A program made the translations under genes and the position numbers. 64,000 nucleotides of DNA from Paludibacteraceae bacterium (GTDB lineage Bacteria; Bacteroidota; Bacteroidia; Bacteroidales; Paludibacteraceae), in contig JAGBVI010000001.1 of NCBI GenBank assembly GCA_017630395.1, positions 1 to 64,000 of the forward strand. Direction: 5' to 3'. Shown piece after piece: positions 1-64,000 of the stretch. Under the pieces are notes generated by a model. The model had not been told where the DNA came from. It did no database searches and was given only the letters and a program-made list of their open reading frames with translations. Position 1 is the stretch's first letter, and every line of letters begins with the position of its first letter.

Positions 1-124
1 AAATAGAATCAAGGTAGTTCTTAAAAGATTTCTTTTTCGCAAAGTATTCTTCCATTACTTCATACCATTCTTCAGTGTGTTTATTTTTTTCAAACCATTC
101 TTCTGTGTATTGCTTGTATTGCAT
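1..124 (-). CDS. Unknown small protein, 3' end outside window
   Basis: Open to the left window edge; 41 residues are visible, beginning MQYKQYTEEWF. The start is set by a strong Shine-Dalgarno (AGAAAGGAAC) just upstream. The first residues resemble MQYTDEWF of the gene at 5723-5995, and the two genes share almost the same promoter and leader, so they are paralogues. The W-rich repeat (EEWFEKNKHTEEWYE) has no function I recognise. Confidence 0.75.
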   Translation of the reverse strand, partial: MQYKQYTEEWFEKNKHTEEWYEVMEEYFAKKKSFKNYLDSI

Positions 125-182
125 GTTCTTTGTTCCTTTCTAGTGTTTTGTTTGTTTAGTGGCTCACCATGAGCACAAGGGC

Positions 183-211
183 ATTATACACGATTTTTGA
201 ATTTTTGTCAA
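183..211 (-). promoter_or_regulatory. Sigma70-like promoter with long SD-bearing leader
   Basis: TTGACA, 17-nt spacer, TATAAT, followed by a leader of about 55 nt ending in AGAAAGGAAC before the ATG at 124. The same promoter and leader recur at 6055-6083, and the promoter at 5617-5645. This is the leadered promoter class of the window. Confidence 0.85.
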
Positions 212-249
212 GCAAATAATGATAAAATTTCAAAAAAATGTAAAAATTT

Positions 250-286
250 CAAAAAAAAAATGTGGCAGTCCCTTTTGGAACTGCCC
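250..286 (-). terminator. Rho-independent terminator
   Basis: GGCAGTT/AACTGCC hairpin followed on the minus strand by a run of T (251-260). It closes the transcript of the small genes at 329-901 and gp46. Confidence 0.85.
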
Positions 287-328
287 TCTAAAAAGGAGGT
301 CATGTTTCAACCTCATCGCTAGTTTTAT

Positions 329-478
329 TTATCCTAATGGTCTATGCGAGTAATTCTTATAACATCCCCAAATACCACAAATCACAGGTTTTTCAGTAGA
401 TTTGTCAGTAAGTTTCCTCTTTACTTTACTCACAACTTCTTTACGAACCTTCTCTTCTTTTGTATTCTTTTTATTCAT
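329..478 (-). CDS. Unknown 49-residue basic protein
   Basis: Encodes a 49-residue Lys/Arg-rich protein beginning MNKKNTKEEKVRKEVV and ending in a short Cys-containing tail (VICGIWGCYKNYSHRPLG). It ends at TAA. It lies in a compact minus-strand run below gp46, before the terminator at 250-286, so it is probably transcribed with gp46. No family is recognised. Support is positional and from the reading frame only. Confidence 0.55.
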   Translation of the reverse strand: MNKKNTKEEKVRKEVVSKVKRKLTDKSTEKPVICGIWGCYKNYSHRPLG

Positions 479-527
479 GTTTTATTTACTTTGAAACTTC
501 TTTCTCCCACAAAGTATAACAACACAG

Positions 528-674
528 TCATTCTTGCCTTTTATCATACCTTATTTCCGTTTGTTTCATTATCCATCCGTCAGCACTCAAATTATTGGCT
601 CCTCCGTAATCATACGTTCCGACTGGCTTCATAATTTGAGAAGTCCATTTATATATTTTCTTTGTTTCACTCAT
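528..674 (-). CDS. Unknown 48-residue protein
   Basis: 48-residue frame starting MSETKKIYKWTSQIMKPVG, ending at TGA, 20 nt below the lipoprotein gene at 695-901. The GAGGAAAAC just before the ATG is a plausible Shine-Dalgarno. The central YDYGGANNLSADGW segment suggests a small folded domain, but no family is recognised. Confidence 0.55.
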   Translation of the reverse strand: MSETKKIYKWTSQIMKPVGTYDYGGANNLSADGWIMKQTEIRYDKRQE

Positions 675-694
675 GTTTTCCTCTTTTGTCACAA

Positions 695-901
695 TCAATC
701 ATCAAAAATGTCAATAGGTGGTGGCATTACTATAATAGTTCCTTTGTCGGTTTCAACTGGTAAAGGACAAGGAACTCCAATAGGTGAAACTATTACCCCT
801 TGTATCTCTGTATTCTTATCAATTTGATTATGTTTCTTTTCCCTCTCATCACCACACGATGATAAAATTATTCCTAAAATAACAAATACTATCTTTTTCA
901 T
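695..901 (-). CDS. Small lipoprotein
   Basis: 68 residues. A short positively charged start (MKKI), a hydrophobic stretch (VFVILGIIL) and the lipobox LSSC at residues 13-17 predict a signal-peptidase II lipoprotein anchored in the host envelope. The mature part is short, with a charged spacer and a Pro/Val-rich end. Its ATG overlaps the TGA of gp46 (ATGA), so it is translationally coupled to it. Phage lipoproteins in such positions can act in superinfection exclusion; here that is only a possibility. Confidence 0.75.
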   Translation of the reverse strand: MKKIVFVILGIILSSCGDEREKKHNQIDKNTEIQGVIVSPIGVPCPLPVETDKGTIIVMPPPIDIFDD

Positions 902-2691
902 GCTTCAATTCTTCTTGTGAAACCATTTCTCTTTTCAAGCAACACAGTCTCAGTGAGTTGTGGAAGAATAATATCAGTCTTATGAGTAACCACATAAACA
1001 CTTTTATTATCAACATTAGCCCGTTCTGCAATAAAAGATATAATGTGTTCAAGGCTCTTGTTGTCAACGGAACTATCCAAAATCTCATCGTAGAACACCA
1101 CATTATATTCAACGTGTCTATGAAGTTTTATAATATCCAAAAACGCAAAGGCGATAGCAAGGTCTATCTTCTTCATTTCTGCACCACTACAATTGTTGTA
1201 CATACAAATGACACCATGAACATCTTTAATAATTTCTTCAAATACTTCATTAAAAGTAAATTCAAAGGTTGATTTGAACGATTTTAAATAATACCTAATT
1301 CGTCCATTCAAAAGTTCAAGCAACATATTTACAATTTGAGAACGAACACCACCCTCACCAAGTATATGCTCCGCAACATTCATTCTACCCAATGATTTCT
1401 GAATTTCATTAACGATGCTTTTCTTTTCGTTTGCCTTAGCCTCTGTCTCTGCAAGAGATTGTACAAAGGCATTAATAGGACTAATGGCATACTGTTCCTC
1501 AACTTTTTCAATCATCTGTCTAAACTGATTGATAGATGTTTTAGCACTATTGATACGAACTTTATTCACCTTTATCTCATTCTCCAACTTCTTCTGTTGG
1601 TCAATGATTTTCTGAGTGTTGGTCTTGGACTTTGCTAACTTCTGCTGTTTTGCTTCGTTCTCTTTCCAAGTAGCATACACAGCCTTAGCCTTTTCCATGA
1701 GTTCCACCTTCATCTTGGCATTGTCATTCACAAAGCCTTCGTCATACGCTCTCTTACATTTAGGGCAAGCATTACCTATCTTATTGATAGCACTTATCTG
1801 TTCTTTTATTGCTTTTAATTCGTATGCCAGCCCACCAATTTTAGCGGTGAGTTCTTTGTCATATTCATTAACCTTTCTCATGTTCTCCGTCTGCTTATTG
1901 AGAATGGAAGGGTCAAACTCTGCATTATTCTGTTCCATCAATGCAATCTTCTCTTCCTCTTTCTTTATGCAGTCTTCGAGACGCTGCTTTTCAATGGCAA
2001 TCTTCTGCTGCTGTTCCTCAATCTGCTTTTCAATTTCCGCAATCTTGGTCTTGTAATGCTCAACGTTCTCATTCATGACCGATAATGCAGAGTTTTCGAT
2101 ATCAAAATCAGAACGTTTTTCTCTAACATCGTCCTTTACCAACTTTAACATCTCACTGAATACTCCCAAATTGAAAATACTCTCAATGAAGTTCTTCTTC
2201 TCTGTTTTCTTCTTGGTCATAAAAGAAGTTCCGCTATTGGCACGCATCACAATACAATTTCTAAAAATCTCATCATCTGCATCCAATACTTCGAGAATGT
2301 ACTTATTAGTCTCGGCAATACTTGACTTAGTTTTCTCAATGTCATTTTTCCAAATTCTACATTTATTAGGTCCAAGTGTACGCTCAATTACAAAGTATTC
2401 CTCACCCCTCTTGGACGAAATATCCTCAAACTCCAATCGTATTACTGCTCCCTTACCAATCTTTCTATTGATTAAGAACTTATTTGGTAATTCAACCAAT
2501 GGCTCACCAAAGATAGCAAAGTAAAAAGCCGCAATCACTGACGACTTTCCAGCAGCGTTGGCAATATCTTCCTCATCTCGATTGATTCCTCGTATCAAGT
2601 TCAATCCATTCTTGAATTTTACTGTAACAGGCTCATTACCAACAGATAAGAAGTTCTTAATGGTGAGTTTAGTAAAGTTTATCCTCTTCAT
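898..2691 (-). CDS. gp46: Recombination nuclease ATPase subunit (gp46/SbcC/Rad50-like)
   Basis: 597 residues with SMC/Rad50 layout: N-terminal ATPase half with Walker A (AAGKSS, residues 47-51), long coiled coils from about residue 190, a zinc hook CPKC near residue 310, then the C-terminal half with signature motif (CSGAEMKK), Walker B (VVFYDEILD) and VTH switch. In T4, gp46 pairs with gp47 to resect DNA ends for recombination-dependent replication; the partner is at 21468-22508. The promoter lies 7 nt before the ATG. There is no in-frame TAG. The stop overlaps the next start. Confidence 0.95.
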   Translation of the reverse strand: MKRINFTKLTIKNFLSVGNEPVTVKFKNGLNLIRGINRDEEDIANAAGKSSVIAAFYFAIFGEPLVELPNKFLINRKIGKGAVIRLEFEDISSKRGEEYFVIERTLGPNKCRIWKNDIEKTKSSIAETNKYILEVLDADDEIFRNCIVMRANSGTSFMTKKKTEKKNFIESIFNLGVFSEMLKLVKDDVREKRSDFDIENSALSVMNENVEHYKTKIAEIEKQIEEQQQKIAIEKQRLEDCIKKEEEKIALMEQNNAEFDPSILNKQTENMRKVNEYDKELTAKIGGLAYELKAIKEQISAINKIGNACPKCKRAYDEGFVNDNAKMKVELMEKAKAVYATWKENEAKQQKLAKSKTNTQKIIDQQKKLENEIKVNKVRINSAKTSINQFRQMIEKVEEQYAISPINAFVQSLAETEAKANEKKSIVNEIQKSLGRMNVAEHILGEGGVRSQIVNMLLELLNGRIRYYLKSFKSTFEFTFNEVFEEIIKDVHGVICMYNNCSGAEMKKIDLAIAFAFLDIIKLHRHVEYNVVFYDEILDSSVDNKSLEHIISFIAERANVDNKSVYVVTHKTDIILPQLTETVLLEKRNGFTRRIEA

Positions 2692-2698
2692 AAGTGAT

Positions 2699-2727
2699 AT
2701 TATACAGTAGTTCTGTTACTTTGTCAA
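2699..2727 (-). promoter_or_regulatory. gp46 promoter overlapping an upstream stop codon
   Basis: TTGACA, 17-nt spacer, TATAAT, then 7 nt to the gp46 ATG, leaving almost no 5' leader. The -35 segment TTGACAAAGTAA also encodes the last residues and stop (LTK*) of the gene at 2716-2997. Confidence 0.85.
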
Positions 2728-2997
2728 AACTTCGCCAAATAGACTTAAAAACATTTTCATATTTCTAACCTCATCAGGACAATAATCATAACTTTTAGGT
2801 AGTCTTCCAGTCTTTTCATAAATCTCCCAAGTTATGTAATCCTCTTTAGCACCAATAAACAGTTCATTGGGCAATTCATCATCACTCATTACATGATTTG
2901 GTGCATCCAAAAATGTAAGATTGCGATTTTCAAGGGCTGTAATCGTGTCTTCATATGCAACCCACTCAATGTTTGTTATTTTCCATTCACTATACAT
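2716..2997 (-). CDS. Unknown 93-residue acidic protein
   Basis: Starts MYSEWKITNIEWVAYEDT and ends at TAA inside the gp46 promoter. Acidic and aromatic-rich. It follows a TATAAT box only a few nt before the ATG, like other early genes here. No family recognised. Confidence 0.7.
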   Translation of the reverse strand: MYSEWKITNIEWVAYEDTITALENRNLTFLDAPNHVMSDDELPNELFIGAKEDYITWEIYEKTGRLPKSYDYCPDEVRNMKMFLSLFGEVLTK

Positions 2998-3087
2998 ACG
3001 CTTATTATACTGTAATTCTGTTACTTCGTCAATGGTTTATTTCATAATTTCAACACTTCGTGAAACTAATCCTCTTTATAACAAATA

Positions 3088-3417
3088 TTACACAGATATT
3101 CTACGCTTGAATACAAGAACATGGTCAAAGTCATCCACTTCTGAAAACTGCTCCTCATGAAGTATCCAACCATTTGCACCCATGTCATTAATTACATCAT
3201 GGTCATGTTGTTCAGCAGTAATTCCTACTGCCAAATAATCCCACACATTTTTCTTTTTATAAGTTTTCACCCATTTGGTAGCGGTCTTATTTCTAAAACT
3301 CACTCTACTATTTGCATGAAATCTATTTTTGTTAATTTTTCGTTCTCTTGTGGTTATGGCATCCCTATCCCAATCACTGCGTAATCCTCTTCTTCTCTTT
3401 CGCTTTTGTTCTCGCAT
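3088..3417 (-). CDS. Unknown 109-residue protein with basic N-terminus
   Basis: The start is taken at the ATG at 3417 (MREQKRKRRRGLRSDWDRD) because an earlier in-frame ATG lies inside the -10 region (TATAAT at about 3423). The first 45 residues are very basic, possibly nucleic-acid binding. The C-terminal part has a compact IND-MGANGW-ILHEEQF pattern, as seen in small DUF4177-like or heat-shock-like regulators, but this is a weak resemblance. Ends at TAA. Confidence 0.65.
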   Translation of the reverse strand: MREQKRKRRRGLRSDWDRDAITTRERKINKNRFHANSRVSFRNKTATKWVKTYKKKNVWDYLAVGITAEQHDHDVINDMGANGWILHEEQFSEVDDFDHVLVFKRRISV

Positions 3418-3434
3418 GGCAAGTATTATACAAT

Positions 3435-3707
3435 TCAATAACCAATAATTTTAAGAAACTGAATGCGCCAAGGATTACCCTTACGATAATTAGGACTAAT
3501 GACCCAATAATCGCCATCAAACTCACAATAACTCTTCCTTATTTTTATAGTTTCGTCAAAATAACCAGTTCTTATAAGTATTTCCTCACGCTTTCTGTCA
3601 TAATGTCCCAAAACACCACTTACATAAATGTAATCGCTCGTTTCACAAAGATTTACAAATCTCTCAAATGCTTCATTAGAATACTCATAATGAAAAGCCC
3701 CTGTCAT
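3435..3707 (-). CDS. Unknown 90-residue protein
   Basis: Start chosen at ATG 3707 because GAGGTG lies 6-9 nt upstream; a GTG at 3719 is an alternative and would add four residues. Contains a Tyr-rich central strand region (SDYIYVSGVLGHYDRKREE). Ends at TGA. No family recognised. Confidence 0.65.
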   Translation of the reverse strand: MTGAFHYEYSNEAFERFVNLCETSDYIYVSGVLGHYDRKREEILIRTGYFDETIKIRKSYCEFDGDYWVISPNYRKGNPWRIQFLKIIGY

Positions 3708-3811
3708 TGGATTCGTCACCTCGTATCCAAATCTTAACTCTTTTCAAATTTATTTCCGCTAAAACGATTATCCATTCTCTGAATTTCAAATTCTTTTTAA
3801 TTCACAACTGT

Positions 3812-3970
3812 TCAACAACATCCAAACATCCTAATTCCAAACATTACCAACCATGCAACTAACATGTAACCAAGCCAAATTTCACCTTGCCTTGATAAAC
3901 AACCATAACGGCTACACATGTACATGCTAAAAAAGCCAAAACACGTAACTATAAAAAATGCTACCTTCAT
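3812..3970 (-). CDS. Small membrane protein
   Basis: 52 residues. The -10 box TATAAT sits exactly 6 nt before the ATG, identical to neighbouring genes, which supports the gene. Two hydrophobic segments (VAFFIVTCFGFFSMYM and IWLGYMLVAWLVMFGI) with six cysteines in total predict a two-pass inner-membrane peptide. Ends at TGA. Confidence 0.65.
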   Translation of the reverse strand: MKVAFFIVTCFGFFSMYMCSRYGCLSRQGEIWLGYMLVAWLVMFGIRMFGCC

Positions 3971-3998
3971 ATGCTTATTATACTACTTTATAATGTTT

Positions 3999-4193
3999 TT
4001 ACCATCTACTCTTTGGTGCAATTACTACGCCTTGAACATGATTATCATAATCAGAATAATCCAATTCAACATTTGAAGCAACTTCGTACCCATCACTTTC
4101 GTAACCATAGCAAAGAATGGGCATATTCTTGTCAAACTGTTGCAACTTTTCAATCAAAACTCCAACAGTAACAATTTCATTATCGTTTTCCAT
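3999..4193 (-). CDS. Unknown 64-residue protein
   Basis: Start at ATG 4193, 6 nt after TATAAT; the upstream in-frame ATG is part of the -10 region. The N-terminal VTVGVLIEKLQQFDKNMPI resembles the TLGEFREKFANLPDDTPLS of the gene at 4622-4918, and both look like the small phage family whose N-terminus reads vgeLieeLqklpkdypv. The function is not known. Confidence 0.7.
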   Translation of the reverse strand: MENDNEIVTVGVLIEKLQQFDKNMPILCYGYESDGYEVASNVELDYSDYDNHVQGVVIAPKSRW

Positions 4194-4199
4194 ACGCTT

Positions 4200-4228
4200 A
4201 TTATACAATTATTCAGCTACTTTGTCTA
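4200..4228 (-). promoter_or_regulatory. Leaderless-type early promoter
   Basis: TAGACA, 17-nt spacer, TATAAT, then AAGCGT and the ATG at 4193. With a normal -10 to +1 distance, transcription would begin at or next to the A of the start codon. The same TATAAT-AAGCGT-ATG arrangement precedes 9135, 15366, 16430 and 17680. Confidence 0.8.
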
Positions 4229-4239
4229 GCAAAAATGAA

Positions 4240-4464
4240 TTATTTTTCTATTTTCACTGATTTTCTGAGCCTTCTGAGGATTGTTCTGCACACCTTTATG
4301 TATTCGGAGTTGTCATCTCCCCAAACTTTTTCCTCTGCTTTCAAATCTTCAATTTTATCTTCGACCAAAGAAAACAAAATATCTATATGCTGTCCGTCAA
4401 GTTTATATAATCCCATGATACTTCTTTGGTAATTTTTGTATTCTTTAATGTAATTTGCGTTCAA
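4240..4464 (-). CDS. Unknown 58-74 residue helical protein
   Basis: The frame opens at a TTG at 4464; an ATG at 4416 (MGLYKLDGQHI) preceded by AAAGAAG is an equally good or better start. Charged and helix-prone, ending RRLRKSVKIEK at TAA. A long hairpin lies immediately upstream (4482-4556) and may be its leader. No family recognised. Confidence 0.6.
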   Translation of the reverse strand: MNANYIKEYKNYQRSIMGLYKLDGQHIDILFSLVEDKIEDLKAEEKVWGDDNSEYIKVCRTILRRLRKSVKIEK

Positions 4465-4481
4465 TGTACTATTATTGACAA

Positions 4482-4556
4482 ATCTCCCACGATTGGTTGA
4501 GTTGTATGCACGTTATTCGTAACCCTCATAAAATTATCCAACCGTGGGAGATGTGT
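4482..4556 (-). ncRNA. Candidate structured RNA or leader hairpin
   Basis: A 15-bp inverted repeat (ATCTCCCACG.TTGG and its complement) flanks a loop of about 40 nt. The single non-complementary position is a G-U pair only in the minus-strand RNA (A-C on the plus strand), which favours a minus-strand transcript. There is no U-run after the stem, so it is not a simple terminator. It sits in a 157-bp gene-free gap upstream of the gene at 4240. Two near-direct repeats, TGTATATGGTGATTA-like, lie between 4575 and 4612. Confidence 0.45.
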
Positions 4557-4621
4557 ATCACTAATTATGCGATTCCGACTGTATATGGTGATTTAGATTG
4601 TATATCGTGATTACATGTATA

Positions 4622-4918
4622 TTATACATTAGTTCTGTTTGGCTTATGCTCATGATTAGGGTCAAGTTGGCGTATAATTTCCTTGGCTTCCTTTATAACC
4701 ACACTTCTATCAAGAATACTCCAATGTTTAGTAATACTGTCTGCTGTCAATTCTTCCTTTTTAGGTCTGTATGAAAATTCAAAAGTTATACCCTCTTTAC
4801 ACTTTCTAATGTCAGCATCACCATACAAAAACATTTTGTCATCCCATACACTCAACGGTGTATCGTCAGGTAAATTTGCAAACTTCTCTCTAAACTCTCC
4901 TAATGTCTTGATAATCAT
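4622..4918 (-). CDS. Unknown 98-residue protein
   Basis: Begins MIIKTLGEFREKFANLPDDT and is probably related to the smaller protein at 3999-4193. Its stop TAA is part of a TATAAT sequence (NRTNV* encoded by AACTAATGTATAA), so a downstream promoter overlaps its 3' end. Function unknown. Confidence 0.7.
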   Translation of the reverse strand: MIIKTLGEFREKFANLPDDTPLSVWDDKMFLYGDADIRKCKEGITFEFSYRPKKEELTADSITKHWSILDRSVVIKEAKEIIRQLDPNHEHKPNRTNV

Positions 4919-5016
4919 AAATCTTAATTTATCGGTTTGTTACGAAGTCAGTATTTCATAATTCAGTTACTTTGTCAAGAAAATAATTGAATTATTTTTT
5001 ATAAAAATTTTCTTTA

Positions 5017-5190
5017 TCAAAGGGTGCTTCTCAACTCTTCCAAAATTTTCTTGCGAAGATTTTGAAATTCTAATCTCTGATTCTCATCAAGTTCCCCATT
5101 AGTCAGCACGAACTCAACACAAAGCTTCAATCGGTTAAGGTCACGCCTTGTAAAACCATCATCTTGAATTATAATATAACTATCAAACAT
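5017..5190 (-). CDS. Unknown 57-residue helical protein
   Basis: Starts MFDSYIIIQDDGFTRRDLNR and ends at TGA. A TTGATA-17-TATAAT promoter ends 13 nt before the ATG. The second half (ENQRLEFQNLRKKILEEL) is strongly helical. No family recognised. Confidence 0.6.
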   Translation of the reverse strand: MFDSYIIIQDDGFTRRDLNRLKLCVEFVLTNGELDENQRLEFQNLRKKILEELRSTL

Positions 5191-5248
5191 GACAAAGAGA
5201 TTAATTATACAATTATTCAGTTACTTTATCAATCATTATTACTTCGCA

Positions 5249-5545
5249 TTACTCTTCATTCCATTTTTCAGAAAGATAAGCGAAATAAATCTCTTCCACG
5301 AATTCTTTCAAATCTTTCTTCATGTAATAATCATCAACGTGGATAATGTCATCTTTGTATCCAAACATGAACTCTCCATTATCAAAAAACAAACCAGTCT
5401 TAATCTTAAAAGAAACAATGAAACTGTGACCATTCTTCATGTAAATGGTGTAACAATTAGGATAATTATAGGAAACAATGGTTTTAGTAACCTTTGCGAT
5501 ACCTACTTTCTCTACCATCTTCTTTACGAGATTATAATAATTCAC
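5249..5545 (-). CDS. Unknown 98-residue protein, paralogue of 9743-10042
   Basis: Starts at GTG with a good Shine-Dalgarno (AGAAAGGAA). Shares the full length with the product of 9743-10042: conserved blocks are FFDNGEF.FGYK, VDDY.MK and the C-terminal YLSEKWN.E. The last motif also ends the protein at 20489-20788. A leadered promoter lies at 5617-5645. Function unknown. The family is an early accessory expansion of this phage. Confidence 0.8.
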   Translation of the reverse strand: MNYYNLVKKMVEKVGIAKVTKTIVSYNYPNCYTIYMKNGHSFIVSFKIKTGLFFDNGEFMFGYKDDIIHVDDYYMKKDLKEFVEEIYFAYLSEKWNEE

Positions 5546-5616
5546 GTTCGTTATTCCTTTCTATATTTTGTTGTTCTTTCTGGTTCTTAGTACCTCAACC
5601 TCGTGGGTACACCCAG

Positions 5617-5645
5617 ATTATACACACTTTTTGAATTTTTGTCAA
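5617..5645 (-). promoter_or_regulatory. Leadered sigma70-like promoter
   Basis: TTGACA, 17 nt, TATAAT, with a leader of about 70 nt containing a GGGTGTACCC palindrome and an AGAAAGGAA Shine-Dalgarno before the GTG start at 5545. Confidence 0.85.
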
Positions 5646-5664
5646 GCAAATAATTGAATTTTTA

Positions 5665-5700
5665 TACAAAAAAGGAGCAGCCAAAAGGCTGCTCCTTAAA
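5665..5700. terminator. Bidirectional terminator, GGAGCAGCC type
   Basis: Stem GGAGCAGCC/GGCTGCTCC with an AAAA loop and A/T runs on both sides. One of a series of near-identical terminators (6132, 7330, 8762, 9700, 12663, 23727). Confidence 0.9.
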
Positions 5701-5722
5701 ATTTACATTTGATAACAAGTCA

Positions 5723-5995
5723 TTAGTAAGTGACCATCTCGTCTGCACGACCCCAAGACATATATTGGTAATCGTTTTCAATCGCATCGTATGTCTTATG
5801 AATATAATGACTCATACTGAGTGCAAGGGAATTCGCTTTTCTGCGCTCGCCACTCTTCAACAACTCATTGAGTTCGTCCATCATTTTAGGAAGATGTTCA
5901 AGACGCTCTTTGATTGCTTTAAGGTCTTCCCAATCAAAACTGCGGCGTCTAGCTTCACTAAACCATTCATCTGTGTATTGCATGTTCTTGTTCAT
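5723..5995 (-). CDS. Unknown 90-residue protein, paralogue of 1-124
   Basis: Starts MNKNMQYTDEWFSEARRR; the MQYT.EWF block and the whole upstream leader match the truncated gene at the left window edge. Arg-rich and helical through the centre, with W and Y residues at the C-terminus (YQYMSWGRADEMVTY). An internal ATG (MQYTDEW, 5983) is an alternative start. Function unknown. Confidence 0.75.
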   Translation of the reverse strand: MNKNMQYTDEWFSEARRRSFDWEDLKAIKERLEHLPKMMDELNELLKSGERRKANSLALSMSHYIHKTYDAIENDYQYMSWGRADEMVTY

Positions 5996-6054
5996 TGTAT
6001 TTTGTTCCTTTCTAGTGTTTTGTTTGTTTAGTGGCTCTCCATGAGCACAAGGAC

Positions 6055-6083
6055 ATTATACACGATTTTTGAATTTTTGTCAA
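6055..6083 (-). promoter_or_regulatory. Leadered sigma70-like promoter
   Basis: TTGACA, 17 nt, TATAAT. The downstream leader (to about 5996) is almost identical to that at 125-182, including a GTGCTCATGG..GAGCCAC hairpin and the AGAAAGGAAC Shine-Dalgarno. Confidence 0.85.
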
Positions 6084-6131
6084 GCAATTTTTGCTATTAT
6101 TTTGATTTTTTTACAAAAAAGTTAATTTTTA

Positions 6132-6160
6132 TACAAAAAGGAGCAACCTTTTGGTTGCCC
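6132..6160 (-). terminator. Terminator, GCAACC/GGTTGC type
   Basis: GCAACC-TTTT-GGTTGC stem with T-runs on the minus strand, just after the stop of the gene at 6179-7303. Confidence 0.85.
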
Positions 6161-6178
6161 CAATCATTCAATCTATCA

Positions 6179-7303
6179 TCAACTCCTAAAAATGATTCCT
6201 CTAACAAAGTCATTTACATGATTTTTCAGACCATTATAGAGTTTCCGATACCAAGTCTCTTTATTTTCCTCGTCACTCCCAGTTTCAATTTTATGTTCGT
6301 CATCAACGCTGGGCTTCTCACTGGATTCTGCATTTGTTTCTTTTTCTGCATAATTCTTCATAACCCAAATGGCACCAGAAATTACAATGCTCCAAGGACT
6401 GTAACTCGTACCATCCTCAACGACAAATCCATTTCTATACGGTCTACTTTCAACAACCTCATCCTCACCTTCATCGTTATACTTCATAATTTTAACGACC
6501 TGTTCCTTTACATCGGTGTCCAAATAATAAGGTCTACTATTACAATCATAGGTGTGCATGTAGAACTTAGAAATCGCTCTATGTCTATCCTCCATTTCAT
6601 TAATCTTGTAGTTTTCAAGTTCTACTCCGTCCTTGATTAGGCGATAATAACCATCCTCGCTATCAATTAACTTATAAGGTTTATAAGACATAACTCTTAT
6701 CTTTGTTACCTCTTTCACGGAATTGTCATCATTAGGTAAAACAAAATTGCAACATCCATCTGCAACAACTGACCCATCTTTAACGAAAAGAGTTCTGCCA
6801 ATCTTTTCATTTCTCAAAATGTCACATATTTCCCAAATCTTATCCTCATCATCATGAGAAATACTGATAGACGACAAGAATTTACCACACGAATCATCTT
6901 TATAATGGACATCAATGTTATTAAAGACGAACCCATCTTTATCCGCGAATTGCAAACAGAATTCCTTTGTGTAATCACACCTTTCAGATGAATCTGCGGT
7001 ATAATACATTAAAGGAACAAACTTCGTAATTGTATCACCATCAATCAATTTGAAATTTGCTCGCTTCTTTGTCTCTTCATACATCTTATCTCTGATAATT
7101 ACACTTCTTCTATAAATTTCGTTGGCGAAATTCTCTGCTCTTTCAAGTTGTGCTCTTAACTGACAAAAATACTCAGCAATATTCACATAGTCACAGTACC
7201 CAAGACACTTCTTCGCCTTCTCCAATCCATCTTCTGTTGGCATTAGCGGGAGAAGGCCCTGAACTCTATTCATCAATACCTCGATTTCTCTACTATTATC
7301 CAT
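6179..7303 (-). CDS. Unknown 374-residue early protein
   Basis: Start at ATG 7303 (MDNSREIEVLMNRVQ); an ATG two codons earlier overlaps the promoter, and TATAAT lies 7 nt upstream. Residues of about 10-90 are helical. A middle domain (FCLQFADKDGFVFNNIDVHY... through RNEKIGRTLF) is clearly shared with the 101-residue protein at 18629-18934, so the protein is modular. The C-terminus has a hydrophobic stretch (WSIVISGAIWVM), then an acidic linker and a basic tail. It ends at TGA. No function recognised. Confidence 0.75.
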   Translation of the reverse strand: MDNSREIEVLMNRVQGLLPLMPTEDGLEKAKKCLGYCDYVNIAEYFCQLRAQLERAENFANEIYRRSVIIRDKMYEETKKRANFKLIDGDTITKFVPLMYYTADSSERCDYTKEFCLQFADKDGFVFNNIDVHYKDDSCGKFLSSISISHDDEDKIWEICDILRNEKIGRTLFVKDGSVVADGCCNFVLPNDDNSVKEVTKIRVMSYKPYKLIDSEDGYYRLIKDGVELENYKINEMEDRHRAISKFYMHTYDCNSRPYYLDTDVKEQVVKIMKYNDEGEDEVVESRPYRNGFVVEDGTSYSPWSIVISGAIWVMKNYAEKETNAESSEKPSVDDEHKIETGSDEENKETWYRKLYNGLKNHVNDFVRGIIFRS

Positions 7304-7329
7304 AAACATTATTATAATGAAGTTCTTAA

Positions 7330-7360
7330 AAAGAAAAAAGAGCAGCCTTTTGGCTGCTCC
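7330..7360 (-). terminator. Terminator, GAGCAGCC type
   Basis: GAGCAGCC-TTTT-GGCTGCTC hairpin followed by T-run on the minus strand. Confidence 0.88.
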
Positions 7361-7371
7361 CTAATAATCAA

Positions 7372-7791
7372 TTACTCAAAATCTACATCTGTTACGAACA
7401 ATGAACATCCATGTTCATAATCACATTGGAGAATTTGGTGTTTGTTTTCGTCAATGTAATCAAAGAACTTCCTCAATACCTCTGACTTATCCTTTTGTAG
7501 ATAAACTGTGCAACAGCGACCATTACTTTTGTTAAACAAATGCATCTTGAAATCTATTGGGTTTTCATCACCTTCTCCATCCCAATACACATATCTATCG
7601 ACATAAAGTTGAACACCCCCTATCTCAGAATCAGATGAGAATAAACCATCGTAAATTTCAATACACGAAATCCTACCACCCTTCGCTTCATGTACTGCAA
7701 AATGTACATTTCCATTGAGCAACATTCCAGATTCCATCACCTTAGTGAGAATCTTCTCAGCGATTTGTTTTTCTTTCTTTCTTGTCTTCAT
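7372..7791 (-). CDS. Unknown 139-residue protein, paralogue family of 13757 and 17688
   Basis: Begins MKTRKKEKQIAEKILTKVM. Aligns over its length with the products of 13757-14194 and 17688-18086: N-terminal helix with ...KI..S..LL.G, a beta-rich centre with I.....LFSS.S..S, and a C-terminal block F..YI.ENKH.IL. These three paralogues are one of several expanded families in this early region. Function unknown. Confidence 0.78.
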   Translation of the reverse strand: MKTRKKEKQIAEKILTKVMESGMLLNGNVHFAVHEAKGGRISCIEIYDGLFSSDSEIGGVQLYVDRYVYWDGEGDENPIDFKMHLFNKSNGRCCTVYLQKDKSEVLRKFFDYIDENKHQILQCDYEHGCSLFVTDVDFE

Positions 7792-7807
7792 AAGTCTTTA
7801 TTTTACA

Positions 7808-8197
7808 TTAGTTCTGTGAGTTTTTGTCATCCATTATTTGCCACTTGGTTTCCATAATTTTCACATCGTTCTCATCTCTAAGGATTTCTGTTAGATAGGG
7901 GTAAGACCACTCAAACCAAAATTTATAAGGTTTTTTATGAAGTTCATCATAGCACATCTCCTCTTCTTCTCTTACATAAGAATAGTGCTCACCATCCACT
8001 TCACACGAATTCTTGTATAAAAAATAACGAGTCAATTTCTCATCTTTATCAAATCTGAATACTGTATAAGTATCATCTAACACTTTATCAATGGTGTGGG
8101 ATTTTTTACCATCACTCAAGATGGTATATTCCAACTTCCATTTCTTACCGTTCCACATTTTATGGACACTTTTATAATGCTTCAAAATTTCTTTCAT
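7808..8197 (-). CDS. Unknown 129-residue protein
   Basis: Begins MKEILKHYKSVHKMWNGKKW; aromatic-rich, beta-like pattern with YLTEILRDENDVKIMETKWQ near the end. The TAA stop is embedded in the promoter-like AGAACTAATG segment of the next gene. Unrecognised. Confidence 0.7.
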   Translation of the reverse strand: MKEILKHYKSVHKMWNGKKWKLEYTILSDGKKSHTIDKVLDDTYTVFRFDKDEKLTRYFLYKNSCEVDGEHYSYVREEEEMCYDELHKKPYKFWFEWSYPYLTEILRDENDVKIMETKWQIMDDKNSQN

Positions 8198-8226
8198 AAG
8201 TCAATTATACGGTAGTTCTATTACTT

Positions 8227-8703
8227 TTAGAAGTTTCTTTGTCTGTTACTCTTCATCATAATAGCATTTGCTAGGCTATCCCTCAATTCCAAGAAAATAA
8301 CATTCTCTCCCCAAAACTCAATGTTATGAATTTCAACAAGACTATCACCAAACTTATCAATAACATAGGAATACAATTCATTAGGCTTGCCTACAAAACT
8401 TTCCAATGTTTCCAATGAACATTGATGACGAAGTACATGCAGAACATCATTACGCATTTCCTTGTGTAACTTGGAATAATAATAACTGTATGTCTCTGTG
8501 TTGAACATACCTACATGTAGAAATTTTACGATGTCCTTTGAAAAAATACCCAACAAATGCTTTATCCATCGTTCATTTGCAAGATTACAAAATTCTACAT
8601 AAGGAAGTGATGAATCAATTCCTTCGTATATGTTCTTCTTTTCAGAACGAATTATGTACTTTATTAGATTCATAATTTTGTGATGTGTTTTTATCCCAAT
8701 CAT
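8227..8703 (-). CDS. Unknown 158-residue protein
   Basis: Begins MIGIKTHHKIMNLIKYII. A TTGACA-18-TATAAT promoter ends 7 nt before the ATG. His/Tyr-rich middle (FLHVGMFNTETYSYYYSKL). Ends at TAA. No family recognised. Confidence 0.72.
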   Translation of the reverse strand: MIGIKTHHKIMNLIKYIIRSEKKNIYEGIDSSLPYVEFCNLANERWIKHLLGIFSKDIVKFLHVGMFNTETYSYYYSKLHKEMRNDVLHVLRHQCSLETLESFVGKPNELYSYVIDKFGDSLVEIHNIEFWGENVIFLELRDSLANAIMMKSNRQRNF

Positions 8704-8761
8704 GAGAGGGATTATACACAGATTTGTAATTTTTTGTCAAGCAAATAATTGATTTATTTTA

Positions 8762-8792
8762 CAAAAAAAAGAGCAACCTTTTGGCTGCCCCC
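8762..8792 (-). terminator. Terminator, GAGCAACC type (imperfect)
   Basis: GCAACC-TTTT-GGCTGC stem with one wobble pair, T-run on the minus strand, after the stop at 8806. Confidence 0.75.
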
Positions 8793-8805
8793 AATAATCA
8801 ATTAC

Positions 8806-9135
8806 TCAAAATCCACAATCCCTATTCATAATTCTAAGACGAACACTCGCCTTTCTATAAGAATTTTTATAAGATACACCTTCACCAAAAACATAACTCC
8901 AACAACTTTTTACTTCACCATTTTCTTCACAAACTATGTCAATTTTACTTTCTTCCAAGTTTGTTACCAAATGATAAGGTTTTCTCGTATGGTCTTTTAC
9001 GATGTCTTTATAAAGGGTAATCGCATCATCAATACCCTTTTCTACATCTTCACATACAATAAGTTCAACGCCATCTTTGCTGATTATACCTTTTTCGTCA
9101 TCAACTTCAAATCCTACATTACTTTTCTTTTTCAT
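8806..9135 (-). CDS. Unknown 109-residue protein
   Basis: Begins MKKKSNVGFEVDDEKGIISKDG. TATAAT-AAGCGT-ATG arrangement at the start (leaderless type). The segment RKPYHLVTNLEESKIDIV..ENGEVKSCW..V.G resembles the KPYKLIDSEDGYYRLIKDG region of the protein at 6179-7303, a possible shared beta module. Ends at TGA. Confidence 0.7.
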   Translation of the reverse strand: MKKKSNVGFEVDDEKGIISKDGVELIVCEDVEKGIDDAITLYKDIVKDHTRKPYHLVTNLEESKIDIVCEENGEVKSCWSYVFGEGVSYKNSYRKASVRLRIMNRDCGF

Positions 9136-9162
9136 ACGCTTATTATACGATAGTTCTGTTTG

Positions 9163-9642
9163 TTACCATAACATGCCCCTCTTACGAAAGTATTTTTCTG
9201 TGGCATCATTTATTATTTCCAACAGTTCATTAACATCTTCCTCGCATTTAAATGTTCTCTTCTTACAGTCCTCACAGTAATTATTTTCATAATCCATGTG
9301 AGTTACTCTAACCTTTATCTTTTTTCTATTAGTCCAAAATGAACGCCCTATTTGGAACTCAATGCGATTATAAAACGAGTCATACGCACGCCAAAATACA
9401 ACTTCTTTATAATCTTCAAAATCTTTTTCTCTATGATGGATAACATCATTTGTCAAAAGTGATTTGAGAACTACATCCCAACCTTTATCTTCAAATTCGT
9501 CAGGTTCATAAGTGACGACCCATACAACAAACAAAAATACCGAAGTAATAATTCCTAAAACGATGTCAAATGTTGTCACTGGCTCACCAATAATGATACC
9601 AACAAATAAACACATTACTATCGCTGCTATGACTTCCTTCAT
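9163..9642 (-). CDS. Membrane protein with Cys motif
   Basis: Start at ATG 9642 (MKEVIAAIVMCLFVGIIIG); the -10 box TATATT lies 9 nt upstream and an earlier ATG overlaps it. Two N-terminal membrane helices (residues about 3-20 and 25-44) are followed by a soluble domain with NYCEDCKKRTFKC near residue 125, a possible metal site. Ends at TAA. Unknown; an inner-membrane early protein is inferred. Confidence 0.72.
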   Translation of the reverse strand: MKEVIAAIVMCLFVGIIIGEPVTTFDIVLGIITSVFLFVVWVVTYEPDEFEDKGWDVVLKSLLTNDVIHHREKDFEDYKEVVFWRAYDSFYNRIEFQIGRSFWTNRKKIKVRVTHMDYENNYCEDCKKRTFKCEEDVNELLEIINDATEKYFRKRGMLW

Positions 9643-9699
9643 GACAAGGACAATATACACAGTTTTTGATTTTTGTCAAGCAAATAATTGAATTATTTT

Positions 9700-9731
9700 T
9701 ATACAAAAAGAGCAACCAAATGGTTGCTCTC
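9700..9731. terminator. Terminator, GAGCAACC type
   Basis: GAGCAACC-AAAT-GGTTGCTC perfect hairpin with A-run on the left (T-run for the minus strand). Confidence 0.88.
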
Positions 9732-9742
9732 TAATAAGTCAA

Positions 9743-10042
9743 TTACTCTTTATTCCATTTTTCAGAAAGATAACTATCGTAAACCTCCTTCACAAGTTTC
9801 TTCAATTTCTGCTTCATGAAATAATCATCAACCTTGACAACCTCACCTTTGTAACCAAAGAAGAATTCGCCATTATCAAAGAACAATCTGGGCCACTTAT
9901 CTTTGAAAGCTACAGTGAAATTATAACCATTCTTCAAGTAAATGTTAAAGCATTTTGGATAACCAAATGAACAAATTTCTTCGGTAACTTTTCTAACACC
10001 TACTTCCTTTACTGTATCCTTAATAAGAGTGTAATAATCCAT
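9743..10042 (-). CDS. Unknown 99-residue protein, paralogue of 5249-5545
   Basis: Begins MDYYTLIKDTVKEVGVRKVT and ends YLSEKWNKE. Collinear with the protein at 5249-5545, sharing FFDNGEF.FGYK and VDDYFMK. It has the leadered promoter class (TTGACA-17-TATACT at 10119-10147) and an AGAAAGGAAAC Shine-Dalgarno. Function unknown. Confidence 0.8.
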   Translation of the reverse strand: MDYYTLIKDTVKEVGVRKVTEEICSFGYPKCFNIYLKNGYNFTVAFKDKWPRLFFDNGEFFFGYKGEVVKVDDYFMKQKLKKLVKEVYDSYLSEKWNKE

Positions 10043-10212
10043 TTTTATGTTTCCTTTCTATGTCTTGTTTGTTTGTCTTTCTCAGTGGTAACTTACCTTA
10101 TCGCCCCCTGACACAGACAGTATACACGATTTTTGAATTTTTGTCAAGCAATTTCTGCAACTTTTTTTTTGAATTTTTATACAAAAAAGAGCAACCTTTT
10201 GGATGCCCCTGT

Positions 10213-10246
10213 ATGCGCTATATTCTGGAGAAGACTCTCCGAAAAA
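10213..10246 (-). repeat. 34-bp exact repeat, copy 1 (3'-UTR hairpin element)
   Basis: Identical to 12695-12728. It contains a GGAGA-AGAC-TCTCC hairpin. In both places it lies between the stop codon of a minus-strand gene (10255 or 12733) and a GAGCAACC-type terminator, so it is in the 3' untranslated region of two different mRNAs. Confidence 0.85.
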
Positions 10247-10254
10247 ATATCAGT

Positions 10255-10422
10255 TCATTTTTCACTTGGCAAATCACTCATAAAATCATAATTCATAAAC
10301 TTTTTCACAATGTCATACACCATGAACTTATGAATTAATTTTACAGCCTTTTCCATTTCCTCCTTTTTCTTTTTGTTAGAAGGAGTGTAATTTTTGGTGA
10401 AGTAATTATGCTTCTTCTTCAT
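10255..10422 (-). CDS. Unknown 55-residue basic protein
   Basis: Start at ATG 10422 (MKKKHNYFTKNYTPSNKK) with GGAAAG 6 nt upstream. It overlaps by 17 nt the end of the TAG-containing gene at 10406-10630. The N-terminal half is Lys-rich, the C-terminal half is a helix rich in F/M/D (IVKKFMNYDFMSDLPSEK). Ends at TGA. Confidence 0.65.
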   Translation of the reverse strand: MKKKHNYFTKNYTPSNKKKKEEMEKAVKLIHKFMVYDIVKKFMNYDFMSDLPSEK

Positions 10423-10630
10423 TTGCTTTCCAACAATGACATGTATCGTTGGGGTCAATTATTCCCCAATTTTGAGAGCATGGCAAGTCCCAATTATCAA
10501 CTCTCTTATCTATACGAAGTTTCCAATGCTCACATGTTCCACAAATCTGTCCGTTCTTTATTCTTTCTTCCCTCTCTTTTCTTCTTCTTTCAGCAGACTA
10601 CCTAGTCAATTCAAAATTAATAATGTCCAT
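10406..10630 (-). CDS. Unknown Cys-rich (zinc-ribbon-like) protein with one in-frame TAG
   Basis: 74 residues when TAG is read through. MDIINFELTR, TAG at 10598-10600 (codon 11), then SAERRRKERE, then CGTCEHWK...LPCSQNW...NDTCHCWK, TAA. The Cys pattern and flanking words match the intact paralogue at 17390-17680 (CETCKHW...CHLPDNTCLNW), so the frame is genuine. TATAAT lies exactly 6 nt before the ATG. The gene is missed by standard-code prediction. Early genes therefore also carry the recoded codon. Confidence 0.8.
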
Positions 10631-10636
10631 AGTCTT

Positions 10637-10665
10637 ATTATACAATTATTCAGTTACTTTGCCAA
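10637..10665 (-). promoter_or_regulatory. Leaderless-type early promoter
   Basis: TTGGCA, 17 nt, TATAAT, AAGACT, ATG (10630). The -35 side overlaps the 3' end of the gene at 10646-10831. Confidence 0.8.
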
Positions 10666-10831
10666 TGTAATCATTTTCTGAGAAAGGCATTATAATGTTC
10701 TCTTTACCAAGTCCTTCCTCCACAGGAAATCCATTCAATTCTTCAAATCTTCGTTTCCACAAATTATTTTCAAATTCAACTTTAGCCTGTCTTCTCGCGT
10801 TGGCTAAACTCATCATGTCGTCATATTTCAT
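10646..10831 (-). CDS. Unknown 61-residue protein
   Basis: Start at ATG 10831 (MKYDDMMSLANARRQAKVEF), 6 nt after TATAAT. Helical, basic first half and NGFPVEEGLGKENIIMPFSEND second half. Its last codons and TAA lie inside the next promoter. Unknown. Confidence 0.68.
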   Translation of the reverse strand: MKYDDMMSLANARRQAKVEFENNLWKRRFEELNGFPVEEGLGKENIIMPFSENDYIGKVTE

Positions 10832-10861
10832 GCGCTTATTATACAATTATTCGTCACTTTG

Positions 10862-11236
10862 TCAAGAGTTTTGTTTATCTGAAACAACAAAAGGATACAT
10901 GAAAACAGGAGGGTCATCTTCATGTTCTTTTCTCATCGTTTCCTCTAATTCCTTTAATCGTTTTGCTTGCTCAGCTTGTTTTCTCTCCAATTCTTTATAC
11001 CACTGTAAAAACTTCTCATTCTTACAGTCATCAATGGAACAATTTACAAAATCAAATTCGTCAATTACTGCCTAAGTTGGGGGTTTATCCATTGTGCAGA
11101 GTGATAAGATTTGAATTCTTCCGTTATCATACCACCATTCATGATTTGATTCTTTACCATACTTACCAAAATGATTACTTTCCCAATCAAGGAGTTCATC
11201 ATAATCCTTGAAACAATATACTGTGTATTTTGCCAT
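10862..11236 (-). CDS. Unknown 124-residue protein with one in-frame TAG
   Basis: MAKYTVYCFKDYDELLDWES... up to KPPT, TAG at 11072-11074 (codon 55), then AVIDEFDFVNCSIDDCKNEKF, a charged helix and TGA. The FVNCSIDDCK.E.F block and the N-terminal FKDY.EL..W block both occur in the intact protein at 20795-21313, on either side of where the TAG falls here. This shows read-through rather than two genes. Invisible to standard-code prediction. Confidence 0.82.
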
Positions 11237-11247
11237 ACGGTTATTAT

Positions 11248-11733
11248 TCAGTTATAATTTTTCATCTCATCTAATGTGACAACTCCATCACTACTTGAAT
11301 AAAGACGAGTATAACTATTCTTTTCAATTTTTACGAACCTTTCTAAAAAATCAATTGGAATGTTAAGAAAACCTCCAATCTCCATATTGAACTGCAAACG
11401 AAACATTACACAAATCCCATCTTCCTCACCAAATACCTTACAAAAAGACATATCGCTATCATAAGTCGCTATCATATCTGAATGAAAAGCGTTGAATACC
11501 GTATGTTTTTCTTTACCATTTTCATCTCTCAAAATGTTACACTCAATAATAGGGTTAAAATAACCGATGATGAAATTAGTCAACTTTTCCTTAGAAAAAC
11601 AATCCGAAAAATCATCGCAAAAGGTCGAAACTCTAATAATGCCCTCAATAATAGAAATTTGATTAGGGTAAGACGATGGTATTACATTAGTAGGATTACA
11701 ATAACCGCAAATAATGTTATTTTTATTTTCCAT
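11248..11733 (-). CDS. Unknown 161-residue protein, paralogue of 16783-17268
   Basis: Aligns end to end with the protein at 16783-17268: SVIEGIIR.S.F.DD.SDC.SKEKLTNFI..YFNPI.ECNILRDENGK, then PIDFLE.FVKIE and a C-terminal VTLDE..NY. Ends at TGA. Sequence divergence between the copies is moderate, so the duplication is not recent. No known family; an early accessory protein. Confidence 0.8.
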   Translation of the reverse strand: MENKNNIICGYCNPTNVIPSSYPNQISIIEGIIRVSTFCDDFSDCFSKEKLTNFIIGYFNPIIECNILRDENGKEKHTVFNAFHSDMIATYDSDMSFCKVFGEEDGICVMFRLQFNMEIGGFLNIPIDFLERFVKIEKNSYTRLYSSSDGVVTLDEMKNYN

Positions 11734-11778
11734 AAGCCAATTATATGTCAGTTCTGTGGATGTAAAATGATTTTTTAT

Positions 11779-12141
11779 TCATTTAACTTCAATCATAATG
11801 TATTCATCGCCATTTTTATCTATTGACCATACATACAAAACTTCGTCTTTGAAATTATGTTTTGCGTAATGTTCTTTGGATAAATGAAGTGGTTGGGAAA
11901 AATACATTTTTGTGCCATGAGTGTTAGGAATTAGTTCTATTCCATCGTGGATTTTTGGATTTATTACATTGACAAAACCATCATATTCATCATCGTGTTC
12001 CATTGAACTACCATCAATCCACGATTTTAATTCCTTGCGAGATGGAGGAGTATGGACATGAATTCTGCGTTCAATTTCTGCATCATCTTCTCCACAAAAC
12101 TCACGTACTATTTCACACAATTCATCCCAATCGTTTTTCAT
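11779..12141 (-). CDS. Unknown 120-residue acidic protein
   Basis: Begins MKNDWDELCEIVREFCGEDD; two Cys near the N-terminus, a His-containing centre, and a beta-rich end (LYVWSIDKNGDEYIMIEVK). Ends at TGA. No family recognised. Confidence 0.7.
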   Translation of the reverse strand: MKNDWDELCEIVREFCGEDDAEIERRIHVHTPPSRKELKSWIDGSSMEHDDEYDGFVNVINPKIHDGIELIPNTHGTKMYFSQPLHLSKEHYAKHNFKDEVLYVWSIDKNGDEYIMIEVK

Positions 12142-12212
12142 AACTTGTCATAAAAATTTTTAATTTTGTATATGTTTTCTTCACGAGTTCCATTCTTTTT
12201 TTCATTCCCAAT

Positions 12213-12629
12213 TCAAAATGGGGTGAAACACATTGGACATATTATTGCAGATTTTTTATCTTCAATTAGTTCTACACCAAGCGCATTACTATAACCATTC
12301 ATATCAATTTGATAACCACAATCAGGACATTCGATTGGCTTCACAAACCTTATCAAAATGTTCATAAGTAGTTTAGGATTAGGCTTAGGAATACTCTTCT
12401 TCATTACCTCATCCAAATAAAATTTCAATGTCTCATTAGTAAGTTCCACATTAGGGTTTTCTTCCTTTACCATTTCTAATGCTTCTATTACTGTAACTTG
12501 TCCCAAATCACCAGGAACATAACCTAACATGTACCTTGCTTCGTTTTCAGTAACATTGTGATTATTCATATATTCTTCCACCTCTTTACGCTGATTAGGG
12601 CTGAGTGGATAACCTGTAACATCTCTCAT
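12213..12629 (-). CDS. Zinc-ribbon protein, paralogue of 15381-15959
   Basis: Start at ATG 12629 (MRDVTGYPLSPNQRKEVEEY), 6 nt after TATAAT. The first 95 residues match the second half of the 15381-15959 product: RDVTGYPLSPNQRKEVEE, TENEARY.LGYV, then VPKPNPK-like IPKPNPK. The C-terminus differs: it has two CxxC pairs (CPDC, CPMC) and is a probable zinc ribbon. Ends at TGA. It may bind nucleic acid or protein. No named family. Confidence 0.78.
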   Translation of the reverse strand: MRDVTGYPLSPNQRKEVEEYMNNHNVTENEARYMLGYVPGDLGQVTVIEALEMVKEENPNVELTNETLKFYLDEVMKKSIPKPNPKLLMNILIRFVKPIECPDCGYQIDMNGYSNALGVELIEDKKSAIICPMCFTPF

Positions 12630-12662
12630 ACTATTATTATACATTAGTTCTATTATTTTGTC

Positions 12663-12692
12663 AAAAAAAAGAGCAACCGAAAGGTTGCTCTT
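12663..12692. terminator. Terminator, GAGCAACC type
   Basis: Perfect GAGCAACC-GAAA-GGTTGCTC hairpin with a preceding A-run (T-run on the minus strand). Confidence 0.9.
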
Positions 12693-12694
12693 GA

Positions 12695-12728
12695 ATGCGC
12701 TATATTCTGGAGAAGACTCTCCGAAAAA
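12695..12728 (-). repeat. 34-bp exact repeat, copy 2
   Basis: Identical to 10213-10246; again between a minus-strand stop codon (12733) and a terminator (12663-12692). Confidence 0.85.
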
Positions 12729-12732
12729 TCTA

Positions 12733-13179
12733 TCAAAGAATTACTCTAATCTTCAAGTCCGTCTTACCTTGATAATTCAATACATCAACCAAAGTTAGCA
12801 AACAAGCACAAAACTTATCACAAAGCCCTGTCTTATACTTTACTTCTGAACGAATTACACGATAAACGAATTCATTAAGTGTCTCAGGATGTGGATAAAA
12901 TTTATGAGTTCCAATAAGCAAATACTTACCGTTGAACTCTACATTCAAGGCACAACCCAAGTATTCATCATGATTAGTTAGATTAAAACGAGATAATACT
13001 GCATCTTCTGTTTCAACAGCAAATGTATTATCAAGTTGGTCAATCCAAACATAACCAGTATTATGCGTAAGAAAATAGGTAAGTTTATCGTATTGGAATA
13101 CACCAATTTCATCAGCGTTCCATTCACGAGTGTCCCAATCCTTACCTGCCCATTCATCAATAAATTGCTCAAATGTCAT
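12733..13179 (-). CDS. Unknown 148-residue protein
   Basis: Begins MTFEQFIDEWAGKDWDTREW. Tyr/Trp-rich, mixed alpha/beta; a CDKFCACLL motif in the C-terminal half. SD AGAAAGAATT upstream of the ATG. Ends at TGA next to the 34-bp repeat. Unrecognised. Confidence 0.7.
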   Translation of the reverse strand: MTFEQFIDEWAGKDWDTREWNADEIGVFQYDKLTYFLTHNTGYVWIDQLDNTFAVETEDAVLSRFNLTNHDEYLGCALNVEFNGKYLLIGTHKFYPHPETLNEFVYRVIRSEVKYKTGLCDKFCACLLTLVDVLNYQGKTDLKIRVIL

Positions 13180-13210
13180 AATTTATAATTCTTTCTATCA
13201 AATAAAATCA

Positions 13211-13738
13211 TCAGTTCAATTCCATAGCATCAATTCCAAAAGAATTACCACATTCCATATATCTGTCAAGAATTAGGTACTTCTTTTCGCACATTTTCTC
13301 ATACAAACGAACAAATGCGTCAAAGATGGGCTTAGGAACTTTATTACCATTTTCAATTTTATAAAAAACACGCTCTTCTAAATAACCCTTTCCATCTACC
13401 TCACCATAGCCATAAAGAGTAAATTTCCAATCAGCACCATTTCTATGAGGAGGAGCAACCATGAAAAATACATCCTTCAATTTCTTATTGGTATAAAAAT
13501 TCTTCAATTTCATACCAAAAATGTTAAACTTCTCATCATGCCACAACGCCACATTACCCTTTTCAATTTCAGCAATAACATCTCTATCAATAATGTCATT
13601 GATAATCTTTTCAATTAGTGTCTTTTCTGGTTTAGTTGCTGTGTAATAACCAAAAGCAGCATAATTCAGATTATTTGCAAAATGTACATTTTGCTCAAAT
13701 TCATAATCGTCTTCGTTAATATATTCAACCGTTCTCAT
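13211..13738 (-). CDS. Unknown 175-residue protein
   Basis: Begins MRTVEYINEDDYEFEQNVHF. Uses the same AAAAAGAATTATAAATT leader as the gene below it, implying a shared unit with 12733 and 13757. The centre FFMVAPPHRNGADWKFTLYG is distinctive but not recognised. Ends at TGA. Confidence 0.7.
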   Translation of the reverse strand: MRTVEYINEDDYEFEQNVHFANNLNYAAFGYYTATKPEKTLIEKIINDIIDRDVIAEIEKGNVALWHDEKFNIFGMKLKNFYTNKKLKDVFFMVAPPHRNGADWKFTLYGYGEVDGKGYLEERVFYKIENGNKVPKPIFDAFVRLYEKMCEKKYLILDRYMECGNSFGIDAMELN

Positions 13739-13756
13739 AATTTATAATTCTTTTTA

Positions 13757-14194
13757 TCAAATAAAATCAGCGTCAATTAGGGTATGAGACTTACCATACT
13801 CCTTATCGTTGTGAAGAATGAGGTGTTTGTTTTCCTCAATGTATTCTACCAAACGATTGAAAGAGGGAGATTTTTCCAAATTACTATGGTTCACCTCAAA
13901 GCAAAGTTTCAACAATCGTCCTCCTAAAGTTTCACCAACACCAGGTTTTTTATACAATTCAAAAACATAAGCAGGTACAGCCGTTTCACGGTTAAATCTA
14001 TATGCTGAACCATGAATACCAATGGCTATTTCACTTATGCTACTTTCTGGGGAGAATAAGTTACGGATGGTAATCGTTGAAATCTCACCCATGTATTCCC
14101 ATACACAAAAATCACCATCTCCTGTGAGTAGCACCTTACTATCGATAATCTTATCAACAACCTTCTTTATTACTTCTTCGTCTCTCTTTCTCAT
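13757..14194 (-). CDS. Unknown 145-residue protein, paralogue family of 7372
   Basis: Begins MRKRDEEVIKKVVDKIIDSKVLL; shares the N-terminal VVDKII.S.VL block with 17688-18086 and YIEENKH.IL....YG.S...D.DF with 7372-7791. Eight nt separate its start from the previous gene's end, so it is co-transcribed. Function unknown. Confidence 0.78.
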   Translation of the reverse strand: MRKRDEEVIKKVVDKIIDSKVLLTGDGDFCVWEYMGEISTITIRNLFSPESSISEIAIGIHGSAYRFNRETAVPAYVFELYKKPGVGETLGGRLLKLCFEVNHSNLEKSPSFNRLVEYIEENKHLILHNDKEYGKSHTLIDADFI

Positions 14195-14201
14195 AAGTCA
14201 A

Positions 14202-14594
14202 TTATTCAGGCAAATAATCACGCTTCACATTAGGGTCTTCAAGGTTATTTCTAATGTAAGAGTAGATATTTTGTTCAGCCTCTTCACAAGCAATGTCAAA
14301 CTCATCATTACTCATAATTTCAGTAGAAATTCCCTTTTGATACATTTGGATAGAACCTCTTACAATGCTATACAAAATGAAATCATACTGTGACGGAGTA
14401 GGTGCATAATCCATTGTCTTTATAAAGTCAATAACCTTGTCTCTCATAGACTTGGATTTTGCCAATGCTTTATAAACAGCCTTTGCATCTTCTTTTGATA
14501 ATTTGACAATGTAATCTTTACGAAGTGATTGAATGTAAGATTCAACTTGCTCCTTCGTAATCCCTTCAGGTACTTTTATAGTTATTTCTTTCAT
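14202..14594 (-). CDS. Unknown 130-residue helical protein
   Basis: Begins MKEITIKVPEGITKEQVESYIQ, a pattern like small DNA-binding or antitoxin N-termini (beta strand then helix). The rest is helical and charged. Ends at TAA 7 nt before the next start. No family assigned. Confidence 0.7.
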   Translation of the reverse strand: MKEITIKVPEGITKEQVESYIQSLRKDYIVKLSKEDAKAVYKALAKSKSMRDKVIDFIKTMDYAPTPSQYDFILYSIVRGSIQMYQKGISTEIMSNDEFDIACEEAEQNIYSYIRNNLEDPNVKRDYLPE

Positions 14595-14597
14595 AAG

Positions 14598-14828
14598 TCA
14601 ATTTTGATTGTGTTTTTCTAGCTTATTAAATGTCAAAACATCAACACCATCTTCACAAATTTTTATCTCATGACAATACTCTTCATTCAATTTCAAAAAT
14701 CTTATACACGCTTTTCTCACCTCTTCCCAAGTAAGATGCTGGGTAAAAAGAAGAGAACCATCCAAGTTATCAATCCACTCTTTTCGCTCTTCTTCCGTCA
14801 TTGGTCTTAGCTCTAATTCTTTATTCAT
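14598..14828 (-). CDS. Unknown 76-residue protein
   Basis: Start at ATG 14828 (MNKELELRPMTEEERKEWID), after TGTAATAAGAGT. Helical and acidic, ends at TGA. An upstream in-frame ATG overlaps the -10 box and is rejected. Unknown. Confidence 0.65.
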   Translation of the reverse strand: MNKELELRPMTEEERKEWIDNLDGSLLFTQHLTWEEVRKACIRFLKLNEEYCHEIKICEDGVDVLTFNKLEKHNQN

Positions 14829-14868
14829 ACTCTTATTACACATTAGTTATGTAAATTTGCTATAATTT

Positions 14869-15159
14869 TTATCTTTCAATAATAGGCATCAAATCATTTC
14901 TTTCAGAAATTCTAATCAATTCAATGGTCTTTACTGATGGATAAAACCAATCGAACTTTTTAGATAATTCTTTACAAACCAAAATAGCATCAACCGAGGT
15001 CACATCTCCATAATAAAAAGAACTGGGAATGTATTTGAAATTTCGTTCTTCAAAAAATGCACGAATGTCACTATACGCCTTTTCAAAAGAATCTTTAACA
15101 TAAAGTTTCTTTAACATTTCGTTATCCAATTCTATAATAATACCATGTGTTTCTTTCAT
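14869..15159 (-). CDS. vapD: VapD / Cas2-like endoribonuclease family protein
   Basis: 96 residues with the family's conserved order: a first strand IIIELDNEML, the block AYSDIRAFFEERNF (residues about 29-42), FYYGD, a helix with VCKELSKKFDWF and the C-terminal RISERNDLMPII. VapD proteins are ferredoxin-fold endoribonucleases related to Cas2. They are found in toxin-antitoxin loci and plasmids, and in some Helicobacter and Haemophilus they cleave RNA. TATAAT lies 6 nt before the ATG. No Cas1 or CRISPR repeats are nearby. In a phage it could process host or phage mRNA; that role is inferred. Confidence 0.82.
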   Translation of the reverse strand: MKETHGIIIELDNEMLKKLYVKDSFEKAYSDIRAFFEERNFKYIPSSFYYGDVTSVDAILVCKELSKKFDWFYPSVKTIELIRISERNDLMPIIER

Positions 15160-15162
15160 AAG

Positions 15163-15366
15163 TCAATTATACATTAGTTCTGTTAGTTTGTCAATGTTCT
15201 TATTTTTTATCACATTATACAATTCCAATGCCTCCTTCTGCAACTCTTTATTATGACATGCAGCATGAATTGCAACTATTGCGACTGAGAGGTCTCTCCC
15301 AACATTTTCGCTATCTTCAAAAACTCCGTTGACAAATTCATCTAATGCTGGATACTTCGTTTTCAT
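15163..15366 (-). CDS. Unknown 67-residue helical protein
   Basis: Start at ATG 15366 (MKTKYPALDEFVNGVFEDSE), 6 nt after TATAAT. All-helical pattern with AIVAIHAACHNKELQKEALELY. Its last codons (LMYN*) are encoded by the -10 region of the vapD promoter. Unknown. Confidence 0.68.
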   Translation of the reverse strand: MKTKYPALDEFVNGVFEDSENVGRDLSVAIVAIHAACHNKELQKEALELYNVIKNKNIDKLTELMYN

Positions 15367-15380
15367 ACGCTTATTATACA

Positions 15381-15959
15381 TTAGTTCTCTTTCCTATATT
15401 TGTATTTTATTTCAAAGGGCAATTTCACAGGCGGTGGAAAAATACTAGGTTCAAAACACAACATACCCACAGTGTCAATCCATCTCCTGACACATTTAGG
15501 ATTGGGCTTAGGAACGGCTCGTTTCATTACTTCATCAACCCATATATCCATCGTTTTATAAGAAAGTTTAAGATTAGGATTTTCTTTCTTTACTATGTTA
15601 AATGCCTCCTCAATTGAGACTTGAGGCAAATCAAGATGAACATAACCTAACGCATACCTTGCTTCGTTTTCAGTAATATCGTGTCTAATCATAAATTCCT
15701 CCACCTCTTTACGCTGATTAGGGCTGAGTGGATAACCTGTCACATCTCTATAATTCAATTCCTCTTTCATGCAGTTATTATTCTTTATTCTTACTTCATT
15801 GAGAATTTCATTTTTCAATTCTGAGTTGGATAAAACCATATTCCTCATAATAGATAAAACCCACCTACGAAGCCCTGTTTTGGTCTCTCCGTTATTCACC
15901 CTTACATCTTCTTTTGCTATTTCTTTTTCCAACCAAGAAATACATTCTTCTTCATTCAT
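15381..15959 (-). CDS. Unknown 192-residue protein, partial paralogue of 12213
   Basis: Residues 1-68 are unique and charged; from residue 70 (YRDVTGYPLSPNQRKEVEE) it matches the protein at 12213-12629 for about 90 residues including VPKPNPK. The last 35 residues lack the zinc ribbon of the paralogue and are Pro-rich. This looks like domain shuffling between early genes. Ends at TAA. Confidence 0.75.
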   Translation of the reverse strand: MNEEECISWLEKEIAKEDVRVNNGETKTGLRRWVLSIMRNMVLSNSELKNEILNEVRIKNNNCMKEELNYRDVTGYPLSPNQRKEVEEFMIRHDITENEARYALGYVHLDLPQVSIEEAFNIVKKENPNLKLSYKTMDIWVDEVMKRAVPKPNPKCVRRWIDTVGMLCFEPSIFPPPVKLPFEIKYKYRKEN

Positions 15960-15968
15960 ACTCTTATT

Positions 15969-16217
15969 TCACATTAGTTGTGCTACAAATTCTGTTACAT
16001 CATCTACTTCTTCAATGGTCACATTTTTATAACCTAGACCAATCAAGTAATTTTTATAAAATTCAACTATTCTCAGTTCTTCTTCGGAAGGATTTTTGGA
16101 AATAGGAACAATACATGGGGTGTCCTCGTCAGTCGTGTATTCTTGTATAGTCTTTCTACACACCTCTTCAACTTCACCGTGTAGTAGTCCGATTTTGTAT
16201 AAAACCATGTCGCTCAT
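15969..16217 (-). CDS. Unknown 82-residue acidic protein
   Basis: Begins MSDMVLYKIGLLHGEVEEVC. Acidic, with LGYKNVTIEEVDDVTEFVAQLM at the end; its TGA overlaps the next promoter (CTAATGTGA). Unknown. Confidence 0.68.
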   Translation of the reverse strand: MSDMVLYKIGLLHGEVEEVCRKTIQEYTTDEDTPCIVPISKNPSEEELRIVEFYKNYLIGLGYKNVTIEEVDDVTEFVAQLM

Positions 16218-16244
16218 AATGTTATTAAAGTTAATTTTGCTTTT

Positions 16245-16430
16245 TTATAAAAAATAAACAACCGTATGATAAATTAGTGAACAAGCGGAAAAGAAAAAAA
16301 TAATAACCCAAATTGAACACCAACAATTTACCAAATCCAAATCCTCATCGCAAGCATCACAATCCTTATCACAAGTATAACCAAAAGCTAAAATACTTAT
16401 CAAAGATAACACTGCAAAAACTAAAATCAT
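16245..16430 (-). CDS. Small membrane protein with Cys-rich loop
   Basis: 61 residues from ATG 16430 (6 nt after TATAAT). Two membrane segments (LVFAVLSLISILAFGY and IWVIIFFFSACSLIYHTVVYF) flank a short loop rich in Cys and Asp (CDKDCDACDEDLD.VNCWC). A small two-pass envelope protein is likely; role unknown. Confidence 0.7.
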   Translation of the reverse strand: MILVFAVLSLISILAFGYTCDKDCDACDEDLDLVNCWCSIWVIIFFFSACSLIYHTVVYFL

Positions 16431-16473
16431 ACGCTTATTATACAATTATTCTGTTACTTCGTCAATCACTTTT

Positions 16474-16656
16474 TTAGAAAGAAATAAACATGTGGTTATG
16501 TTTGTCCAACTGAATAGGAATAATAATTCTATCACTCTTTTCTTCGTTAGATTTGTCACTATAACATTCGCCACTGATAATAGCAACACAAAAAGAAGTC
16601 ATCATCAGAATCATAAAAATTGCCATAAAAATTTCCGTCACCTTTTCTTCATCCAT
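16474..16656 (-). CDS. Small single-pass membrane protein
   Basis: 60 residues: MDEEKVTEIF, membrane helix (MAIFMILMMTSFCVAIISG), then a charged tail. SD AAGGAAG before the ATG. It overlaps by 19 nt the read-through form of the preceding gene. Unknown. Confidence 0.66.
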   Translation of the reverse strand: MDEEKVTEIFMAIFMILMMTSFCVAIISGECYSDKSNEEKSDRIIIPIQLDKHNHMFISF

Positions 16657-16790
16657 ACTTCCTTTGTCTATGGTTTACTTTTCAAATTTATACTTCGTTT
16701 CAGCGAATCAAACTTAACAGGAGATTTATCCAAATAGTTTATGTAACCTCTGATAAAAGGGTCAGGTTCAAATTTCCATTCTTTATTCAT
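16638..16790 (-). CDS. Small protein with ambiguous terminal TAG
   Basis: MNKEWKFEPDPFIRGYINYL... ends after 40 residues at TAG (16668-16670). Read as sense, it runs 9 further residues (TKEVWMKKR) to TGA at 16638, overlapping the start of the next gene. The Shine-Dalgarno of the next gene lies just after the TAG, so a true stop at TAG is as plausible as read-through. The start overlaps the end of 16783-17268 (ATGAATAA). Confidence 0.5.
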
Positions 16791-17268
16791 AATTTCTCAC
16801 TTCGTCTAACGTAACACCCTCATTATTCTTTGAATAGAGATGAACACAACTACCATTTTCAATTTTTACAAAATCTTCCAAAAAATCAATAGGAGTGCTG
16901 AGAGAATCTCCAATCTCACTATCGAAGTTTAATCTGAAAAACACATAAATCTCATCATCTTTATCAACTACATTAATGTGGGATTTGTCACAGTCATAAG
17001 CTGCAATCATTAGAGAATCAAAACAATTGAAAAGTTTAAGTCGTACTTTTCCATTCTCATCTCTCAAAATGTTACACTCAACAATAGGGTTAAAATAATC
17101 TTTAATGAAATTGGTCAATTTTTCTTTTGAATAACAGTCAGACAAATCATCTGTGAAAGATGAAATTCTAATAATCCCCTCAATAACAGATAGTTCATTA
17201 GAATAAAATGAAGGAATTAACTTTGAGTGGTTCACGTATCCTACCGTCATATTATTTTCTTTATTCAT
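16783..17268 (-). CDS. Unknown 161-residue protein, paralogue of 11248-11733
   Basis: Collinear with the product of 11248-11733 over the entire length, sharing SKEKLTNFI, FNPI.ECNILRDENGK and PIDFLE.FVKIE. It starts by an ATGA overlap with a decayed gene fragment (17265-17381). Ends at TAA. Function unknown. Confidence 0.8.
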   Translation of the reverse strand: MNKENNMTVGYVNHSKLIPSFYSNELSVIEGIIRISSFTDDLSDCYSKEKLTNFIKDYFNPIVECNILRDENGKVRLKLFNCFDSLMIAAYDCDKSHINVVDKDDEIYVFFRLNFDSEIGDSLSTPIDFLEDFVKIENGSCVHLYSKNNEGVTLDEVRNYE

Positions 17269-17381
17269 GGTTTCTTTACGTCTTTATATTTCTTTACAGA
17301 AAATGAGTCATTTTCTTCATCAATTATGACTGTGGTAATGCCTTTTTCCGTATCCTTAAACGCTTTGCGGATTTTATACAA
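17265..17381 (-). pseudogene. Truncated copy of the 19665-19886 gene
   Basis: An open frame without ATG directly after a TTGACA-17-TATAAA promoter. It encodes IRKAFKDTEKGITTVIIDEE...FSVKKYKDVKKP, matching the C-terminal half of the intact 73-residue membrane protein at 19665-19886 (IDQAIKDMEKGITTVITDEK...FTVKKYKDEEKS). The N-terminal membrane helix is missing and the promoter abuts the coding remnant, as if a deletion joined the two. A TTG or AUU start remains possible. Confidence 0.6.
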
Positions 17382-17389
17382 TTATTCTG

Positions 17390-17680
17390 TTACTTTGTCA
17401 AGGGTCTAAGATACTTTTTCCATTCTTCAATGTGCTTCTTATTGATTTCCTCTTTCTCCTCCCATGTGGAATTTGGAGGATAAGGGTAATACTCTGCCTT
17501 TATACCTTCCTCCCAATTCAAACATGTATTATCAGGGAGGTGGCATATAAATTTTTTCAAACAAGGCTCAGAATTACCGACCTGCCAATGTTTGCAAGTT
17601 TCACACACTTGACAGTTCTTTATCATTTCTGTTTCAAGTTTCCATTCATCTTGAAACTTCTTATCATCCTTTTCACACAT
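17390..17680 (-). CDS. Unknown Cys-rich (zinc-ribbon-like) protein
   Basis: 96 residues starting MCEKDDKKFQDEWKLETEMI at ATG 17680 (6 nt after TATAAT). CQVCETCKHWQVGN..PC and CHLPDNTCLNW make a probable four- or six-Cys metal site around residues 23-53. The tail is a Pro/Trp-rich segment. It is the intact paralogue of the TAG-containing gene at 10406-10630. The end RPLTK* is encoded by the -35 region of the next promoter. Confidence 0.76.
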   Translation of the reverse strand: MCEKDDKKFQDEWKLETEMIKNCQVCETCKHWQVGNSEPCLKKFICHLPDNTCLNWEEGIKAEYYPYPPNSTWEEKEEINKKHIEEWKKYLRPLTK

Positions 17681-17687
17681 ACGCTTA

Positions 17688-18086
17688 TTATACTACTTTA
17701 TTGAAAATTATGCCTTTGTTCTCTTCAACATAATCGTAAAGTTTTTTGGCAAAGTCTTTGTGTAAAAGAAAATCACCCTTTTCATTGTGAATGGTTGTAC
17801 AATATTTCTCGTCTTTTTTGCGATAATGTATTATAAGACAATCTTTACAAAGTTCAATACTAACATCATAATAAGGACTTTCTTCATCAAAAAGACATGT
17901 AATGGTGAAGCATGTTCCATACTCTTCGTCATTATACATCATCGGCTCAATGATAACATTACTACCTTTCTTTACCAACACTTCACTTTCAATAATTTTG
18001 TCAATTATTTTATCAACCACTTCTTGATTTATGCTTGATAACACATAAACAATATCTCTTTTTAATAGTTCTTCAATATCTAACAT
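17688..18086 (-). CDS. Unknown 132-residue protein, paralogue family of 7372
   Basis: Begins MLDIEELLKRDIVYVLSSIN; from residue 20 it aligns with 13757-14194 and 7372-7791 (VVDKIIDKIIESEVLV.KG, then YDYVEENKGIIF). It lacks the charged C-terminal motif of the others. Ends at TAA. Unknown. Confidence 0.75.
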   Translation of the reverse strand: MLDIEELLKRDIVYVLSSINQEVVDKIIDKIIESEVLVKKGSNVIIEPMMYNDEEYGTCFTITCLFDEESPYYDVSIELCKDCLIIHYRKKDEKYCTTIHNEKGDFLLHKDFAKKLYDYVEENKGIIFNKVV

Positions 18087-18104
18087 AATAAAAATTTTTA
18101 TACA

Positions 18105-18365
18105 TTAGTTCTGATTGTAGTATTTTATAAAAGTCTCGTAACTCTGTGCAATTTCACCTGCTTCTATTATACTTTGCGTACTTACGCTGTCAATTTCTTC
18201 ACCATCAACGTAACAAGTGACGATGTAATAGGTCTCTTCCTGTTCACCAATTCCCAAAAAATCAGGTTCAATCGTGAAGCGTCTAACATCTTTGGTAATT
18301 TTTACATGAGTCCGTTTCGTCAACTCATTAGTCACCAATTTATACTCTTCTGCGTAAGTAGTCAT
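18105..18365 (-). CDS. Unknown 86-residue protein
   Basis: Start at ATG 18365 (MTTYAEEYKLVTNELTKRTH), 6 nt after TATAAT. Beta-rich centre (EETYYIVTCYVDGEEIDS) and a helical end. The TAA stop lies within an AGAACTAATG promoter segment. Unknown. Confidence 0.7.
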   Translation of the reverse strand: MTTYAEEYKLVTNELTKRTHVKITKDVRRFTIEPDFLGIGEQEETYYIVTCYVDGEEIDSVSTQSIIEAGEIAQSYETFIKYYNQN

Positions 18366-18372
18366 AAGTCTA

Positions 18373-18612
18373 TTATACAATTTTGGTATTTTTCATCAAA
18401 ACAGGAAGGGAAACTTCTGGGTCTTGCGCTGCGTCAAACCAGCTCGGATAAACTTCCTTAACCATAGGAAGAAAATGTGTTTTATCGAGATTATCGTCAG
18501 CATTCTTTACTGGATAACCACTCCATGTTCCAGTAGTGGGCATCGGTTTGGGTTTAGAATGACCTGGAAGCCACCCCTTAGTTACAAATTCTGGAATGAA
18601 AACTTTCTTCAT
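18373..18612 (-). CDS. Unknown 79-residue Pro-rich protein
   Basis: Start at ATG 18612 (MKKVFIPEFVTKGWLPGHSK), 6 nt after CATAAT. Pro/Gly/Trp-rich, little predicted helix. The stop TAA falls in the -10 box of the next promoter. Unknown. Confidence 0.66.
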   Translation of the reverse strand: MKKVFIPEFVTKGWLPGHSKPKPMPTTGTWSGYPVKNADDNLDKTHFLPMVKEVYPSWFDAAQDPEVSLPVLMKNTKIV

Positions 18613-18628
18613 ACGCTTATTATGTTTG

Positions 18629-18934
18629 TTAAGATTTTTGTTCAATTTGTTCCCAATTCCAAGGTAAATCATCACTCCATACAACCTTCTCTCCAAATGG
18701 TCTATCTCTCAATAACTTATTGGCTTTCCAAACTTGGACTTGACCTGGATGTTTAGGAATACCCCTAAATCGTGACAATACACCACCATCACTATTATCA
18801 TAAATCACATCAACATTGGCATACACTTCACCATTGCTATCAGCGAACTGTAATGTAAAGGTAAAGGGTTCTTCTCTTGGCTCTACCTTTGTTACGATGT
18901 CTCCTTCTTTTACTACCCAATTTTTATTTTCCAT
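18629..18934 (-). CDS. Unknown 101-residue protein sharing a domain with 6179-7303
   Basis: Begins MENKNWVVKEGDIVTKVEPR. The block FTLQFADSNGEVYANVDVIY...GGVLSRFRG...W....LLRDRPFGEK corresponds to residues of about 115-175 of the 6179-7303 protein. It is therefore a freestanding copy of that domain. TATAAT-TGACCT-ATG start. Function unknown. Confidence 0.75.
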   Translation of the reverse strand: MENKNWVVKEGDIVTKVEPREEPFTFTLQFADSNGEVYANVDVIYDNSDGGVLSRFRGIPKHPGQVQVWKANKLLRDRPFGEKVVWSDDLPWNWEQIEQKS

Positions 18935-18941
18935 AGGTCAA

Positions 18942-19268
18942 TTATACATTAGTTCTTTTTGTCTCCAACACCATTACACCTTCCACTTCTTCTTGTCTAC
19001 TCACAACTATTCCTTCATAATGAATAGTCTCACCAATCGGTTGCAAATCCAAATCCAAAGGTTGAATATCAAACTCCACTCTCTCAGAAGTTGGCTCTTC
19101 TCCCTTCTTGAAAAAGGAATAGGAACTCCATCCTCTAGGATTTTTGCAACCTACTGCATTGAACTTCATATGTCCATTAGTTCCGATTATTTTACAAAAA
19201 TGCTGAACCAACGGATGATGAGAGTAGATGTTTCCGTTTTCTATGTAATAGGTGACGATGTGATTCAT
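18942..19268 (-). CDS. Unknown 108-residue protein
   Basis: Start at ATG 19268 (MNHIVTYYIENGNIYSHHPL) with CAAGAAAC upstream; the frame opens earlier, but without a convincing start. Beta-rich, FDIQPLDLDLQPIGE in the second half. The stop TAA is part of TATAAT of the next promoter. Unknown. Confidence 0.68.
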   Translation of the reverse strand: MNHIVTYYIENGNIYSHHPLVQHFCKIIGTNGHMKFNAVGCKNPRGWSSYSFFKKGEEPTSERVEFDIQPLDLDLQPIGETIHYEGIVVSRQEEVEGVMVLETKRTNV

Positions 19269-19288
19269 GGTTTCTTGAAAATTACAAA

Positions 19289-19624
19289 TTAATCCTGAAT
19301 TGGGAATAGTGCATTGGCAAAACACACTTCTTCTCCTTTTTCATTTGTTCTAAAACCAATGAAAGTAAAAATATCACAAATTCTATTATTATAAATGAAC
19401 TTATTATTTTTTACACGTGTCATAGGGGGATAGTCACATTCTTCAACAGTACCATCTTCATTTTCCAACTTTACTTTGCCTCCTTTTTGGACAACAGGTT
19501 CTAACTTTTCAAGTTCACTCTTAGGGAATTCAATCGTCCATTCCATACAACACTTTCCACGACCATTTTCACAATAACCGTGAAACTTAGTTCTCTCAAT
19601 ATTATTAATTACTACTTCTTTCAT
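19289..19624 (-). CDS. Unknown 111-residue protein
   Basis: Begins MKEVVINNIERTKFHGYCEN; C-x(7)-CC near residues 18-27 and one further Cys pair in the second half may bind metal. TATAAT-TGACTT-ATG start. Ends at TAA. Unknown. Confidence 0.7.
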   Translation of the reverse strand: MKEVVINNIERTKFHGYCENGRGKCCMEWTIEFPKSELEKLEPVVQKGGKVKLENEDGTVEECDYPPMTRVKNNKFIYNNRICDIFTFIGFRTNEKGEEVCFANALFPIQD

Positions 19625-19664
19625 AAGTCAATTATAAGTTAGTTCTGTTACTTATCCCACATTT

Positions 19665-19886
19665 TTACGATTTTTCTTCATCTTTATATTTCTTGACAGT
19701 AAATGTGCCAGTAATTGAGACACCTTTTTCATCAGTTATGACTGTGGTAATACCTTTTTCCATGTCTTTTATTGCTTGGTCTATGGCTCTTGCGTAACTA
19801 TTTCCAAAAATATAATACCAAAAACCGATAATAAGTGCTACAATTGCTAAAACAACTGCTATACTAAGAGCTATTATAGTGTCCAT
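19665..19886 (-). CDS. Small membrane protein
   Basis: 73 residues: an N-terminal membrane helix (IIALSIAVVLAIVALIIGFW) and a soluble tail with EKGITTVITDEKG and FTVKKYKDE. A truncated copy of the tail lies at 17265-17381. AATAAT sits 6 nt before the ATG. Role unknown. Confidence 0.72.
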   Translation of the reverse strand: MDTIIALSIAVVLAIVALIIGFWYYIFGNSYARAIDQAIKDMEKGITTVITDEKGVSITGTFTVKKYKDEEKS

Positions 19887-19913
19887 ACGCTTATTATTTC
19901 ACTTTATAGAGTA

Positions 19914-20165
19914 TTATATAGGGTTCTTGTCAAGGAAAGTTTTGATACAATAATTTTCGTAACACTTTCTACCAAACTTAATCCAAATTCTCTTTCTTTC
20001 TTTACGACAAATTGTTGCATCAAGTTTATCCCTAAATTCTCTAACTTCTCGCTCATCCAAGTAGAGCATTCCTACTAGCATCTTGACAGAAACAGCAAGA
20101 ATTTTATAACCAAAAACTACGCTCATAATTAGAGCGACCAAAAGTATGTATGATGTGATTTCCAT
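19914..20165 (-). CDS. Small membrane protein with basic tail
   Basis: 83 residues from ATG 20165, 6 nt after TATAAT. Hydrophobic N-terminus (YILLVALIMSVVFGYKILAV) then a strongly basic helix (CRKERKRIWIKFGRKC). Probably a single-pass inner-membrane protein with a cytoplasmic basic face. Confidence 0.7.
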   Translation of the reverse strand: MEITSYILLVALIMSVVFGYKILAVSVKMLVGMLYLDEREVREFRDKLDATICRKERKRIWIKFGRKCYENYCIKTFLDKNPI

Positions 20166-20188
20166 ATGATTATTATACAATTATTCAG

Positions 20189-20485
20189 TTACTTTGTCAA
20201 AAACTTTTCATCCATTTCTTTGATAGTTTGCTCAATCACTTTACGCTCAAAATCTACGCAATCAATTATCTCACTAAATGAGGCTTTGCCAATTTCAAGG
20301 TCATTGAACTTACTATCTTTATGATGAAAGGAAAAGCGTTCCTTTACAAACTCTACAACCTCTTCCCATCTGCTCAATTCTAAACCTTTACTTTGGCAAT
20401 AACCCTTGGAAAAATTAACAATCGCTGCTTCTGTTTCTGTATCAAACTTCATAAACCATTCACGCTTCGTATTACTCACCATCAC
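20189..20485 (-). CDS. Unknown 97-residue helical protein
   Basis: Start at or next to ATG 20482 (MVSNTKREWFMKFDTETEAA). Helical and charged; ends MDEKFLTK*, the last codons and TAA being the -35 region (TTGACAAAGTAA) of the next promoter. Unknown. Confidence 0.68.
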   Translation of the reverse strand: MMVSNTKREWFMKFDTETEAAIVNFSKGYCQSKGLELSRWEEVVEFVKERFSFHHKDSKFNDLEIGKASFSEIIDCVDFERKVIEQTIKEMDEKFLTK

Positions 20486-20488
20486 TTA

Positions 20489-20788
20489 TCAAGCACAATA
20501 ATGATATGACATTGGTTTTTCTTTCCATTTTTCTGAAAGGTACTTTTTACTCAAACGAACATAAAGTTCAAACATTTCATCCCTTTTTCCTACAAAAGAG
20601 ATTTCATAACCATTCATTACAAACCACTTTGAAAGGCTTTCCACTGTACCCTCTACAGATTCAAGTGATACCCTATGGTCAATCCATCCAAAATCCTTTC
20701 TCACTCCATCTTGTAACTCACGCAATGTCAAAGGTTTATCGTTTTTCTCAAAGTACAAAAATAAATAATATTCAGGCATAATCATCAT
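20489..20788 (-). CDS. Unknown 99-residue protein with YLSEKW motif
   Basis: Begins MMIMPEYYLFLYFEKNDKPL. The C-terminal SKKYLSEKWKEKP matches the end of the 5249 and 9743 proteins (YLSEKWN.E), suggesting a common C-terminal peptide. A GGAG lies about 20 nt upstream inside the preceding gene. Ends at TGA. Confidence 0.68.
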   Translation of the reverse strand: MMIMPEYYLFLYFEKNDKPLTLRELQDGVRKDFGWIDHRVSLESVEGTVESLSKWFVMNGYEISFVGKRDEMFELYVRLSKKYLSEKWKEKPMSYHYCA

Positions 20789-20794
20789 TTTTTT

Positions 20795-21313
20795 TTAGAT
20801 TTTCAAGAACTCCTCCAATGTTCCGTTTTCGTATTTTTCAAGCAATTCTTTACAAAATTCCATCATTCTTTCATCTCGTTTCAACCCAAACTCCTCGTTT
20901 AGTTTCTGCATCGCCACTTCATACGAATATTGTCTAAGTTCTCCACTAGCACAGTATTTGTATAGTTTCCACTTAGCATCTATCATTTTGAGTTTTGATT
21001 GTAATTCTTCTGTATCTTTTGGGTCATAATGAACTTTTGTACCCCACTTTTTCATCACTTGTAAGTCTCTAAAAAATTCTTCATCCTTACAATCATCAAT
21101 GGAACAATTTACAAAATACACATCATCTGCGTAGTATCCTATTGTTGTACTTCTTTCCATCAACCCAAGCTTATAATGTGTGTCTGACCAACAGTCAAAA
21201 TATTGGGAATAGTCATCTCTTCTTGCTATTGGCAAAAGATAATCATTACCCCATTCACGAAGTTCTTTATAATCTTTGAATAAAACTAAAATAGCCTTAT
21301 TAATCTCGCCCAT
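20795..21313 (-). CDS. Unknown 172-residue protein, paralogue of 10862-11236
   Basis: Start at ATG 21313 (MGEINKAILVLFKDYKELRE) following TATAAA. It shares FKDY.EL..WGNDY/W and FVNCSIDDCKDEEFF with the TAG-containing gene at 10862-11236, then continues with its own helical C-terminal 80 residues. It is the standard-code counterpart that validates the recoded frame. Ends at TAA. Confidence 0.76.
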   Translation of the reverse strand: MGEINKAILVLFKDYKELREWGNDYLLPIARRDDYSQYFDCWSDTHYKLGLMERSTTIGYYADDVYFVNCSIDDCKDEEFFRDLQVMKKWGTKVHYDPKDTEELQSKLKMIDAKWKLYKYCASGELRQYSYEVAMQKLNEEFGLKRDERMMEFCKELLEKYENGTLEEFLKI

Positions 21314-21317
21314 ACAC

Positions 21318-21464
21318 TTACTTTTTATATTCTTTTGGTTTAGGAGGGTTTGCGTCTCGCACTTTATAATTACTTCTGTCATCAAGTGTCATCATCATAC
21401 CAACAAACATACCTGTAAAGAATACGATAACATTTATTAAGATAAAAATTTCTATATTATTCAT
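21318..21464 (-). CDS. Small membrane protein
   Basis: 48 residues: MNNIEIFILINVIVFFTGMF, a hydrophobic helix continuing GMMMT, then a charged tail ending PPKPKEYKK at TAA. It lies between gp47 and the gene at 20795, on the same strand, without room for another gene. A predicted single-pass peptide of unknown role. Confidence 0.55.
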   Translation of the reverse strand: MNNIEIFILINVIVFFTGMFVGMMMTLDDRSNYKVRDANPPKPKEYKK

Positions 21465-21467
21465 TTT

Positions 21468-22508
21468 TCACTTATTCATAACAATATCCATCTTTGTGAG
21501 CAAATAATCACAAATCCATTTCTTATCATCCTCTGGAATTTCAATCTTTTCAATATATTTCGTTAAAGAACCAGACAATGAGAAATCACCTGTCGGAAAG
21601 TCATCACCATCAATGTTTTGTGAGAAGGACTGTCCATTCTCCCATTCAAAATTGGCACTTCTTGGCTCACAGAGATTCACCAAGGTCATCAATTCATTCA
21701 AATCTGATAATGTAATGTTCTTATCAATAATCAACTTGAAGTAACTGTTGGCAATCTGCTGCTTCAACTTGTCAAATGCTCTCGTAGCAATAAGGTCTGA
21801 CAACTTGTAACGGACAAATGTAGGACTTATCGTATTCTCTACAAACTCGTACTACAATGTCTCTGTGTCAAATATGTCAAATCCCTTAGGTGTTCCCTCA
21901 TCTGAATAATCCATCTGGAAAGGATTGCCTACATATCGAACACTTCCTTCTTCGTAATCCTTTATCTGTCTGAGATGGAAGTGACCACTATATATTACCT
22001 TGTACTTAGGCAACAATTCAGAACATTTGAGGTCAGAGTTACATGCTCCTAACTTTTTATTGAACTTGAATACATTGATTTCAGCATGAGTGAATAGAAC
22101 ATCTGCACTGTCTTGGAGAGGGTCATATCCCCAACCACACATAAGAGTATCAAGATTACCAAACTTCACATGAGTAGGCTTAGTGTAAACCCTAATGTTT
22201 GGATAACCATTGAAAATATTGACCGCACTAACATCGTAAATCTTATCGTAATAAAGGTCATGATTACCCAAAATCATATGTAGATTGAAGTTCTTGAATT
22301 TATCAAGGAACTTACTTGTTGCATTGAGTGTATCAACAGAAATGGTAGAACGATTATGGAAGAAGTCACCGAGGAACACGATGGTGTTTATACCACCGTT
22401 CTCCAATCGTTCAATCATACTATCTGCCCACTTAAACGCAACATCATGCCATTTATGGTCGTCTGACTTAATACCAAGATGTAAATCTGTGAATATAGCA
22501 ATTTTCAT
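21468..22508 (-). CDS. gp47: Recombination nuclease subunit (gp47/SbcD/Mre11-like) with one in-frame TAG
   Basis: 346 residues when TAG at 21852-21854 (codon 219) is sense; T4 gp47 is of similar size. The N-terminal part has the metallophosphoesterase motifs FTDLHLG (residue 6 on), GDFFHNR, GNHD and SGHFH. The text runs GFDIFDTETL-TAG-YEFVENTISPTFVRYKL: the GF.IFDTE..L.F.EN word of the family spans the TAG. The C-terminal 127 residues are the domain that contacts gp46. Without read-through the enzyme would be truncated at 218 residues. Its promoter is at 22515-22542. Confidence 0.92.
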
Positions 22509-22514
22509 ACATCA

Positions 22515-22542
22515 ATTATACGGATGTTCTAAGAATTGTCAA
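22515..22542 (-). promoter_or_regulatory. gp47 leaderless-type promoter
   Basis: TTGACA, 16 nt, TATAAT, TGATGT, ATG (22508). The -10 box is 6 nt from the start codon. Confidence 0.82.
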
Positions 22543-22600
22543 ATTATTTCTTCAAAAAAAAATGCAGGTCTGTCAACTGCTAGTCGCAAGCGACTAGGAA

Positions 22601-22672
22601 TTAAATCCTGTCATTTTTTGGCTTGTTGTCTGAAAAAAGGAAGAAAAAATCTGTAAATACTGCCAATTTCAT
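22601..22672 (-). pseudogene. Possible remnant of a duplicated gp47 start
   Basis: A 23-codon frame MKLAVFTDFFFLFSDNK... whose first eight codons and upstream bases closely match the start of gp47 (MKIAIFTDL, also after an AGAACAT-type segment). It then diverges and stops at TAA. The gap 22509-22684 also has a perfect CTAGTCGC/GCGACTAG hairpin at 22590-22607. Most likely debris of a duplication; a tiny expressed peptide is not excluded. Confidence 0.4.
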
Positions 22673-22684
22673 ACAAATGTTCTA

Positions 22685-23698
22685 TTACTCAATCTCAATA
22701 AGATATTCCTCGTTAGAATTTGTATTATTCCATTCGTTAGTGCTTTTCATATCTGCCATCACATTTTTTCTGTGAGGTATTTTAAAGACTTGCTTAACTT
22801 CTCTATGCTTTTCACACACTCCAATAATATCATCCAAATTCATTTTACCATTGGAATTGTAACTTATGAGAATTTTATTACTCTTTGCTCTGTGTATCAG
22901 TTCATCAAATGCACCAACAACAATATCATTATTCACATTCTCCCACACAGATATATCACAGTCTTTCTTTGTATCAATTCTGCGTCCTACTTTACCAAAC
23001 ACATCAGGTTTATCATTCAGACACACTGTTTTGAGAAAATGATAATAGGTTGAATAGCGAACTCTACTACTAGGCATTTTTATATTATTTGAACCATAAG
23101 GAGGGTCAATGTACATGACATCTGCTTGTATATCATCAACCAAATCAAAAACATCTCCACAAACAACAAGGTTATCAGATTGCTTGATTTTGTAATTAGG
23201 AACATTCAAAATCAAATCATTATAAGACCTCTTTGAAAAATCCCTCAAATATGACGAAAAATGACCAAGTGTATTATCAACCTCATTCAGACCCTCTAAC
23301 AATGAAACTATAAGAGTAGATTTTTCAATTTCGGTCAAAGTCCATTCGTCAATCTTCTCTCTTATGGCATCAAGTTTCTTAAGATTTTTGATTTGATATG
23401 GTAATTTCTCCAACGAACCATAAGTTTGAGAAAACCAACCATCAATACCTTGTAAAGCATTCAACTCATTTATCATTTCCGTATAATGATTACGGTCATT
23501 ATCATTCATAAGATAACAATTACCAATATGATAAGACCACACAGAAATATCCGATGAGATTACATTTTTACCTTCGTTTGAAAAGTTCACACCAACTCTA
23601 CATGAACCACTAAAAGCATCCCACAAAGTTGAACAACCACTTATACATTTTTCTATGCAAGGTATTATCTTTTCTTTTGAACCTATATAATTTATCAT
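22685..23698 (-). CDS. dam: DNA N6-adenine methyltransferase, D12 class (Dam-like)
   Basis: 337 residues. The N-terminal NYIGSKEKI and DAFSGSCRVG (residues 3-36) form the S-adenosylmethionine motif; DPPYGSNN (198-205) is catalytic motif IV. The long insert between them is the target-recognition region. Phage enzymes of this class methylate adenine in short sites, protecting DNA from restriction or marking it. There is no restriction partner nearby. It starts at 23698 after a TATAAT box, ends at TAA, and has no in-frame TAG. Confidence 0.92.
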   Translation of the reverse strand: MINYIGSKEKIIPCIEKCISGCSTLWDAFSGSCRVGVNFSNEGKNVISSDISVWSYHIGNCYLMNDNDRNHYTEMINELNALQGIDGWFSQTYGSLEKLPYQIKNLKKLDAIREKIDEWTLTEIEKSTLIVSLLEGLNEVDNTLGHFSSYLRDFSKRSYNDLILNVPNYKIKQSDNLVVCGDVFDLVDDIQADVMYIDPPYGSNNIKMPSSRVRYSTYYHFLKTVCLNDKPDVFGKVGRRIDTKKDCDISVWENVNNDIVVGAFDELIHRAKSNKILISYNSNGKMNLDDIIGVCEKHREVKQVFKIPHRKNVMADMKSTNEWNNTNSNEEYLIEIE

Positions 23699-23726
23699 TG
23701 ATTACAATTATACAGATGTTCTGTAA

Positions 23727-23757
23727 AAGAAAAGGAGCAACCTTTTGGCTGCTCCCT
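23727..23757 (-). terminator. Terminator, GGAGCAACC type
   Basis: Stem GGAGC-ACC/GG-GCTCC with one wobble, flanked by an A-run (T-run on the minus strand); ends the transcript of 23765-24957. Confidence 0.82.
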
Positions 23758-23764
23758 AGAAGAA

Positions 23765-24301
23765 TTACTTTTTGAAGAATGGATTAGGTAAGGAGATTGA
23801 ACCTTTCTTTACCAATTTGTTCAAGAGAGGATAGATTGTATAAGATTCATGAGAACCAAAACCATTATAATCCTTGGGATACTTACATTCAACAATACTT
23901 TCAATAAAACCAAACAATCCTCGATATTCAGTTTCATAGTCAGATGCAGAAGCATCGCTGTCTATTTCATGCCACATGCCTTCCAATTGGTCTGCCCATT
24001 CAGGGGTGGTCCAGTCTGACTCAGCCTTTTCAAAAACAACATTTTTGAATTCAATAGGCTTACCTGTTTTTGGATTCTTCGTGAAAACATTACCAACAAC
24101 CTGCTTCTTATTCTTGCTTGTAATTTCAAGTTTAATGTCAATCTTCTTAGGAATTTCATAACCTTGTTTGATTGACATACCACCTGTCGTGTTTCCACTG
24201 AAAGATTCAGGCTCGTCAAAACCACCAAACTCAAATCTCTCATTAAGACACTTAAAAATTGCCTTATTCACAGCCTTCTCGTTTTCTTCGTAACTGAACA
24301 T
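23765..24301 (-). CDS. Unknown late protein with shared N-terminal peptide, copy 1
   Basis: 178 residues. Residues 1-21 (MFSYEENEKAVNKAIFKCLN) are nearly identical to those of the next two genes, whereas the rest differs: a Gly/Ser-rich linker then a beta-rich domain (PKKIDIKLEITSKNKKQVVG) and acidic helices. The leader AATAAATAATAATACT-ATG includes a TAAATA late-type box. Such a shared N-terminus on unrelated bodies recalls capsid-targeting propeptides of T4 internal proteins; that is a hypothesis. Confidence 0.75.
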   Translation of the reverse strand: MFSYEENEKAVNKAIFKCLNERFEFGGFDEPESFSGNTTGGMSIKQGYEIPKKIDIKLEITSKNKKQVVGNVFTKNPKTGKPIEFKNVVFEKAESDWTTPEWADQLEGMWHEIDSDASASDYETEYRGLFGFIESIVECKYPKDYNGFGSHESYTIYPLLNKLVKKGSISLPNPFFKK

Positions 24302-24312
24302 AGTATTATTAT

Positions 24313-24585
24313 TTATTTTATCTTACTAATCTTATTTTTATTCATGAAATCAATAATTACCTCAGGATTTTGATTTTCGGAAAGTTCTCCATAAATTTGT
24401 CTACGCATTTTATCGGCATCATTTGAAAACATTTTTAACCAAATCTTCTTAATCTCAGAATCACTCATTTCACCAAGATGATTTTTAAGTTTATTAGTAA
24501 TTCTATGCCGAACCCATGTGTTCTCATTAAGACAATTTTTGATTGCCTTATTCACAACCTTCTCATTTTCTTCGTAACTGAACAT
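24313..24585 (-). CDS. Unknown late protein with shared N-terminal peptide, copy 2
   Basis: 90 residues: MFSYEENEKVVNKAIKNCLNE then an unrelated basic helical body (RHRITNKLKNHLGEM, KIWLKMFSNDADKMRRQ). Upstream sequence CCTGAGAGG-like/GGTAAATAATACT-ATG is the same as in copy 3, so the duplicated unit includes the late promoter. Ends at TAA. Confidence 0.73.
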   Translation of the reverse strand: MFSYEENEKVVNKAIKNCLNENTWVRHRITNKLKNHLGEMSDSEIKKIWLKMFSNDADKMRRQIYGELSENQNPEVIIDFMNKNKISKIK

Positions 24586-24606
24586 AGTATTATTTACCTG
24601 AGAGGA

Positions 24607-24957
24607 TTACTCAATCCAATCTGCGTTAGGGTTTTCATCAATCATTTTACCATAATTCCGATGAATTCTGAGTTCCTCTTTCAACTCATCAATGTTATTT
24701 CTAATGAAAGTCAAAGCTTTTTGAACATCATTACCAATATACACATCACTACTATAAAGTTTATTTTCAATAAAGATTGCAGCCAATGTTTCTTCACCAT
24801 CTCGTTGAAAAATGTTCATCTTTCTCAACACACCCATAACGGTATCAACGCTATCTTGAATAAAATCATCGTTGGTCTCCCAATGTTCATGACTCTCATT
24901 AAGACACTTCATAATTGCCTTATTCACAGCCTTCTCGTTTTCTTCGTAACTGAACAT
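24607..24957 (-). CDS. Unknown late protein with shared N-terminal peptide, copy 3
   Basis: 116 residues from ATG 24957: MFSYEENEKAVNKAIMKCLNE then a distinct helical body (DDFIQDSVDTVMGVLRKMNI...). The start is fixed by identity with the two downstream copies; the frame continues upstream only through promoter sequence. Both an early TTGACA/TAAAAT promoter and a TAAATA late-type box precede it. Confidence 0.75.
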   Translation of the reverse strand: MFSYEENEKAVNKAIMKCLNESHEHWETNDDFIQDSVDTVMGVLRKMNIFQRDGEETLAAIFIENKLYSSDVYIGNDVQKALTFIRNNIDELKEELRIHRNYGKMIDENPNADWIE

Positions 24958-25020
24958 AGTATTATTTACCTGAGAGGATTTTACCACATTTTTTGAATTT
25001 TTGTCAAGCAAATTCCGCAA

Positions 25021-25037
25021 GAATAAATAAAATTCTG
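25021..25037 (+). promoter_or_regulatory. T4-late-like promoter box
   Basis: GAATAAATAAAATTCTG immediately before the ATG at 25038. The core ATAAATA is close to the T4 late -10 consensus TATAAATA. Comparable boxes precede 28290, 33680, 37158, 37123(-), 53546, 59191 and 63165(-). Confidence 0.6.
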
Positions 25038-26309
25038 ATGAGTGATACTGACTATATGCCTGAAATCTGTAACATGAAGCCATTGGAGGCTTACATGAGC
25101 ACAGACCTCAATAATAAGAATAAAACTTACGATGATATCTCCGAGAGAATTCTCCATTTCTTCGGTTATCCTGCCGTTTCAGTTTCTGATTTACATCGTA
25201 ATCAAATCTATGATGCTATTTCTATGGCTGTTGAACGCTTTTACAAGCATGCAGGTGTTGTTAAGGAATACCTTATTCTTGATAGTAGATTGTATGAGCA
25301 GAATCATGGCATTCCTATTGATAAATTATGCACTATTAGCGGTGTTCTCTCTCGTCCTGATGATTATGCTACTAAACGCTCCGCTGAAAGAGGGCCTGAG
25401 CAAACTGTAAAAGTCCCTGATGAAGTGTATATTACAAAAGATTACATTTATAAAAAGGACTATTACTTGTCAAAATCTGATTATGAACTTCTTCATAAAT
25501 CAGTTGAAGAAAAAGATAAACCTGAGATTGATATGCTTTATGCTATGTCTCAAAAATACCCTGACGGTATCGAACCTCTTTCTATAATCTCTGAAAAACT
25601 TTACAAATACCTCGTAACCAAGAGAGGATACGATACCGAAATGTTCAAAAAATCTAAGGATACTGTCTTTACATTAGGTGGTGAGAAACAAGAATTACAT
25701 ACTGAGACTGACCTTGGTAGAGAAAGAGAATCAATACAATATAACAAGATGTTTGACTATGACATCATGGATTATCGTAAAGTTGTTTCCGTAACAAATT
25801 ACTCTGAAAGTGGCGTATCTTCAATTACTTCTCTTTATAACTTCGATACTTCTCTTGCTCAGCAGTTTTTCTATACAAATCAGTTCAACCATCGCTCATT
25901 TGGTCTTACTACTTGGTATGCTCTACATGAATGGCGTAATCTTTATGAGAAGATGTTGGCTGTAAAGAGGGGTTGGCATTTCAATAAGGATACTCAATAC
26001 CTTACACTTACTCCTCAGCCAAGAATGGGTGAAAGATTTTTTGGAATTGTTGAATGTTGGGTTGAAAGACCGTTGAAAGATGTTCTTAAAGAACCTTGGG
26101 TATTTGATTATGCTTTGGCTTTGGTCAAAGAGATGCTAGGGGCCGTAAGAGCGAAATGGGGGGACAGTGTTCAGATGTTAGGTGGCGGTTCATTGACAGG
26201 CAACGCTTTGCGTGCTGAAGGAGTCCAAAAACAAAAAGAACTAATGGATGAATTGATAAAAAACCAAGCATACGGAGCTATGTCAAAACCAAGATTCTTC
26301 GTTGGATAA
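25038..26309 (+). CDS. Putative neck / head-tail connector structural protein
   Basis: 423 residues from ATG 25038 (MSDTDYMPEICNMKPLEAYM); a TTG further upstream is inside a divergent promoter. Residues 30-75 (ILHFFGYPAVSVSDLHRNQI, then AVERFYKHAG) follow a pattern seen in myovirus virion proteins (GYP.v.v.l...qi...I..aVe.fy), and the end LGAVRAKW..VQMLGGGSLTG.AL is also typical of that family. It is preceded by a late-type box and opens the structural block. A neck or baseplate-associated role is inferred. No TAG. Ends at TAA before a terminator. Confidence 0.65.
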   Translation: MSDTDYMPEICNMKPLEAYMSTDLNNKNKTYDDISERILHFFGYPAVSVSDLHRNQIYDAISMAVERFYKHAGVVKEYLILDSRLYEQNHGIPIDKLCTISGVLSRPDDYATKRSAERGPEQTVKVPDEVYITKDYIYKKDYYLSKSDYELLHKSVEEKDKPEIDMLYAMSQKYPDGIEPLSIISEKLYKYLVTKRGYDTEMFKKSKDTVFTLGGEKQELHTETDLGRERESIQYNKMFDYDIMDYRKVVSVTNYSESGVSSITSLYNFDTSLAQQFFYTNQFNHRSFGLTTWYALHEWRNLYEKMLAVKRGWHFNKDTQYLTLTPQPRMGERFFGIVECWVERPLKDVLKEPWVFDYALALVKEMLGAVRAKWGDSVQMLGGGSLTGNALRAEGVQKQKELMDELIKNQAYGAMSKPRFFVG

Positions 26310-26310
26310 T

Positions 26311-26345
26311 AAAAAAGAGCCACTCATTAAGAGTGGCTCAAAAGT
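26311..26345. terminator. Bidirectional terminator
   Basis: GAGCCACTC-ATTAA-GAGTGGCTC, 9-bp stem with A-run left and T-rich right, between convergent genes. The stop codon of the minus gene at 26327 is inside the loop. Confidence 0.9.
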
Positions 26346-26647
26346 TGTTCTCCTGCTGCTTTCTTTAATTCATTTATAATCTTTTCTTTTTCTTCTCCTT
26401 CAAAGAAAGGATTAACATACACAGCAGTTATTCCATCATATACCTCAATCTTTCCCATAACCGCAGGATGATACGGACTTGGCTCTACCATCCACAAATT
26501 AAACAATAACTTGTCAATAGGATTATTCTCTTTCTCAATGTCCCACTTCTTGAATTCAAATTCAAATCCTTTAAGTGTAAATGGTGACTTCGTGGGGAAC
26601 TTCTGTTCCCCTTGCCAATTCTTATAATCTCCTATTATTTCAATCAT
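26327..26647 (-). CDS. Unknown 106-residue protein
   Basis: Begins MIEIIGDYKNWQGEQKFPTK; its ATG overlaps the TGA of thymidylate synthase (ATGA), so it is co-translated with it. Mixed alpha/beta with FEFEFKKWDIEKENNPIDKL and a C-terminal helix. The TAA stop is in the terminator stem-loop. Unknown. Confidence 0.7.
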   Translation of the reverse strand: MIEIIGDYKNWQGEQKFPTKSPFTLKGFEFEFKKWDIEKENNPIDKLLFNLWMVEPSPYHPAVMGKIEVYDGITAVYVNPFFEGEEKEKIINELKKAAGEQLLSHS

Positions 26648-27555
26648 ACTGCTACAGGCATTTTGATTGCTCCCAAGGGATTGTAATCTACTACCTTGAA
26701 ATCACTTCCATCTACGGCGAAATCTGATAACTCCAACATCTCACCACACCATACCTTTTCCAATAGACGCTCACTTATAACTAACTGAGGCTTAGTGCAT
26801 TTTGTGACTTCTTCCTAACGGCTGATAATTTCTTTCACACCTTCTTCTTGGTCAAGATAGTAGTGAGCATTACCGAGAACACCACGAACAACACCAGGGA
26901 TGTGTCCACTACACATTGCTACAATCTTATTCACAATGGTATACTGCAAAATGTTATAAGGAATACCAATAGGCATGTCTGCACTTCGCTGATGCCATGT
27001 AGTGTCCAATACACGCTTACCATCCTCCCGCTGTCTTGAATAGAACCACAAAGAATGGTGACAAGGTGGAAGAGCCATTTTACCAATCTCAGCAGGATTC
27101 CACATAGATGCTACCAATCGTCTATCAGTAGGATTAGTTCTCAATGTATCTATGATGTTCTGAATCTGATTGATATGGCTATCAGTATTATGGTCATACC
27201 AATTCACAAGTTGCTCACCATAAACAGGCCCAAGATTACCATTAATATCTTGCCAAGGTCTCCAATAACGCACTCCGTAATCTTCAAGATAGCGAGTATT
27301 CGTCATAGGCAAATCCTTATAACGGTCATCTTTCATGTGAATGCCAAGTAGCCACAAGGTTTCAATCACAGCACCCTTCCAATGGATTTTTCGTGTATTG
27401 GAAATAGGGAAGCCACTAAAACCTCTAGCATCCTCTGCTTCAAGAATAGCTGTGAACACGGATTTTGTTTCAATCCCTGTTCTCTCGTTCTTCTCCTTGA
27501 AGCCCAACTCTTCAATTTTCTTTAATAGTTCAATGTAACTCTCGTCAAATGTCAT
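26644..27555 (-). CDS. thyA: Thymidylate synthase with one in-frame TAG
   Basis: 303 residues when TAG at 26815-26817 (codon 247) is sense. It makes dTMP from dUMP and methylene-tetrahydrofolate. Visible are the RRLVAS phosphate-binding motif (145-150), catalytic Cys in LPPCHH (Cys165), WHQRSADMPIGIPYNI and, after the TAG, LGAIKMPVAV-TGA. The C-terminal (A)PVAV is conserved in the family and closes over the active site, so the enzyme needs the residues beyond the TAG. The TAG follows VKEIISR, where homologues continue directly. Overlaps both neighbours by ATGA. Confidence 0.95.
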
Positions 27556-27905
27556 ACTTTTTGTAAAATTACCAATTGGCTATCTCCATTTTCGTAATTC
27601 TCACGCCAATCAATGAGAATTTCAAGTGGATTTTCATTATATACTTCAATTCTATAAGTCAAATCATCGTAACCTCCAAATGGTACATGAGCAACTTCTC
27701 TACCATCTTCCGTAGAAACCAACGAAAAACACGGTGAACCTCCATCTGTATATTCAAAATAGTCAAGATGGAAATTGTACTTGTAAAGATAGAGAGAATT
27801 CAGATACCAATATGTTCCTCCTGTTGCAATGATTTGCCACGAACTCTTTTCGTTCTTCAAGAATTCTACCAATTCAAGAAACTCAAACTTCTGTCCTTTT
27901 TTCAT
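27552..27905 (-). CDS. Unknown 117-residue protein
   Basis: Begins MKKGQKFEFLELVEFLKNEK; beta-rich with aromatic residues (TYWYLNSLYLYKYNFHLDYF). TGA overlaps the thymidylate synthase start. Its own start overlaps the end of the 27883-28236 gene. Unrecognised. Confidence 0.7.
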   Translation of the reverse strand: MKKGQKFEFLELVEFLKNEKSSWQIIATGGTYWYLNSLYLYKYNFHLDYFEYTDGGSPCFSLVSTEDGREVAHVPFGGYDDLTYRIEVYNENPLEILIDWRENYENGDSQLVILQKV

Positions 27906-28236
27906 CTAACTTAAACTCATCAATTAAAAACTTTCTCCAAGATGGACTTACTTCATAAAACTTTCTACCATAACTGTCAGTATAATCGTAAACGAAGATT
28001 CCACAATCAATACAAACTCTAACAAGGTATTCTCTATCCATGAATTCACCGAGCCAAAACTGTGTACTATGGAAGCAAATCCAATCATTGTACTAGACTT
28101 CGGGTTCATCAGGGTCAGAATACTTGTAAACTGCTCTACATAAATGTTCAAGAGCGTATTTGTCCTGCCAATCTAGGAGGTCAAATAACTCACGCTTATG
28201 CTTTTCTTGTAATGAGTAATACAACTCGTAATTCAT
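27883..28236 (-). CDS. Unknown 117-residue protein with one in-frame TAG
   Basis: MNYELYYSLQEKHKRELFDL... to PDEPEV, TAG at 28093-28095 (codon 48), then YNDWICFHSTQFWLGEFMDR... and TGA at 27883. The frame fills an otherwise empty gap, begins 7 nt after TATAAT and overlaps the next gene by 23 nt. Standard code sees only fragments. No family recognised. Confidence 0.75.
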
Positions 28237-28289
28237 ATGTATTATTATAAGGTAGTTCTAGGGATTTGTCACAAGATAAATAACGAAAG

Positions 28290-28853
28290 ATGAGTGATAT
28301 ATATGACATTATACAAAGTCCTTTGAATAAAACACTTGAAGACAAATTCATATTTGTGATGAACTTACCAAATTGCTTAAAGAACTTGAAATCAAAGTAC
28401 GTAAAACAATTATCGGAAACTGGTATAGGAACAAACTCAATTGCATGGTCTTTAACAAATGTGGACATACCAACTAACAGCATCAAAGCGGAAAGTATGC
28501 CTTATGCTGGTGGTCATCATTATGTTTCGTCTCACACGAAAACACCTTATGAACCACTTAAAATTGAGTTCAAAATTGATAACAATTACGCAAATTATTT
28601 CACCATCTATGAATGGATGAACTTGATTTATAACGAAAAGGAAGCTCGTTATGACGCTGAAAATTTAGCAGGTGGTAAATCAGGTTCTAACATTTACGCA
28701 ACACAGTTGGCTGTAATAGGAACTGACGAATATAATAAACCTATAATACAATGGTCATTTACTCATGCGTTTCCAACTGAATTACAAAGCATTAAATTAA
28801 ACTATCAAAATACAGGCGAAATTACTTGTTCATGCTCGTTTGTTTTCTCCTAG
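28290..28853 (+). CDS. gp19: Tail tube protein (T4 gp19-like)
   Basis: 187 residues. The pattern fits gp19/T4-type tube subunits: N-terminal FIFVMNLPN, a central strand NVDIPTNSIKAESMPYAGG, PLKIEFKIDNNYANYFTIYEWMN (residues about 89-111) and the C-terminal FTHAFPTELQSIKLNY...ITCSCSFVFS. These polymerise as hexamer rings inside the contractile sheath. A GATAAATAACG late-type box precedes the ATG. No TAG. Confidence 0.9.
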   Translation: MSDIYDIIQSPLNKTLEDKFIFVMNLPNCLKNLKSKYVKQLSETGIGTNSIAWSLTNVDIPTNSIKAESMPYAGGHHYVSSHTKTPYEPLKIEFKIDNNYANYFTIYEWMNLIYNEKEARYDAENLAGGKSGSNIYATQLAVIGTDEYNKPIIQWSFTHAFPTELQSIKLNYQNTGEITCSCSFVFS

Positions 28854-28895
28854 ATGTATGTTAAAAATCACTTATTATCAAACTAATAGACAATT

Positions 28896-30161
28896 ATGAT
28901 ACCAAAGTTTAATGACAGAATAATGTATGTTGATGGTCTAAAAGAACAAGTTTTCTCCACAATCAACTCAATACATGGAATTTTATACATCAATGATGAC
29001 TACTCAATAAACACAATTGATGGAAATGAATTGGGTGTTTCTATTACCGAAAATAATTTTTTAGCAAAAAACTTAAAAGTTTTGGGTAATTGTGAATCTA
29101 ATAAAGTTTAGACTTACCAATCTGTGACAATTAACGAAATAGAGTTTCCAAGTTCGATAAGTGTTACAGATAACAAAGGTGACTTTCTAATCCATACAGA
29201 AGACTCTCAAAAATGGTCATCTGATATTTTAGATGACTGGTTGGAAAACAAAATAAAACAACACTTCAAAGATAAGTATAAATCAATTCCACGAGGAGCA
29301 ATTCATTGGTGTTACATGTCTCTGGATGATTATAAAGACTTACCATCAGATGACCCATTAAAAACCAATTATTTGTTATGTGATGGTAGAAAATATAAAA
29401 AAACAGAATACAAAGAACTATCAGAAATACTCAAAACAGTAATTCGTCATAAGAAAAACGAAAATCCATATTATTATTATCCAGAAAAAATTGATAACTC
29501 AAAAGATTAGGAATATTTTTACGTTCCTGATTTGAGACACATGTTCATTTCAAATGTCCAAAATGAGAACAATGATTCTGGAACTTATCTTCCAGACTGT
29601 AACTCAGTTAATGAAAAATTGGACAGAAAAAACCATAGACATTTTGTATCATATGGTGTATGGAAATTAAATCCTTTCGGTGAATATGCACAATCAAACG
29701 AATTGGATTATCCTAATAAGTTTAAATTTGATGAAGGTAACGGATGGTATGATAAAATTGGCGATGACGACTACAACCCAACTCAACCAATAATAAATGC
29801 AGAACAAGCATACAACAATTCTAATGTAAAATTAGAAAATGGGGACGAAGTTGGAATTTTACCACTACACAACAATCCATATACAACATATAATGATGGC
29901 ATGATTGGTTTTGGACACAACACCTCCCAAAACAAAGGCGTTGATTCAATTCCAGTTGGTATTTTCTTCCAAAAAACAAATCACAAAGACTCTCCTATAA
30001 ATGGTGATTTTGCTGGTCTTTCGTCAAATGACATTGACTCATTTATACCAACAACAAATCAATAGCCATAGGAAAAAATGCAATCAGATTACACAAAAGT
30101 ATCAAAGGGTCATGAAAATTACCCAAATTTCTACCCTATGTTACCACTTATCAAAATTTAA
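28896..30161 (+). CDS. Tail-collar fibre protein 1 with four in-frame TAGs
   Basis: 421 residues if TAGs at 29109, 29508, 30063 and 30069 are sense; stop TAA at 30159-30161. A short N-terminal domain is followed by the phage tail-collar signature: PRGAIHWCYMSL...YLLCDGRKY, TAG, EYFYVPDLRHMFI (the VPDLR word lies six codons after a TAG), then Asn/Gly-rich sequence with NHRHF, and a C-terminal FYPMLPLIKI. The next two genes also end in a LLPLIK word. Likely a receptor-binding or short tail fibre. The two TAGs three bases apart near the end (Q-TAG-P-TAG-E) are notable. Confidence 0.88.
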
Positions 30162-30176
30162 TTTAAAATATATCTT

Positions 30177-31787
30177 ATGAGTACATCTATAGAAAACTTC
30201 CAGACAAAATATAACAAAATTCTTCGTATTTCACCGAACCTAGTGGATGGAAAGGTGGAAGATGATGCTACGAAGATTTTAAAAGAAAACGAAGTTACCC
30301 TTTCAGACTCGTCTGGTAATCTTTTACCAGTCTCCTTTAAAAAATGCGGAACATTTAACCCAGAACACAATAAAAATTTTATAATCATTCAAACAAAAAT
30401 TTCAAAAGAAATTAAAATTGACAACAATTTCAATATTAGTGGTCAGTTGCGAACTTCCGAATTAAAAGTTAATACACTGAATTATAAGTTCAACGAAGAT
30501 TCATTAAAAATCTTAAACGAAAAATAGACTATAAATCGGTTTGATTATATACTAGGAATAGATAGTACAACTAATTCTTTTTCAATAGTAAATTTAAATG
30601 AAAAATACGAAGAAATAAAAAACAAATATGCAAGTAGAGCATCTGGTGTAACTCATAACCTTATTTTATATCATGCAATGCCATTTGCAAGATACATATT
30701 TCACAAAAAGAGACAAAATGCAACAGAAGACAAAATCGTCAATGGTGTTACATTTTATTCCAAAGTGAGCGACGATAAGACTCTTTATAAATCACATCAT
30801 TTTATTTGTAGAGATTATAAATTATGTGATGGAAACGACGAAACACCAAATTTAATGTCACACGAACCAACATTTATTCGTGGACTAAACTTCTCACATA
30901 ATGAATCAGAATATATTTCAGATGATGTGATTGACAAAAATAATTTTGATGAAAAAATGTCATTGTTGAAAAATGACACCACAAACTTCAAAATCGGGTA
31001 CGCTGCAAATCTAAATGAAAAGTTTGATATAAATGATAACTGTTATACAATTTACCCAAAAAATATAACAGACATAAAAAGACTTTACAAAGGAACTTTT
31101 GACTATCTTAGCGAAAGTAAAGAAGAGCGTACCAATCATAGACATTTACTCTTTTCCGACTATTCACCAGATTCATCATTTAATGACTCAAATGATGAAT
31201 CATATATCAATACAGAACATTTTTGTATTTTTAAAACCGATGAAAATACTAACGAAATCATCGGAAATAAAACAATCTATTCACCTTTATTTTCTAATGT
31301 TATTGACCCAACTGACAACGAATACTATAAATGGCTGGATTATTGTAAAAATTTAAATAGTTTTCATGGAATAAAACCAATACCAACTGCTGCATTGACA
31401 GATATGAGACCAGATGTGGACATTTCATATAAAATTTAGGCTAATGAATTGGAAGGGTCATTCCCAATAGGTAAAACTGGCTGTGTTCCATTTTCATACG
31501 AATTATCTCAGAAAAATTAGTCTGGTGATATAATACAACCAAAAATCAAAAAATATATTGGAAAATACATTTTAAGAGGTATTCCTAGCAAAGAAAATAC
31601 AGAAAATACGCCAACTAAATGGCGTTTTGATGATAATTACATTTGGAGAAGCATGACAAGTTTACCAATTTTACATGCAGATAAACTGGGAACTGAACAA
31701 CATGTTTCTGAAATTTTCAATAAAGAACCAAATACCAAAAATCCAACACCTTCTTATATAAATCTTTTACCACTCATCAAATCATGA
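30177..31787 (+). CDS. Tail-collar fibre protein 2 with three in-frame TAGs
   Basis: 536 residues with TAGs at 30525, 31437 and 31518, ending TGA at 31785-31787. MSTSIENFQTKYNKILRISP opens; the middle has YHAMPFARYIF and YKLCDGNDE, a collar-like word; TNHRHLLFSD and the C-terminal YINLLPLIKS match the other fibre genes. Its TGA overlaps the ATG of the next gene. Tandem duplication with heavy divergence in Asn/Asp-rich loops suggests host-range variation. Confidence 0.85.
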
Positions 31788-33616
31788 CGGATTCAAATAG
31801 AGACACACAAAATAAAAATATCAGCGATTCATTTAGAGGAATTCTCAGAATCACCAATGTATCAGATGTAACAAACATTGGTGATGACTTTGATACATTT
31901 TCTAACAACAAATTATACGCAACCAATGAAAATAATTTGAATCCTCAGCTTCACAACGGATTTATACAAACATTTGAAGTTCTAAACAAAAAATCAAAAA
32001 GATATTAGGATGGAGAAATACCTGTAACAGACTCAATGGGTAACTTCCTTTATTGGAATATAGGTAAAGAAGGGATTTCAATAGGGTCTAAGGTATTTGA
32101 AACGACTAATTAGACACTTTTGTCAACTACTGATTCAATTATTTCGGATTTTTTATTCGCCAAATCAATTTTTATAAAAAATGATTCATATAATTTATTA
32201 TTTGAACCATCTGATTTTTCAAACAACACGATAATTGGAATTGAATCAGTAAATGAAATTGATAATGTCAAAAATATCAAAATTGTAACAAAAAACCTCG
32301 AAGATTACATAGATGAAAAACTAAAAGAATACGATGATTCCAAAGCGATTTCTCAAATTCCGACTGGAAGCATAATTCATCATCACGCATTATTATAGGA
32401 TTGGCAAAATGATGAAGTTATGAAAAATGAGTATTACGATTCAATCAAAGATGACTATCTTTTTTGTGATGGTAAATCTTATACCATCAAATATACACCA
32501 AATCAACAAGACGAGCTTTTTGATTTATTTTTCACAATAGGATACAATTATACGGAAAATAAATCAGATGAAGATTTTCAAAATGATTTGATTGCATTTC
32601 TATCATTTGATTTGATTTACAATTATGTCAACTCAAACCCAAACACGACAGTCAATGAGGTTAAAAACTACTTAAAAATAACACAACTTCCAGAATAGTA
32701 CATCTTTAATTTACAAAGTTTTAACCTTACCGAAACATCATCTTATTTTTATTGTGATGAGGCACCAGGGATTCCGATAGGTGTTGAAATTAAAAATTTT
32801 GACCTAGCCACAAAATTATCACAGGTTGAAAACTTTATACAAGATTGTATTTCTAAAAATCCATTAGACGATTACACAATCACTTTCCAAGTCCCATCAT
32901 TTAAGATTCCTTTATCTTCTTCCACTACATTTTTGGGTTCTACGAGTTCTAAAACTACATCAAATGTAATTAAATGGGAAAATAAATCAAACGATTTTAT
33001 AATACCTCATAGACATTTTATCGCACTGTCGAGGGGTTCTGTCCATAATGTTGGTGAAAATACATATACTGTAATTTTTGAACCATATAATTCTAATAAT
33101 TATGATTAGATTCACAAATGCAGTCAGAATCCAAAAAATGAAAGTGATAGAAATTATGATTTGACTCGCACGCTTGATTCAGAAACATCATTAGTTGCGG
33201 AACATTGTGATTTCTCATTAAATTTACCACAAGGGCTTGACATTTATAATGATAGTTATATTTTAAGAGATGTTCCAATGACTCTTTCATCGTCACTTTC
33301 ACCGTCAGATGGCAATGAAGATATGTCAACAACTGAAGATATGTCAACAACATTATATGGAGGATTTGACACATTGATTTTAAGAGATTCTAATTTTGTT
33401 GAATCTAATTTCGGTGAAGATTTCACCGATGATTTAAGATTTAGAAATACAGAACCTAATAGAGGATTGAGTGGAGATGCAATTTTTGATTCTGAAAAAA
33501 TTACAGAAACAATTTCAAACGAAAAAACAAACAAAATGAAAATCAATGAAAATATTTTCTGTAATAATTTCTTTTCAATGGAAAATGTATCATTATTACC
33601 TCTAATAAAGAAATAA
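31784..33616 (+). CDS. Tail-collar fibre protein 3 with five in-frame TAGs
   Basis: 610 residues with TAGs at 32006, 32111, 32396, 32696 and 33107, ending TAA at 33614-33616. It has QIPTGSIIHHHALL-TAG-DWQNDEVMKNEYYDSIKDDYLFCDGKSY, which is the collar word seen in fibre 1, then IPHRHFIAL and the C-terminal VSLLPLIKK. TAG density is the highest of the window's fibres. No TGA or TAA interrupts the frame over 1.8 kb, which is the strongest statistical argument that TAG is sense. Confidence 0.88.
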
Positions 33617-33679
33617 CTCATATTTTCATCATTTTATAATCATTTTTCATCATTTTATAATCAATAAATAGTTAATAAC

Positions 33680-34921
33680 ATGTCTAACGAAAGCATAAAA
33701 ATTTATTCTGACACAGTTGTAAGGCAAACAATACTTCAAGGGATGGAAAACGAAAGAACGTACCCAGGTGAGTTTCTCATGGGTGAATTGGCATTTACAC
33801 GTGACACAGGACGAGTTTTTGTTGGAACTTTTACTAACAATAAACAAGAAAAAGACTGTGAAGAAACACCTGGTGGTTTAATTGTGGGTAACAAATTCCA
33901 CGGCTGTATAGATGAAAGTTCTTCAACAGAAAACATTTTCGTATCATCCAACATTTCTGGAACAAATTATTACACTGGTGACTTTTATTTTGATAATACC
34001 GATAAAAAAGAACTCGTAATCGTAAACGGAAACAAAGAAGAAGATTATATAAAAATTACATCTTATGATGTACTTGACGAAAACGGAGTTTTAATTACAG
34101 ATAAATCGGAAAATTCAACCAAAAAAATATTAAAAACAAATAAAGAAGCTATTGAAAAAATAGTCAGCAATCAGGCTGAAAAGGGTATAGACAACATAAC
34201 AATAAAAGATACTTGTAAATTACCATCATCCCTTTTCTACGATGGTAAAGAAATTTCTTTATCGTTTCCAATTAACGAAAATTAGTCAGAATTTGTTATG
34301 ACACTCGTAACAAATACAACAAAAGACGAAGAGGGTAATATAGTAAAAACAATTTATTCTTACGAACCAAAATCTTTCACAGATTTCTTTAAAGAAGGTT
34401 ACGTGTCTTTGGAATCAGACCAAGAAAACCCTGGTATAATTGTAAGTAATAGAACAGACAGCACAGGTAGTGGTTTTGCTTACAAAATAGGTCTTGATAT
34501 GAATAACTTCAAAGAACTACTTTCATAGGTCACAAACGAATAGCCTACAACTTCACAAATAAACCATTCTTCACAAAGCAGGGGATTATTTTATCTTTCC
34601 TATTTAAAATCCATCCCTTTCACAAACAACATCATTGAAAAATCAATTAAAGAAATCGAATTAAATGAAGAAGACGGGTCAACAATTCCATATTCTGCAC
34701 AAAGTGTAATACTTCAAATAACATCCAAAGCAGATACCGTAACACGTATCCGTCATCTTAAATCTAATGGCGTTCTTCTTCTTGAACTTCCTGAAAATTC
34801 AAATACACAAATTACGACAGTTGAAGTTCCTCTTATTGAAAACAATGACATGAACGACAAAAAGTTCATCATTCATTCCACAAGCAACCCCACTGTAAAA
34901 CTTTTAGGATATCGTATCTAA
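33680..34921 (+). CDS. Tail fibre protein with three in-frame TAGs
   Basis: 413 residues, TAGs at 34283, 34526 and 34541, TAA at 34919-34921. The N-terminal IYSDTVVRQTILQGMENERTY followed by PGEFLMGELAFTRDTGRVFVG is the fibre-attachment motif (GElaf..dt.rlfvG) common in long tail fibres. The C-terminal part is beta-rich (LQITSKADTVTRIRHLKSNG). CAATAAATAG lies before the ATG. Probably a fibre or baseplate-attached structural protein. Confidence 0.85.
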
Positions 34922-34924
34922 ACA

Positions 34925-35845
34925 ATGTTCAACTATAAATCAACTTCAAAAAAGGACTTAAATGAAACCATAATTTATGCCTTTGATATAAATGACACAG
35001 ATTCATCTCAAATTTCCTTTGGTTTTTCCAAATCTGATGAGAATTCTTTTGTAGACAAAAACATTTTCATTTTAACAAATGTAATAGTACAAGAAAATAA
35101 CACTTCAAAAAACATTTCATCATATAAAAATGAAAGGGGAAACAACGTTTTAATCAACTACGGTGGAAAGTTATTCGGTAGGGATATAATGTTGCGAGAT
35201 ACAGTATACGAAGAATCTGATGATAAATTTTCTTGTGCATTCTTTATCCAAAATGACAATATTAAGGATAACACCAACTCAATTTATGTTTCAAATGTAA
35301 CTTATCAACGCATTCCAGACGATGTTTGTTCTTTGACCCCAGTTTTTATTGAAGAATACTGTTCATTTGAAGAGTCCGCATCCAAAATTACAAACGAACC
35401 TCGCGTCTTAGTTTTCGATTTAAATCCAGATGGGGACAAAGAAGAACTCTGTATTTTATGTTCAGATTATGAAGTTGAAATAATTAACGAAAAAGGATTA
35501 GGATTTTCAACAGTAATACTAATGGAATCAAATGACGGTGTTACAAAAACATCAAATTATTACTTTACAGACCTTATAACAAAAAACACAAAAGATAATA
35601 AATCACACTTGCGATTTATTATCTCTAATAAAGGTAGAGATTTTACAATTTCATCACTCAACCCTTTATCCAACATATACGATTCATCTGTAACTTATAT
35701 TTTTAACGAATCTAATTTCAATTTAAAAGATGATGAAGACCAAACTGTATCTGTTAGATTTTCAATTTCTTCACCGTCACTATTAAATGTCACGGAGTCA
35801 TCTGGTGTTGATTCTGTAATTACAAATTTAACAAGCAATTTTTAA
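34925..35845 (+). CDS. Unknown virion-type protein, last of fibre block
   Basis: 306 residues beginning MFNYKSTSKKDLNETIIYAF, 3 nt after the preceding stop. Ser/Asn/Asp-rich, beta pattern throughout, like its neighbours, but without TAG. It ends in TAA overlapping the convergent gene end at 35842. Likely a fibre accessory or structural protein by position; no motif recognised. Confidence 0.7.
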   Translation: MFNYKSTSKKDLNETIIYAFDINDTDSSQISFGFSKSDENSFVDKNIFILTNVIVQENNTSKNISSYKNERGNNVLINYGGKLFGRDIMLRDTVYEESDDKFSCAFFIQNDNIKDNTNSIYVSNVTYQRIPDDVCSLTPVFIEEYCSFEESASKITNEPRVLVFDLNPDGDKEELCILCSDYEVEIINEKGLGFSTVILMESNDGVTKTSNYYFTDLITKNTKDNKSHLRFIISNKGRDFTISSLNPLSNIYDSSVTYIFNESNFNLKDDEDQTVSVRFSISSPSLLNVTESSGVDSVITNLTSNF

Positions 35846-36084
35846 TTGTTTTTATAATCAATTATTATATCAGCTCTCATAGCTTCAAATCTTTCTTCAA
35901 TATACTTAATAAGAGAACGTTCAAGTATATTGAAGCTTTTCTTGGAGCGAAACAGATACTCATCATTCATACCATCTTCCTCAATCTTATCAAAAATATA
36001 ATCAACACCTTCAATAAGGCACATCCATCGTGCCATTGAATCTAAATCTAATGAGTTTACATAATCCCTTGTTTCTTGCTCCAT
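35842..36084 (-). CDS. Unknown 80-residue protein
   Basis: Begins MEQETRDYVNSLDLDSMARW; helical and acidic. Its promoter (AGAACTCCCTTATAAT) overlaps the 3' end of the 36099 gene; the same AGAACTCCCTTATAAT occurs upstream of the gene starting at 43492. Convergent with 34925-35845, sharing 4 nt. Unknown. Confidence 0.68.
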   Translation of the reverse strand: MEQETRDYVNSLDLDSMARWMCLIEGVDYIFDKIEEDGMNDEYLFRSKKSFNILERSLIKYIEERFEAMRADIIIDYKNN

Positions 36085-36098
36085 CTGTCTACACTCTA

Positions 36099-36710
36099 TT
36101 ATAAGGGAGTTCTATCAATTTCACCAACTTCTACTCCATCGTACATGTTGGCTATCTTAGGATTATTAGTAATTCCACTCATCAATATAGTGGATGCACT
36201 AATAACTACTTTATAAACTGCTCCACAATCAGGGCAAGTGAAGTAATTCTCTTCTTCACTCAAATCAACAGTACATGGAATATACTTCGTTCTATCACAT
36301 GCACAAGTGAATCTCATCGTATTTTTTGCTGCAATCTCTTGTATCTTTTCCCCTAATTGCTCGTCTAACTGTGCAACCTTTTCTTCCAAATCATCAGTTT
36401 CAAGTTTCAATGCTTCTTCATAATCACGAATGACCTTTTCAACCTTTAACTCTGTTTCTTTACGATACTTTTCTTCAAGACTTACCTTCGTCTTTTCAAT
36501 TTCAATCTTGGCATTCTCTACAAAATTAGTATAAGTCTTCTGCAATTCAATTACCTTTTCCTCTGCATTCTACTGATAACCCTTTGCTACAATGGCTTCT
36601 GCTTCTGCCTTTGTCTTATCAGATTCAGCAGACTAAACACGCTTATTCATGAAGTGATACACAGTACCACTTCCTATAAGTCCTAGTGCTATTAAAATAC
36701 CTTCAATCAT
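36099..36710 (-). CDS. Membrane-anchored coiled-coil zinc-ribbon protein with two in-frame TAGs
   Basis: 203 residues with TAGs at 36633-36635 (codon 26) and 36570-36572 (codon 47). A membrane helix (GILIALGLIGSGTVYHFM) is followed by NKRV-TAG-SAESDKTKAEAEAIVAKGYQ-TAG-NAEEK and a long coiled coil. A zinc ribbon follows (CACD...CPDCGAVY), then a short tail. The start overlaps the previous gene's TGA (ATGA). The anchor-plus-coil design recalls RNase Y N-termini or phage spanin-like scaffolds, but there is no catalytic domain. Standard code would lose the membrane anchor. Confidence 0.82.
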
Positions 36711-37123
36711 TCGTCACCTTTATTCATGTTTGGCTTAAGACCTAATTGGTCAAGTAATGGAATAATCTTAATAATAATATCCTTATTCATTCCATCAAAG
36801 ATGTCTTGCATCTCTTTCATTATATCTATGTTCTCTTGAGTTACCATTGGCCAGGATTTACAATCTTCAATGTGATTGCGAATGTTTGTAATGTCTCTGA
36901 AAAGATTAAACAATGGCTGCTCTAACTTCTCAATCTCTGCAACAGTCTATCTCTTTACCATTCTAGTTTCATCCTCAATCATTCGCTGGACTTCCCAATT
37001 ATTTTTCATCTGAATATCCGCATTCATTACAGGGTCAGGTGCTCTGTATATCTTATAAGGACTTGAACCTTTTGATAATGTAAAACTTGTATCTTCTTTG
37101 AGATGTTTTTTCTTATTCTTCAT
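36707..37123 (-). CDS. Unknown 138-residue protein with one in-frame TAG
   Basis: MKNKKKHLKEDTSFTLSKGS...MVKR, TAG at 36947-36949 (codon 59), TVAEIEKLEQPLFNLFRDIT... to TGA at 36707. A TTAAATAATTACG late-type box precedes the ATG, divergent from that of 37158. Helical. Coupled to the membrane coiled-coil gene below. Unknown virion or assembly protein. Confidence 0.78.
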
Positions 37124-37129
37124 CGTAAT

Positions 37130-37157
37130 TATTTAACAAGGACTAAATAAGAAAAGA
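37130..37157. promoter_or_regulatory. Divergent late-type promoter pair
   Basis: On the plus strand ACTAAATAAG lies 8 nt before the ATG at 37158; on the minus strand TTAAATAAT lies 5 nt before the ATG at 37123. Both match the TAAATA late-type box. Confidence 0.55.
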
Positions 37158-37673
37158 ATGAAGAAAAAATTATTTGAATCAAAGTTTTTGACAAGCCTTC
37201 GCAATCGCAATGCTTCTCTTATCAGAGAAAATGAAATGGATACTCTCGCAGATGACCTTGAATCTGAAATGAAAACACCTTCTGAACCAATTTCTCAGGA
37301 AGAAGCAGACCTTGAAAATAGTCTTAGTGAAGGTAATCCTGAAATGGCATCTAATCAAACTCAAACTATGGAAGAAATTAAAAATGAAGACCAGATGCTC
37401 AAAGATAAAATCCAAGCTCGCATCGAAGTCGCAAATCAGGAGATTATTGAGTTTGCAGAAAAAGTTGAATCTTTCCTTTCAATCCTTAATGACCCAGAAA
37501 ACCCAAGTTCAATCAAATACGCTATGGATAATTCTACCGAAAATAGCCCATTCTCAAAAGTGAAAAAGACTTGCGGAACTCGTATAGGTCGTATTGCAGG
37601 TGAAATCGCTGCTCTTGGTCAGGAACTTCGCGCCCTCATCGGTTCTACTTCCGTTGATGATATGCTTAAGTAA
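37158..37673 (+). CDS. Unknown acidic late protein (scaffold-like)
   Basis: 171 residues: basic start MKKKLFESKFLTSLRNRNAS, then a very acidic, Glu/Gln/Ser-rich region, and a helical C-terminus (CGTRIGRIAGEIAALGQELR). The composition resembles prohead core or scaffold proteins. It is paired with the next late gene. No TAG; ends TAA. Confidence 0.65.
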   Translation: MKKKLFESKFLTSLRNRNASLIRENEMDTLADDLESEMKTPSEPISQEEADLENSLSEGNPEMASNQTQTMEEIKNEDQMLKDKIQARIEVANQEIIEFAEKVESFLSILNDPENPSSIKYAMDNSTENSPFSKVKKTCGTRIGRIAGEIAALGQELRALIGSTSVDDMLK

Positions 37674-37684
37674 TTGATACTATC

Positions 37685-38212
37685 ATGAATAGAAAAACAG
37701 CAATCCGTCACATCATCGCAGAGGCAATAGGAAAACCTATTCTTTCTCATGAAGATGATTATGAATATAGTAATATCAAAGAAATTGCTTCTCCTATCAT
37801 TAAAGAAATGAGAGGTAAAATCAATGAGGGACAACAAAAATTACCCACAATGAAAAGTATTGCTCTTAAAATTCAAAGTGGGAAATTAGGTCGTGATTCC
37901 CTTGAAGATGTAAAACGAATCTGGTTGAATCTAAATCATATAATGACACGAATCTTTGAATTAAGAAACGATTTACATACATCTCTTAAAGATGCAATTG
38001 AAGAAAGATTAGTTTCTTATGAGGTATCACGAGCTATTATTTCTGACCTTTACAGATACATCTCAGGTGCTCAGGCACTTACTCGCAGACAATACAAATA
38101 TTGCTGCGGTGAGTCTGTTGAAAACATTTTTGAAGATGTTGAAACAATGGAAAAGTATCTTTCTAAAACAAACGATACCCTTTATGTAATCACAAAGGGT
38201 ATGCTTCATTAA
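37685..38212 (+). CDS. Unknown late helical protein
   Basis: 175 residues, MNRKTAIRHIIAEAIGKPIL. The N-terminal amphipathic helix resembles those of T4 prohead-targeted proteins, but this is weak. All-helical; CCGE in the last third. Ends TAA just before the bidirectional terminator at 38247. Confidence 0.65.
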   Translation: MNRKTAIRHIIAEAIGKPILSHEDDYEYSNIKEIASPIIKEMRGKINEGQQKLPTMKSIALKIQSGKLGRDSLEDVKRIWLNLNHIMTRIFELRNDLHTSLKDAIEERLVSYEVSRAIISDLYRYISGAQALTRRQYKYCCGESVENIFEDVETMEKYLSKTNDTLYVITKGMLH

Positions 38213-38246
38213 TAACTTATATCGCCTAATAGGTCAGGTTCTCTCT

Positions 38247-38285
38247 AAGCGGACAGTATTTCAAACATGCTGTCCGCTTTCTATT
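38247..38285. terminator. Bidirectional terminator between convergent genes
   Basis: AAGCGGACAG/CTGTCCGCTT, 10-bp perfect stem with a 13-nt loop and T-rich flank. It lies directly after the TAG at the end of the primase gene, which bears on whether that TAG is a stop. Confidence 0.88.
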
Positions 38286-39333
38286 TCATTGAATCTGCCA
38301 ATCCACACTTTACATTAGTCTTTACAATATCAACAGGAATTTCATTCAATCCCTCACCTTTTGCCCACTCGTTGAAATCTTTATACTTTTCGCCTATCTC
38401 CTTGGGCCAGATAAAAACACACTCTCCTTGCGCTAGAAGTTTATGTGTTTTCTCTTCCGATGTTTTATCTAGTATTTGACTATCCAAGACCCATACTATT
38501 CTATGTGTAAGTGTAAATGCTGCTAATTGGCTTCTCTGCAAATCTGTCAAGTCTTGCTTATCACCTACTGATACACCTGCCACTGCTACACCATTCTTCA
38601 TGAAACAAGCATCAATCGGCCCCTCAAATACATATATATCATCAATGTCTCCACTTACCTTATCCAAGTTGAATACAGACTTCTCTGCCCCTACCTTAGA
38701 TAGGTAACGCACTTGTTCCATCACCTCGTTATCAGTTCCTCCAAAAGCACGCGACTGATAAAATGGTATTCTTCCAATGAAATCAAAGAAAGGGAAAATT
38801 ATTCTATCTCTATGTGTGTAATCCTTATGACTCAAATAAATCTTATCAGGACGATTTACAGCACTGTCTAATCCTCTCTCCTTCAAATACTTGACAGCTT
38901 TATTGATTACACTATCACTTGAACCATCTAAAAATTCTAATAGATTTACACTATCGTAAGGAACACCAAAAACATCTTCAATCAGTTCCTCATCAATAAG
39001 TTCATCATCTTCCTTATCAAGATTGACGATGTTATATTCACCTCCTAATACTTCTTTCTTTATATCTTGGTATGTGAGATTCCCTGCTTCCTTAATCCAA
39101 TTATAAGGAGTATAACCTCTACCACAGTTAAAGCAGTAGATTAGATTTTGCTCAGGTAGCCACCAACAGCGTGACTTCTTACCCCATGACTTACCCTCAT
39201 GACAAATAGGACAGCCACAGTTGTAGCTGCCATTATTTTTATGATAGGTAGGATTGTGACCAAGAGAGTAAAACTTCCTAGTCACATAATCCTCTGGGAG
39301 TTCTTTAATTGAAAAGGTTGGCGTATAAATCAT
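38281..39333 (-). CDS. gp61: DNA primase (gp61/DnaG-type), ends at TAG
   Basis: 350 residues to the TAG at 38281-38283. CHC2-type zinc ribbon: CGCPICH (39-45) and CFNC (67-70). TOPRIM motifs: VFEGPIDACF (acidic Glu) and VWVLDSQ. It synthesises RNA primers with the gp41-like helicase (45740). If TAG is sense here, the protein gains 22 residues with a second TAG, passing through the terminator hairpin to TAA at 38212. A true stop at TAG is therefore plausible for this gene. The size (T4 gp61 342 residues) already fits. It overlaps the RNase H gene by 29 nt. Confidence 0.9.
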   Translation of the reverse strand: MIYTPTFSIKELPEDYVTRKFYSLGHNPTYHKNNGSYNCGCPICHEGKSWGKKSRCWWLPEQNLIYCFNCGRGYTPYNWIKEAGNLTYQDIKKEVLGGEYNIVNLDKEDDELIDEELIEDVFGVPYDSVNLLEFLDGSSDSVINKAVKYLKERGLDSAVNRPDKIYLSHKDYTHRDRIIFPFFDFIGRIPFYQSRAFGGTDNEVMEQVRYLSKVGAEKSVFNLDKVSGDIDDIYVFEGPIDACFMKNGVAVAGVSVGDKQDLTDLQRSQLAAFTLTHRIVWVLDSQILDKTSEEKTHKLLAQGECVFIWPKEIGEKYKDFNEWAKGEGLNEIPVDIVKTNVKCGLADSMK

Positions 39334-40228
39334 CCATTCTTACAGGGTTGAATAGATTAAACCACTTATCAGCTTGCTTATGAATTGTCCAGAATTCATG
39401 CTTAGCCATGTGCTGCTTGAATTTAGTTCTATCAGCCTTACTCTCCTCATTCAACTGTTCCTCATAATAAGCAATCTCATCAGCATTCTCCTTTACTCTA
39501 TCCAAGCACATAATCTCAATGTTTGTAAGGAATACACCAAGTTCCTCATCATCAAGAAGATTCTGTGATGTTACATTCTCTACATCAAAAGCAGAACCCA
39601 TAGCTTTTACTACTGCTTCGAGACGATTCTTAGTGAGCTTCTTTTCCTTAGAACCAACACCTTTAATAGAGTCAGCAGTATCACCTTTCAAAGCCTTACG
39701 AACAATGAATTGTCTACCATCCTCTACATTATAGTTCGTCTTGAGATAGTTCTCCGTAATAACAATCTTTTTGATAGGATTGTATATCTTATTTTCGCTC
39801 AATTCAGGGACAATAAGTTGGTACATATCAGTATCAGTGCTTACAAGAATGCTTTGATTAGGATACTTTACTGCACATAACCAATACATAATGTCATCAC
39901 CTTCACGCATAAGAGGATGAATCTGAGCTACACCAAGCGTATCAAGAATCTCACGAATATCATCAGCATATTCTTGAACAGCTTCATTGAACACTCTATC
40001 CTTTTTATAATCTTCGTAGAGTTCTTTACGCTCGTTAGAAAGACCACTCTTACGATAATCCCAAGTACATACAATCTTATCAGGTTGGAATTGAGTTACA
40101 TAACTCTTGAGTGTGGAAAGGAAAAAACGAACATACATATCAGGCTTCTTGTCGTGCCACAACTTGTATGCTGCGTGATAACTTCTGTGAAGGAGATTTT
40201 CTCCGTCTATTACTAGCACCTTATTCAT
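39305..40228 (-). CDS. rnh: RNase H / 5'-3' exonuclease (T4 Rnh, FEN-1 family)
   Basis: 307 residues from ATG 40228 (MNKVLVIDGENLLHRSYHA), TATAAT 7 nt upstream. Acidic metal ligands of the 5'-nuclease fold are visible: VIDGE, EGDDIMYWL, STDTDMYQL and GDTADSIKGVG (helix-hairpin-helix). It removes RNA primers and flap DNA from Okazaki fragments. T4 Rnh is 305 residues. No TAG. It ends at TAA inside the primase start. Confidence 0.93.
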   Translation of the reverse strand: MNKVLVIDGENLLHRSYHAAYKLWHDKKPDMYVRFFLSTLKSYVTQFQPDKIVCTWDYRKSGLSNERKELYEDYKKDRVFNEAVQEYADDIREILDTLGVAQIHPLMREGDDIMYWLCAVKYPNQSILVSTDTDMYQLIVPELSENKIYNPIKKIVITENYLKTNYNVEDGRQFIVRKALKGDTADSIKGVGSKEKKLTKNRLEAVVKAMGSAFDVENVTSQNLLDDEELGVFLTNIEIMCLDRVKENADEIAYYEEQLNEESKADRTKFKQHMAKHEFWTIHKQADKWFNLFNPVRMDDLYANLFN

Positions 40229-40251
40229 ACAAACTATTATACACATGTTCT

Positions 40252-40288
40252 ATAAAAAAAGAAGGGTAGTAGAATTAACTACCGACCC
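40252..40288 (-). terminator. Terminator
   Basis: GGTAGT-TAATTCT-ACTACC hairpin followed by a T-run on the minus strand, after the stop at 40313. Confidence 0.75.
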
Positions 40289-40312
40289 TGAATTAACACT
40301 ATGACAGAAAAT

Positions 40313-40939
40313 TTACCAAGATGAAGTATATTCAATAATGTAGTCACCCTTGTATTCACCTGTTACAGGGTCACTATTGATAGCGAAGCCATACTCACAG
40401 TTAAGAGTGTCCAAGGCATCATTAATCTGCTCAACAGTATCCTTCAACTGCAACACATACCAATCATCGTATTCCGTACTTCCGAAGAAGAAACCACCAC
40501 GGCTAGGAAGATACTCAGTCGCGTATTCGACACCTTCAGGTGTGAGATAAAGAACATCAACCTCTTCCTTCTCCGTTGCACTATATGAAGTATAACGCAT
40601 TGCCTTACGTTTTTCAGTCATCGTAAGAATCTTCTCACATAATTCCTTGAGCTTTATGAGGTCAGCAACCGTAATAGCATATTGTTCACAATCATCAACA
40701 CCATTCTGACAATTCTGTACGAACCAGTTGTGAATCTGATTAGCCTTACGCCAATACATCAACTCCTTACCATACATATTGTCATCATACTCAGGCTCAG
40801 AATTGCGGTACTCTTCCTTCTGCTCTTCCGTAAGACGCTGAAACTCTTCATAAGAATACTTCTGTTCCCATGCTTTGTAAGCTTCAAGTTTACTCTGAGT
40901 ATTCTTGTTGCGAATGTTTACATACATGTCTAATCCCAT
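40313..40939 (-). CDS. Conserved phage protein of the MGLDMY family
   Basis: 208 residues. MGLDMYVNIR at the start, YWRKANQIHNWFV (about residues 63-75) and GGFFFGSTEYDDWY in the second half are the family's words, which I recognise from many unrelated phages without known function. The leadered promoter is at 40977-41005 with an AGAAAGGACACG Shine-Dalgarno. TAA stop. Confidence 0.78.
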   Translation of the reverse strand: MGLDMYVNIRNKNTQSKLEAYKAWEQKYSYEEFQRLTEEQKEEYRNSEPEYDDNMYGKELMYWRKANQIHNWFVQNCQNGVDDCEQYAITVADLIKLKELCEKILTMTEKRKAMRYTSYSATEKEEVDVLYLTPEGVEYATEYLPSRGGFFFGSTEYDDWYVLQLKDTVEQINDALDTLNCEYGFAINSDPVTGEYKGDYIIEYTSSW

Positions 40940-40976
40940 AATCGTGTCCTTTCTGTTTCTTTTAGGTTACAGGAGG

Positions 40977-41005
40977 ATTATGCACAACCTTCTAGTTTTT
41001 GTCAA
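40977..41005 (-). promoter_or_regulatory. Leadered sigma70-like promoter
   Basis: TTGACA, 17 nt, CATAAT, then about 35 nt of leader with AGAAAGGA before the ATG at 40939. Confidence 0.82.
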
Positions 41006-41042
41006 GCGAAAAATAGAATTATTTTGAGGTAAAAGAACTTTT

Positions 41043-41369
41043 TTATACTTTTTTAATAAAATTTCTATGTTTTATTGCAGTTCTTTTCATTGCTTGGTCA
41101 CAATACTCTTTCAATGGATACCAAATGTTGTCAGGGATTGTCTTCACATAATCCAAATAAGGCAACTTATGTCTATCATCGGGGCTATGTGCTATAATCT
41201 TCTCTGCTCTCTTAGCATCCGTATAATTCGTCATGAAATACTGCCTATCTATCGTATCATAAAAGTATAGCCAAGGCATTTCAATCTTAACCAAGATGAC
41301 AAAATGCCCTCTGTAACCAGGGGCATTGATTCCAAACATGTCTCCTTCTTTGAAACGATTAGACTTCAT
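41043..41369 (-). CDS. Unknown 108-residue protein
   Basis: MKSNRFKEGDMFGINAPGYR; GHFVILVKIEMPWLYFYD resembles a small SH3-like/PemK-like beta barrel opening (f..GDif.......GhfviIl), but catalytic residues of PemK are not evident. Start at ATG 41369 (GAGGAAG close by); a TTG at 41390 is an alternative. Overlaps the end of the 41359 gene. TAA stop. Confidence 0.65.
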   Translation of the reverse strand: MKSNRFKEGDMFGINAPGYRGHFVILVKIEMPWLYFYDTIDRQYFMTNYTDAKRAEKIIAHSPDDRHKLPYLDYVKTIPDNIWYPLKEYCDQAMKRTAIKHRNFIKKV

Positions 41370-41964
41370 CTTCCTCTTCGTGATTTTCAAACCTCACATA
41401 AGTAAAGGATTTATCATTTTTAATATCCTCAAAGAAATTATAAGCATCACGCTTATTCATTGTATCTGAGGTAACAATAATCATGTTATCACACTTATCC
41501 TTTATTTCTTTCAAACCTCTAATTTGCTCATCGCTAAACCAACAGATGTCATCAATGATAACTAAATCATAATTTGTTTCAGTATCAATAGTCTGTCTAA
41601 GAGTTATAGAAGAACCATTTACCAAATTATACTTATTATTAGATGTATCACTTACAAGGTACAACGGATTCAACATTTCGGCTAATCTCTCACGACAAAT
41701 CTTTATACAATTCTCGTTAGAAACATAGATAACAATGTTTCTACCACCCTTAATCATAGCTTCACGGATAGCATGAACCAATGTAAAGTTTGTCTTACCT
41801 TTTTGTCTTCCCATAACTAAACAACATCTATCGTATCTAATACTGGCATAGATTGCACAATCGTTATGATATAGACTATAATTACGAACTTCACAAGATA
41901 AGTTTGACATCAGACATTCGGCAAACTTCTTATACTTTTCAATTTTATTTTCTTTAACAATCAT
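41359..41964 (-). CDS. P-loop ATPase with terminase-like Walker A
   Basis: 201 residues. CCLVMGRQKGKTNFTLVHAI (residues about 46-65) matches the terminase-type Walker A (GRQ.GKT), and YDLVIIDDICWF near 132 is a Walker B. IIVTSDT is a plausible motif III. The length covers only an ATPase core; no nuclease domain follows. It is next to the clamp, so a packaging or DNA-remodelling ATPase are both possible. TAA stop, no TAG. Confidence 0.7.
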   Translation of the reverse strand: MIVKENKIEKYKKFAECLMSNLSCEVRNYSLYHNDCAIYASIRYDRCCLVMGRQKGKTNFTLVHAIREAMIKGGRNIVIYVSNENCIKICRERLAEMLNPLYLVSDTSNNKYNLVNGSSITLRQTIDTETNYDLVIIDDICWFSDEQIRGLKEIKDKCDNMIIVTSDTMNKRDAYNFFEDIKNDKSFTYVRFENHEEEDEV

Positions 41965-41968
41965 AATT

Positions 41969-42733
41969 TTAATTTCTTAAAGTGTTCAATAGATACCTAA
42001 CACTTACATTATCATTCGTAAATGAAAGGAATACAATCTCTGTTCTACTTACACCTTGTCCGATGAATGATGTTTCAAGGGTCATTTCATCAGCAAGGAA
42101 TAAGCGACTAAGTGTAGAAACATTGAGAATTACTTTACCTTCCATCTGTCCTTCTTCAATCTCACCAATGTAAATGCTCATGTTATCAAGATTGTTCTTT
42201 GTACGGTCATTGATTTCTGCAACAACCTTTGTTCCATCTTGGTAAACATAGACTTTGTTCGCATCATCAGAAGTGAATGAGGAACATTGAATGATACTCT
42301 TTACAACAGGCTTGGAAATCTTCATTCGTGAAGTCTTCTCAAAGCTGTTGAACCATTGAACATTTACTCGTGCATTCACAGTCTTGGAGGGTCTATCTGC
42401 TAACATGAACTTAGCACCCTTTACCATGTCATTCTCAAAGTAAATGTGATTATCTCTGATAGAGAATGTAAATGTCTCACCATTATTCATGTCTAATAGT
42501 TTCTGCATCTTGGTCAAATCCTTTACATGAATAACCAATTCATCTGTTTCCATTCCACTTATCTCAAGGATGTTCAACTTCGTATAAAGAATAACAGATG
42601 AATTATCCTCCGAAAGCACAAGAGCTTCAACAAAATCAGGGTAGAACTTCAATGAGACACCACTTCTATCTACATTGAGAATAGAGGAGATGAATGTTTG
42701 CAATTCCTTAGATGAGACAGTTACATTTATCAT
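41969..42733 (-). CDS. gp45: DNA polymerase sliding clamp (gp45-like)
   Basis: 254 residues, slightly longer than T4 gp45 (228). Two repeats of the clamp fold: MINVTVSSKELQTFISSILN with SVILYTKLNILEISG, FTFSIRDNHIYFENDMVKG, and FLADEMTLETSF.GQGVSRTEIVFLSF with a C-terminal RYLLNTL. It tethers polymerase and, in T4, activates late transcription with gp55/gp33, which fits the late-type boxes here. TAA stop; 6 nt from the following gene. Confidence 0.8.
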   Translation of the reverse strand: MINVTVSSKELQTFISSILNVDRSGVSLKFYPDFVEALVLSEDNSSVILYTKLNILEISGMETDELVIHVKDLTKMQKLLDMNNGETFTFSIRDNHIYFENDMVKGAKFMLADRPSKTVNARVNVQWFNSFEKTSRMKISKPVVKSIIQCSSFTSDDANKVYVYQDGTKVVAEINDRTKNNLDNMSIYIGEIEEGQMEGKVILNVSTLSRLFLADEMTLETSFIGQGVSRTEIVFLSFTNDNVSVRYLLNTLRN

Positions 42734-42739
42734 AAAGTA

Positions 42740-43492
42740 TTAAGGAAGAAGAGTATCGTCAATGTCGGTGGAAACTTCCTCACTAAGGTCTGCATCAGGA
42801 AGATTGGTAGAAGCAACTACCTCTGCAATGTGAGTAGGAAGTTCATCAATCTTAACACCGTTCTCACGAACCGACTGTACAAGAATACCAAGGAGCTTGT
42901 TAGTCTTTACCTGCTCAGCAAGTAGAGCCTTAGCTGTCTTATCCATGTTCACATAGAAAGTGTTGTTCTGCTGCACGGCACGCTGAGGAGTGCCACCAAG
43001 ATACTCTGAAATATCAATATCACTCATAGTTTTAGGTTCTTTGTTAGTATAATTGTTTTGTATAACTGGACGAACACTACCCTGTGTAGTATTCTTATAT
43101 GCTTTATCTACATTCAGTAAATCAGAAAGAGGGACTTCTATCACTTCTGTTGAAGGTTGGCTCGCCATCATTCGTAGTTGCTCACCTTCATTCAACATTC
43201 TTGCCATATTTTCACCTACCTATTCCAAAGCAGGAATTTTGCTGTGATAGATTGAATTTTGGTCTTTCTATGACCCAACATATCCTCGAACAGCGAGTTC
43301 GTTATGCTCTGTCTCTGCAACACCACGGGCAATGGTATTAACAAAAGCAAACAAACCTCCACCATTCTTTGTAATCTGTCTTGGGTCAATAGGTCCTTCT
43401 CGTAAATCCTCATATTTTTCGTCATGAGAATTATACCGTGTCTGATTATGACCGTAAGCACTTCGTCTTGGATTTAATGGTACTTTTGCCAT
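42740..43492 (-). CDS. Unknown 250-residue protein with two in-frame TAGs
   Basis: MAKVPLNPRRSAYGHNQTRY...RGYVGS, TAG at 43268-43270 (codon 75), KDQNSIYHSKIPALE, TAG at 43220-43222 (codon 91), VGENMARMLNEGEQLRMMAS... to TAA. The second half would pass as a separate 155-residue gene in standard code. Tyr/Gly-rich basic N-terminus, helical C-terminus with acidic end. Located between clamp and ssDNA-binding protein; could be a replication accessory. No family recognised. Confidence 0.78.
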
Positions 43493-43570
43493 ATCACATA
43501 TATTATAAGGGAGTTCTATTCATTTTTCAGAATAAAACTCCCTTATTGTTAGCACTTATAAATCAATAGA

Positions 43571-44674
43571 TTACATTCCCATCTGCTCTGCTTCAAGCTC
43601 AGCCATGAAGTCATCCATGTCATTACTCTCAGCAAAAGTAGGAACGGAAGCATCAGAAGAATCAAGGCTGTAATCATCTTCAACCTCAGTATTCTCATAA
43701 GTTTCCTCCTTGGAAGCAACAACCTTAGGAGCAACCTTTTCCTCATCGGACATCCATGCAGCGGAAACGTGCATAGAAATCTTAGGATTGGAAAGGAAAG
43801 ACTTCACAAAGAGCTTCTTCACATCACCATAAGGACGAATGCTATCCTTTACAATCTCAGTAGGGTCAATCATGTCATTAGCAATACGCTCCTACACGAT
43901 TTCTTTGAGAGAAACACCCTCCTTTAACATGCGCTTGGTATCCTCTGCATTAGCATCAATACCATTATCACCGAAGAGGTCAGCCTTGGCAAAACACATC
44001 TCAGACTTAGCGAACTGAGGAATACCACCGTTATTAAGAGTTACCTTAACACGAAGATTCATACCATCAGGAGAAAGGTCAAACACCTTCTTGGCAACCT
44101 TTACCGAAGAACCACGAATCTCAGAGAAATGTGCATCCAACTGCCCATGAAGAGCACCATCAACAATATCCCACAATGCCTTATTAAGCTCGACAGGGAA
44201 CACCTTACCGTTATTCTCAGGAGACACAGGGTCATCCACGATAAGAGCATTCATTATACGAACCTCATTGCGATTGAGGGGAGAAAGTACACGCTTAATT
44301 TCCTCATTGTTACCAGTATTTGCGCGGAGGAACTCTGTACGCCATTCATCAATAGGGCATGCTTCACCAATGTTACCAGCCGAAGTCACATAGTTCCACT
44401 TACCGTAGGACTGACCAGGCTGGGGCATACCCTGCCAACGATACTGATAGCGGTATACATAGGTCTTGTGGAAACCCTCTGCACCTTCCTTAGTCCAAGG
44501 AAGAAGCTTAATGATGTAAGTGTTACATACATCCTCAATCTTCTCACCCTTCTGGGGCTTAGGGGCTACAAACTTAAAAATCTTGCTAGAAAGAAATTCC
44601 TTCTTAACACGATTACCACTATCCGTCTTTGCTACTACTGCACTTACAAGTGCGTCTAAGTCAATATTACTCAT
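43571..44674 (-). CDS. gp32: Single-stranded DNA-binding protein (gp32-like) with one in-frame TAG
   Basis: 367 residues with TAG at 43892-43894 (codon 261). The N-terminal and core part reads TYVYRYQYRWQGMPQPGQSY and WNYVTSAGNIGEACPIDEWR, aromatic-rich as in T4 gp32. After VSLKEIV-TAG-ERIANDMIDPTEIVKDS it continues to the acidic tail DMDDFMAELEAEQ, the hallmark of gp32-type proteins used to recruit partners. Without read-through the acidic tail would be lost. An unusually long leader with duplicated Shine-Dalgarno precedes it. Confidence 0.85.
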
Positions 44675-44799
44675 AATTACTATTCCTTATTTTTACTATT
44701 CCTTAATATATTGCGTGTTCGTCATTCGCCCGAATAACCAGTACCGCCCCCTGTTACAAAAACTATTATACGCAAGTTCTATTAAATTATCAATTTATA
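44675..44799 (-). promoter_or_regulatory. gp32-like gene promoter and structured leader
   Basis: TTGATA, 17 nt, TATAAT (about 44764-44792), then about 90 nt of leader. It has an ATTCGGGCGAAT palindrome and two tandem copies of AAGGAATAGTAA directly before the ATG. T4 gp32 represses its own translation through leader RNA; a similar operator is possible here. Confidence 0.55.
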
Positions 44800-45447
44800 T
44801 CAGGATTTTTTTCCTGCTTTTATCAATCTTTGTGAAAATTTATTAAATCTAGTCCCTATTTCTCGCATCTCTTTACTTCTTAGATATTGCTCCTTAGTAT
44901 CTTCCCATACTTTTTCAAATTCGTCAGTTATCATCTCTCTGTAATCGTAAGGGAATATATCAATGTCAATCTCTAAGCAATGAATGTGATAAAAACTGAT
45001 ATTCTGTTGTTTCAAATGTATTATTGCCCAAGGTACTCCGTGTTCATTTACACATGTTTTATACTCTGCAAGCGTAATATCTTTCTCTTGAATGAAACCA
45101 TAAATGAATAAAATGCCATCTTTGAAGTCTTTTATACTTTCAATGTTATCTACATCCTCGTTATACTTTTCACGCATGTGTTTAGCATAAACTCGTGTAG
45201 CTCTCAATGTAGTAAAGTATTCAAGTGTAGGATAGGTGCTCAATTCATACTTGAACCCTGCTTTGAAAAACTGGAATGGATTCACATCCTTATACTGCTC
45301 AAAGAACATTCGCAACTTTTGAATTTGTAATACATCCTTTTCACGCATCTTAGAGAAATCCTTTCTCGCCTTATAAGGTCGTTGGTATTTCTCTGCCATC
45401 GCTCTTAAATATTGATTATAAATCCTTTGTTCCGTTTCGTTTAGCAT
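44800..45447 (-). CDS. Unknown 215-residue protein in replisome cluster
   Basis: MLNETEQRIYNQYLRAMAEK; helical, with RKDFSKMREKDVLQIQKLRM and PFQFFKAGF. Size and location (next to gp32-like and helicase genes) resemble the T4 gp59 helicase loader (217 residues), but I see no decisive motif, so this is a guess by position. Overlaps the next gene by 32 nt. TGA stop. Confidence 0.65.
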   Translation of the reverse strand: MLNETEQRIYNQYLRAMAEKYQRPYKARKDFSKMREKDVLQIQKLRMFFEQYKDVNPFQFFKAGFKYELSTYPTLEYFTTLRATRVYAKHMREKYNEDVDNIESIKDFKDGILFIYGFIQEKDITLAEYKTCVNEHGVPWAIIHLKQQNISFYHIHCLEIDIDIFPYDYREMITDEFEKVWEDTKEQYLRSKEMREIGTRFNKFSQRLIKAGKKS

Positions 45448-45730
45448 ATTCTCGTATTATTTCTATTAACCTATCCCTTTTCTTCTGACTTCTAAGTTCT
45501 TCGTATTGTAATAAAGTTCTTATCAATTCTACAATACCTTCACTCTTAACTTCTCTATTTAATAAATCGTTAAAATTGGAGTTATTTTTAGCAATCTCAA
45601 AGACATCAATAGGATGAATTACCTTCCCTTCTAATAGACATCCAATAGACATCATTATTAAAAGGGAATGTTTAGTTTCACTTTCAATCAAAGTCTCATA
45701 AGGGGTAGGCAAATAGTCCCATTCACTCAT
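45416..45730 (-). CDS. Unknown 104-residue protein in replisome cluster
   Basis: MSEWDYLPTPYETLIESETK; helical, ending REYAKRNGTKDL at TAA. It starts 9 nt after the helicase stop and overlaps the 44800 gene, so it is part of the same operon. Function unknown. Confidence 0.7.
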   Translation of the reverse strand: MSEWDYLPTPYETLIESETKHSLLIMMSIGCLLEGKVIHPIDVFEIAKNNSNFNDLLNREVKSEGIVELIRTLLQYEELRSQKKRDRLIEIIREYAKRNGTKDL

Positions 45731-45739
45731 GAATTTTAT

Positions 45740-47062
45740 TTAATTGAAGAGATTGTTCATCCCTTGTATTGCTTCTGATGGGCTTCCCTCATCTGCTTCG
45801 CCTAATTCTACACTTTGTGCATCCTCGAATCGCAAGTTTTCAATGTTGAATCTCAAAGGAACTGTCATACCTTTTGCACCTAAACGACTCTTCAAGATTG
45901 CAGCTCTCATGATTCCCATCGTCAAATCTTCCTCTTGTCTGTATAAAGAAACAATGAAATCAGCCTCAGCACAAATTGCAATGGACTCTGCGAAATACTT
46001 CATGTCAGGGGTATTACTCATGCCATCTCTGTTAATCTGTGCTGCTGTGAATACAGGACACTTGTACTTGTAACTCAAAGCACGCATTTCTCGTGCTATT
46101 CTCTTCCCTGCTTCATTACTATTATCAGCATTAGGTGCATATAACAATGTCAAATAATCAACACATATCAAGTCAAACTTCTCACCTTGTCTTTCCAACT
46201 GTTCAATGTAACCATCCAATGCGCTTACTGTCAATGTACTAGGGGGAAATTCCTTGATTTTCATCTTACCATACTGCTTAGTAGCAACGCTTTGTCTAAG
46301 TTCCTCAGTAAGCATAGGAATACTATTGATAGGAAGATTATACAAATCAGCGTAGATACGTTGTGCATAGACAGTTTCACTCATTTCAAGGGAAACTACA
46401 AGAACATTCTTACCTTGTTTACAAGCATTTACTGCAATGTTAGCCAAGAAGATTGACTTACCCATGTTAGTTGGAGCAGAAACAACACCTAGAACCTTAC
46501 CATCAGCAGGTAATCCACCATTGATAATCTTATCAATCTCTGTAAATCCTAATGGAATACGATTATTATCTGTTCTACTCTCTTGAATGAACTTCTCTAC
46601 ATCTCTGTAGATGTCAAACGCATCTTCTTGGATTAGTTTTAGTGATGCCACATTGGTAAACTTCTCTACCAACATATCACTATCCAAGTCACCATTAGGG
46701 TCATAGTTACTAAAAATGTCCTTAAATGTAATGAGGGCAAGACGCTTCTTTATATAATTCTCAAAGTAATTATAAAGTTCCTCTTTCGGCATTTCCTTAT
46801 GGTCAACGCCTTTAATATTACCAAACGCTTCTCTTACATGTTGTGCTAAACCATCTGTATTAGCAAGCAACTTCACATCTTGTAGAGTAGGAACTCTACC
46901 CTTTTCATTGTAGAACTTCTGATAAAACCTAGATACTTCCTCAAATGACTTGTCAGCAAAAATTTCAGGCTTGAACTTCACATTCACCATAGGTAAGAAT
47001 GCGAAATCCATTACTAGACTTTTGAATAACAACTTCTCTAAGTATGTCTCATTAGGCTTCAT
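45740..47062 (-). CDS. gp41: Replicative DNA helicase (gp41/DnaB-like)
   Basis: 440 residues. N-terminal helical domain, a LGFTEIDKIINGGLP linker entry, Walker A SAPTNMGKS (about 195-203), LVVSLEMSE, Walker B LICVDYLTLL and AQINRDG, then a C-terminal tail. It is the RecA-type hexameric 5'-3' helicase of the fork and works with the primase at 38281. TATAAT lies 9 nt before the ATG. No TAG; TAA stop. T4 gp41 is 475 residues. Confidence 0.93.
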   Translation of the reverse strand: MKPNETYLEKLLFKSLVMDFAFLPMVNVKFKPEIFADKSFEEVSRFYQKFYNEKGRVPTLQDVKLLANTDGLAQHVREAFGNIKGVDHKEMPKEELYNYFENYIKKRLALITFKDIFSNYDPNGDLDSDMLVEKFTNVASLKLIQEDAFDIYRDVEKFIQESRTDNNRIPLGFTEIDKIINGGLPADGKVLGVVSAPTNMGKSIFLANIAVNACKQGKNVLVVSLEMSETVYAQRIYADLYNLPINSIPMLTEELRQSVATKQYGKMKIKEFPPSTLTVSALDGYIEQLERQGEKFDLICVDYLTLLYAPNADNSNEAGKRIAREMRALSYKYKCPVFTAAQINRDGMSNTPDMKYFAESIAICAEADFIVSLYRQEEDLTMGIMRAAILKSRLGAKGMTVPLRFNIENLRFEDAQSVELGEADEGSPSEAIQGMNNLFN

Positions 47063-47089
47063 ACACTATCCATTATACATGTGTTCTTT

Positions 47090-48733
47090 TTAGATTCCTA
47101 CCCACTCAAGCATGTCACCTCCCATAGTCTTTTCCATAGGACTATTCACAAAGGTTTCTCCCTCACAACACACAAACTTGATTCCTAAATGATGTGCCAC
47201 ACCTTCCATTAGAATTTTACCAAGTTCCTTACCCTTGTTCTTGAATGCTCTAAACATATTGGAACTCTTAGGATAATCCACAAAGAATTCAAATGACTTC
47301 TACATCGGAAATGCTGTAACATTTACATAACCATCCTCACCATTCACTCCATTACCCTTATTAAGATTCTCTTCAAGAGTTTCCTCAATTAACTGGGCAG
47401 TCTTACGGTCAATCTTATCACATACGAATCTCCAAGTGTAATATGGGATATTCTTCTCGTTTTTCTGACGAGCAAGAGCAGCAACGAGACTATCTTCTTC
47501 AATCTAATTCACCTCTTCCCAAGAACGAGAACTCTCAATGAACTCCATCAAATCCTTATTCTTTTGAGTATATTCCTTAACTATTTCGTAAGCCTCAACT
47601 TTCTTAGGAAGTTCTGCTTCAAGTTTGTTAATTGTAGTATTGAGATAATTAATACGATTTCTCATCTGTTTTACAGCATTATTGAGAGATTTAACATCTT
47701 TACTCTTATTTTTCTTAGCATGTTTAGAAGCAATAAGTGCTTCACTATATTGTACTTGAAGTTTTACAAGCTCATCTTTGAGATTCTCAATCTTCTGCTT
47801 CTCAATACTTTCATTAAAATGTTCCATAGAACATCCAAGTCTCTGCTCATACTTGGCAATAGTTGCTTCATACCTTTTCTTATCAGAGAATTCAGAACCC
47901 TTACGGACTTCACCCTTAGAGCGACTACGAACCTCCACACCTAAACTGTTACGAATTTTCGTAATGATATTAGGAGAATATAGATGATTACAAAGGTCAG
48001 CCCAAGAGCCATCATATTCATCAAGGCGAATCTCCCATTCTCTTTCAATCTAATCAAGAGTAGAAGGTGTAAGTAAGAATGACATCATCTTAGGAGTAAA
48101 ATTCTTACCTAATTCTTCTTCAATTTTCATCTGACGCTTATAAGCAGTTTCCCAAATCACAGTCTGTGTATGACCTTTTACAGAATCACAAGCAATACTA
48201 TCGAGATAAGGAACTGCACGGTTTCTAAAACAGTCCAACGGCATAGAACAACAGAAGAACTCACTCATACCATCGAGAATATCTCTGTCACAAATACCTT
48301 GCCAACTACGACCGTACTTTTCTGCTTTAAGGAATGAATTAGGTGTCTTGAAATCTTTTACAAAAGTAGGAATAATCATACCCTTCCAAGACTTAGGCTG
48401 TGTATCCTTAACCATTTGAACAAAATTAGGATGCTTCTGACAATTCTCATTAAAGTTCCAAGCTTTTTCAGTAGTATAATTCTTAGGAAAGAACTTAACA
48501 AAAGCATTTAAGTCTTTTTTAGACGAAGATATTTCTTTTTTGTTTGAATATCTAATAACACATTCCTTCGAACGATATACTTTATCAACAAGACCAAGTG
48601 TTTTCAAAATTGAAGAATGTATAGTAATAGAAGAAATTGCATAATCACTTGTTACAATTTTGGCAGCTCTCTGCTCATTATCCGTAGGCTTACGGATAAT
48701 GACTTTCTTATAATCATCTTTGTTAATTTGCAT
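47090..48733 (-). CDS. Unknown 547-residue protein with three in-frame TAGs
   Basis: From ATG 48733 (MQINKDDYKKVIIRKPTDNE), with TAGs at 48050-48052 (codon 228), 47504-47506 (codon 410) and 47300-47302 (codon 478), TAA at 47090. In standard code it appears as three unrelated ORFs plus an apparently empty 220-bp gap. Residues 290-400 form a long coiled coil; the C-terminal RAFKNKGKELGKILMEGVAH is basic. It sits between helicase and UvsX, so a recombination or replication accessory is likely, but no family is recognised. Confidence 0.8.
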
Positions 48734-48817
48734 AAAAATAATGTACCATAAATGATGATACTCTGTCAACTACTTTTTTTAAAAAATATTTTTATGATTT
48801 TTTTATCAGATAAGCAA

Positions 48818-48850
48818 TAAAAAAGACAGTTAGATTTTCACTAACTGTCT
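48818..48850. terminator. Bidirectional terminator
   Basis: GACAGTTAG-ATTTTCA-CTAACTGTC with A-run on the left, after the UvsX stop. Confidence 0.88.
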
Positions 48851-48884
48851 GAGTTACTATGCGAATTATTATGTATGGGAAATT

Positions 48885-50087
48885 TTATTCTATATCTTCA
48901 TTTATATCCTCATCAATAAATTCATCAATTTCATCTTCATCAATGAGGTCAAGGTTAGAGCCGTTATAAGTCCAGTTCTCTGTAATCTTTTCCTGAAGCT
49001 TGGGAATATACTCATCCCAGAACTTTTTAGATGTTTGAATCTCCTGCTTAGTACCAATATACTTATCATCTACACCATCCTCAGTTGAACGGATATAGAG
49101 TTTACCTGCCTTATTGTAAATGAGGTCAAACTCCTGAGCAAGTTCAAGCAAACCGTAATACTTGCGAAGCCCCTTCTGCCAAGAAATGTACATAGAACCC
49201 TCCATGTAAGGTTTTACTACTCGGTTCTTAATACTAAGACCACGGATTGCAATACCAGTCATGCCCTTAGAGCCAATGGCTGCTTCATCACCAGTCTTAC
49301 GGTCCGCATCACCCTCCTTAACCTGTACAGCGGAAAGCTGTAGAACAGTAGAGGAGAAATACTTAACTGACTTACCACCGCTCATGTTCTTCTCAAGGGA
49401 GGGGAACATCTGACCAGGGTTGTCAAAGATATGGTTGGTACATACGATAGTAGTCTTGGTACGAGCAGACATGTTGGTCATCATCTTAATGAACTGCTTC
49501 ATGCTCTTAGCGAGCGTACCCATGTCAGCGGAAGAACTTTCATCTTCAAGACGCTTGAAGTCCATTTCAGACATCATACCACCAAGACTATCTACGAGAA
49601 TGAAGAACTGACCCTTCATACCCTGTGATTCTACAAAGTTCAAGAAAGCATACATGCTATTCTTACACTGTTCAATAGACTTAACAGGGAAATACTTTAC
49701 CTTGGTAACATCAAGTCCAAGATTGGTGGCAAACTCTCTGTCAATGGCATTCTCAGAGTCAAAGATAAGAATTCTCTTACCCTTTTTCTGTGCCAATGCA
49801 GCAGCTTGCAAACCGATATAAGATTTACCAACAGAAGAAGGAGCAGCAAGAACAGTCATGCGACCTTCAGGGAATCCACCACCTACAATACGACCACTAA
49901 GAAGTGCATTAAGCATGCAACATCCTGTGTCATCGAATGTATCAATGTTTGAAAGTGCTTCGGAAAGCATACTTGCAGAGTCATTACACTCATCAAGTAC
50001 ACCCCAAGCCTTATCAATGATTTTCTGCTTCTCCTTATCGGAGAGTGTGTTGAAATCAACTTTTACTTCTTCCTTCTTCTTTGCCAT
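48885..50087 (-). CDS. uvsX: UvsX RecA-like recombinase
   Basis: 400 residues (T4 UvsX 391). Walker A APSSVGKS (82-89), FDSENAIDREF, Walker B FFILVDSLGG, and IVCTNHIFDNPGQMFP with the MSGGKSVKYFSS L2-like segment. The acidic C-terminus (DLIDEDEIDEFIDEDINEDI) matches the T4 protein. It catalyses strand exchange in recombination-dependent replication, with UvsY at 56977 as mediator. No TAG; TAA stop. Confidence 0.95.
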   Translation of the reverse strand: MAKKKEEVKVDFNTLSDKEKQKIIDKAWGVLDECNDSASMLSEALSNIDTFDDTGCCMLNALLSGRIVGGGFPEGRMTVLAAPSSVGKSYIGLQAAALAQKKGKRILIFDSENAIDREFATNLGLDVTKVKYFPVKSIEQCKNSMYAFLNFVESQGMKGQFFILVDSLGGMMSEMDFKRLEDESSSADMGTLAKSMKQFIKMMTNMSARTKTTIVCTNHIFDNPGQMFPSLEKNMSGGKSVKYFSSTVLQLSAVQVKEGDADRKTGDEAAIGSKGMTGIAIRGLSIKNRVVKPYMEGSMYISWQKGLRKYYGLLELAQEFDLIYNKAGKLYIRSTEDGVDDKYIGTKQEIQTSKKFWDEYIPKLQEKITENWTYNGSNLDLIDEDEIDEFIDEDINEDIE

Positions 50088-50132
50088 ACTTTATATTCGC
50101 TTCTTCTGTTGTTTTTTTTTTGATTTTTTTAA

Positions 50133-50537
50133 TTAACCCTTATGCTTATCACAAAGCTTAATAATGGTTTCATAATGAGCGATAAGTCGTTCATCATACT
50201 CTGCATCATCGCTAATGATGTAATTGGGATTAACTGTCCAAATATTATCTGCACTATCTTTAAGACATGCACCAAATACATAAGGAGTCATTTCCCATTT
50301 AAGACTACCTTTCATGACAGGCTGTCCATGCTCATCGGTTCTGATTACAGGCTGACCATGCTCATCAATTTTAACCTGCCCATTTTCATCAACCTCATAA
50401 ACAGGTTCATTTACAACAGCAAATGCTATTGATGCTGGGTTTGCCACTGAGTAACGACCGCATTCAGTCTTACCCTTTACCACACCAAAGGAGGTAAGAA
50501 CACCATCAGACCACATAATATACTTCTTTTCTTCCAT
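50133..50537 (-). CDS. Unknown 134-residue protein with internal repeats
   Basis: MEEKKYIMWSDGVLTSFGVV. Residues 48-72 contain three tandem copies of D(E)xGQPV: DENGQVKI, DEHGQPVIR, TDEHGQPVMK. This resembles beta-solenoid style extracellular repeats, but is too short for certainty. Between UvsX and UvsW on the same strand. TAA stop. Confidence 0.7.
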   Translation of the reverse strand: MEEKKYIMWSDGVLTSFGVVKGKTECGRYSVANPASIAFAVVNEPVYEVDENGQVKIDEHGQPVIRTDEHGQPVMKGSLKWEMTPYVFGACLKDSADNIWTVNPNYIISDDAEYDERLIAHYETIIKLCDKHKG

Positions 50538-50564
50538 GTCTTTATTATATCACAGTTCTTTTTA

Positions 50565-52028
50565 TTAGAGGGAAATATTTCTAATTTTTGTTGGGATTTT
50601 TTCTGTTGCGTAAATCTCTTGTCGCTTTTCTGCGTGTTTCTTAGCATACTTGTAGTTGGTATCTACTATATCCCAGATGTTCAACTCTTTCTTATCAGGG
50701 TGTAATCGCAATCCACGACCAATAGACTGCACTACTGTCACAGAACTCTTACCACCTGCTGCTAAGACAATGTTATGTAAGTTCTTAATGTTAATACCTG
50801 TGGAGAATATCTTTGTAATGGCTATACAAATAATGTCATTCTCTTTCTCCATCAACTTTTTTACTTCTTCTCTCGTGTCCGTATCTACCTCACCACGAAT
50901 AAAGTATATCTTCTTCCTCTTTTCTTCAGATAGACTATCATTCCACTTATTCAAGTATTCCTCCAAGGTAAACCCATGATTAAGGTAATTCACCATCACA
51001 AGACTATTCTTACGAAGCGTGAATAACAATTTAGTCAAGAATTCATTTCTTTCTTTACAAATTCCTAACCATTCCTTTTCTGCTTGGTAGTCTAATCCCT
51101 TACATACATTCTTTGTATATTCAAGATTAAGAATTTGAACAGTGGCACTCGTTAAGAATCCCTCATCTCTTAATTCTTTGGAAGTCTTTTCATAGATAAC
51201 ATGACCTAACAAACCTATGTTACGCATCTTATCTTCTCTGTTCTCTGCTAATGTACCTGTGAAGCCATAACGGAACTTGTTACGCATCTTCTCAATACAC
51301 TTGCTCACCTTATTATCTCTCTTAATACTGTGAGCTTCGTCCACTATCAAACAGTCAATCTTCTCTCTAAAAAACTTTTCATTGGCTGCAAATCTTGCAA
51401 GAAACAATGGACGATTAGCAATGATAATCTCAGCATCCTCATCAATGGTATTGAACTTGTCATAGAACAAACATACCTTCTGCTTCAATCCGTAATCCTC
51501 TACCAAGTCATGATGGAACTGTACTACAAGACCATTATCAGGTACAAGAATCATCACACGCTTTACTTGACTCATACTGAATAAGTTATGAATAATTGAG
51601 GAAATAGTGAGAGTTTTACCTGCACCTGTACCCATGACTAATGTACCGAATCGCTGAGCCAATGCTCTACTAACAGCTTCTTTCTGATAATCACGGAGTT
51701 TCAAATTCAAATCATCACGCACAACTTCCCAAGGCTTCACTTCAAACTTAGAGGAATAAGCAGCAGTGAAATGATAAGTGACAGTTCGTGTATTAACATT
51801 CTTCTTCAACCAATCAAGAATGAGAGGAGCAATACCATAATGGCACTGACCTGTGGGAGTAATGAAATAGATTCTGTCAGGGATAAAACGGCGGTTAGGG
51901 CCTTTTACAAACTTCTTTGCTTCATTAGGTACAGAAAACTCCTCCCTCAATCTCTCAAAGACATCAAGGTCATCAATTTCAAATCTGCAATAATCCTTCT
52001 TAGGCAAATAGTCTACGGTTACATTCAT
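50565..52028 (-). CDS. uvsW: UvsW-type DNA helicase
   Basis: 487 residues (T4 UvsW 503), superfamily 2. N-terminal LRDYQKEAV and Walker A GTGAGKT (133-139), DEAH box in IVDEAHSIK, GFTGTLAE, and the C-terminal VVQSIGRGLRLH motif VI. It remodels recombination intermediates and unwinds origin R-loops, switching T4 to recombination-dependent replication. No TAG. TAA stop. It is divergent from TnpB. Confidence 0.94.
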   Translation of the reverse strand: MNVTVDYLPKKDYCRFEIDDLDVFERLREEFSVPNEAKKFVKGPNRRFIPDRIYFITPTGQCHYGIAPLILDWLKKNVNTRTVTYHFTAAYSSKFEVKPWEVVRDDLNLKLRDYQKEAVSRALAQRFGTLVMGTGAGKTLTISSIIHNLFSMSQVKRVMILVPDNGLVVQFHHDLVEDYGLKQKVCLFYDKFNTIDEDAEIIIANRPLFLARFAANEKFFREKIDCLIVDEAHSIKRDNKVSKCIEKMRNKFRYGFTGTLAENREDKMRNIGLLGHVIYEKTSKELRDEGFLTSATVQILNLEYTKNVCKGLDYQAEKEWLGICKERNEFLTKLLFTLRKNSLVMVNYLNHGFTLEEYLNKWNDSLSEEKRKKIYFIRGEVDTDTREEVKKLMEKENDIICIAITKIFSTGINIKNLHNIVLAAGGKSSVTVVQSIGRGLRLHPDKKELNIWDIVDTNYKYAKKHAEKRQEIYATEKIPTKIRNISL

Positions 52029-52145
52029 TACTAAGACTAGTATACCATAATTTTATTATCAAGTGTTAATTTTTTATCAAAATCACATTAAAATTTTAAT
52101 TTTTCTTCTCCAAGTTATAAGAAGAAGACTAAATACTTATAACGA

Positions 52146-53411
52146 ATGATAGTTCAAAGAACAGAGACGCACGTAATCAAAGAATCCAATCCCATCTACA
52201 ATTGGATTCTTGAAGAATGTTCTCGTTCTAAGAATCTTTACAACAAAGCGTTATATGTTTATCGTCAAGCCTTTACGGGAAAACATGATAACATTCCTGA
52301 GTTTAAGGACATCATAAAACATGATAAGTTTATCGCTTCTTTTGCCTTGGTCAATAGATTGAATGAGATAAAGGATGTGGATTTTTGTTCTATGATGAAG
52401 AAAAACGGAGCACAACAGATAGTGTTCCAAGTAGATAAGAGCATGAAATCTTGGTTCGCCTCATTGAAGGCTTATAAAAAAGATAGTAGTAAGTTTAGAG
52501 GTAGACCGAGGATTCCGTCTTATAAGAAAAAGGGAGAATTAAACTGTTTGACTTATACTACTGCTGACGCAAAGTTACAGAAAGACGGAACTATCAACAT
52601 TTCAAAGAAGATTAAACTTTCAATTCACACAAAACTTAAGAATTTCCAACAAATTCGTTTAGTGCCTAAAACTGGTTACGTTCAAGTAGAAATCGTTTAT
52701 AATAAAGAAGTAAATGACAATCGTTTAGACCAAACCAGAGCAATAGGTATTGATTTAGGATTGAACAATTTAATGGCTATAACTTCAAACATTGGTAACA
52801 TATCTAACCTTGTTAATGGTAGACCATTGAAGAGTATAAATCAATACTATAATAAGAGAAAAGCACACTTCATGAGTTTGTTAGAGAGGGGTAAGTTAAA
52901 GAGTTCTAAGAGACTTAGAAGATTAGAAATGAAACGAATAATGAAAATTAAGGATTATCTTCATAAAACAAGTAGAAGAGTCGTTGAGTTGATGGAACAG
53001 AACAATATAGGAACTTGTTTCATTGGTCACAATGATGGATGGAAAAATGAGGCAAACATGGGTAAAAAGAACAATCAAAACTTCGTTTCTATTCCTTATT
53101 CTCTCTTAATCAATATGTTAAAGTATAAGATAGAAGAAAAAGGAGGTCAGTTGGTTGAACTCAATGAGTCTTATACTTCTAAATGTTCTTTCTTGGATAA
53201 TGAAGAGGTATGTAAACATGAGACTTATAAAGGGAAGAGAGTGAAGAGAGGATTATTCTTATCAGAGAATAAAAAGGCATTAAACGCTGACATAAATGGC
53301 TCTTTGAATATTCTTAAACGAGGAATCGGATTCAGTTTCAAAGTGGAGAATGATATTTTTAGACCAACTAAAATAGATATAGAAAAGAAACTCTTGAATC
53401 CGTTAGGATAA
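52146..53411 (+). CDS. tnpB: TnpB-type RNA-guided nuclease (IS605 OrfB family), without TnpA
   Basis: 421 residues. RuvC catalytic residues: Asp203 in IGIDLGLNNL, Glu341 in ELNESYTSK, Asp382 in NADINGSLNI; the basic N-terminal helical half is the RNA-binding region, with KFRGRPRIPSYKKKG. The zinc ribbon is reduced (KCSFLDNEEVC...), as in the TSK.SFLD subgroup of TnpB. No transposase A is nearby, so it is either an isolated IS or a domesticated nuclease. The start follows ACTAAATACTTATAACG, a late-type box. It ends at TAA, with no TAG in frame. Confidence 0.9.
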   Translation: MIVQRTETHVIKESNPIYNWILEECSRSKNLYNKALYVYRQAFTGKHDNIPEFKDIIKHDKFIASFALVNRLNEIKDVDFCSMMKKNGAQQIVFQVDKSMKSWFASLKAYKKDSSKFRGRPRIPSYKKKGELNCLTYTTADAKLQKDGTINISKKIKLSIHTKLKNFQQIRLVPKTGYVQVEIVYNKEVNDNRLDQTRAIGIDLGLNNLMAITSNIGNISNLVNGRPLKSINQYYNKRKAHFMSLLERGKLKSSKRLRRLEMKRIMKIKDYLHKTSRRVVELMEQNNIGTCFIGHNDGWKNEANMGKKNNQNFVSIPYSLLINMLKYKIEEKGGQLVELNESYTSKCSFLDNEEVCKHETYKGKRVKRGLFLSENKKALNADINGSLNILKRGIGFSFKVENDIFRPTKIDIEKKLLNPLG

Positions 53412-53545
53412 GGAGTAGAGGCTATAAGTGAAAAAAACGAAGTTTCTGAACTAAAATGGTGTAGCCAATTATTAAACATAATAAACGAATTTTAACATTT
53501 TTTTGATAAAACTAGAAACCATAAGCAAAATAAATATAATTTGTA
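53412..53545 (+). ncRNA. Candidate omega-RNA / right end of TnpB element
   Basis: 134 bp between tnpB and the next gene. A GGCTA...TAGCC pairing spans about 53423-53469, and no ORF is present. In IS605-type elements the guide RNA is formed by the tnpB 3' end and the right end, with the guide lying just beyond. The exact end and guide cannot be set from one copy. A late-type AAATAAATATAAT box for the next gene also lies here. Confidence 0.4.
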
Positions 53546-54853
53546 ATGAATTATAAGGTAACTTTTTATAAAGATGAAATGGAGATGCTTACAGAACGTA
53601 AGGCTAATTTTGTCAATAATGTAAAGAAGTTGACCTCACAAGTAATGTCTAAGTTAGCAAGAGAGTGTGGAGGTAACGGCGAAACAAGTGGTATGGCTAT
53701 TTTCAACCATCTCAAACAAATGCACTATGATAGAGAAAAAGTGTGGAGATGTGGAATTACACTTGACAATTATAAAAATTTCAAACTCGATAACTTTACA
53801 AATACAGGGAAACCTATACCATTCAATTTCAAATTCGTAACAGGTGGTGATAATGAAAGTTATAGTCGATTTGACGCTAGGGGTCATGTTCTTCCTAAAA
53901 CTATAATGGGAAGAAAGTTCATTTCAGAAGTGTATATCGAACTTGATTTCTCACTCTGTCTTACTGATAATCCTAAAATAGTTGTAAAACAACTTATCAA
54001 TGAAATTCAATCAACTCTCACTCATGAATTAGCACATGCTCATGATGAGTTTATGATGGGTGAATTATCGCAGTATAAAGAAAAAGGTGTATCTGATGAA
54101 GATTTACGATACATACTTTATTGGACTAAACCTACTGAAATTCGTTCTCACATGTTAGAGGTTATTCAAAATCTAAATTCAAAGAAACACCATAGTTTTG
54201 AAAGAACTTTCAAAAACATGTATAAAACCCATCAAACGGCAGAAGAAGCAGGAATACAACATTCCCCAAAAGACAAAGAGAACATGAAAACTGCTTATTC
54301 AATGTTGAAGAAACATAATTCCTCAATCATTATTGATAAAAAATCTTCTGATGCTTTGGATGATGTTATTGATAGAGCATTCCACAATCAATGTCCACCT
54401 CTTCATAAAAAGTTCATTCATGATTATCATATTGCTTTCATTCAGCAATCTAACCCTAAAATGAAAGAAAGATTTTATGATAAGTTGTTCCCTAATACTC
54501 CTACACAACCCCTCGATAAATTGAATGACTTTTTGGAGGGTATGAAATCTGTTGCTAGAGCTTTAACAAAGTTGGATAATGAAATCTCTAAACATGTAAC
54601 AATGTGTTGGAGAAGCTCATCTTGGAAAAGAGTAGAAATGATAGAAAATGCTGAAAAAACGAAAGCAGCTTATAAAGAATTTCGTAACAAAATTTGGGAA
54701 AATGACAGTCCTATGAAACAAGCATTTAAAGACTATGATGTCAAAATTCTCAAAAATGCAGCCAAACAAATGATTGAGGAATTCAGAGAACAACATGGTC
54801 TTATGACTAAAGCAATGTTGAAGAAAGCAGCAGCAAAGGATTTTGGAAAATAA
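53546..54853 (+). CDS. HExxH metalloprotease-like late protein, copy 1
   Basis: 435 residues. HELAHAHDE at 160-168 is a zinc-metallopeptidase HExxH motif, followed by YWTKPTEIRSH about 35 residues later, which could supply a third ligand Glu. The first 40 residues (LTERKANFVNNVKKLTSQV) and the C-terminal helix are shared with the next gene. Unusual for a phage late protein; it may process virion proteins or act on the host wall. It uses Asn where the paralogue has TAG (about residue 331). TAA stop. Confidence 0.8.
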   Translation: MNYKVTFYKDEMEMLTERKANFVNNVKKLTSQVMSKLARECGGNGETSGMAIFNHLKQMHYDREKVWRCGITLDNYKNFKLDNFTNTGKPIPFNFKFVTGGDNESYSRFDARGHVLPKTIMGRKFISEVYIELDFSLCLTDNPKIVVKQLINEIQSTLTHELAHAHDEFMMGELSQYKEKGVSDEDLRYILYWTKPTEIRSHMLEVIQNLNSKKHHSFERTFKNMYKTHQTAEEAGIQHSPKDKENMKTAYSMLKKHNSSIIIDKKSSDALDDVIDRAFHNQCPPLHKKFIHDYHIAFIQQSNPKMKERFYDKLFPNTPTQPLDKLNDFLEGMKSVARALTKLDNEISKHVTMCWRSSSWKRVEMIENAEKTKAAYKEFRNKIWENDSPMKQAFKDYDVKILKNAAKQMIEEFREQHGLMTKAMLKKAAAKDFGK

Positions 54854-54865
54854 ATAATTATCACA

Positions 54866-56254
54866 ATGAAGTATAGAGTATCATTTTACGAAAGTTTAGA
54901 ACATTTGCTCACAGAACGAAAATCTAACTTTGTCAATAACTTAAAGAAATTGACAAGTCAGGTTGTTACTAAATTGGCAAAGAAAATGGCTGCTGAAATG
55001 GGTAAGCAAGAAAAAACAAGTGGTTTGACAATTCTTGAATTCCTAAAAACAATGGCAGCGAATGGAAAGGAAGTGTGGCGAGGAGCAATAACATTAGACA
55101 ATTATTCTAACTTGGAGATACCTTATTTCCCAAACACAGGGAAGCCTATTCCGTTTAAGTTCAAATACAACTGTAATGGAACTTACAACATATCCAAGTT
55201 TGATGCAAAGGGTCATTGTTTACATCAAGCTATAAAAGGTCAAAAAGTGATTGCTGAAATTTATCAGGAAATGACCTTTTCTATAAACCCTGATGCAGAC
55301 CCTAATATTGATGTAAAAAACTTAATCAATGAAATTCAACATAACCTTGTTCATGAACTTGCACATGCCCATGATGAATACTTGTCTAATGAAATTTCTA
55401 CATACAAAGCAAATTCACGAACTTCTGATTCTGACATCAAATACATTGAATATTGGTTGAAACCAACGGAAATCCGTTCTCACTTCAATGAGATGATTCA
55501 AATTATAAACTCAAAGAAACACCATAGTCCTGAAAGAACTTTCAAAAACATGTGGAAAACACACGATAAAGCTAGGGATTTAGGTTATAGTAGTGGAGAA
55601 TGGGGAGACCAACAAAGGAAAGTATATGGAATGTTGAAGAAAAAACATCAATCAACATCAATTGACGAAAAATCAAAAGATGCCCTTATGACTGTTCTTA
55701 ATAGGGCTTTCAGAGGTAATTGTCAAAAACTACTTTCAAACTTCATTTACACCTATCACATTGCTTTTATTAGAGACTTTAATCCTAAAATGAAGGAAAG
55801 ATACTATGATAAGTTCTTCCCTGATACTGATGTCCCATCATTGGAACAAATGTAGGAATTCTACGAAGCAATCAAGAATGTTACAAGAGGTTTCACTAAA
55901 CTCAAAAAGGAAGTTACTGATAGCGCAGTAAAAAGAGGAAGAGCAAGAGGTTATTTTTCAGACGAAGATAGAGAAACTGTAAATGAATTCAATGATTTGT
56001 ATACTAATTTGTGGGAAAATGATACTTTGAAATCAGCTTTTGAGAACTTTAATCCTAAACTCCTCAAAAAACTTGGTAAACAAATGATTGAAACTTATAG
56101 AGAAAAACACGGTTTCATGACAAAAGGAATGATGACCAAGGCAGCAAAAGCTTATACAAAACAGATTGAAAAAGAATACAGAGAAAAGCATGGTCGTGGA
56201 GCTGAGGGTATGGAAGACTTCTTCAACTCAGACCCATCAAGTGTAAGACGATAA
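54866..56254 (+). CDS. HExxH metalloprotease-like late protein, copy 2, one in-frame TAG
   Basis: 462 residues with TAG at 55853-55855 (codon 330). HELAHAHDE and YWLKPTEIRSH match copy 1, and so do the flanking regions. Around the TAG the copies align as LDKLNDFLEGMK / LEQM-TAG-EFYEAIK, continuing without gap to the shared end EFREQHGLMTKAM / TYREKHGFMTKGM. This is a direct internal control showing that TAG is read as an amino acid. It ends at TAA before a terminator. Confidence 0.88.
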
Positions 56255-56257
56255 AAT

Positions 56258-56292
56258 TGAAAAACCCATTACCTTAAAAGGTAATGGGTTCG
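56258..56292. terminator. Bidirectional terminator
   Basis: AACCCATTACC-TTAAAA-GGTAATGGGTT, 11-bp stem between convergent genes; the TAA of the minus gene is in the loop. Confidence 0.9.
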
Positions 56293-56597
56293 TTCTTATT
56301 ATAAGAAGTCATCTCTTGGACAACCCTGTCAACATATGGAGGGAAGTACCAACAATTAGGAACATCAGGTGCTTCATTATCTCTCTTTACATCCCAATCT
56401 TTGTCTACCCAAAATTCAAGCTCTGTAATAACAACATCACCTTGAATGTTATGATAACCAATTTGGAATAATCCTTCCTCATCTACCCAGAAGATTGAGA
56501 TATGTCTCCCATTCTTCTTATACCCCCAGTCCATACCATGTCGAAGATTTATCTTCTTCTTGTCACGGAGGTATTCAATCAATTCTTCCTGATTCAT
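56274..56597 (-). CDS. Unknown 107-residue protein
   Basis: Start at ATG 56597 (MNQEELIEYLRDKKKINLRH), overlapping the previous gene's TAA; a TTG three codons earlier is possible. Beta-rich, with FWVDEEGLFQIGYHN and WYFPPYVDRVVQEM. The stop is inside the terminator. Unknown. Confidence 0.68.
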   Translation of the reverse strand: MNQEELIEYLRDKKKINLRHGMDWGYKKNGRHISIFWVDEEGLFQIGYHNIQGDVVITELEFWVDKDWDVKRDNEAPDVPNCWYFPPYVDRVVQEMTSYNKNEPITF

Positions 56598-56980
56598 TAT
56601 TTCCAAATTTCACCACTCTTGATAATCTTGGTAATTTCTTCATCACGAGCTTTCGTTCTGAATTTACCACTCACCCACTTATCACCTTCCTTAATAAAAG
56701 GTTCTGAAATATCAGTATTCCATTTATCATCTTTATACGAGTGAGTCAATAGAATACAGAACACCTTACCTCGCATGAAGCCTTTGTTGTACACAAATGT
56801 AAATAAAGGCTTCCTATCAACAAGGTCAACTAATTCATATACATAAAAATGGTCGCTTTTCTTCAACTTAGAAGCAATCTCACTTTCTATATAAATTTTT
56901 TCTAATAGTACAGAATTACTTAATCCCTTGTGTCTACTCTCAAAATCAACAATACCAATCTGTTCTTTATCAATTTTCAT
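56597..56980 (-). CDS. Unknown 127-residue protein
   Basis: MKIDKEQIGIVDFESRHKGL; mixed alpha/beta, no motif recognised. It starts with an ATGA overlap with UvsY and ends overlapping the next start, thus in one operon. TAA stop. Confidence 0.7.
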   Translation of the reverse strand: MKIDKEQIGIVDFESRHKGLSNSVLLEKIYIESEIASKLKKSDHFYVYELVDLVDRKPLFTFVYNKGFMRGKVFCILLTHSYKDDKWNTDISEPFIKEGDKWVSGKFRTKARDEEITKIIKSGEIWK

Positions 56981-57375
56981 AATCTTTCAACTTTTTCTAA
57001 TTCAATACGATTTTTAAGGTCATCTGTTACCCTACCCAACACATACTTAGCATCTTCGAGGTATTCAACTATGATTTTTAATTCTTCAATAGCTTCATTT
57101 ATCTCTTGAACCTTAGCAGTTGCATTAAATTGTCTCTGAATAGCATCCTTAGATAATCCTATCTCCATTATCTTATCAGATTCTGCAAACGCCTTAAACA
57201 AATCCCTTTTCTTCTTTTCAAGATTCTGTATTTGAATTTTTGAACGATACAATTCGGCAATCCAATAATGTTTAATAGAAGGAATTTGTAATGATTTCTC
57301 ATCCATATTCATTCTATCAATTTTTATATCTTTTTCTATGTCTTTTACTATTCTTTCAAACTTTTCCCAAGCCAT
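56977..57375 (-). CDS. uvsY: UvsY-like recombination mediator
   Basis: 132 residues (T4 UvsY 137). MAWEKFERIVKDIEKDIKID at the start and the pattern ...IP.IKHYW...YRSKIQIQNLEKKK..L fit UvsY, as do its all-helical, lysine- and Asn/Gln-rich make-up and the ending ..EYLEDAKYVLGRVTDDLKNRIE. UvsY loads UvsX onto gp32-covered ssDNA, and both partners are present here. TGA overlaps the next ATG. Confidence 0.75.
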   Translation of the reverse strand: MAWEKFERIVKDIEKDIKIDRMNMDEKSLQIPSIKHYWIAELYRSKIQIQNLEKKKRDLFKAFAESDKIMEIGLSKDAIQRQFNATAKVQEINEAIEELKIIVEYLEDAKYVLGRVTDDLKNRIELEKVERL

Positions 57376-57411
57376 AGGTCGTCAAAAGATATTATATGTA
57401 TGTTCTTTTTT

Positions 57412-57783
57412 TTAAATGAACACAACATTTGATTTTCTCCCACCTTTTTTAATGGGTTCAACTAAAAGTTCGTTAAACTTCTTTAAAGCACGGTCATAAT
57501 TATTAAAATGCCAGCCACTTTGACCAAATTGTTCGTTGGAGGGGAAGATGGGAGAGCCTGCTGGGGTTACAGACCCATAATATTCCATATCTTTTGTCGT
57601 ATAACGGATAATCATGACTTCATATCCACGATGTCCTGTTCCGAATTGCCAATTTTCTCTTATAACTTCATAAATCGCAACATCTCTCATTCCTTTTTCA
57701 AATTTCAAAAGTCTACGAAGCATGTTATCCTTTCGGAATTCTTTTGGAATTTCCAATTTTTTAATCGTTATTACATCTGACAT
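57412..57783 (-). CDS. Unknown 123-residue protein
   Basis: Start at ATG 57783 (MSDVITIKKLEIPKEFRKDN), 6 nt after TATAAT. GTGHRGYEVMIIRYT and SPIFPSNEQFGQSGWHFNNY are conserved-looking; the final QSGWHFNNYDRALKKF resembles small phage proteins of unknown function. TAA stop. Confidence 0.7.
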   Translation of the reverse strand: MSDVITIKKLEIPKEFRKDNMLRRLLKFEKGMRDVAIYEVIRENWQFGTGHRGYEVMIIRYTTKDMEYYGSVTPAGSPIFPSNEQFGQSGWHFNNYDRALKKFNELLVEPIKKGGRKSNVVFI

Positions 57784-58055
57784 GACTTTATTATACAGAT
57801 TCAAAATAAAAAGTCAAGCAGTTTTCTTATTTTCTTTAAAATTTCATTATAATGTCGCAATTTATGATATTGAACAATACTTTTATCGCTTTTTTGATGT
57901 AAACATTCTTTTTAGATTAAAAGAATGCGAAATGGAGGTGAATTAAGGCTGATTCCCAACACATAAATTTAATTACCTAATAAAATTTATAAATTTGTTC
58001 ATTGTCAATATCTGTTATTTGGTTGAGCGGTAGTGAGCCATCCCCTTGTCAGTTC

Positions 58056-58108
58056 TTTTCTCTTTTTCTTTTTTCTTTATATTACTTTCTTTTTTCTTTT
58101 TCTCTTTT
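58056..58108. repeat. Perfect 23-nt polypyrimidine mirror repeat (H-DNA type)
   Basis: Arms 58056-58078 and 58086-58108 are the same C/T-only sequence read in opposite directions (mirror, not complement), with a 7-nt spacer ATATTAC. All 23 positions match. Such homopurine-homopyrimidine mirrors can fold into an intramolecular triplex in supercoiled DNA. Confidence 0.9.
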
Positions 58109-58343
58109 ATACGAATTTTAAGCCAAAATTAGACTAAAAAGTCATAACTCGTTGATAATCAACAAAGTAGTGTTTTCATCACTATACGAAAAACGGCTTT
58201 GCCAATTTTCTATTTTCTTGGAAAAGCCTAAGAAGTCTGCCTTATTCGTGGTAATTTTCATCATCATGTGACTAAACACCATGTCGCAGTTGGTTGTGAG
58301 TGGCATTACGCCCCAATCTACCCTGTTGCAGTTTTTAAGTGTG

Positions 58344-58508
58344 AGTTGCTTCTCCTCAGATTATCATTATCAGTTTTATAGTGCGCGTTTATGTTTTACA
58401 AAATGATTTTTTGATGGATAAAACGTTATACCCTCTACAAGTTGGTTATTTCTAACATCACTTGTTTCTTTTATATTGATTTTTATGATAATCTGAGGAG
58501 AAGCAACT
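58344..58508. repeat. 24-bp perfect inverted repeat with 117-nt interior
   Basis: Arms 58344-58367 and 58485-58508 are exact reverse complements (core TTGCTTCTCCTCAGATTATC). Imperfect pairing extends outward (CAGTTTT at 58329 with AAAACTG at 58513). It may be a stem of a structured RNA, an origin cruciform or a decayed mobile element. Confidence 0.85.
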
Positions 58509-58713
58509 TTTCAAAACTGTCTGAAAACTTGTAAACAACCTAAACAGTTGCTATACAATCTAAAAAACTATTCCGTGATTTAGTTATTTGTATATCGCGT
58601 ATTACTGGTCGCCAATCCCACATCTTGCATCCAAGTCACACAAACTTGGAGAAGGTGCATTTTTATTTTAGTGTAGTTCTTTCCCTGAGAGGAAAAAAAT
58701 GATAAAATAATTT

Positions 58714-59178
58714 ATGACAGATTTAGGACATTGGCATCTCAGAGATGGTTTATCACTTCCCCAAGACTTTGACGAAAACCCACCTTTAGGTTTCATCTAC
58801 AAAGTCACTGACAAGGTAAATGGTAAGTGGTACATTGGTCAGAAGAAGATTACCAAGGTTGAGAAAAGACCTCCTCTCAAAGGCAAAGTAAGAAAGAGAA
58901 AGATTGTAAAACAAACTGATTGGAGAACTTACACTTCATCATGTAACACATTGAAATTTGAGATTTTACAAAGAGATAAGAGTGAATTTGATTTTGAAAT
59001 TTTACATTTTGTAGATTGCAAATGGATGTTAAGTTATGTAGAGTTGTGGTATCAAATGCACCATAAAGCAATGTTCACTGATGAATCATATAATGGCATT
59101 GTGAATGTTAGATTGAGTAAGTTTGATAGTATGAGACAAAAGTGGAGTGATATTGAAAAGGACTTACCACAAGATTAA
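58714..59178 (+). CDS. GIY-YIG endonuclease
   Basis: 154 residues. GFIYKVTDKVNGKWYIGQKK (26-45) holds the GIY...YIG words; basic stretch KGKVRKRKIVKQ, then W.TYTSSC (Arg/Tyr and Ser-Cys context) and a helical end with FVDCKWMLSYVELWYQ, with the catalytic Glu in the last helix. Phages use such proteins as freestanding homing endonucleases (Seg family) or for repair. It sits beside the gene-free structured region. ATAAAATAATTT precedes the ATG. TAA stop. Confidence 0.85.
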   Translation: MTDLGHWHLRDGLSLPQDFDENPPLGFIYKVTDKVNGKWYIGQKKITKVEKRPPLKGKVRKRKIVKQTDWRTYTSSCNTLKFEILQRDKSEFDFEILHFVDCKWMLSYVELWYQMHHKAMFTDESYNGIVNVRLSKFDSMRQKWSDIEKDLPQD

Positions 59179-59190
59179 ATAATTTTTGCT

Positions 59191-59343
59191 ATGATAAAGA
59201 ACATCTGTATAATGTCTTCTGTAATCTTCTGCATGGCACTTACATCATGCAAGATGAGCTTCTCAGCAGTTACACCAACTCAATCATTTACTGGGTCTGT
59301 AACAATCTATGATGTGCCTGTTGTTGAAGATTGGAAGAAATAA
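59191..59343 (+). CDS. Small lipoprotein
   Basis: 50 residues: MIKNICIMSSVIFCMALTSC, lipobox LTSC at residues 17-20, then a 30-residue mature part. TTAAATAAT late-type box 10 nt upstream. The signal and start are clear; the function is unknown, and a lysis (o-spanin-like) role is conceivable because late small lipoproteins often serve as such. Confidence 0.7.
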   Translation: MIKNICIMSSVIFCMALTSCKMSFSAVTPTQSFTGSVTIYDVPVVEDWKK

Positions 59344-59352
59344 GTAATCCAT

Positions 59353-59850
59353 ATGAAAATCAGAAGTCTGTATCTTGTAAATCTCGCTGACATTATTAAG
59401 AAAGTTGAAAAGTCAGTTTTGCAATTCTCCGTGGAAACAGGGATTGATGTTGTAAATGATTTGACTAACCTCTTCATAAGTCGTGTTTTCTTGGAGATGT
59501 CCGAGATTTACAAGGTACAGCATGATGCTTTTGTAGCATTCTATATTGACCAGAAGATAAAGTTGCATCTCCTTGATTGTGAGGGATTTATACTTTACAA
59601 GAGATTCTTCAGAATAATGGAATTGGAAGTAAAGTTCCCTGTAATTATAGCAAATATTGACTATGAGAAGTTTGCAGAGATGATGAAAGGTAATTGTCCT
59701 GAGTATGATGAAGTGATTGCCAATCATCGAAGTTTTGCTGAATTATTCCCTAAGTTGAAAAAAGTTATAACAAGAGCAAAGTATCATAGACTTAGTAAAG
59801 AAGTTGTAGAAGATTTACAGAACAGGTGTAAAATGATGTTATCATTATGA
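59353..59850 (+). CDS. Unknown 165-residue late protein
   Basis: MKIRSLYLVNLADIIKKVEK; helical, with hydrophobic helices and Lys-rich C-terminus. It follows the lipoprotein after 9 nt and ends at TGA overlapping the next ATG (ATGA). Unrecognised. Confidence 0.7.
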   Translation: MKIRSLYLVNLADIIKKVEKSVLQFSVETGIDVVNDLTNLFISRVFLEMSEIYKVQHDAFVAFYIDQKIKLHLLDCEGFILYKRFFRIMELEVKFPVIIANIDYEKFAEMMKGNCPEYDEVIANHRSFAELFPKLKKVITRAKYHRLSKEVVEDLQNRCKMMLSL

Positions 59851-60365
59851 GTAACGAATTGAAAATGTACGTACACGAAGTTGAGTGGGAGATAATTTGT
59901 GATATTCTTAGTAGGGTGAATAATGTTAATAAGTTGTTTACATATACTATGCCTAATAAGGCAGAAAGCTACGCTTCTGAGGGATTTGGGATAATCCAAA
60001 AAATTAACGAATATGGTTCAAGTGAGGACGAAAGTTGGAGAATTACAACGGAAACGAATATAGGACTTGAATGCGGAAATGATTGGAGCTTAAAAGTCGG
60101 TGATTGGATTATAAGTCGCGGCGTTAAAAATCTTTGTATTCCTGCAATAAATTCAATAATCATTATACCTTCCTCGGACAGCACATATAAAGGTAACAAA
60201 GATTTGACTAAAATTATACAACTTACCAATTGTATTTCTGTTACACCGTTATTGATGAGAATGAAAGATATTCCTGTTGAAGGGGTGGATGGAAAGTTCA
60301 ACCTCGGAGTAAGCTTGGAAGTAATTGACGAAAAAGATGACGAAAAAGAAAAACCCGCTGAATAA
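59847..60365 (+). CDS. Unknown 172-residue late protein
   Basis: MSNELKMYVHEVEWEIICDI; N-terminal helix, central beta region (LKVGDWIISRGVKNLCIPAI), acidic C-terminus (DEKDDEKEKPAE). The stop is part of the terminator stem. Unrecognised. Confidence 0.7.
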   Translation: MSNELKMYVHEVEWEIICDILSRVNNVNKLFTYTMPNKAESYASEGFGIIQKINEYGSSEDESWRITTETNIGLECGNDWSLKVGDWIISRGVKNLCIPAINSIIIIPSSDSTYKGNKDLTKIIQLTNCISVTPLLMRMKDIPVEGVDGKFNLGVSLEVIDEKDDEKEKPAE

Positions 60366-60382
60366 GAGCGGGTTTTTCTTTT
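60350..60382. terminator. Terminator with T-run
   Basis: AACCCGCT-GAATAAG-AGCGGGTT followed by T-rich sequence; the stem overlaps the TAA of 59847-60365 and it separates convergent genes. Confidence 0.9.
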
Positions 60383-60385
60383 TTT

Positions 60386-62815
60386 TTAAATGAGTCCTTT
60401 TGATTTGAAAAGTTTTAGTTTTTCTTTAATCCAAGGGTCTTCTTCGTTTTCAGCGAAGGGTTCTTCTTCTGATTCAGTACCTTTTTTCTTACCTTTATAC
60501 ATATGCGCTTTTTTATTAGCGCGGGAATGAGCATTCATTTGTGCGCGAGTCTTGACTCGGATTTGATTATTTGTGTTTTTAGAAGTTTCCTTTGCTTCGA
60601 CGTCATGAACTTCTTCATTATCAGGATTTTCACTGGAAACATGTGTCTGAGAAGATGGTTCTTCAACAACCTCCGTATCACTCTCATAATCTTGAATGTT
60701 TTCAAGTGATGTATTGTCATTTTGTGGTTGTTCTCCCTATATATCAGTTTCAATTCCTTTTTCATTTTGCTTGTCAATGGAATCTTCATTCGGTTGAGTA
60801 TTTTCCTCGTCTTGAATACCGTTGTTTTGCATTATATTATTTTCTGTTTCGTCAAATTGAGGACTTTTAGTTTCTTCTGACGATTTTTGCTAAGAAGAGT
60901 CTTCATTATTTGTCGTTTCAGAATTTGCATCTTCCGATTCCTGTTGATTTTCAGAGTTTTCTACCTCCGAATCGTCTTGTACCTCTTGTTTTCGTCTAGT
61001 ATAAGCAATTGTGTTTAATTTTTCAAAGAATTGATAGTTTCTCTTATTTTCGTCCACGCTATATCCCATGACAAAAAATCCTTGTTCTCCTTGTTGTTGG
61101 ATAGACTTGGCTAAATTAGTTAAAATTGGTTCAAACTTTGAACTTTCAACCGAACCCAATGAAAAAAGTTTCATGAGAATTGAATCAGAAGATTGTATGA
61201 TTTTAGTAACTGCATTTACAGAAGATTTGGAAACTGTCTTTGTGTTTGTGTCGTTGTTCGCCTCAATTTTTTTCTTTTTTTCTTCCAATTCTTTTAATTT
61301 TTTATCATTCTCCTGTCCAAATGCGAGAGGTTGACCTTTGTCAATTAATTCTTTGTACTTTGCTTGTAAAGGTTTTAATTCTTTGTCTATTTCTGCAATT
61401 TCGTCATTTATTGTTGAAGAATTGTTTTTAATAGGAACAAACCACAAAGTGAAATTCATTAGGTCTTCAAAATCAGTTTGAACCTATTTGACTTCTTCCG
61501 TTGTAATGTTATCCATTTCCCCATCTACTTCTCCGTTTTGATTGGGTGTAGTAGATGTAGTGTTGTTGTCTTGTGTTTCAGAATTCTAAGTGGCGTTTTG
61601 AGTTTGTTCCAACTGCTGTTCTGCATCTTCGAGAATTAAACTATTTTCAAGAACTGTAAGAAATTCAAATAGTGTTTCTTCTTGTTCTTCGTTTCCGTTA
61701 TCTTGTAAAGGATATTGATTTTCATCACTTCTCATTTCAGGTACTGCTCGTTTTGCCTGTTTAATTGCTTTTTTCCACAATTTTCGTTTTTGTTCTAAAC
61801 CTGAAATCACATCGTCAAAATTATCACCTTTATTACACATGAATGATGTAACTGGTATAATCGGTATTGTTTTCAAGTCAATTTCATTCCAAGAAGGGAT
61901 TATAGTGGAATCAATGTCTGCATCTGTTTGGTTTGATAAATTCTACGGAATTGCAGTATTTGATAATTTTGAACGAATTGCATTTTTATCAGTTACCAAG
62001 ATTTCTTCCGCATGAACTATGCTTTTTGCTCCATCACAAATTTTTTTCCATACAAATCTGCCACCTAATGCAGCAATAGCACCGCCCACACCTTTTGCAA
62101 TGTCTTTTGCCATATTTGCAGCACCATATACAGGTTCTAAAAGACTCTTGTCTTCACCACCCTTTAACCAATCAGCAGCACCCATAGCACCCCTACCGAG
62201 CGTTTTTAATGCACCCCATGCACCTTTTGTTACTGATTTACCTGCTTCAACTCCAGCTTTACCAGCAGTGATACCCATTTTGAGAGCTTTCTTTGCCTTT
62301 GAATCATCCCATTTTTTAGCGGTTTGGTCTGCTTTACCTTCAAGACTTTCCCCATAAACTACATCAATACCATCATTAGATATATTTGTAGCACTCACGT
62401 CAATGAGTGCTTTAAGTTCGTTCTCTACAAATCCCTTTGAAATTAGAATAGGATTTGTATTAGTGCTTCTATCAGAAACTGAAAATGGAATTTTTTTATA
62501 ATCTTCTCCCGCAAATTTGATATCAAGTTCAATAACAGGACGGTTTTCGATGTTACCTCCACCCATGTTTATTTCAATAGTATCAATAACCTTGGCTTGA
62601 ATCTTTTTTTCATTCCCCTTGTCATCATGAGTAGTAAACATCAATTCAGAACCTTGCTGATGGAAGTCAGTACCATGAATAACATTATATCCACCGTTAC
62701 CACTATCAATCTTTGCCGATAATTCACCAAGTCCCTTAATAAGGACAGGTTCTTCAAGACCAATTACCAAGCGTTCTAATAAAACCTTTTGTTCAAGAAA
62801 ATCTAAGTATGTCAT
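60386..62815 (-). CDS. Large late protein with retropepsin-like domain and five in-frame TAGs
   Basis: 809 residues with TAGs at 61943, 61586, 61484, 60890 and 60737 (codons 291, 410, 444, 642 and 693), TAA at 60386. Residues 25-135 match the aspartic retropepsin-like Zn_protease/RimK-associated fold: LSAKIDSGNGGYNVIHG (active DSG) and FSVSDRSTNTNPILISKGFV. Residues of about 180-260 are Gly/Ala-rich (GAWGALKTLGRGAMGAADWL) and membrane-like; the rest is acidic and Asn/Gln-rich coil with KELEEKKKKIEAN. Standard code gives disconnected ORFs. A processing or internal virion protein is likely. Coupled to 62812. Confidence 0.85.
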
Positions 62816-63165
62816 TGTAAAATAATATCACCTGTTAGAATTTGTGGCTCACTCTCCATAGCCTGATTATTGTTATAGTCCATGAGAGAATTGAGAGTAT
62901 CATTGAATTCTTTCAACTTATTCTCCACTTCCATCAAACCCATCATAAGGAATGAATCGTCAGTCGTTCCTGAATTGACAATGTTATTCTGAATGGTATC
63001 ACAAAGGTTACGAATGTTAATGAGTGTAGCAATGGTAGGAGATGAAGGCAATTCTTCAACAGGCTCATCTTCAATAAAATCCTCATCATCATCGTAGTAT
63101 GTAGGGGCAGCACTTATCCATGAAAAATCATCACCTCTTGAAGAGATAATGTTTTCAATAATCAT
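62812..63165 (-). CDS. Unknown 117-residue acidic late protein
   Basis: MIIENIISSRGDDFSWISAA; a very acidic linker (DDDEDFIEDEPVEELP) and a helical end. A GACTAAATAAAG late-type box lies about 30-45 nt upstream. An ATG-TAG-GAT frame at 63195 could add ten residues in the recoded reading. TGA overlaps the next ATG. Confidence 0.72.
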   Translation of the reverse strand: MIIENIISSRGDDFSWISAAPTYYDDDEDFIEDEPVEELPSSPTIATLINIRNLCDTIQNNIVNSGTTDDSFLMMGLMEVENKLKEFNDTLNSLMDYNNNQAMESEPQILTGDIILQ

Positions 63166-63238
63166 ACTAACACTTTTTTCACCACAATCCTACATTTTAC
63201 TTTATTTAGTCAGGAGAACTGTGTTATAATAAGAATAT

Positions 63239-64000
63239 ATGAAGATTGCAATCATAGGACAAAACATTGAAGCTAAGAAGAAAATTCTTGAGAAGTTCCT
63301 TGAACTTTGTTCTGATTATGGTACATTGGTAGAGACCATTTATGATGAGAAAGTAACTGTACCTGATGATGTGAAGTTCAATGAGGAATGGAATGAGACT
63401 GAGAAGGAAGTGTATAAGCGAATCGCATTCCTTACTACTCAGCATGACAAGTATGCTGATAAGGAAAATGTAATCTGGGTAGGACATAGCCTTGACATTC
63501 TTATGGAGACAATTGCTCTCAATGAAATGGAAGAAGTAGGTTCTGACTTTGTGGAGAAGATTATCTATTGGAATCAGAAGCTCATGAAGAAACTTGACCT
63601 TATCTATTGGCTTCCTGATTCTGAAAAGGTTCTTACCGACATCAAAGAGGATGAAGAGATTGACCTTGATAAGTGGTTTGAACATTCCGTTGAAGTTGCT
63701 TATAATAACATCTGGGATGATTACATTAACAACTTTGACCATTCAGTAATTCTTCCAAGACACTGCCCAGGTATGGGAGTATTTGAATCAGAAGCACCCT
63801 CAGCAGAACTTGCGGACATTGTTCAAGACCTCCATGCTACTGAGGGTAAGGATACAAGACTTGATGACATTGCTAAACTTGACCGCATTATTAAGGACAA
63901 GCGTTTGCTCGATGGTATGAAAAAGGCTCTCATGCAGAACACAATTCCTCTTCCAAGTGGTGAAAGAGTAAGTTCAGGGGAAATTTCCCTTGAAAATCCG
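63239..64000 (+). CDS. Unknown protein, possible P-loop type, truncated by window end
   Basis: 254 residues visible, open at the right edge. MKIAIIGQNIEAKKKILEKF resembles the first strand and loop of nucleotide kinases, but the loop GQNIEAKKK lacks a canonical Walker A. FLTTQHDKYADKENVIWVG and IYWLPDSEKV also recall a kinase-like core. TTATAAT lies 8 nt before the ATG. No in-frame TAG in the visible part. Confidence 0.6.
   Translation, partial: MKIAIIGQNIEAKKKILEKFLELCSDYGTLVETIYDEKVTVPDDVKFNEEWNETEKEVYKRIAFLTTQHDKYADKENVIWVGHSLDILMETIALNEMEEVGSDFVEKIIYWNQKLMKKLDLIYWLPDSEKVLTDIKEDEEIDLDKWFEHSVEVAYNNIWDDYINNFDHSVILPRHCPGMGVFESEAPSAELADIVQDLHATEGKDTRLDDIAKLDRIIKDKRLLDGMKKALMQNTIPLPSGERVSSGEISLENP

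Follow-up and report, generated by a model that had tools for sequence, protein, structure and literature searches.

The window, i.e., the whole 64-kb stretch of DNA that was analysed, is the first part of a circular contig of ~375.6 kb (C113) from a T4-like jumbo phage, which sits in a Bacteroidales (Paludibacteraceae-like) metagenome bin. Its source is a very large virus infecting gut bacteria. T4 core genes are present (T4-type TerL, tail sheath, tail tube, UvsX, and gp41-type and gp32-type genes), a content pointing to a member of the T4 superfamily with a contractile tail. Our own gene calls contain 42 in-frame TAGs in 22 of the 100 genes of the window, and 338 in 112 of the 480 genes of the whole contig, the called genes ending by construction at TAA (339) or TGA (141). 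The following genes of the window carry TAG:

10862..11236, minus strand: small gene, 1 in-frame TAG (11074)
21468..22508, minus strand: gp47/SbcD-like nuclease subunit, 1 TAG (residue 219), with a sigma70-like site upstream
26644..27555, minus strand: thymidylate synthase (ThyA), 1 TAG (residue 247)
27552..27920, minus strand: small gene, 1 TAG
27883..28236, minus strand: small gene, 1 TAG
28290..28886, plus strand: tail tube protein, 1 TAG (residue 188)
28896..30161, plus strand: fibre-like protein with a weak tail-collar match, 4 TAGs
30177..31787, plus strand: gene next to the fibre-like one, in the same run and without a family match, 3 TAGs
31784..33616, plus strand: following gene of the fibre-like run, without a Pfam match, 5 TAGs
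33680..34921, plus strand: protein without an assigned family, 3 TAGs
36099..36710, minus strand: protein without an assigned family, 2 TAGs
36707..37123, minus strand: protein without an assigned family, 1 TAG
38209..39333, minus strand: DNA primase-like, 2 TAGs towards the C-terminus
42740..43492, minus strand: protein without an assigned family, 2 TAGs
43571..44674, minus strand: gp32-like ssDNA-binding protein, 1 TAG
45740..47080, minus strand: gp41/DnaB-like helicase, 1 TAG (codon 5)
47090..48733, minus strand: protein without an assigned family, 3 TAGs
54866..56254, plus strand: paralog of 53546-54853, without an assigned family, 1 TAG
60386..62815, minus strand: 809-aa protein with an N-terminal Zn_protease Pfam match, 5 TAGs
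62812..63195, minus strand: small gene, 1 TAG at codon 2

A preliminary description of this DNA had proposed that TAG is read as sense between 10406 and 62815, with 35 TAGs in 16 genes. The phenomenon is recovered here with a different count, since our caller finds 21 genes and 41 TAGs in that interval, or 19 genes and 39 TAGs without two low-scoring ones (10406-10630 and 16638-16790). Frames open through TAG for up to 2.4 kb had also been reported, and the longest of the window (60386-62815, minus strand) indeed spans 809 codons, a length with a chance of ~5e-19 of lacking TAA and TGA in random codons of the same composition. The description of TAG-bearing genes as both early and late is too even: the 52 genes of the small-gene block at 1-21.4 kb contain just 3 TAGs between them. 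Among the families said to be complete only if TAG is read through, the Pfam match of ThyA covers residues 6-303 and runs through its one TAG, and the matches of the gp47/SbcD and gp32-type proteins extend across or up to TAG; in contrast, the tail-collar match is weak, scoring 20 bits where Pfam requires 24, and occurs in one of four fibre-region genes tested. The tail tube protein is likewise matched across or up to its TAG. The primase TAGs (residues 351 and 363) fall past the best primase match (12-329), and the helicase TAG precedes the start of its family match (7-422).

Beyond the window, opening TAG raises the length in non-overlapping ORFs of at least 300 aa from 91 kb under the standard code to 183 kb over the contig, compared with 97 kb when TGA is opened and 120 kb when TAA is opened; the gain is specific to TAG. 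In the 30 codons after 305 TAGs, the in-frame coding score averages 0.101 log2-odds per codon, against 0.099 in the 30 codons before (n=301), -0.32 and -0.24 in the other two frames, and -0.18 downstream of the 480 called ends. The coding signal thus continues unbroken across TAG, unlike past TAA or TGA. That the TAGs reflect pseudogenes or an error of sequencing or binning could be imagined for a contig derived from a metagenome bin, but the persistence of the codon-level signal contradicts pseudogenes, TAG in the TerL Walker-A motif takes the place of a Gln that is otherwise invariant, and the DNA polymerases of two further contigs (one from another bin, one from IMG/VR) likewise contain TAG; we consider the probability of such an artefact negligible. 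These results indicate that TAG is a sense codon over the whole genome, with UAA and UGA as terminators, in line with the earlier proposal. The standard code would shorten 112 of the 480 called genes, among them those for TerL, DNA polymerase, the portal protein, and ThyA.

Regarding the amino acid, two of the four deep homologous columns are Gln, namely TerL residue 103, inside the Walker-A motif (Gln in the loci of 86/86 relatives), and portal residue 280 (39/40), while gp21 residue 168 aligns with Pro (28/28) and portal residue 366 with Thr (38/39). Ten additional columns with residues, with 1-4 matches each, contain one Gln in all, and residue 219 of the gp47/SbcD-like protein is E in S-SCSM1 and R in T4. 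In the close relatives L069/L161, three of five independent TAG columns are Gln, DNA polymerase residue 161 pairs with Asn, and the g002 column with Tyr. The ordinary codons of relatives at aligned TAGs show that the sign of pseudogenes considered in the preliminary description is not seen. Decoding from homolog profiles ranked Gln first (0.943, 15 columns), although Gln is the commonest residue in just two of these columns; an identical scheme decoded 57 of 61 sense codons correctly, and combination with the close relatives gave Gln 0.99999.

The paralogs within the phage are contrary to this assignment. None of their 42 informative TAG columns pairs with Gln, Gln codons themselves retaining Gln in 21/137, and their likelihood is slightly better for Tyr (lnL -6.9) than for Gln and His (-8.5). 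Tyr, which a GUA-to-CUA change in a tRNA would make the most plausible other amino acid, is also found at g423 residue 60 (58/71) and in C113 at the g002 column, and was favoured by a fibre-repeat profile, which was discarded after misreading many sense codons, among them CAA and CAG. Nevertheless, the TerL and portal columns are Gln, and the close-relative columns give Gln three times and Tyr once, although Tyr is the better conserved of the two residues when these phages are compared (113 of at least 124 kept, vs 42 of at least 60 for Gln). Tyr was rejected on the close-relative columns and the combined likelihood, and we keep it as a rival, a very improbable one, because the paralog columns fit it slightly better. 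Gln is therefore most likely the amino acid at TAG, as had been suggested, judging from the homologous columns and the acceptor arm of the suppressor tRNA described below.

The preliminary description had called for a search for a tRNA with a CUA anticodon, and ARAGORN found one on the minus strand at C113:235055-235130, 171 kb outside the window. It folds as a cloverleaf, although 28 of 200 shuffles fold equally well (z -1.03), so that folding energy alone is weak support. It lacks U54/U55 and G18/G19 (an atypical elbow), the Rfam tRNA model gave no match there, and a tRNA listing in which 150 of 265 candidates were scored had none at this locus; in view of the missing elbow bases and the silent Rfam model, we infer its function. 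Its acceptor arm is identical to that of the phage tRNA-Gln(UUG) at 13 of 15 positions, the runners-up among the other 74 tRNAs reaching 11 (the CUA tRNA of another phage) and 9, with no tRNA-Tyr among the 11 closest, which again argues against Tyr. We propose that the suppressor may be a chimeric tRNA with a Gln-type acceptor end, a tRNA-Gly-like body, and a non-canonical elbow. The full elbow is absent from both other-phage suppressors compared. In viral contigs, a first suppressor-like DNA pattern retrieved 22 stretches, one being a CUA tRNA, and a second one 40 stretches with one tRNA, an ordinary tRNA-Gly. In theta-ribozyme-associated suppressor tRNAs, an HDV-like ribozyme cleaves at the tRNA 3' end (PMC10879173); beside the CUA tRNA, Rfam models gave no HDV-type match at E<=5.

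A search of the whole bin for the RF-1 family (PF00472) gave two matches, on contigs C27 and C93, and none on the phage contig, so that a phage release factor was discarded as a component of the switch. Matches to the GlnRS/GluRS family in the bin are on C111 and C53 only, with none on the phage contig. The existence of host RF-1-family factors, with no phage one found, would suit a partial readthrough, in which UAG often still terminates and the level of suppressor sets the yield of full-length late proteins, as would the scarcity of TAG behind sigma70-like sites (see below) and a slight surplus of TAGs in the last 15 codons of genes (23 vs 15.7 expected), for which a few genuine TAG stops may account. 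However, TAGs are evenly distributed along genes, and one gene of 2930 codons carries 19, the highest load, whose full-length product would be very rare unless decoding is efficient. Partial readthrough thus seems rather unlikely to us.

Genes behind sigma70-like (early-type) sites have 2 TAGs among 215 Gln codons (62 genes), and those behind a late-like motif, TAAATAAT, located directly upstream of the start codon, have 72 among 490 (45 genes), the classes being defined by motifs and not by transcripts; in the 372 of the 480 genes with neither motif, TAG makes up 11.2% of the Gln codons (264 TAGs). In its literal form, the T4 late consensus, TATAAATA, is found upstream of only 4 of the 190 genes having a gap before them. 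The difference between the two classes hints at a link between recoding and the timing of infection, but length-matched tests gave only p=0.03 and 0.054. A looser class definition goes in the same direction (early, 3 TAGs among 249 Gln codons in 80 genes; late, 87 among 584 in 53 genes). The suppressor gene itself stands behind a sigma70-like site, and a gp55-like late sigma gene on the contig (C113:361380-361901) has a TAG at residue 31.

The sequence directly shows that TAG is sense genome-wide, that the phage has a CUA tRNA gene, and that the two most informative conserved TAG columns are Gln, and the searches for release factor- and GlnRS-like genes found none on the phage contig. All this is very probably best explained by a code-15, T4-like jumbo phage with its own amber-decoding tRNA. 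The phage CUA tRNA would decode UAG, with glutamine as the most likely amino acid, while UAA and UGA terminate (genetic code 15). It would be made early from its sigma70-like site, would be charged by the host glutaminyl-tRNA synthetase, given the likeness of its acceptor arm and U35 to those of tRNA-Gln, and would compete with host RF1; the gp55-like sigma would then switch on many TAG-rich virion genes late, at the TAAATAAT motif. More tentatively, this chimeric, odd-elbowed, early-made suppressor could gate the late programme at the level of translation: with a TAG in the late sigma gene, late transcription would await UAG decoding, as would, in a second step, the TAG-rich virion proteins. 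As early- and late-type motifs can be distinguished, the genome offers a place to test why phages recode stops, a question on which the rarity of TAG behind early-type sites, the suppressor behind one, and the TAG in the late sigma gene all bear.

A 24-kb part of the window had no megablast match among GenBank phages, and a 20-kb part had none in bin G451, which holds a related contig; scans with UvsX (viral and genome contigs), the g451 protein (C113:348921-352001), and the portal protein found no close relative. DNA polymerase searches retrieved only its own genome among 393 genomes of the order, and its own genome plus G451 among 358 of the family. The UvsX matches in 201 of the 393 order genomes were set aside as apparently bacterial RecA (26-34% identity among the matches listed).

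With the T4/cyanophage superfamily (Straboviridae, Kyanoviridae), which uses the standard code, the present phage shares core replication and morphogenesis genes and the gp55-like late sigma, with identities of up to 29% (UvsX) and 35% (TerL) among the tblastn matches listed. Crassvirales have a crAss-type TerL and a non-contractile tail; the T4-type TerL, tail sheath and tube found here exclude membership of that group, and UvsX and the gp41- and gp32-type genes also differ from crAss-like phages. Code 15 is shown by proteomics in two recoded crAss-like phages, with TAG as Gln in structural proteins (PMC9523058). Lak megaphages, which infect Prevotella, share huge size, code 15, TAG to Gln, a related TerL, and a CUA suppressor tRNA with the present phage. 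Nevertheless, they are larger (~540 kb vs ~375.6 kb), they encode RF2 (PMC8346664), whereas the PF00472 search found no such gene on our contig, and the CUA suppressor recovered here from Lak-B7 differs in its acceptor arm and in its T-loop, which is of the ordinary kind (TTCGAGT). Lak membership was discarded given the absence of RF2 from the search results and the distance of TerL (Lak-B6, 31.6% identity at 51% query coverage) and ThyA (Lak-B7, 32%). The lineage is thus one of T4-like jumbo phages, separate from Lak and crAss-like phages; the odd-elbowed suppressor and the TAG in the late sigma gene are what is unusual here. In a study of gut and rumen jumbo phages, 385 of 10,754 are reported to have alternative codes, and a Portal_GP20 is made whole by code 15 (PMC13037316); jumbo size, code 15, and a CUA suppressor tRNA are shared with the phages described there, and our results extend the known code-15 phages by a T4-related jumbo genome that is circular.

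The phage contig JAGBVI010000001.1 (C113) of the Paludibacteraceae-like metagenome bin, whose positions 1-64000 form the window, comprises 375,692 bases with a G+C content of 35%. Because its two ends share 141 identical bases, the genome was treated as circular, with a length of about 375,551 bases. Judged by the T4-type genes predicted on it, C113 belongs with the T4-like phages:

TerL, tail sheath, DNA polymerase and one helicase: family matches
Tail tube, gp47/SbcD-like subunit and primase: family matches
DnaB-like helicase, second helicase, gp32-type protein and exonuclease: family matches
UvsX: matched to GenBank phages
gp55-like late sigma factor: phmmer match to T4 and S-SCSM1, without a Pfam match

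Identity to GenBank phages reached at most 29% for UvsX (among the 40 of 2822 records listed) and at most 35% for TerL (among the 60 of 2681 records listed). Relatives of the phage's DNA polymerase were detected in one IMG/VR fragment and in one other bin of the family, which together with the phage's own bin makes two of 358 genomes. This distribution fits, without proving it, a host from the same family. The thymidylate synthase of the bin itself is 98% identical to that of a 'Bacteroidales bacterium' MAG and 82% identical to those of several herbivore-gut Paludibacteraceae MAGs.

Several other loci deserve mention. The DNA polymerase, uninterrupted in C113 and in the related phage fragment L069, is split in another related fragment (L161:1134-2881, G451:C134) by an insert of about 1.7 kb with a 568-aa ORF, homing endonuclease-like by eye. 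A transposase-family gene (phrog_506) lies within the phage at 52146-53411, and C113:199734-201032 and 333465-334637 resemble it by eye. The tandem paralogs at 53546-54853 and 54866-56254 (49% identity over the aligned part) display a HELAHAHDE stretch by eye and had no match in a Pfam search, while a TAG-free 554-aa gene at 82249-83913(+) appears GroEL chaperonin-like by eye.

With a gene caller that treats TAG as sense and gives TAG itself a zero score, 480 genes were called on C113 (coverage 88%), 112 of which contain 338 in-frame TAGs; the gene ends (TAA 339, TGA 141) are set by construction of the caller. Opening TAG doubled the long-ORF coverage, and opening TGA or TAA produced no doubling. 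In a codon-usage control trained on TAG-free genes only, the score downstream of TAG equals that upstream, dropping only out of frame or past the called ends. The TAG positions are even along the genes, with a mild enrichment over the final 15 codons (23 observed, 15.7 expected). The long-ORF gain, the unbroken codon usage and the even spread bear out the claim of the preliminary description that TAG is a sense codon, and its count of 16 genes with 35 TAGs is slightly exceeded, since the window holds 42 TAGs in 22 genes (two of them weak calls).

TAG is very probably decoded as Gln, judging from homologous columns. Five independent TAG columns were obtained from the comparison of C113 with two related fragments, three of them with Gln in the other phage (DNA polymerase residues 90 and 540, and gp46), one with Tyr (in a 48-aa ORF) and one with Asn. 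In distant relatives (tblastn), 15 TAG columns had matches, four of them at least 28: Gln is found in 86 of 86 at TerL residue 103, within the Walker-A motif, and in 39 of 40 at portal residue 280, Thr in 38 of 39 at portal residue 366, and Pro in 28 of 28 at gp21 residue 168. The ThyA column lies opposite gaps, and the other ten have one to four matches each, with one Gln among them. A Codetta-like profile calculation, which assigned the correct amino acid to 57 of the 61 sense codons, gave Gln a score of 0.785 on 12 columns and, with 80 gp25 loci added, 0.943 on 15 columns, driven mainly by the TerL and portal columns. When 15 columns were drawn at random as a check, ten control codons were each resolved to their correct residue in between 205 and 296 of the 300 draws. 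Adding the five close-relative columns raised Gln to 0.99999, with Tyr second, a figure that assumes column independence and leaves the paralog columns out.

These paralog columns point the other way. Among 43 TAG columns with a same-genome paralog (42 informative), Gln occurs in none, with about 6 expected from the behaviour of Gln codons, and Tyr fitted slightly better than Gln; many of these columns sit in fast-changing fibre repeats. Nevertheless, most close-relative columns, TerL residue 103, portal residue 280 and the profile favour Gln, as the preliminary description had supposed. The Gln-free columns belong to paralogous genes, many fibre-like, at 265-331 kb. A repeat with an MF..C-like core, of which some single units are possibly due to chance, forms about 150 units in 23 fibre-like genes of C113 (e.g., 304653-309798 and 273742-276510), where TAGs occupy mostly variable positions.

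The CUA suppressor tRNA that the preliminary description proposed to look for is present on C113 at 235055-235130(-), outside the window, in which no tRNA gene was found; it is one of 27 tRNA genes on the contig. It folds as a cloverleaf with anticodon and T loops of seven bases each, although 28 of 200 shuffles fold equally well. Its acceptor arm (seven pairs plus the discriminator base) matches the phage tRNA-Gln(UUG) at 13 of 15 positions, A1/C72 mismatch included, against at most 11 of 15 for the other 74 tRNAs compared. The set consisted of the phage tRNAs, 30 tRNA loci (of the bin's 73 matches) and three other loci; one further tRNA with an unparsable acceptor arm was excluded. GlnRS recognition uses a weak 1-72 pair, G2-C71 and U35.

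The body of the suppressor is unusual. Its T-loop (CGCGACA) is devoid of U54/U55 and its D-loop of the usual GG, and the Rfam tRNA model did not list it at the gathering threshold or at E<=5. Only three of 76 tRNAs have a T-loop not starting with TT: the suppressor, the phage tRNA-Gly(UCC) (AGCGTTA) and a CUA tRNA from another phage (TCCGAAT). Set beside tRNA-Gly(UCC) by eye, the suppressor shows paired changes in its anticodon and T stems, a point in favour of a functional fold. The tRNA-Gly(UCC) call, at C113:243498-243571(-) (= L041:19498-19571), shares the non-canonical elbow, with a D-loop again without GG, and is likewise unlisted by the Rfam tRNA model. The CUA tRNA of the other phage (L183:7782-7857(-), IMGVR_UViG_3300001869_000005) has an acceptor arm identical to the suppressor's at 11 of 15 positions. 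A 114-base Rfam tRNA match at C113:244131-244244(-), uncalled by ARAGORN without introns, is possibly an interrupted tRNA.

RF-1-family and GlnRS/GluRS-family searches of the bin returned two matches each, all on contigs other than C113, so that the phage seems to supply the tRNA alone, which would compete with the host RF1.

Two signals are enriched upstream of C113 genes: TTGACA-TATAAT type sites and the word TAAATAAT/CTAAATAA, found at most 30 bases upstream of 46 of the 480 genes (its reverse complement in four) and resembling the T4 late promoter TATAAATA, which is itself rare in its literal form (four of 190 upstream regions). TAG accounts for two of 215 Gln codons in the 62 genes behind TTGACA-TATAAT type sites, 72 of 490 in the 45 genes with the word, and 264 of 2360 in the 372 genes with neither signal, one gene having both; TAG-holding genes number two of 62 in the first class and 18 of 45 in the second. 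Matching the genes for length weakened the difference: one comparison gave three of 22 late and none of 46 early genes (p=0.03), the other 10 of 17 against two of 11 (p=0.054). The TAG share of Gln codons varies by region: the structural genes at 296-362 kb reach 24%, the stretch at 0-21 kb has 2.6% and that at 90-150 kb has 2.7%. A TTGACA-TATAAT type site (235838-235866) stands about 0.7 kb upstream of the suppressor, with one tRNA and two small genes in between. In the gp55-like sigma gene, residue 31, which precedes the conserved part, is encoded by TAG. Together, these shares, the suppressor position and the gp55-like TAG suggest, from predicted promoter motifs and TAG distribution, that the suppressor would be made early and a TAG-rich programme late. 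Since gp47 and the DNA polymerase, with one TAG each, stand behind sigma70-like signals (a full site and a match to the -10 region only, respectively), the phage would require the tRNA even ahead of the late phase.

On the whole of C113, TTGACA-N15-19-TAnnAT occurs at 96 sites against 13.4 in letter shuffles, and the Bacteroidota-type TAnnTTTG is less enriched (34 against 20.1); both are enriched in 71.6 kb taken from the bin's other contigs (8 against 1.8 and 17 against 4.2, respectively).

Among the literature matches listed, no title or abstract start joined late promoters with stop reassignment, and none was on point for suppressor tRNAs with altered T-loops. Theta ribozymes are described as adjoining suppressor tRNAs in PMC10879173; none was found at the Rfam level beside the C113 suppressor. 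The late-gene hypothesis is attributed to Borges et al. 2022 in PMC11210395, and the promoter pattern of C113 makes such a recoding-timing hypothesis testable. PMC8346664 reports Gln in 77%, 75% and 85% of TerL TAG columns in three groups, and Lak phages carrying a CUA suppressor together with RF2. In contrast to the non-canonical T-loop of the C113 suppressor, that of the Lak-B7 CUA tRNA is ordinary. Proteomics has confirmed code 15 (TAG sense, TAA and TGA stop) for two crAss-like phages (PMC9523058), 375 of 715 table-15 phages have a CUA suppressor (PMC11210395), and code 15 occurs among jumbo phages (PMC13037316). The finding of TAG as sense is right, and C113 displays this known phenomenon in a separate T4-like jumbo lineage.
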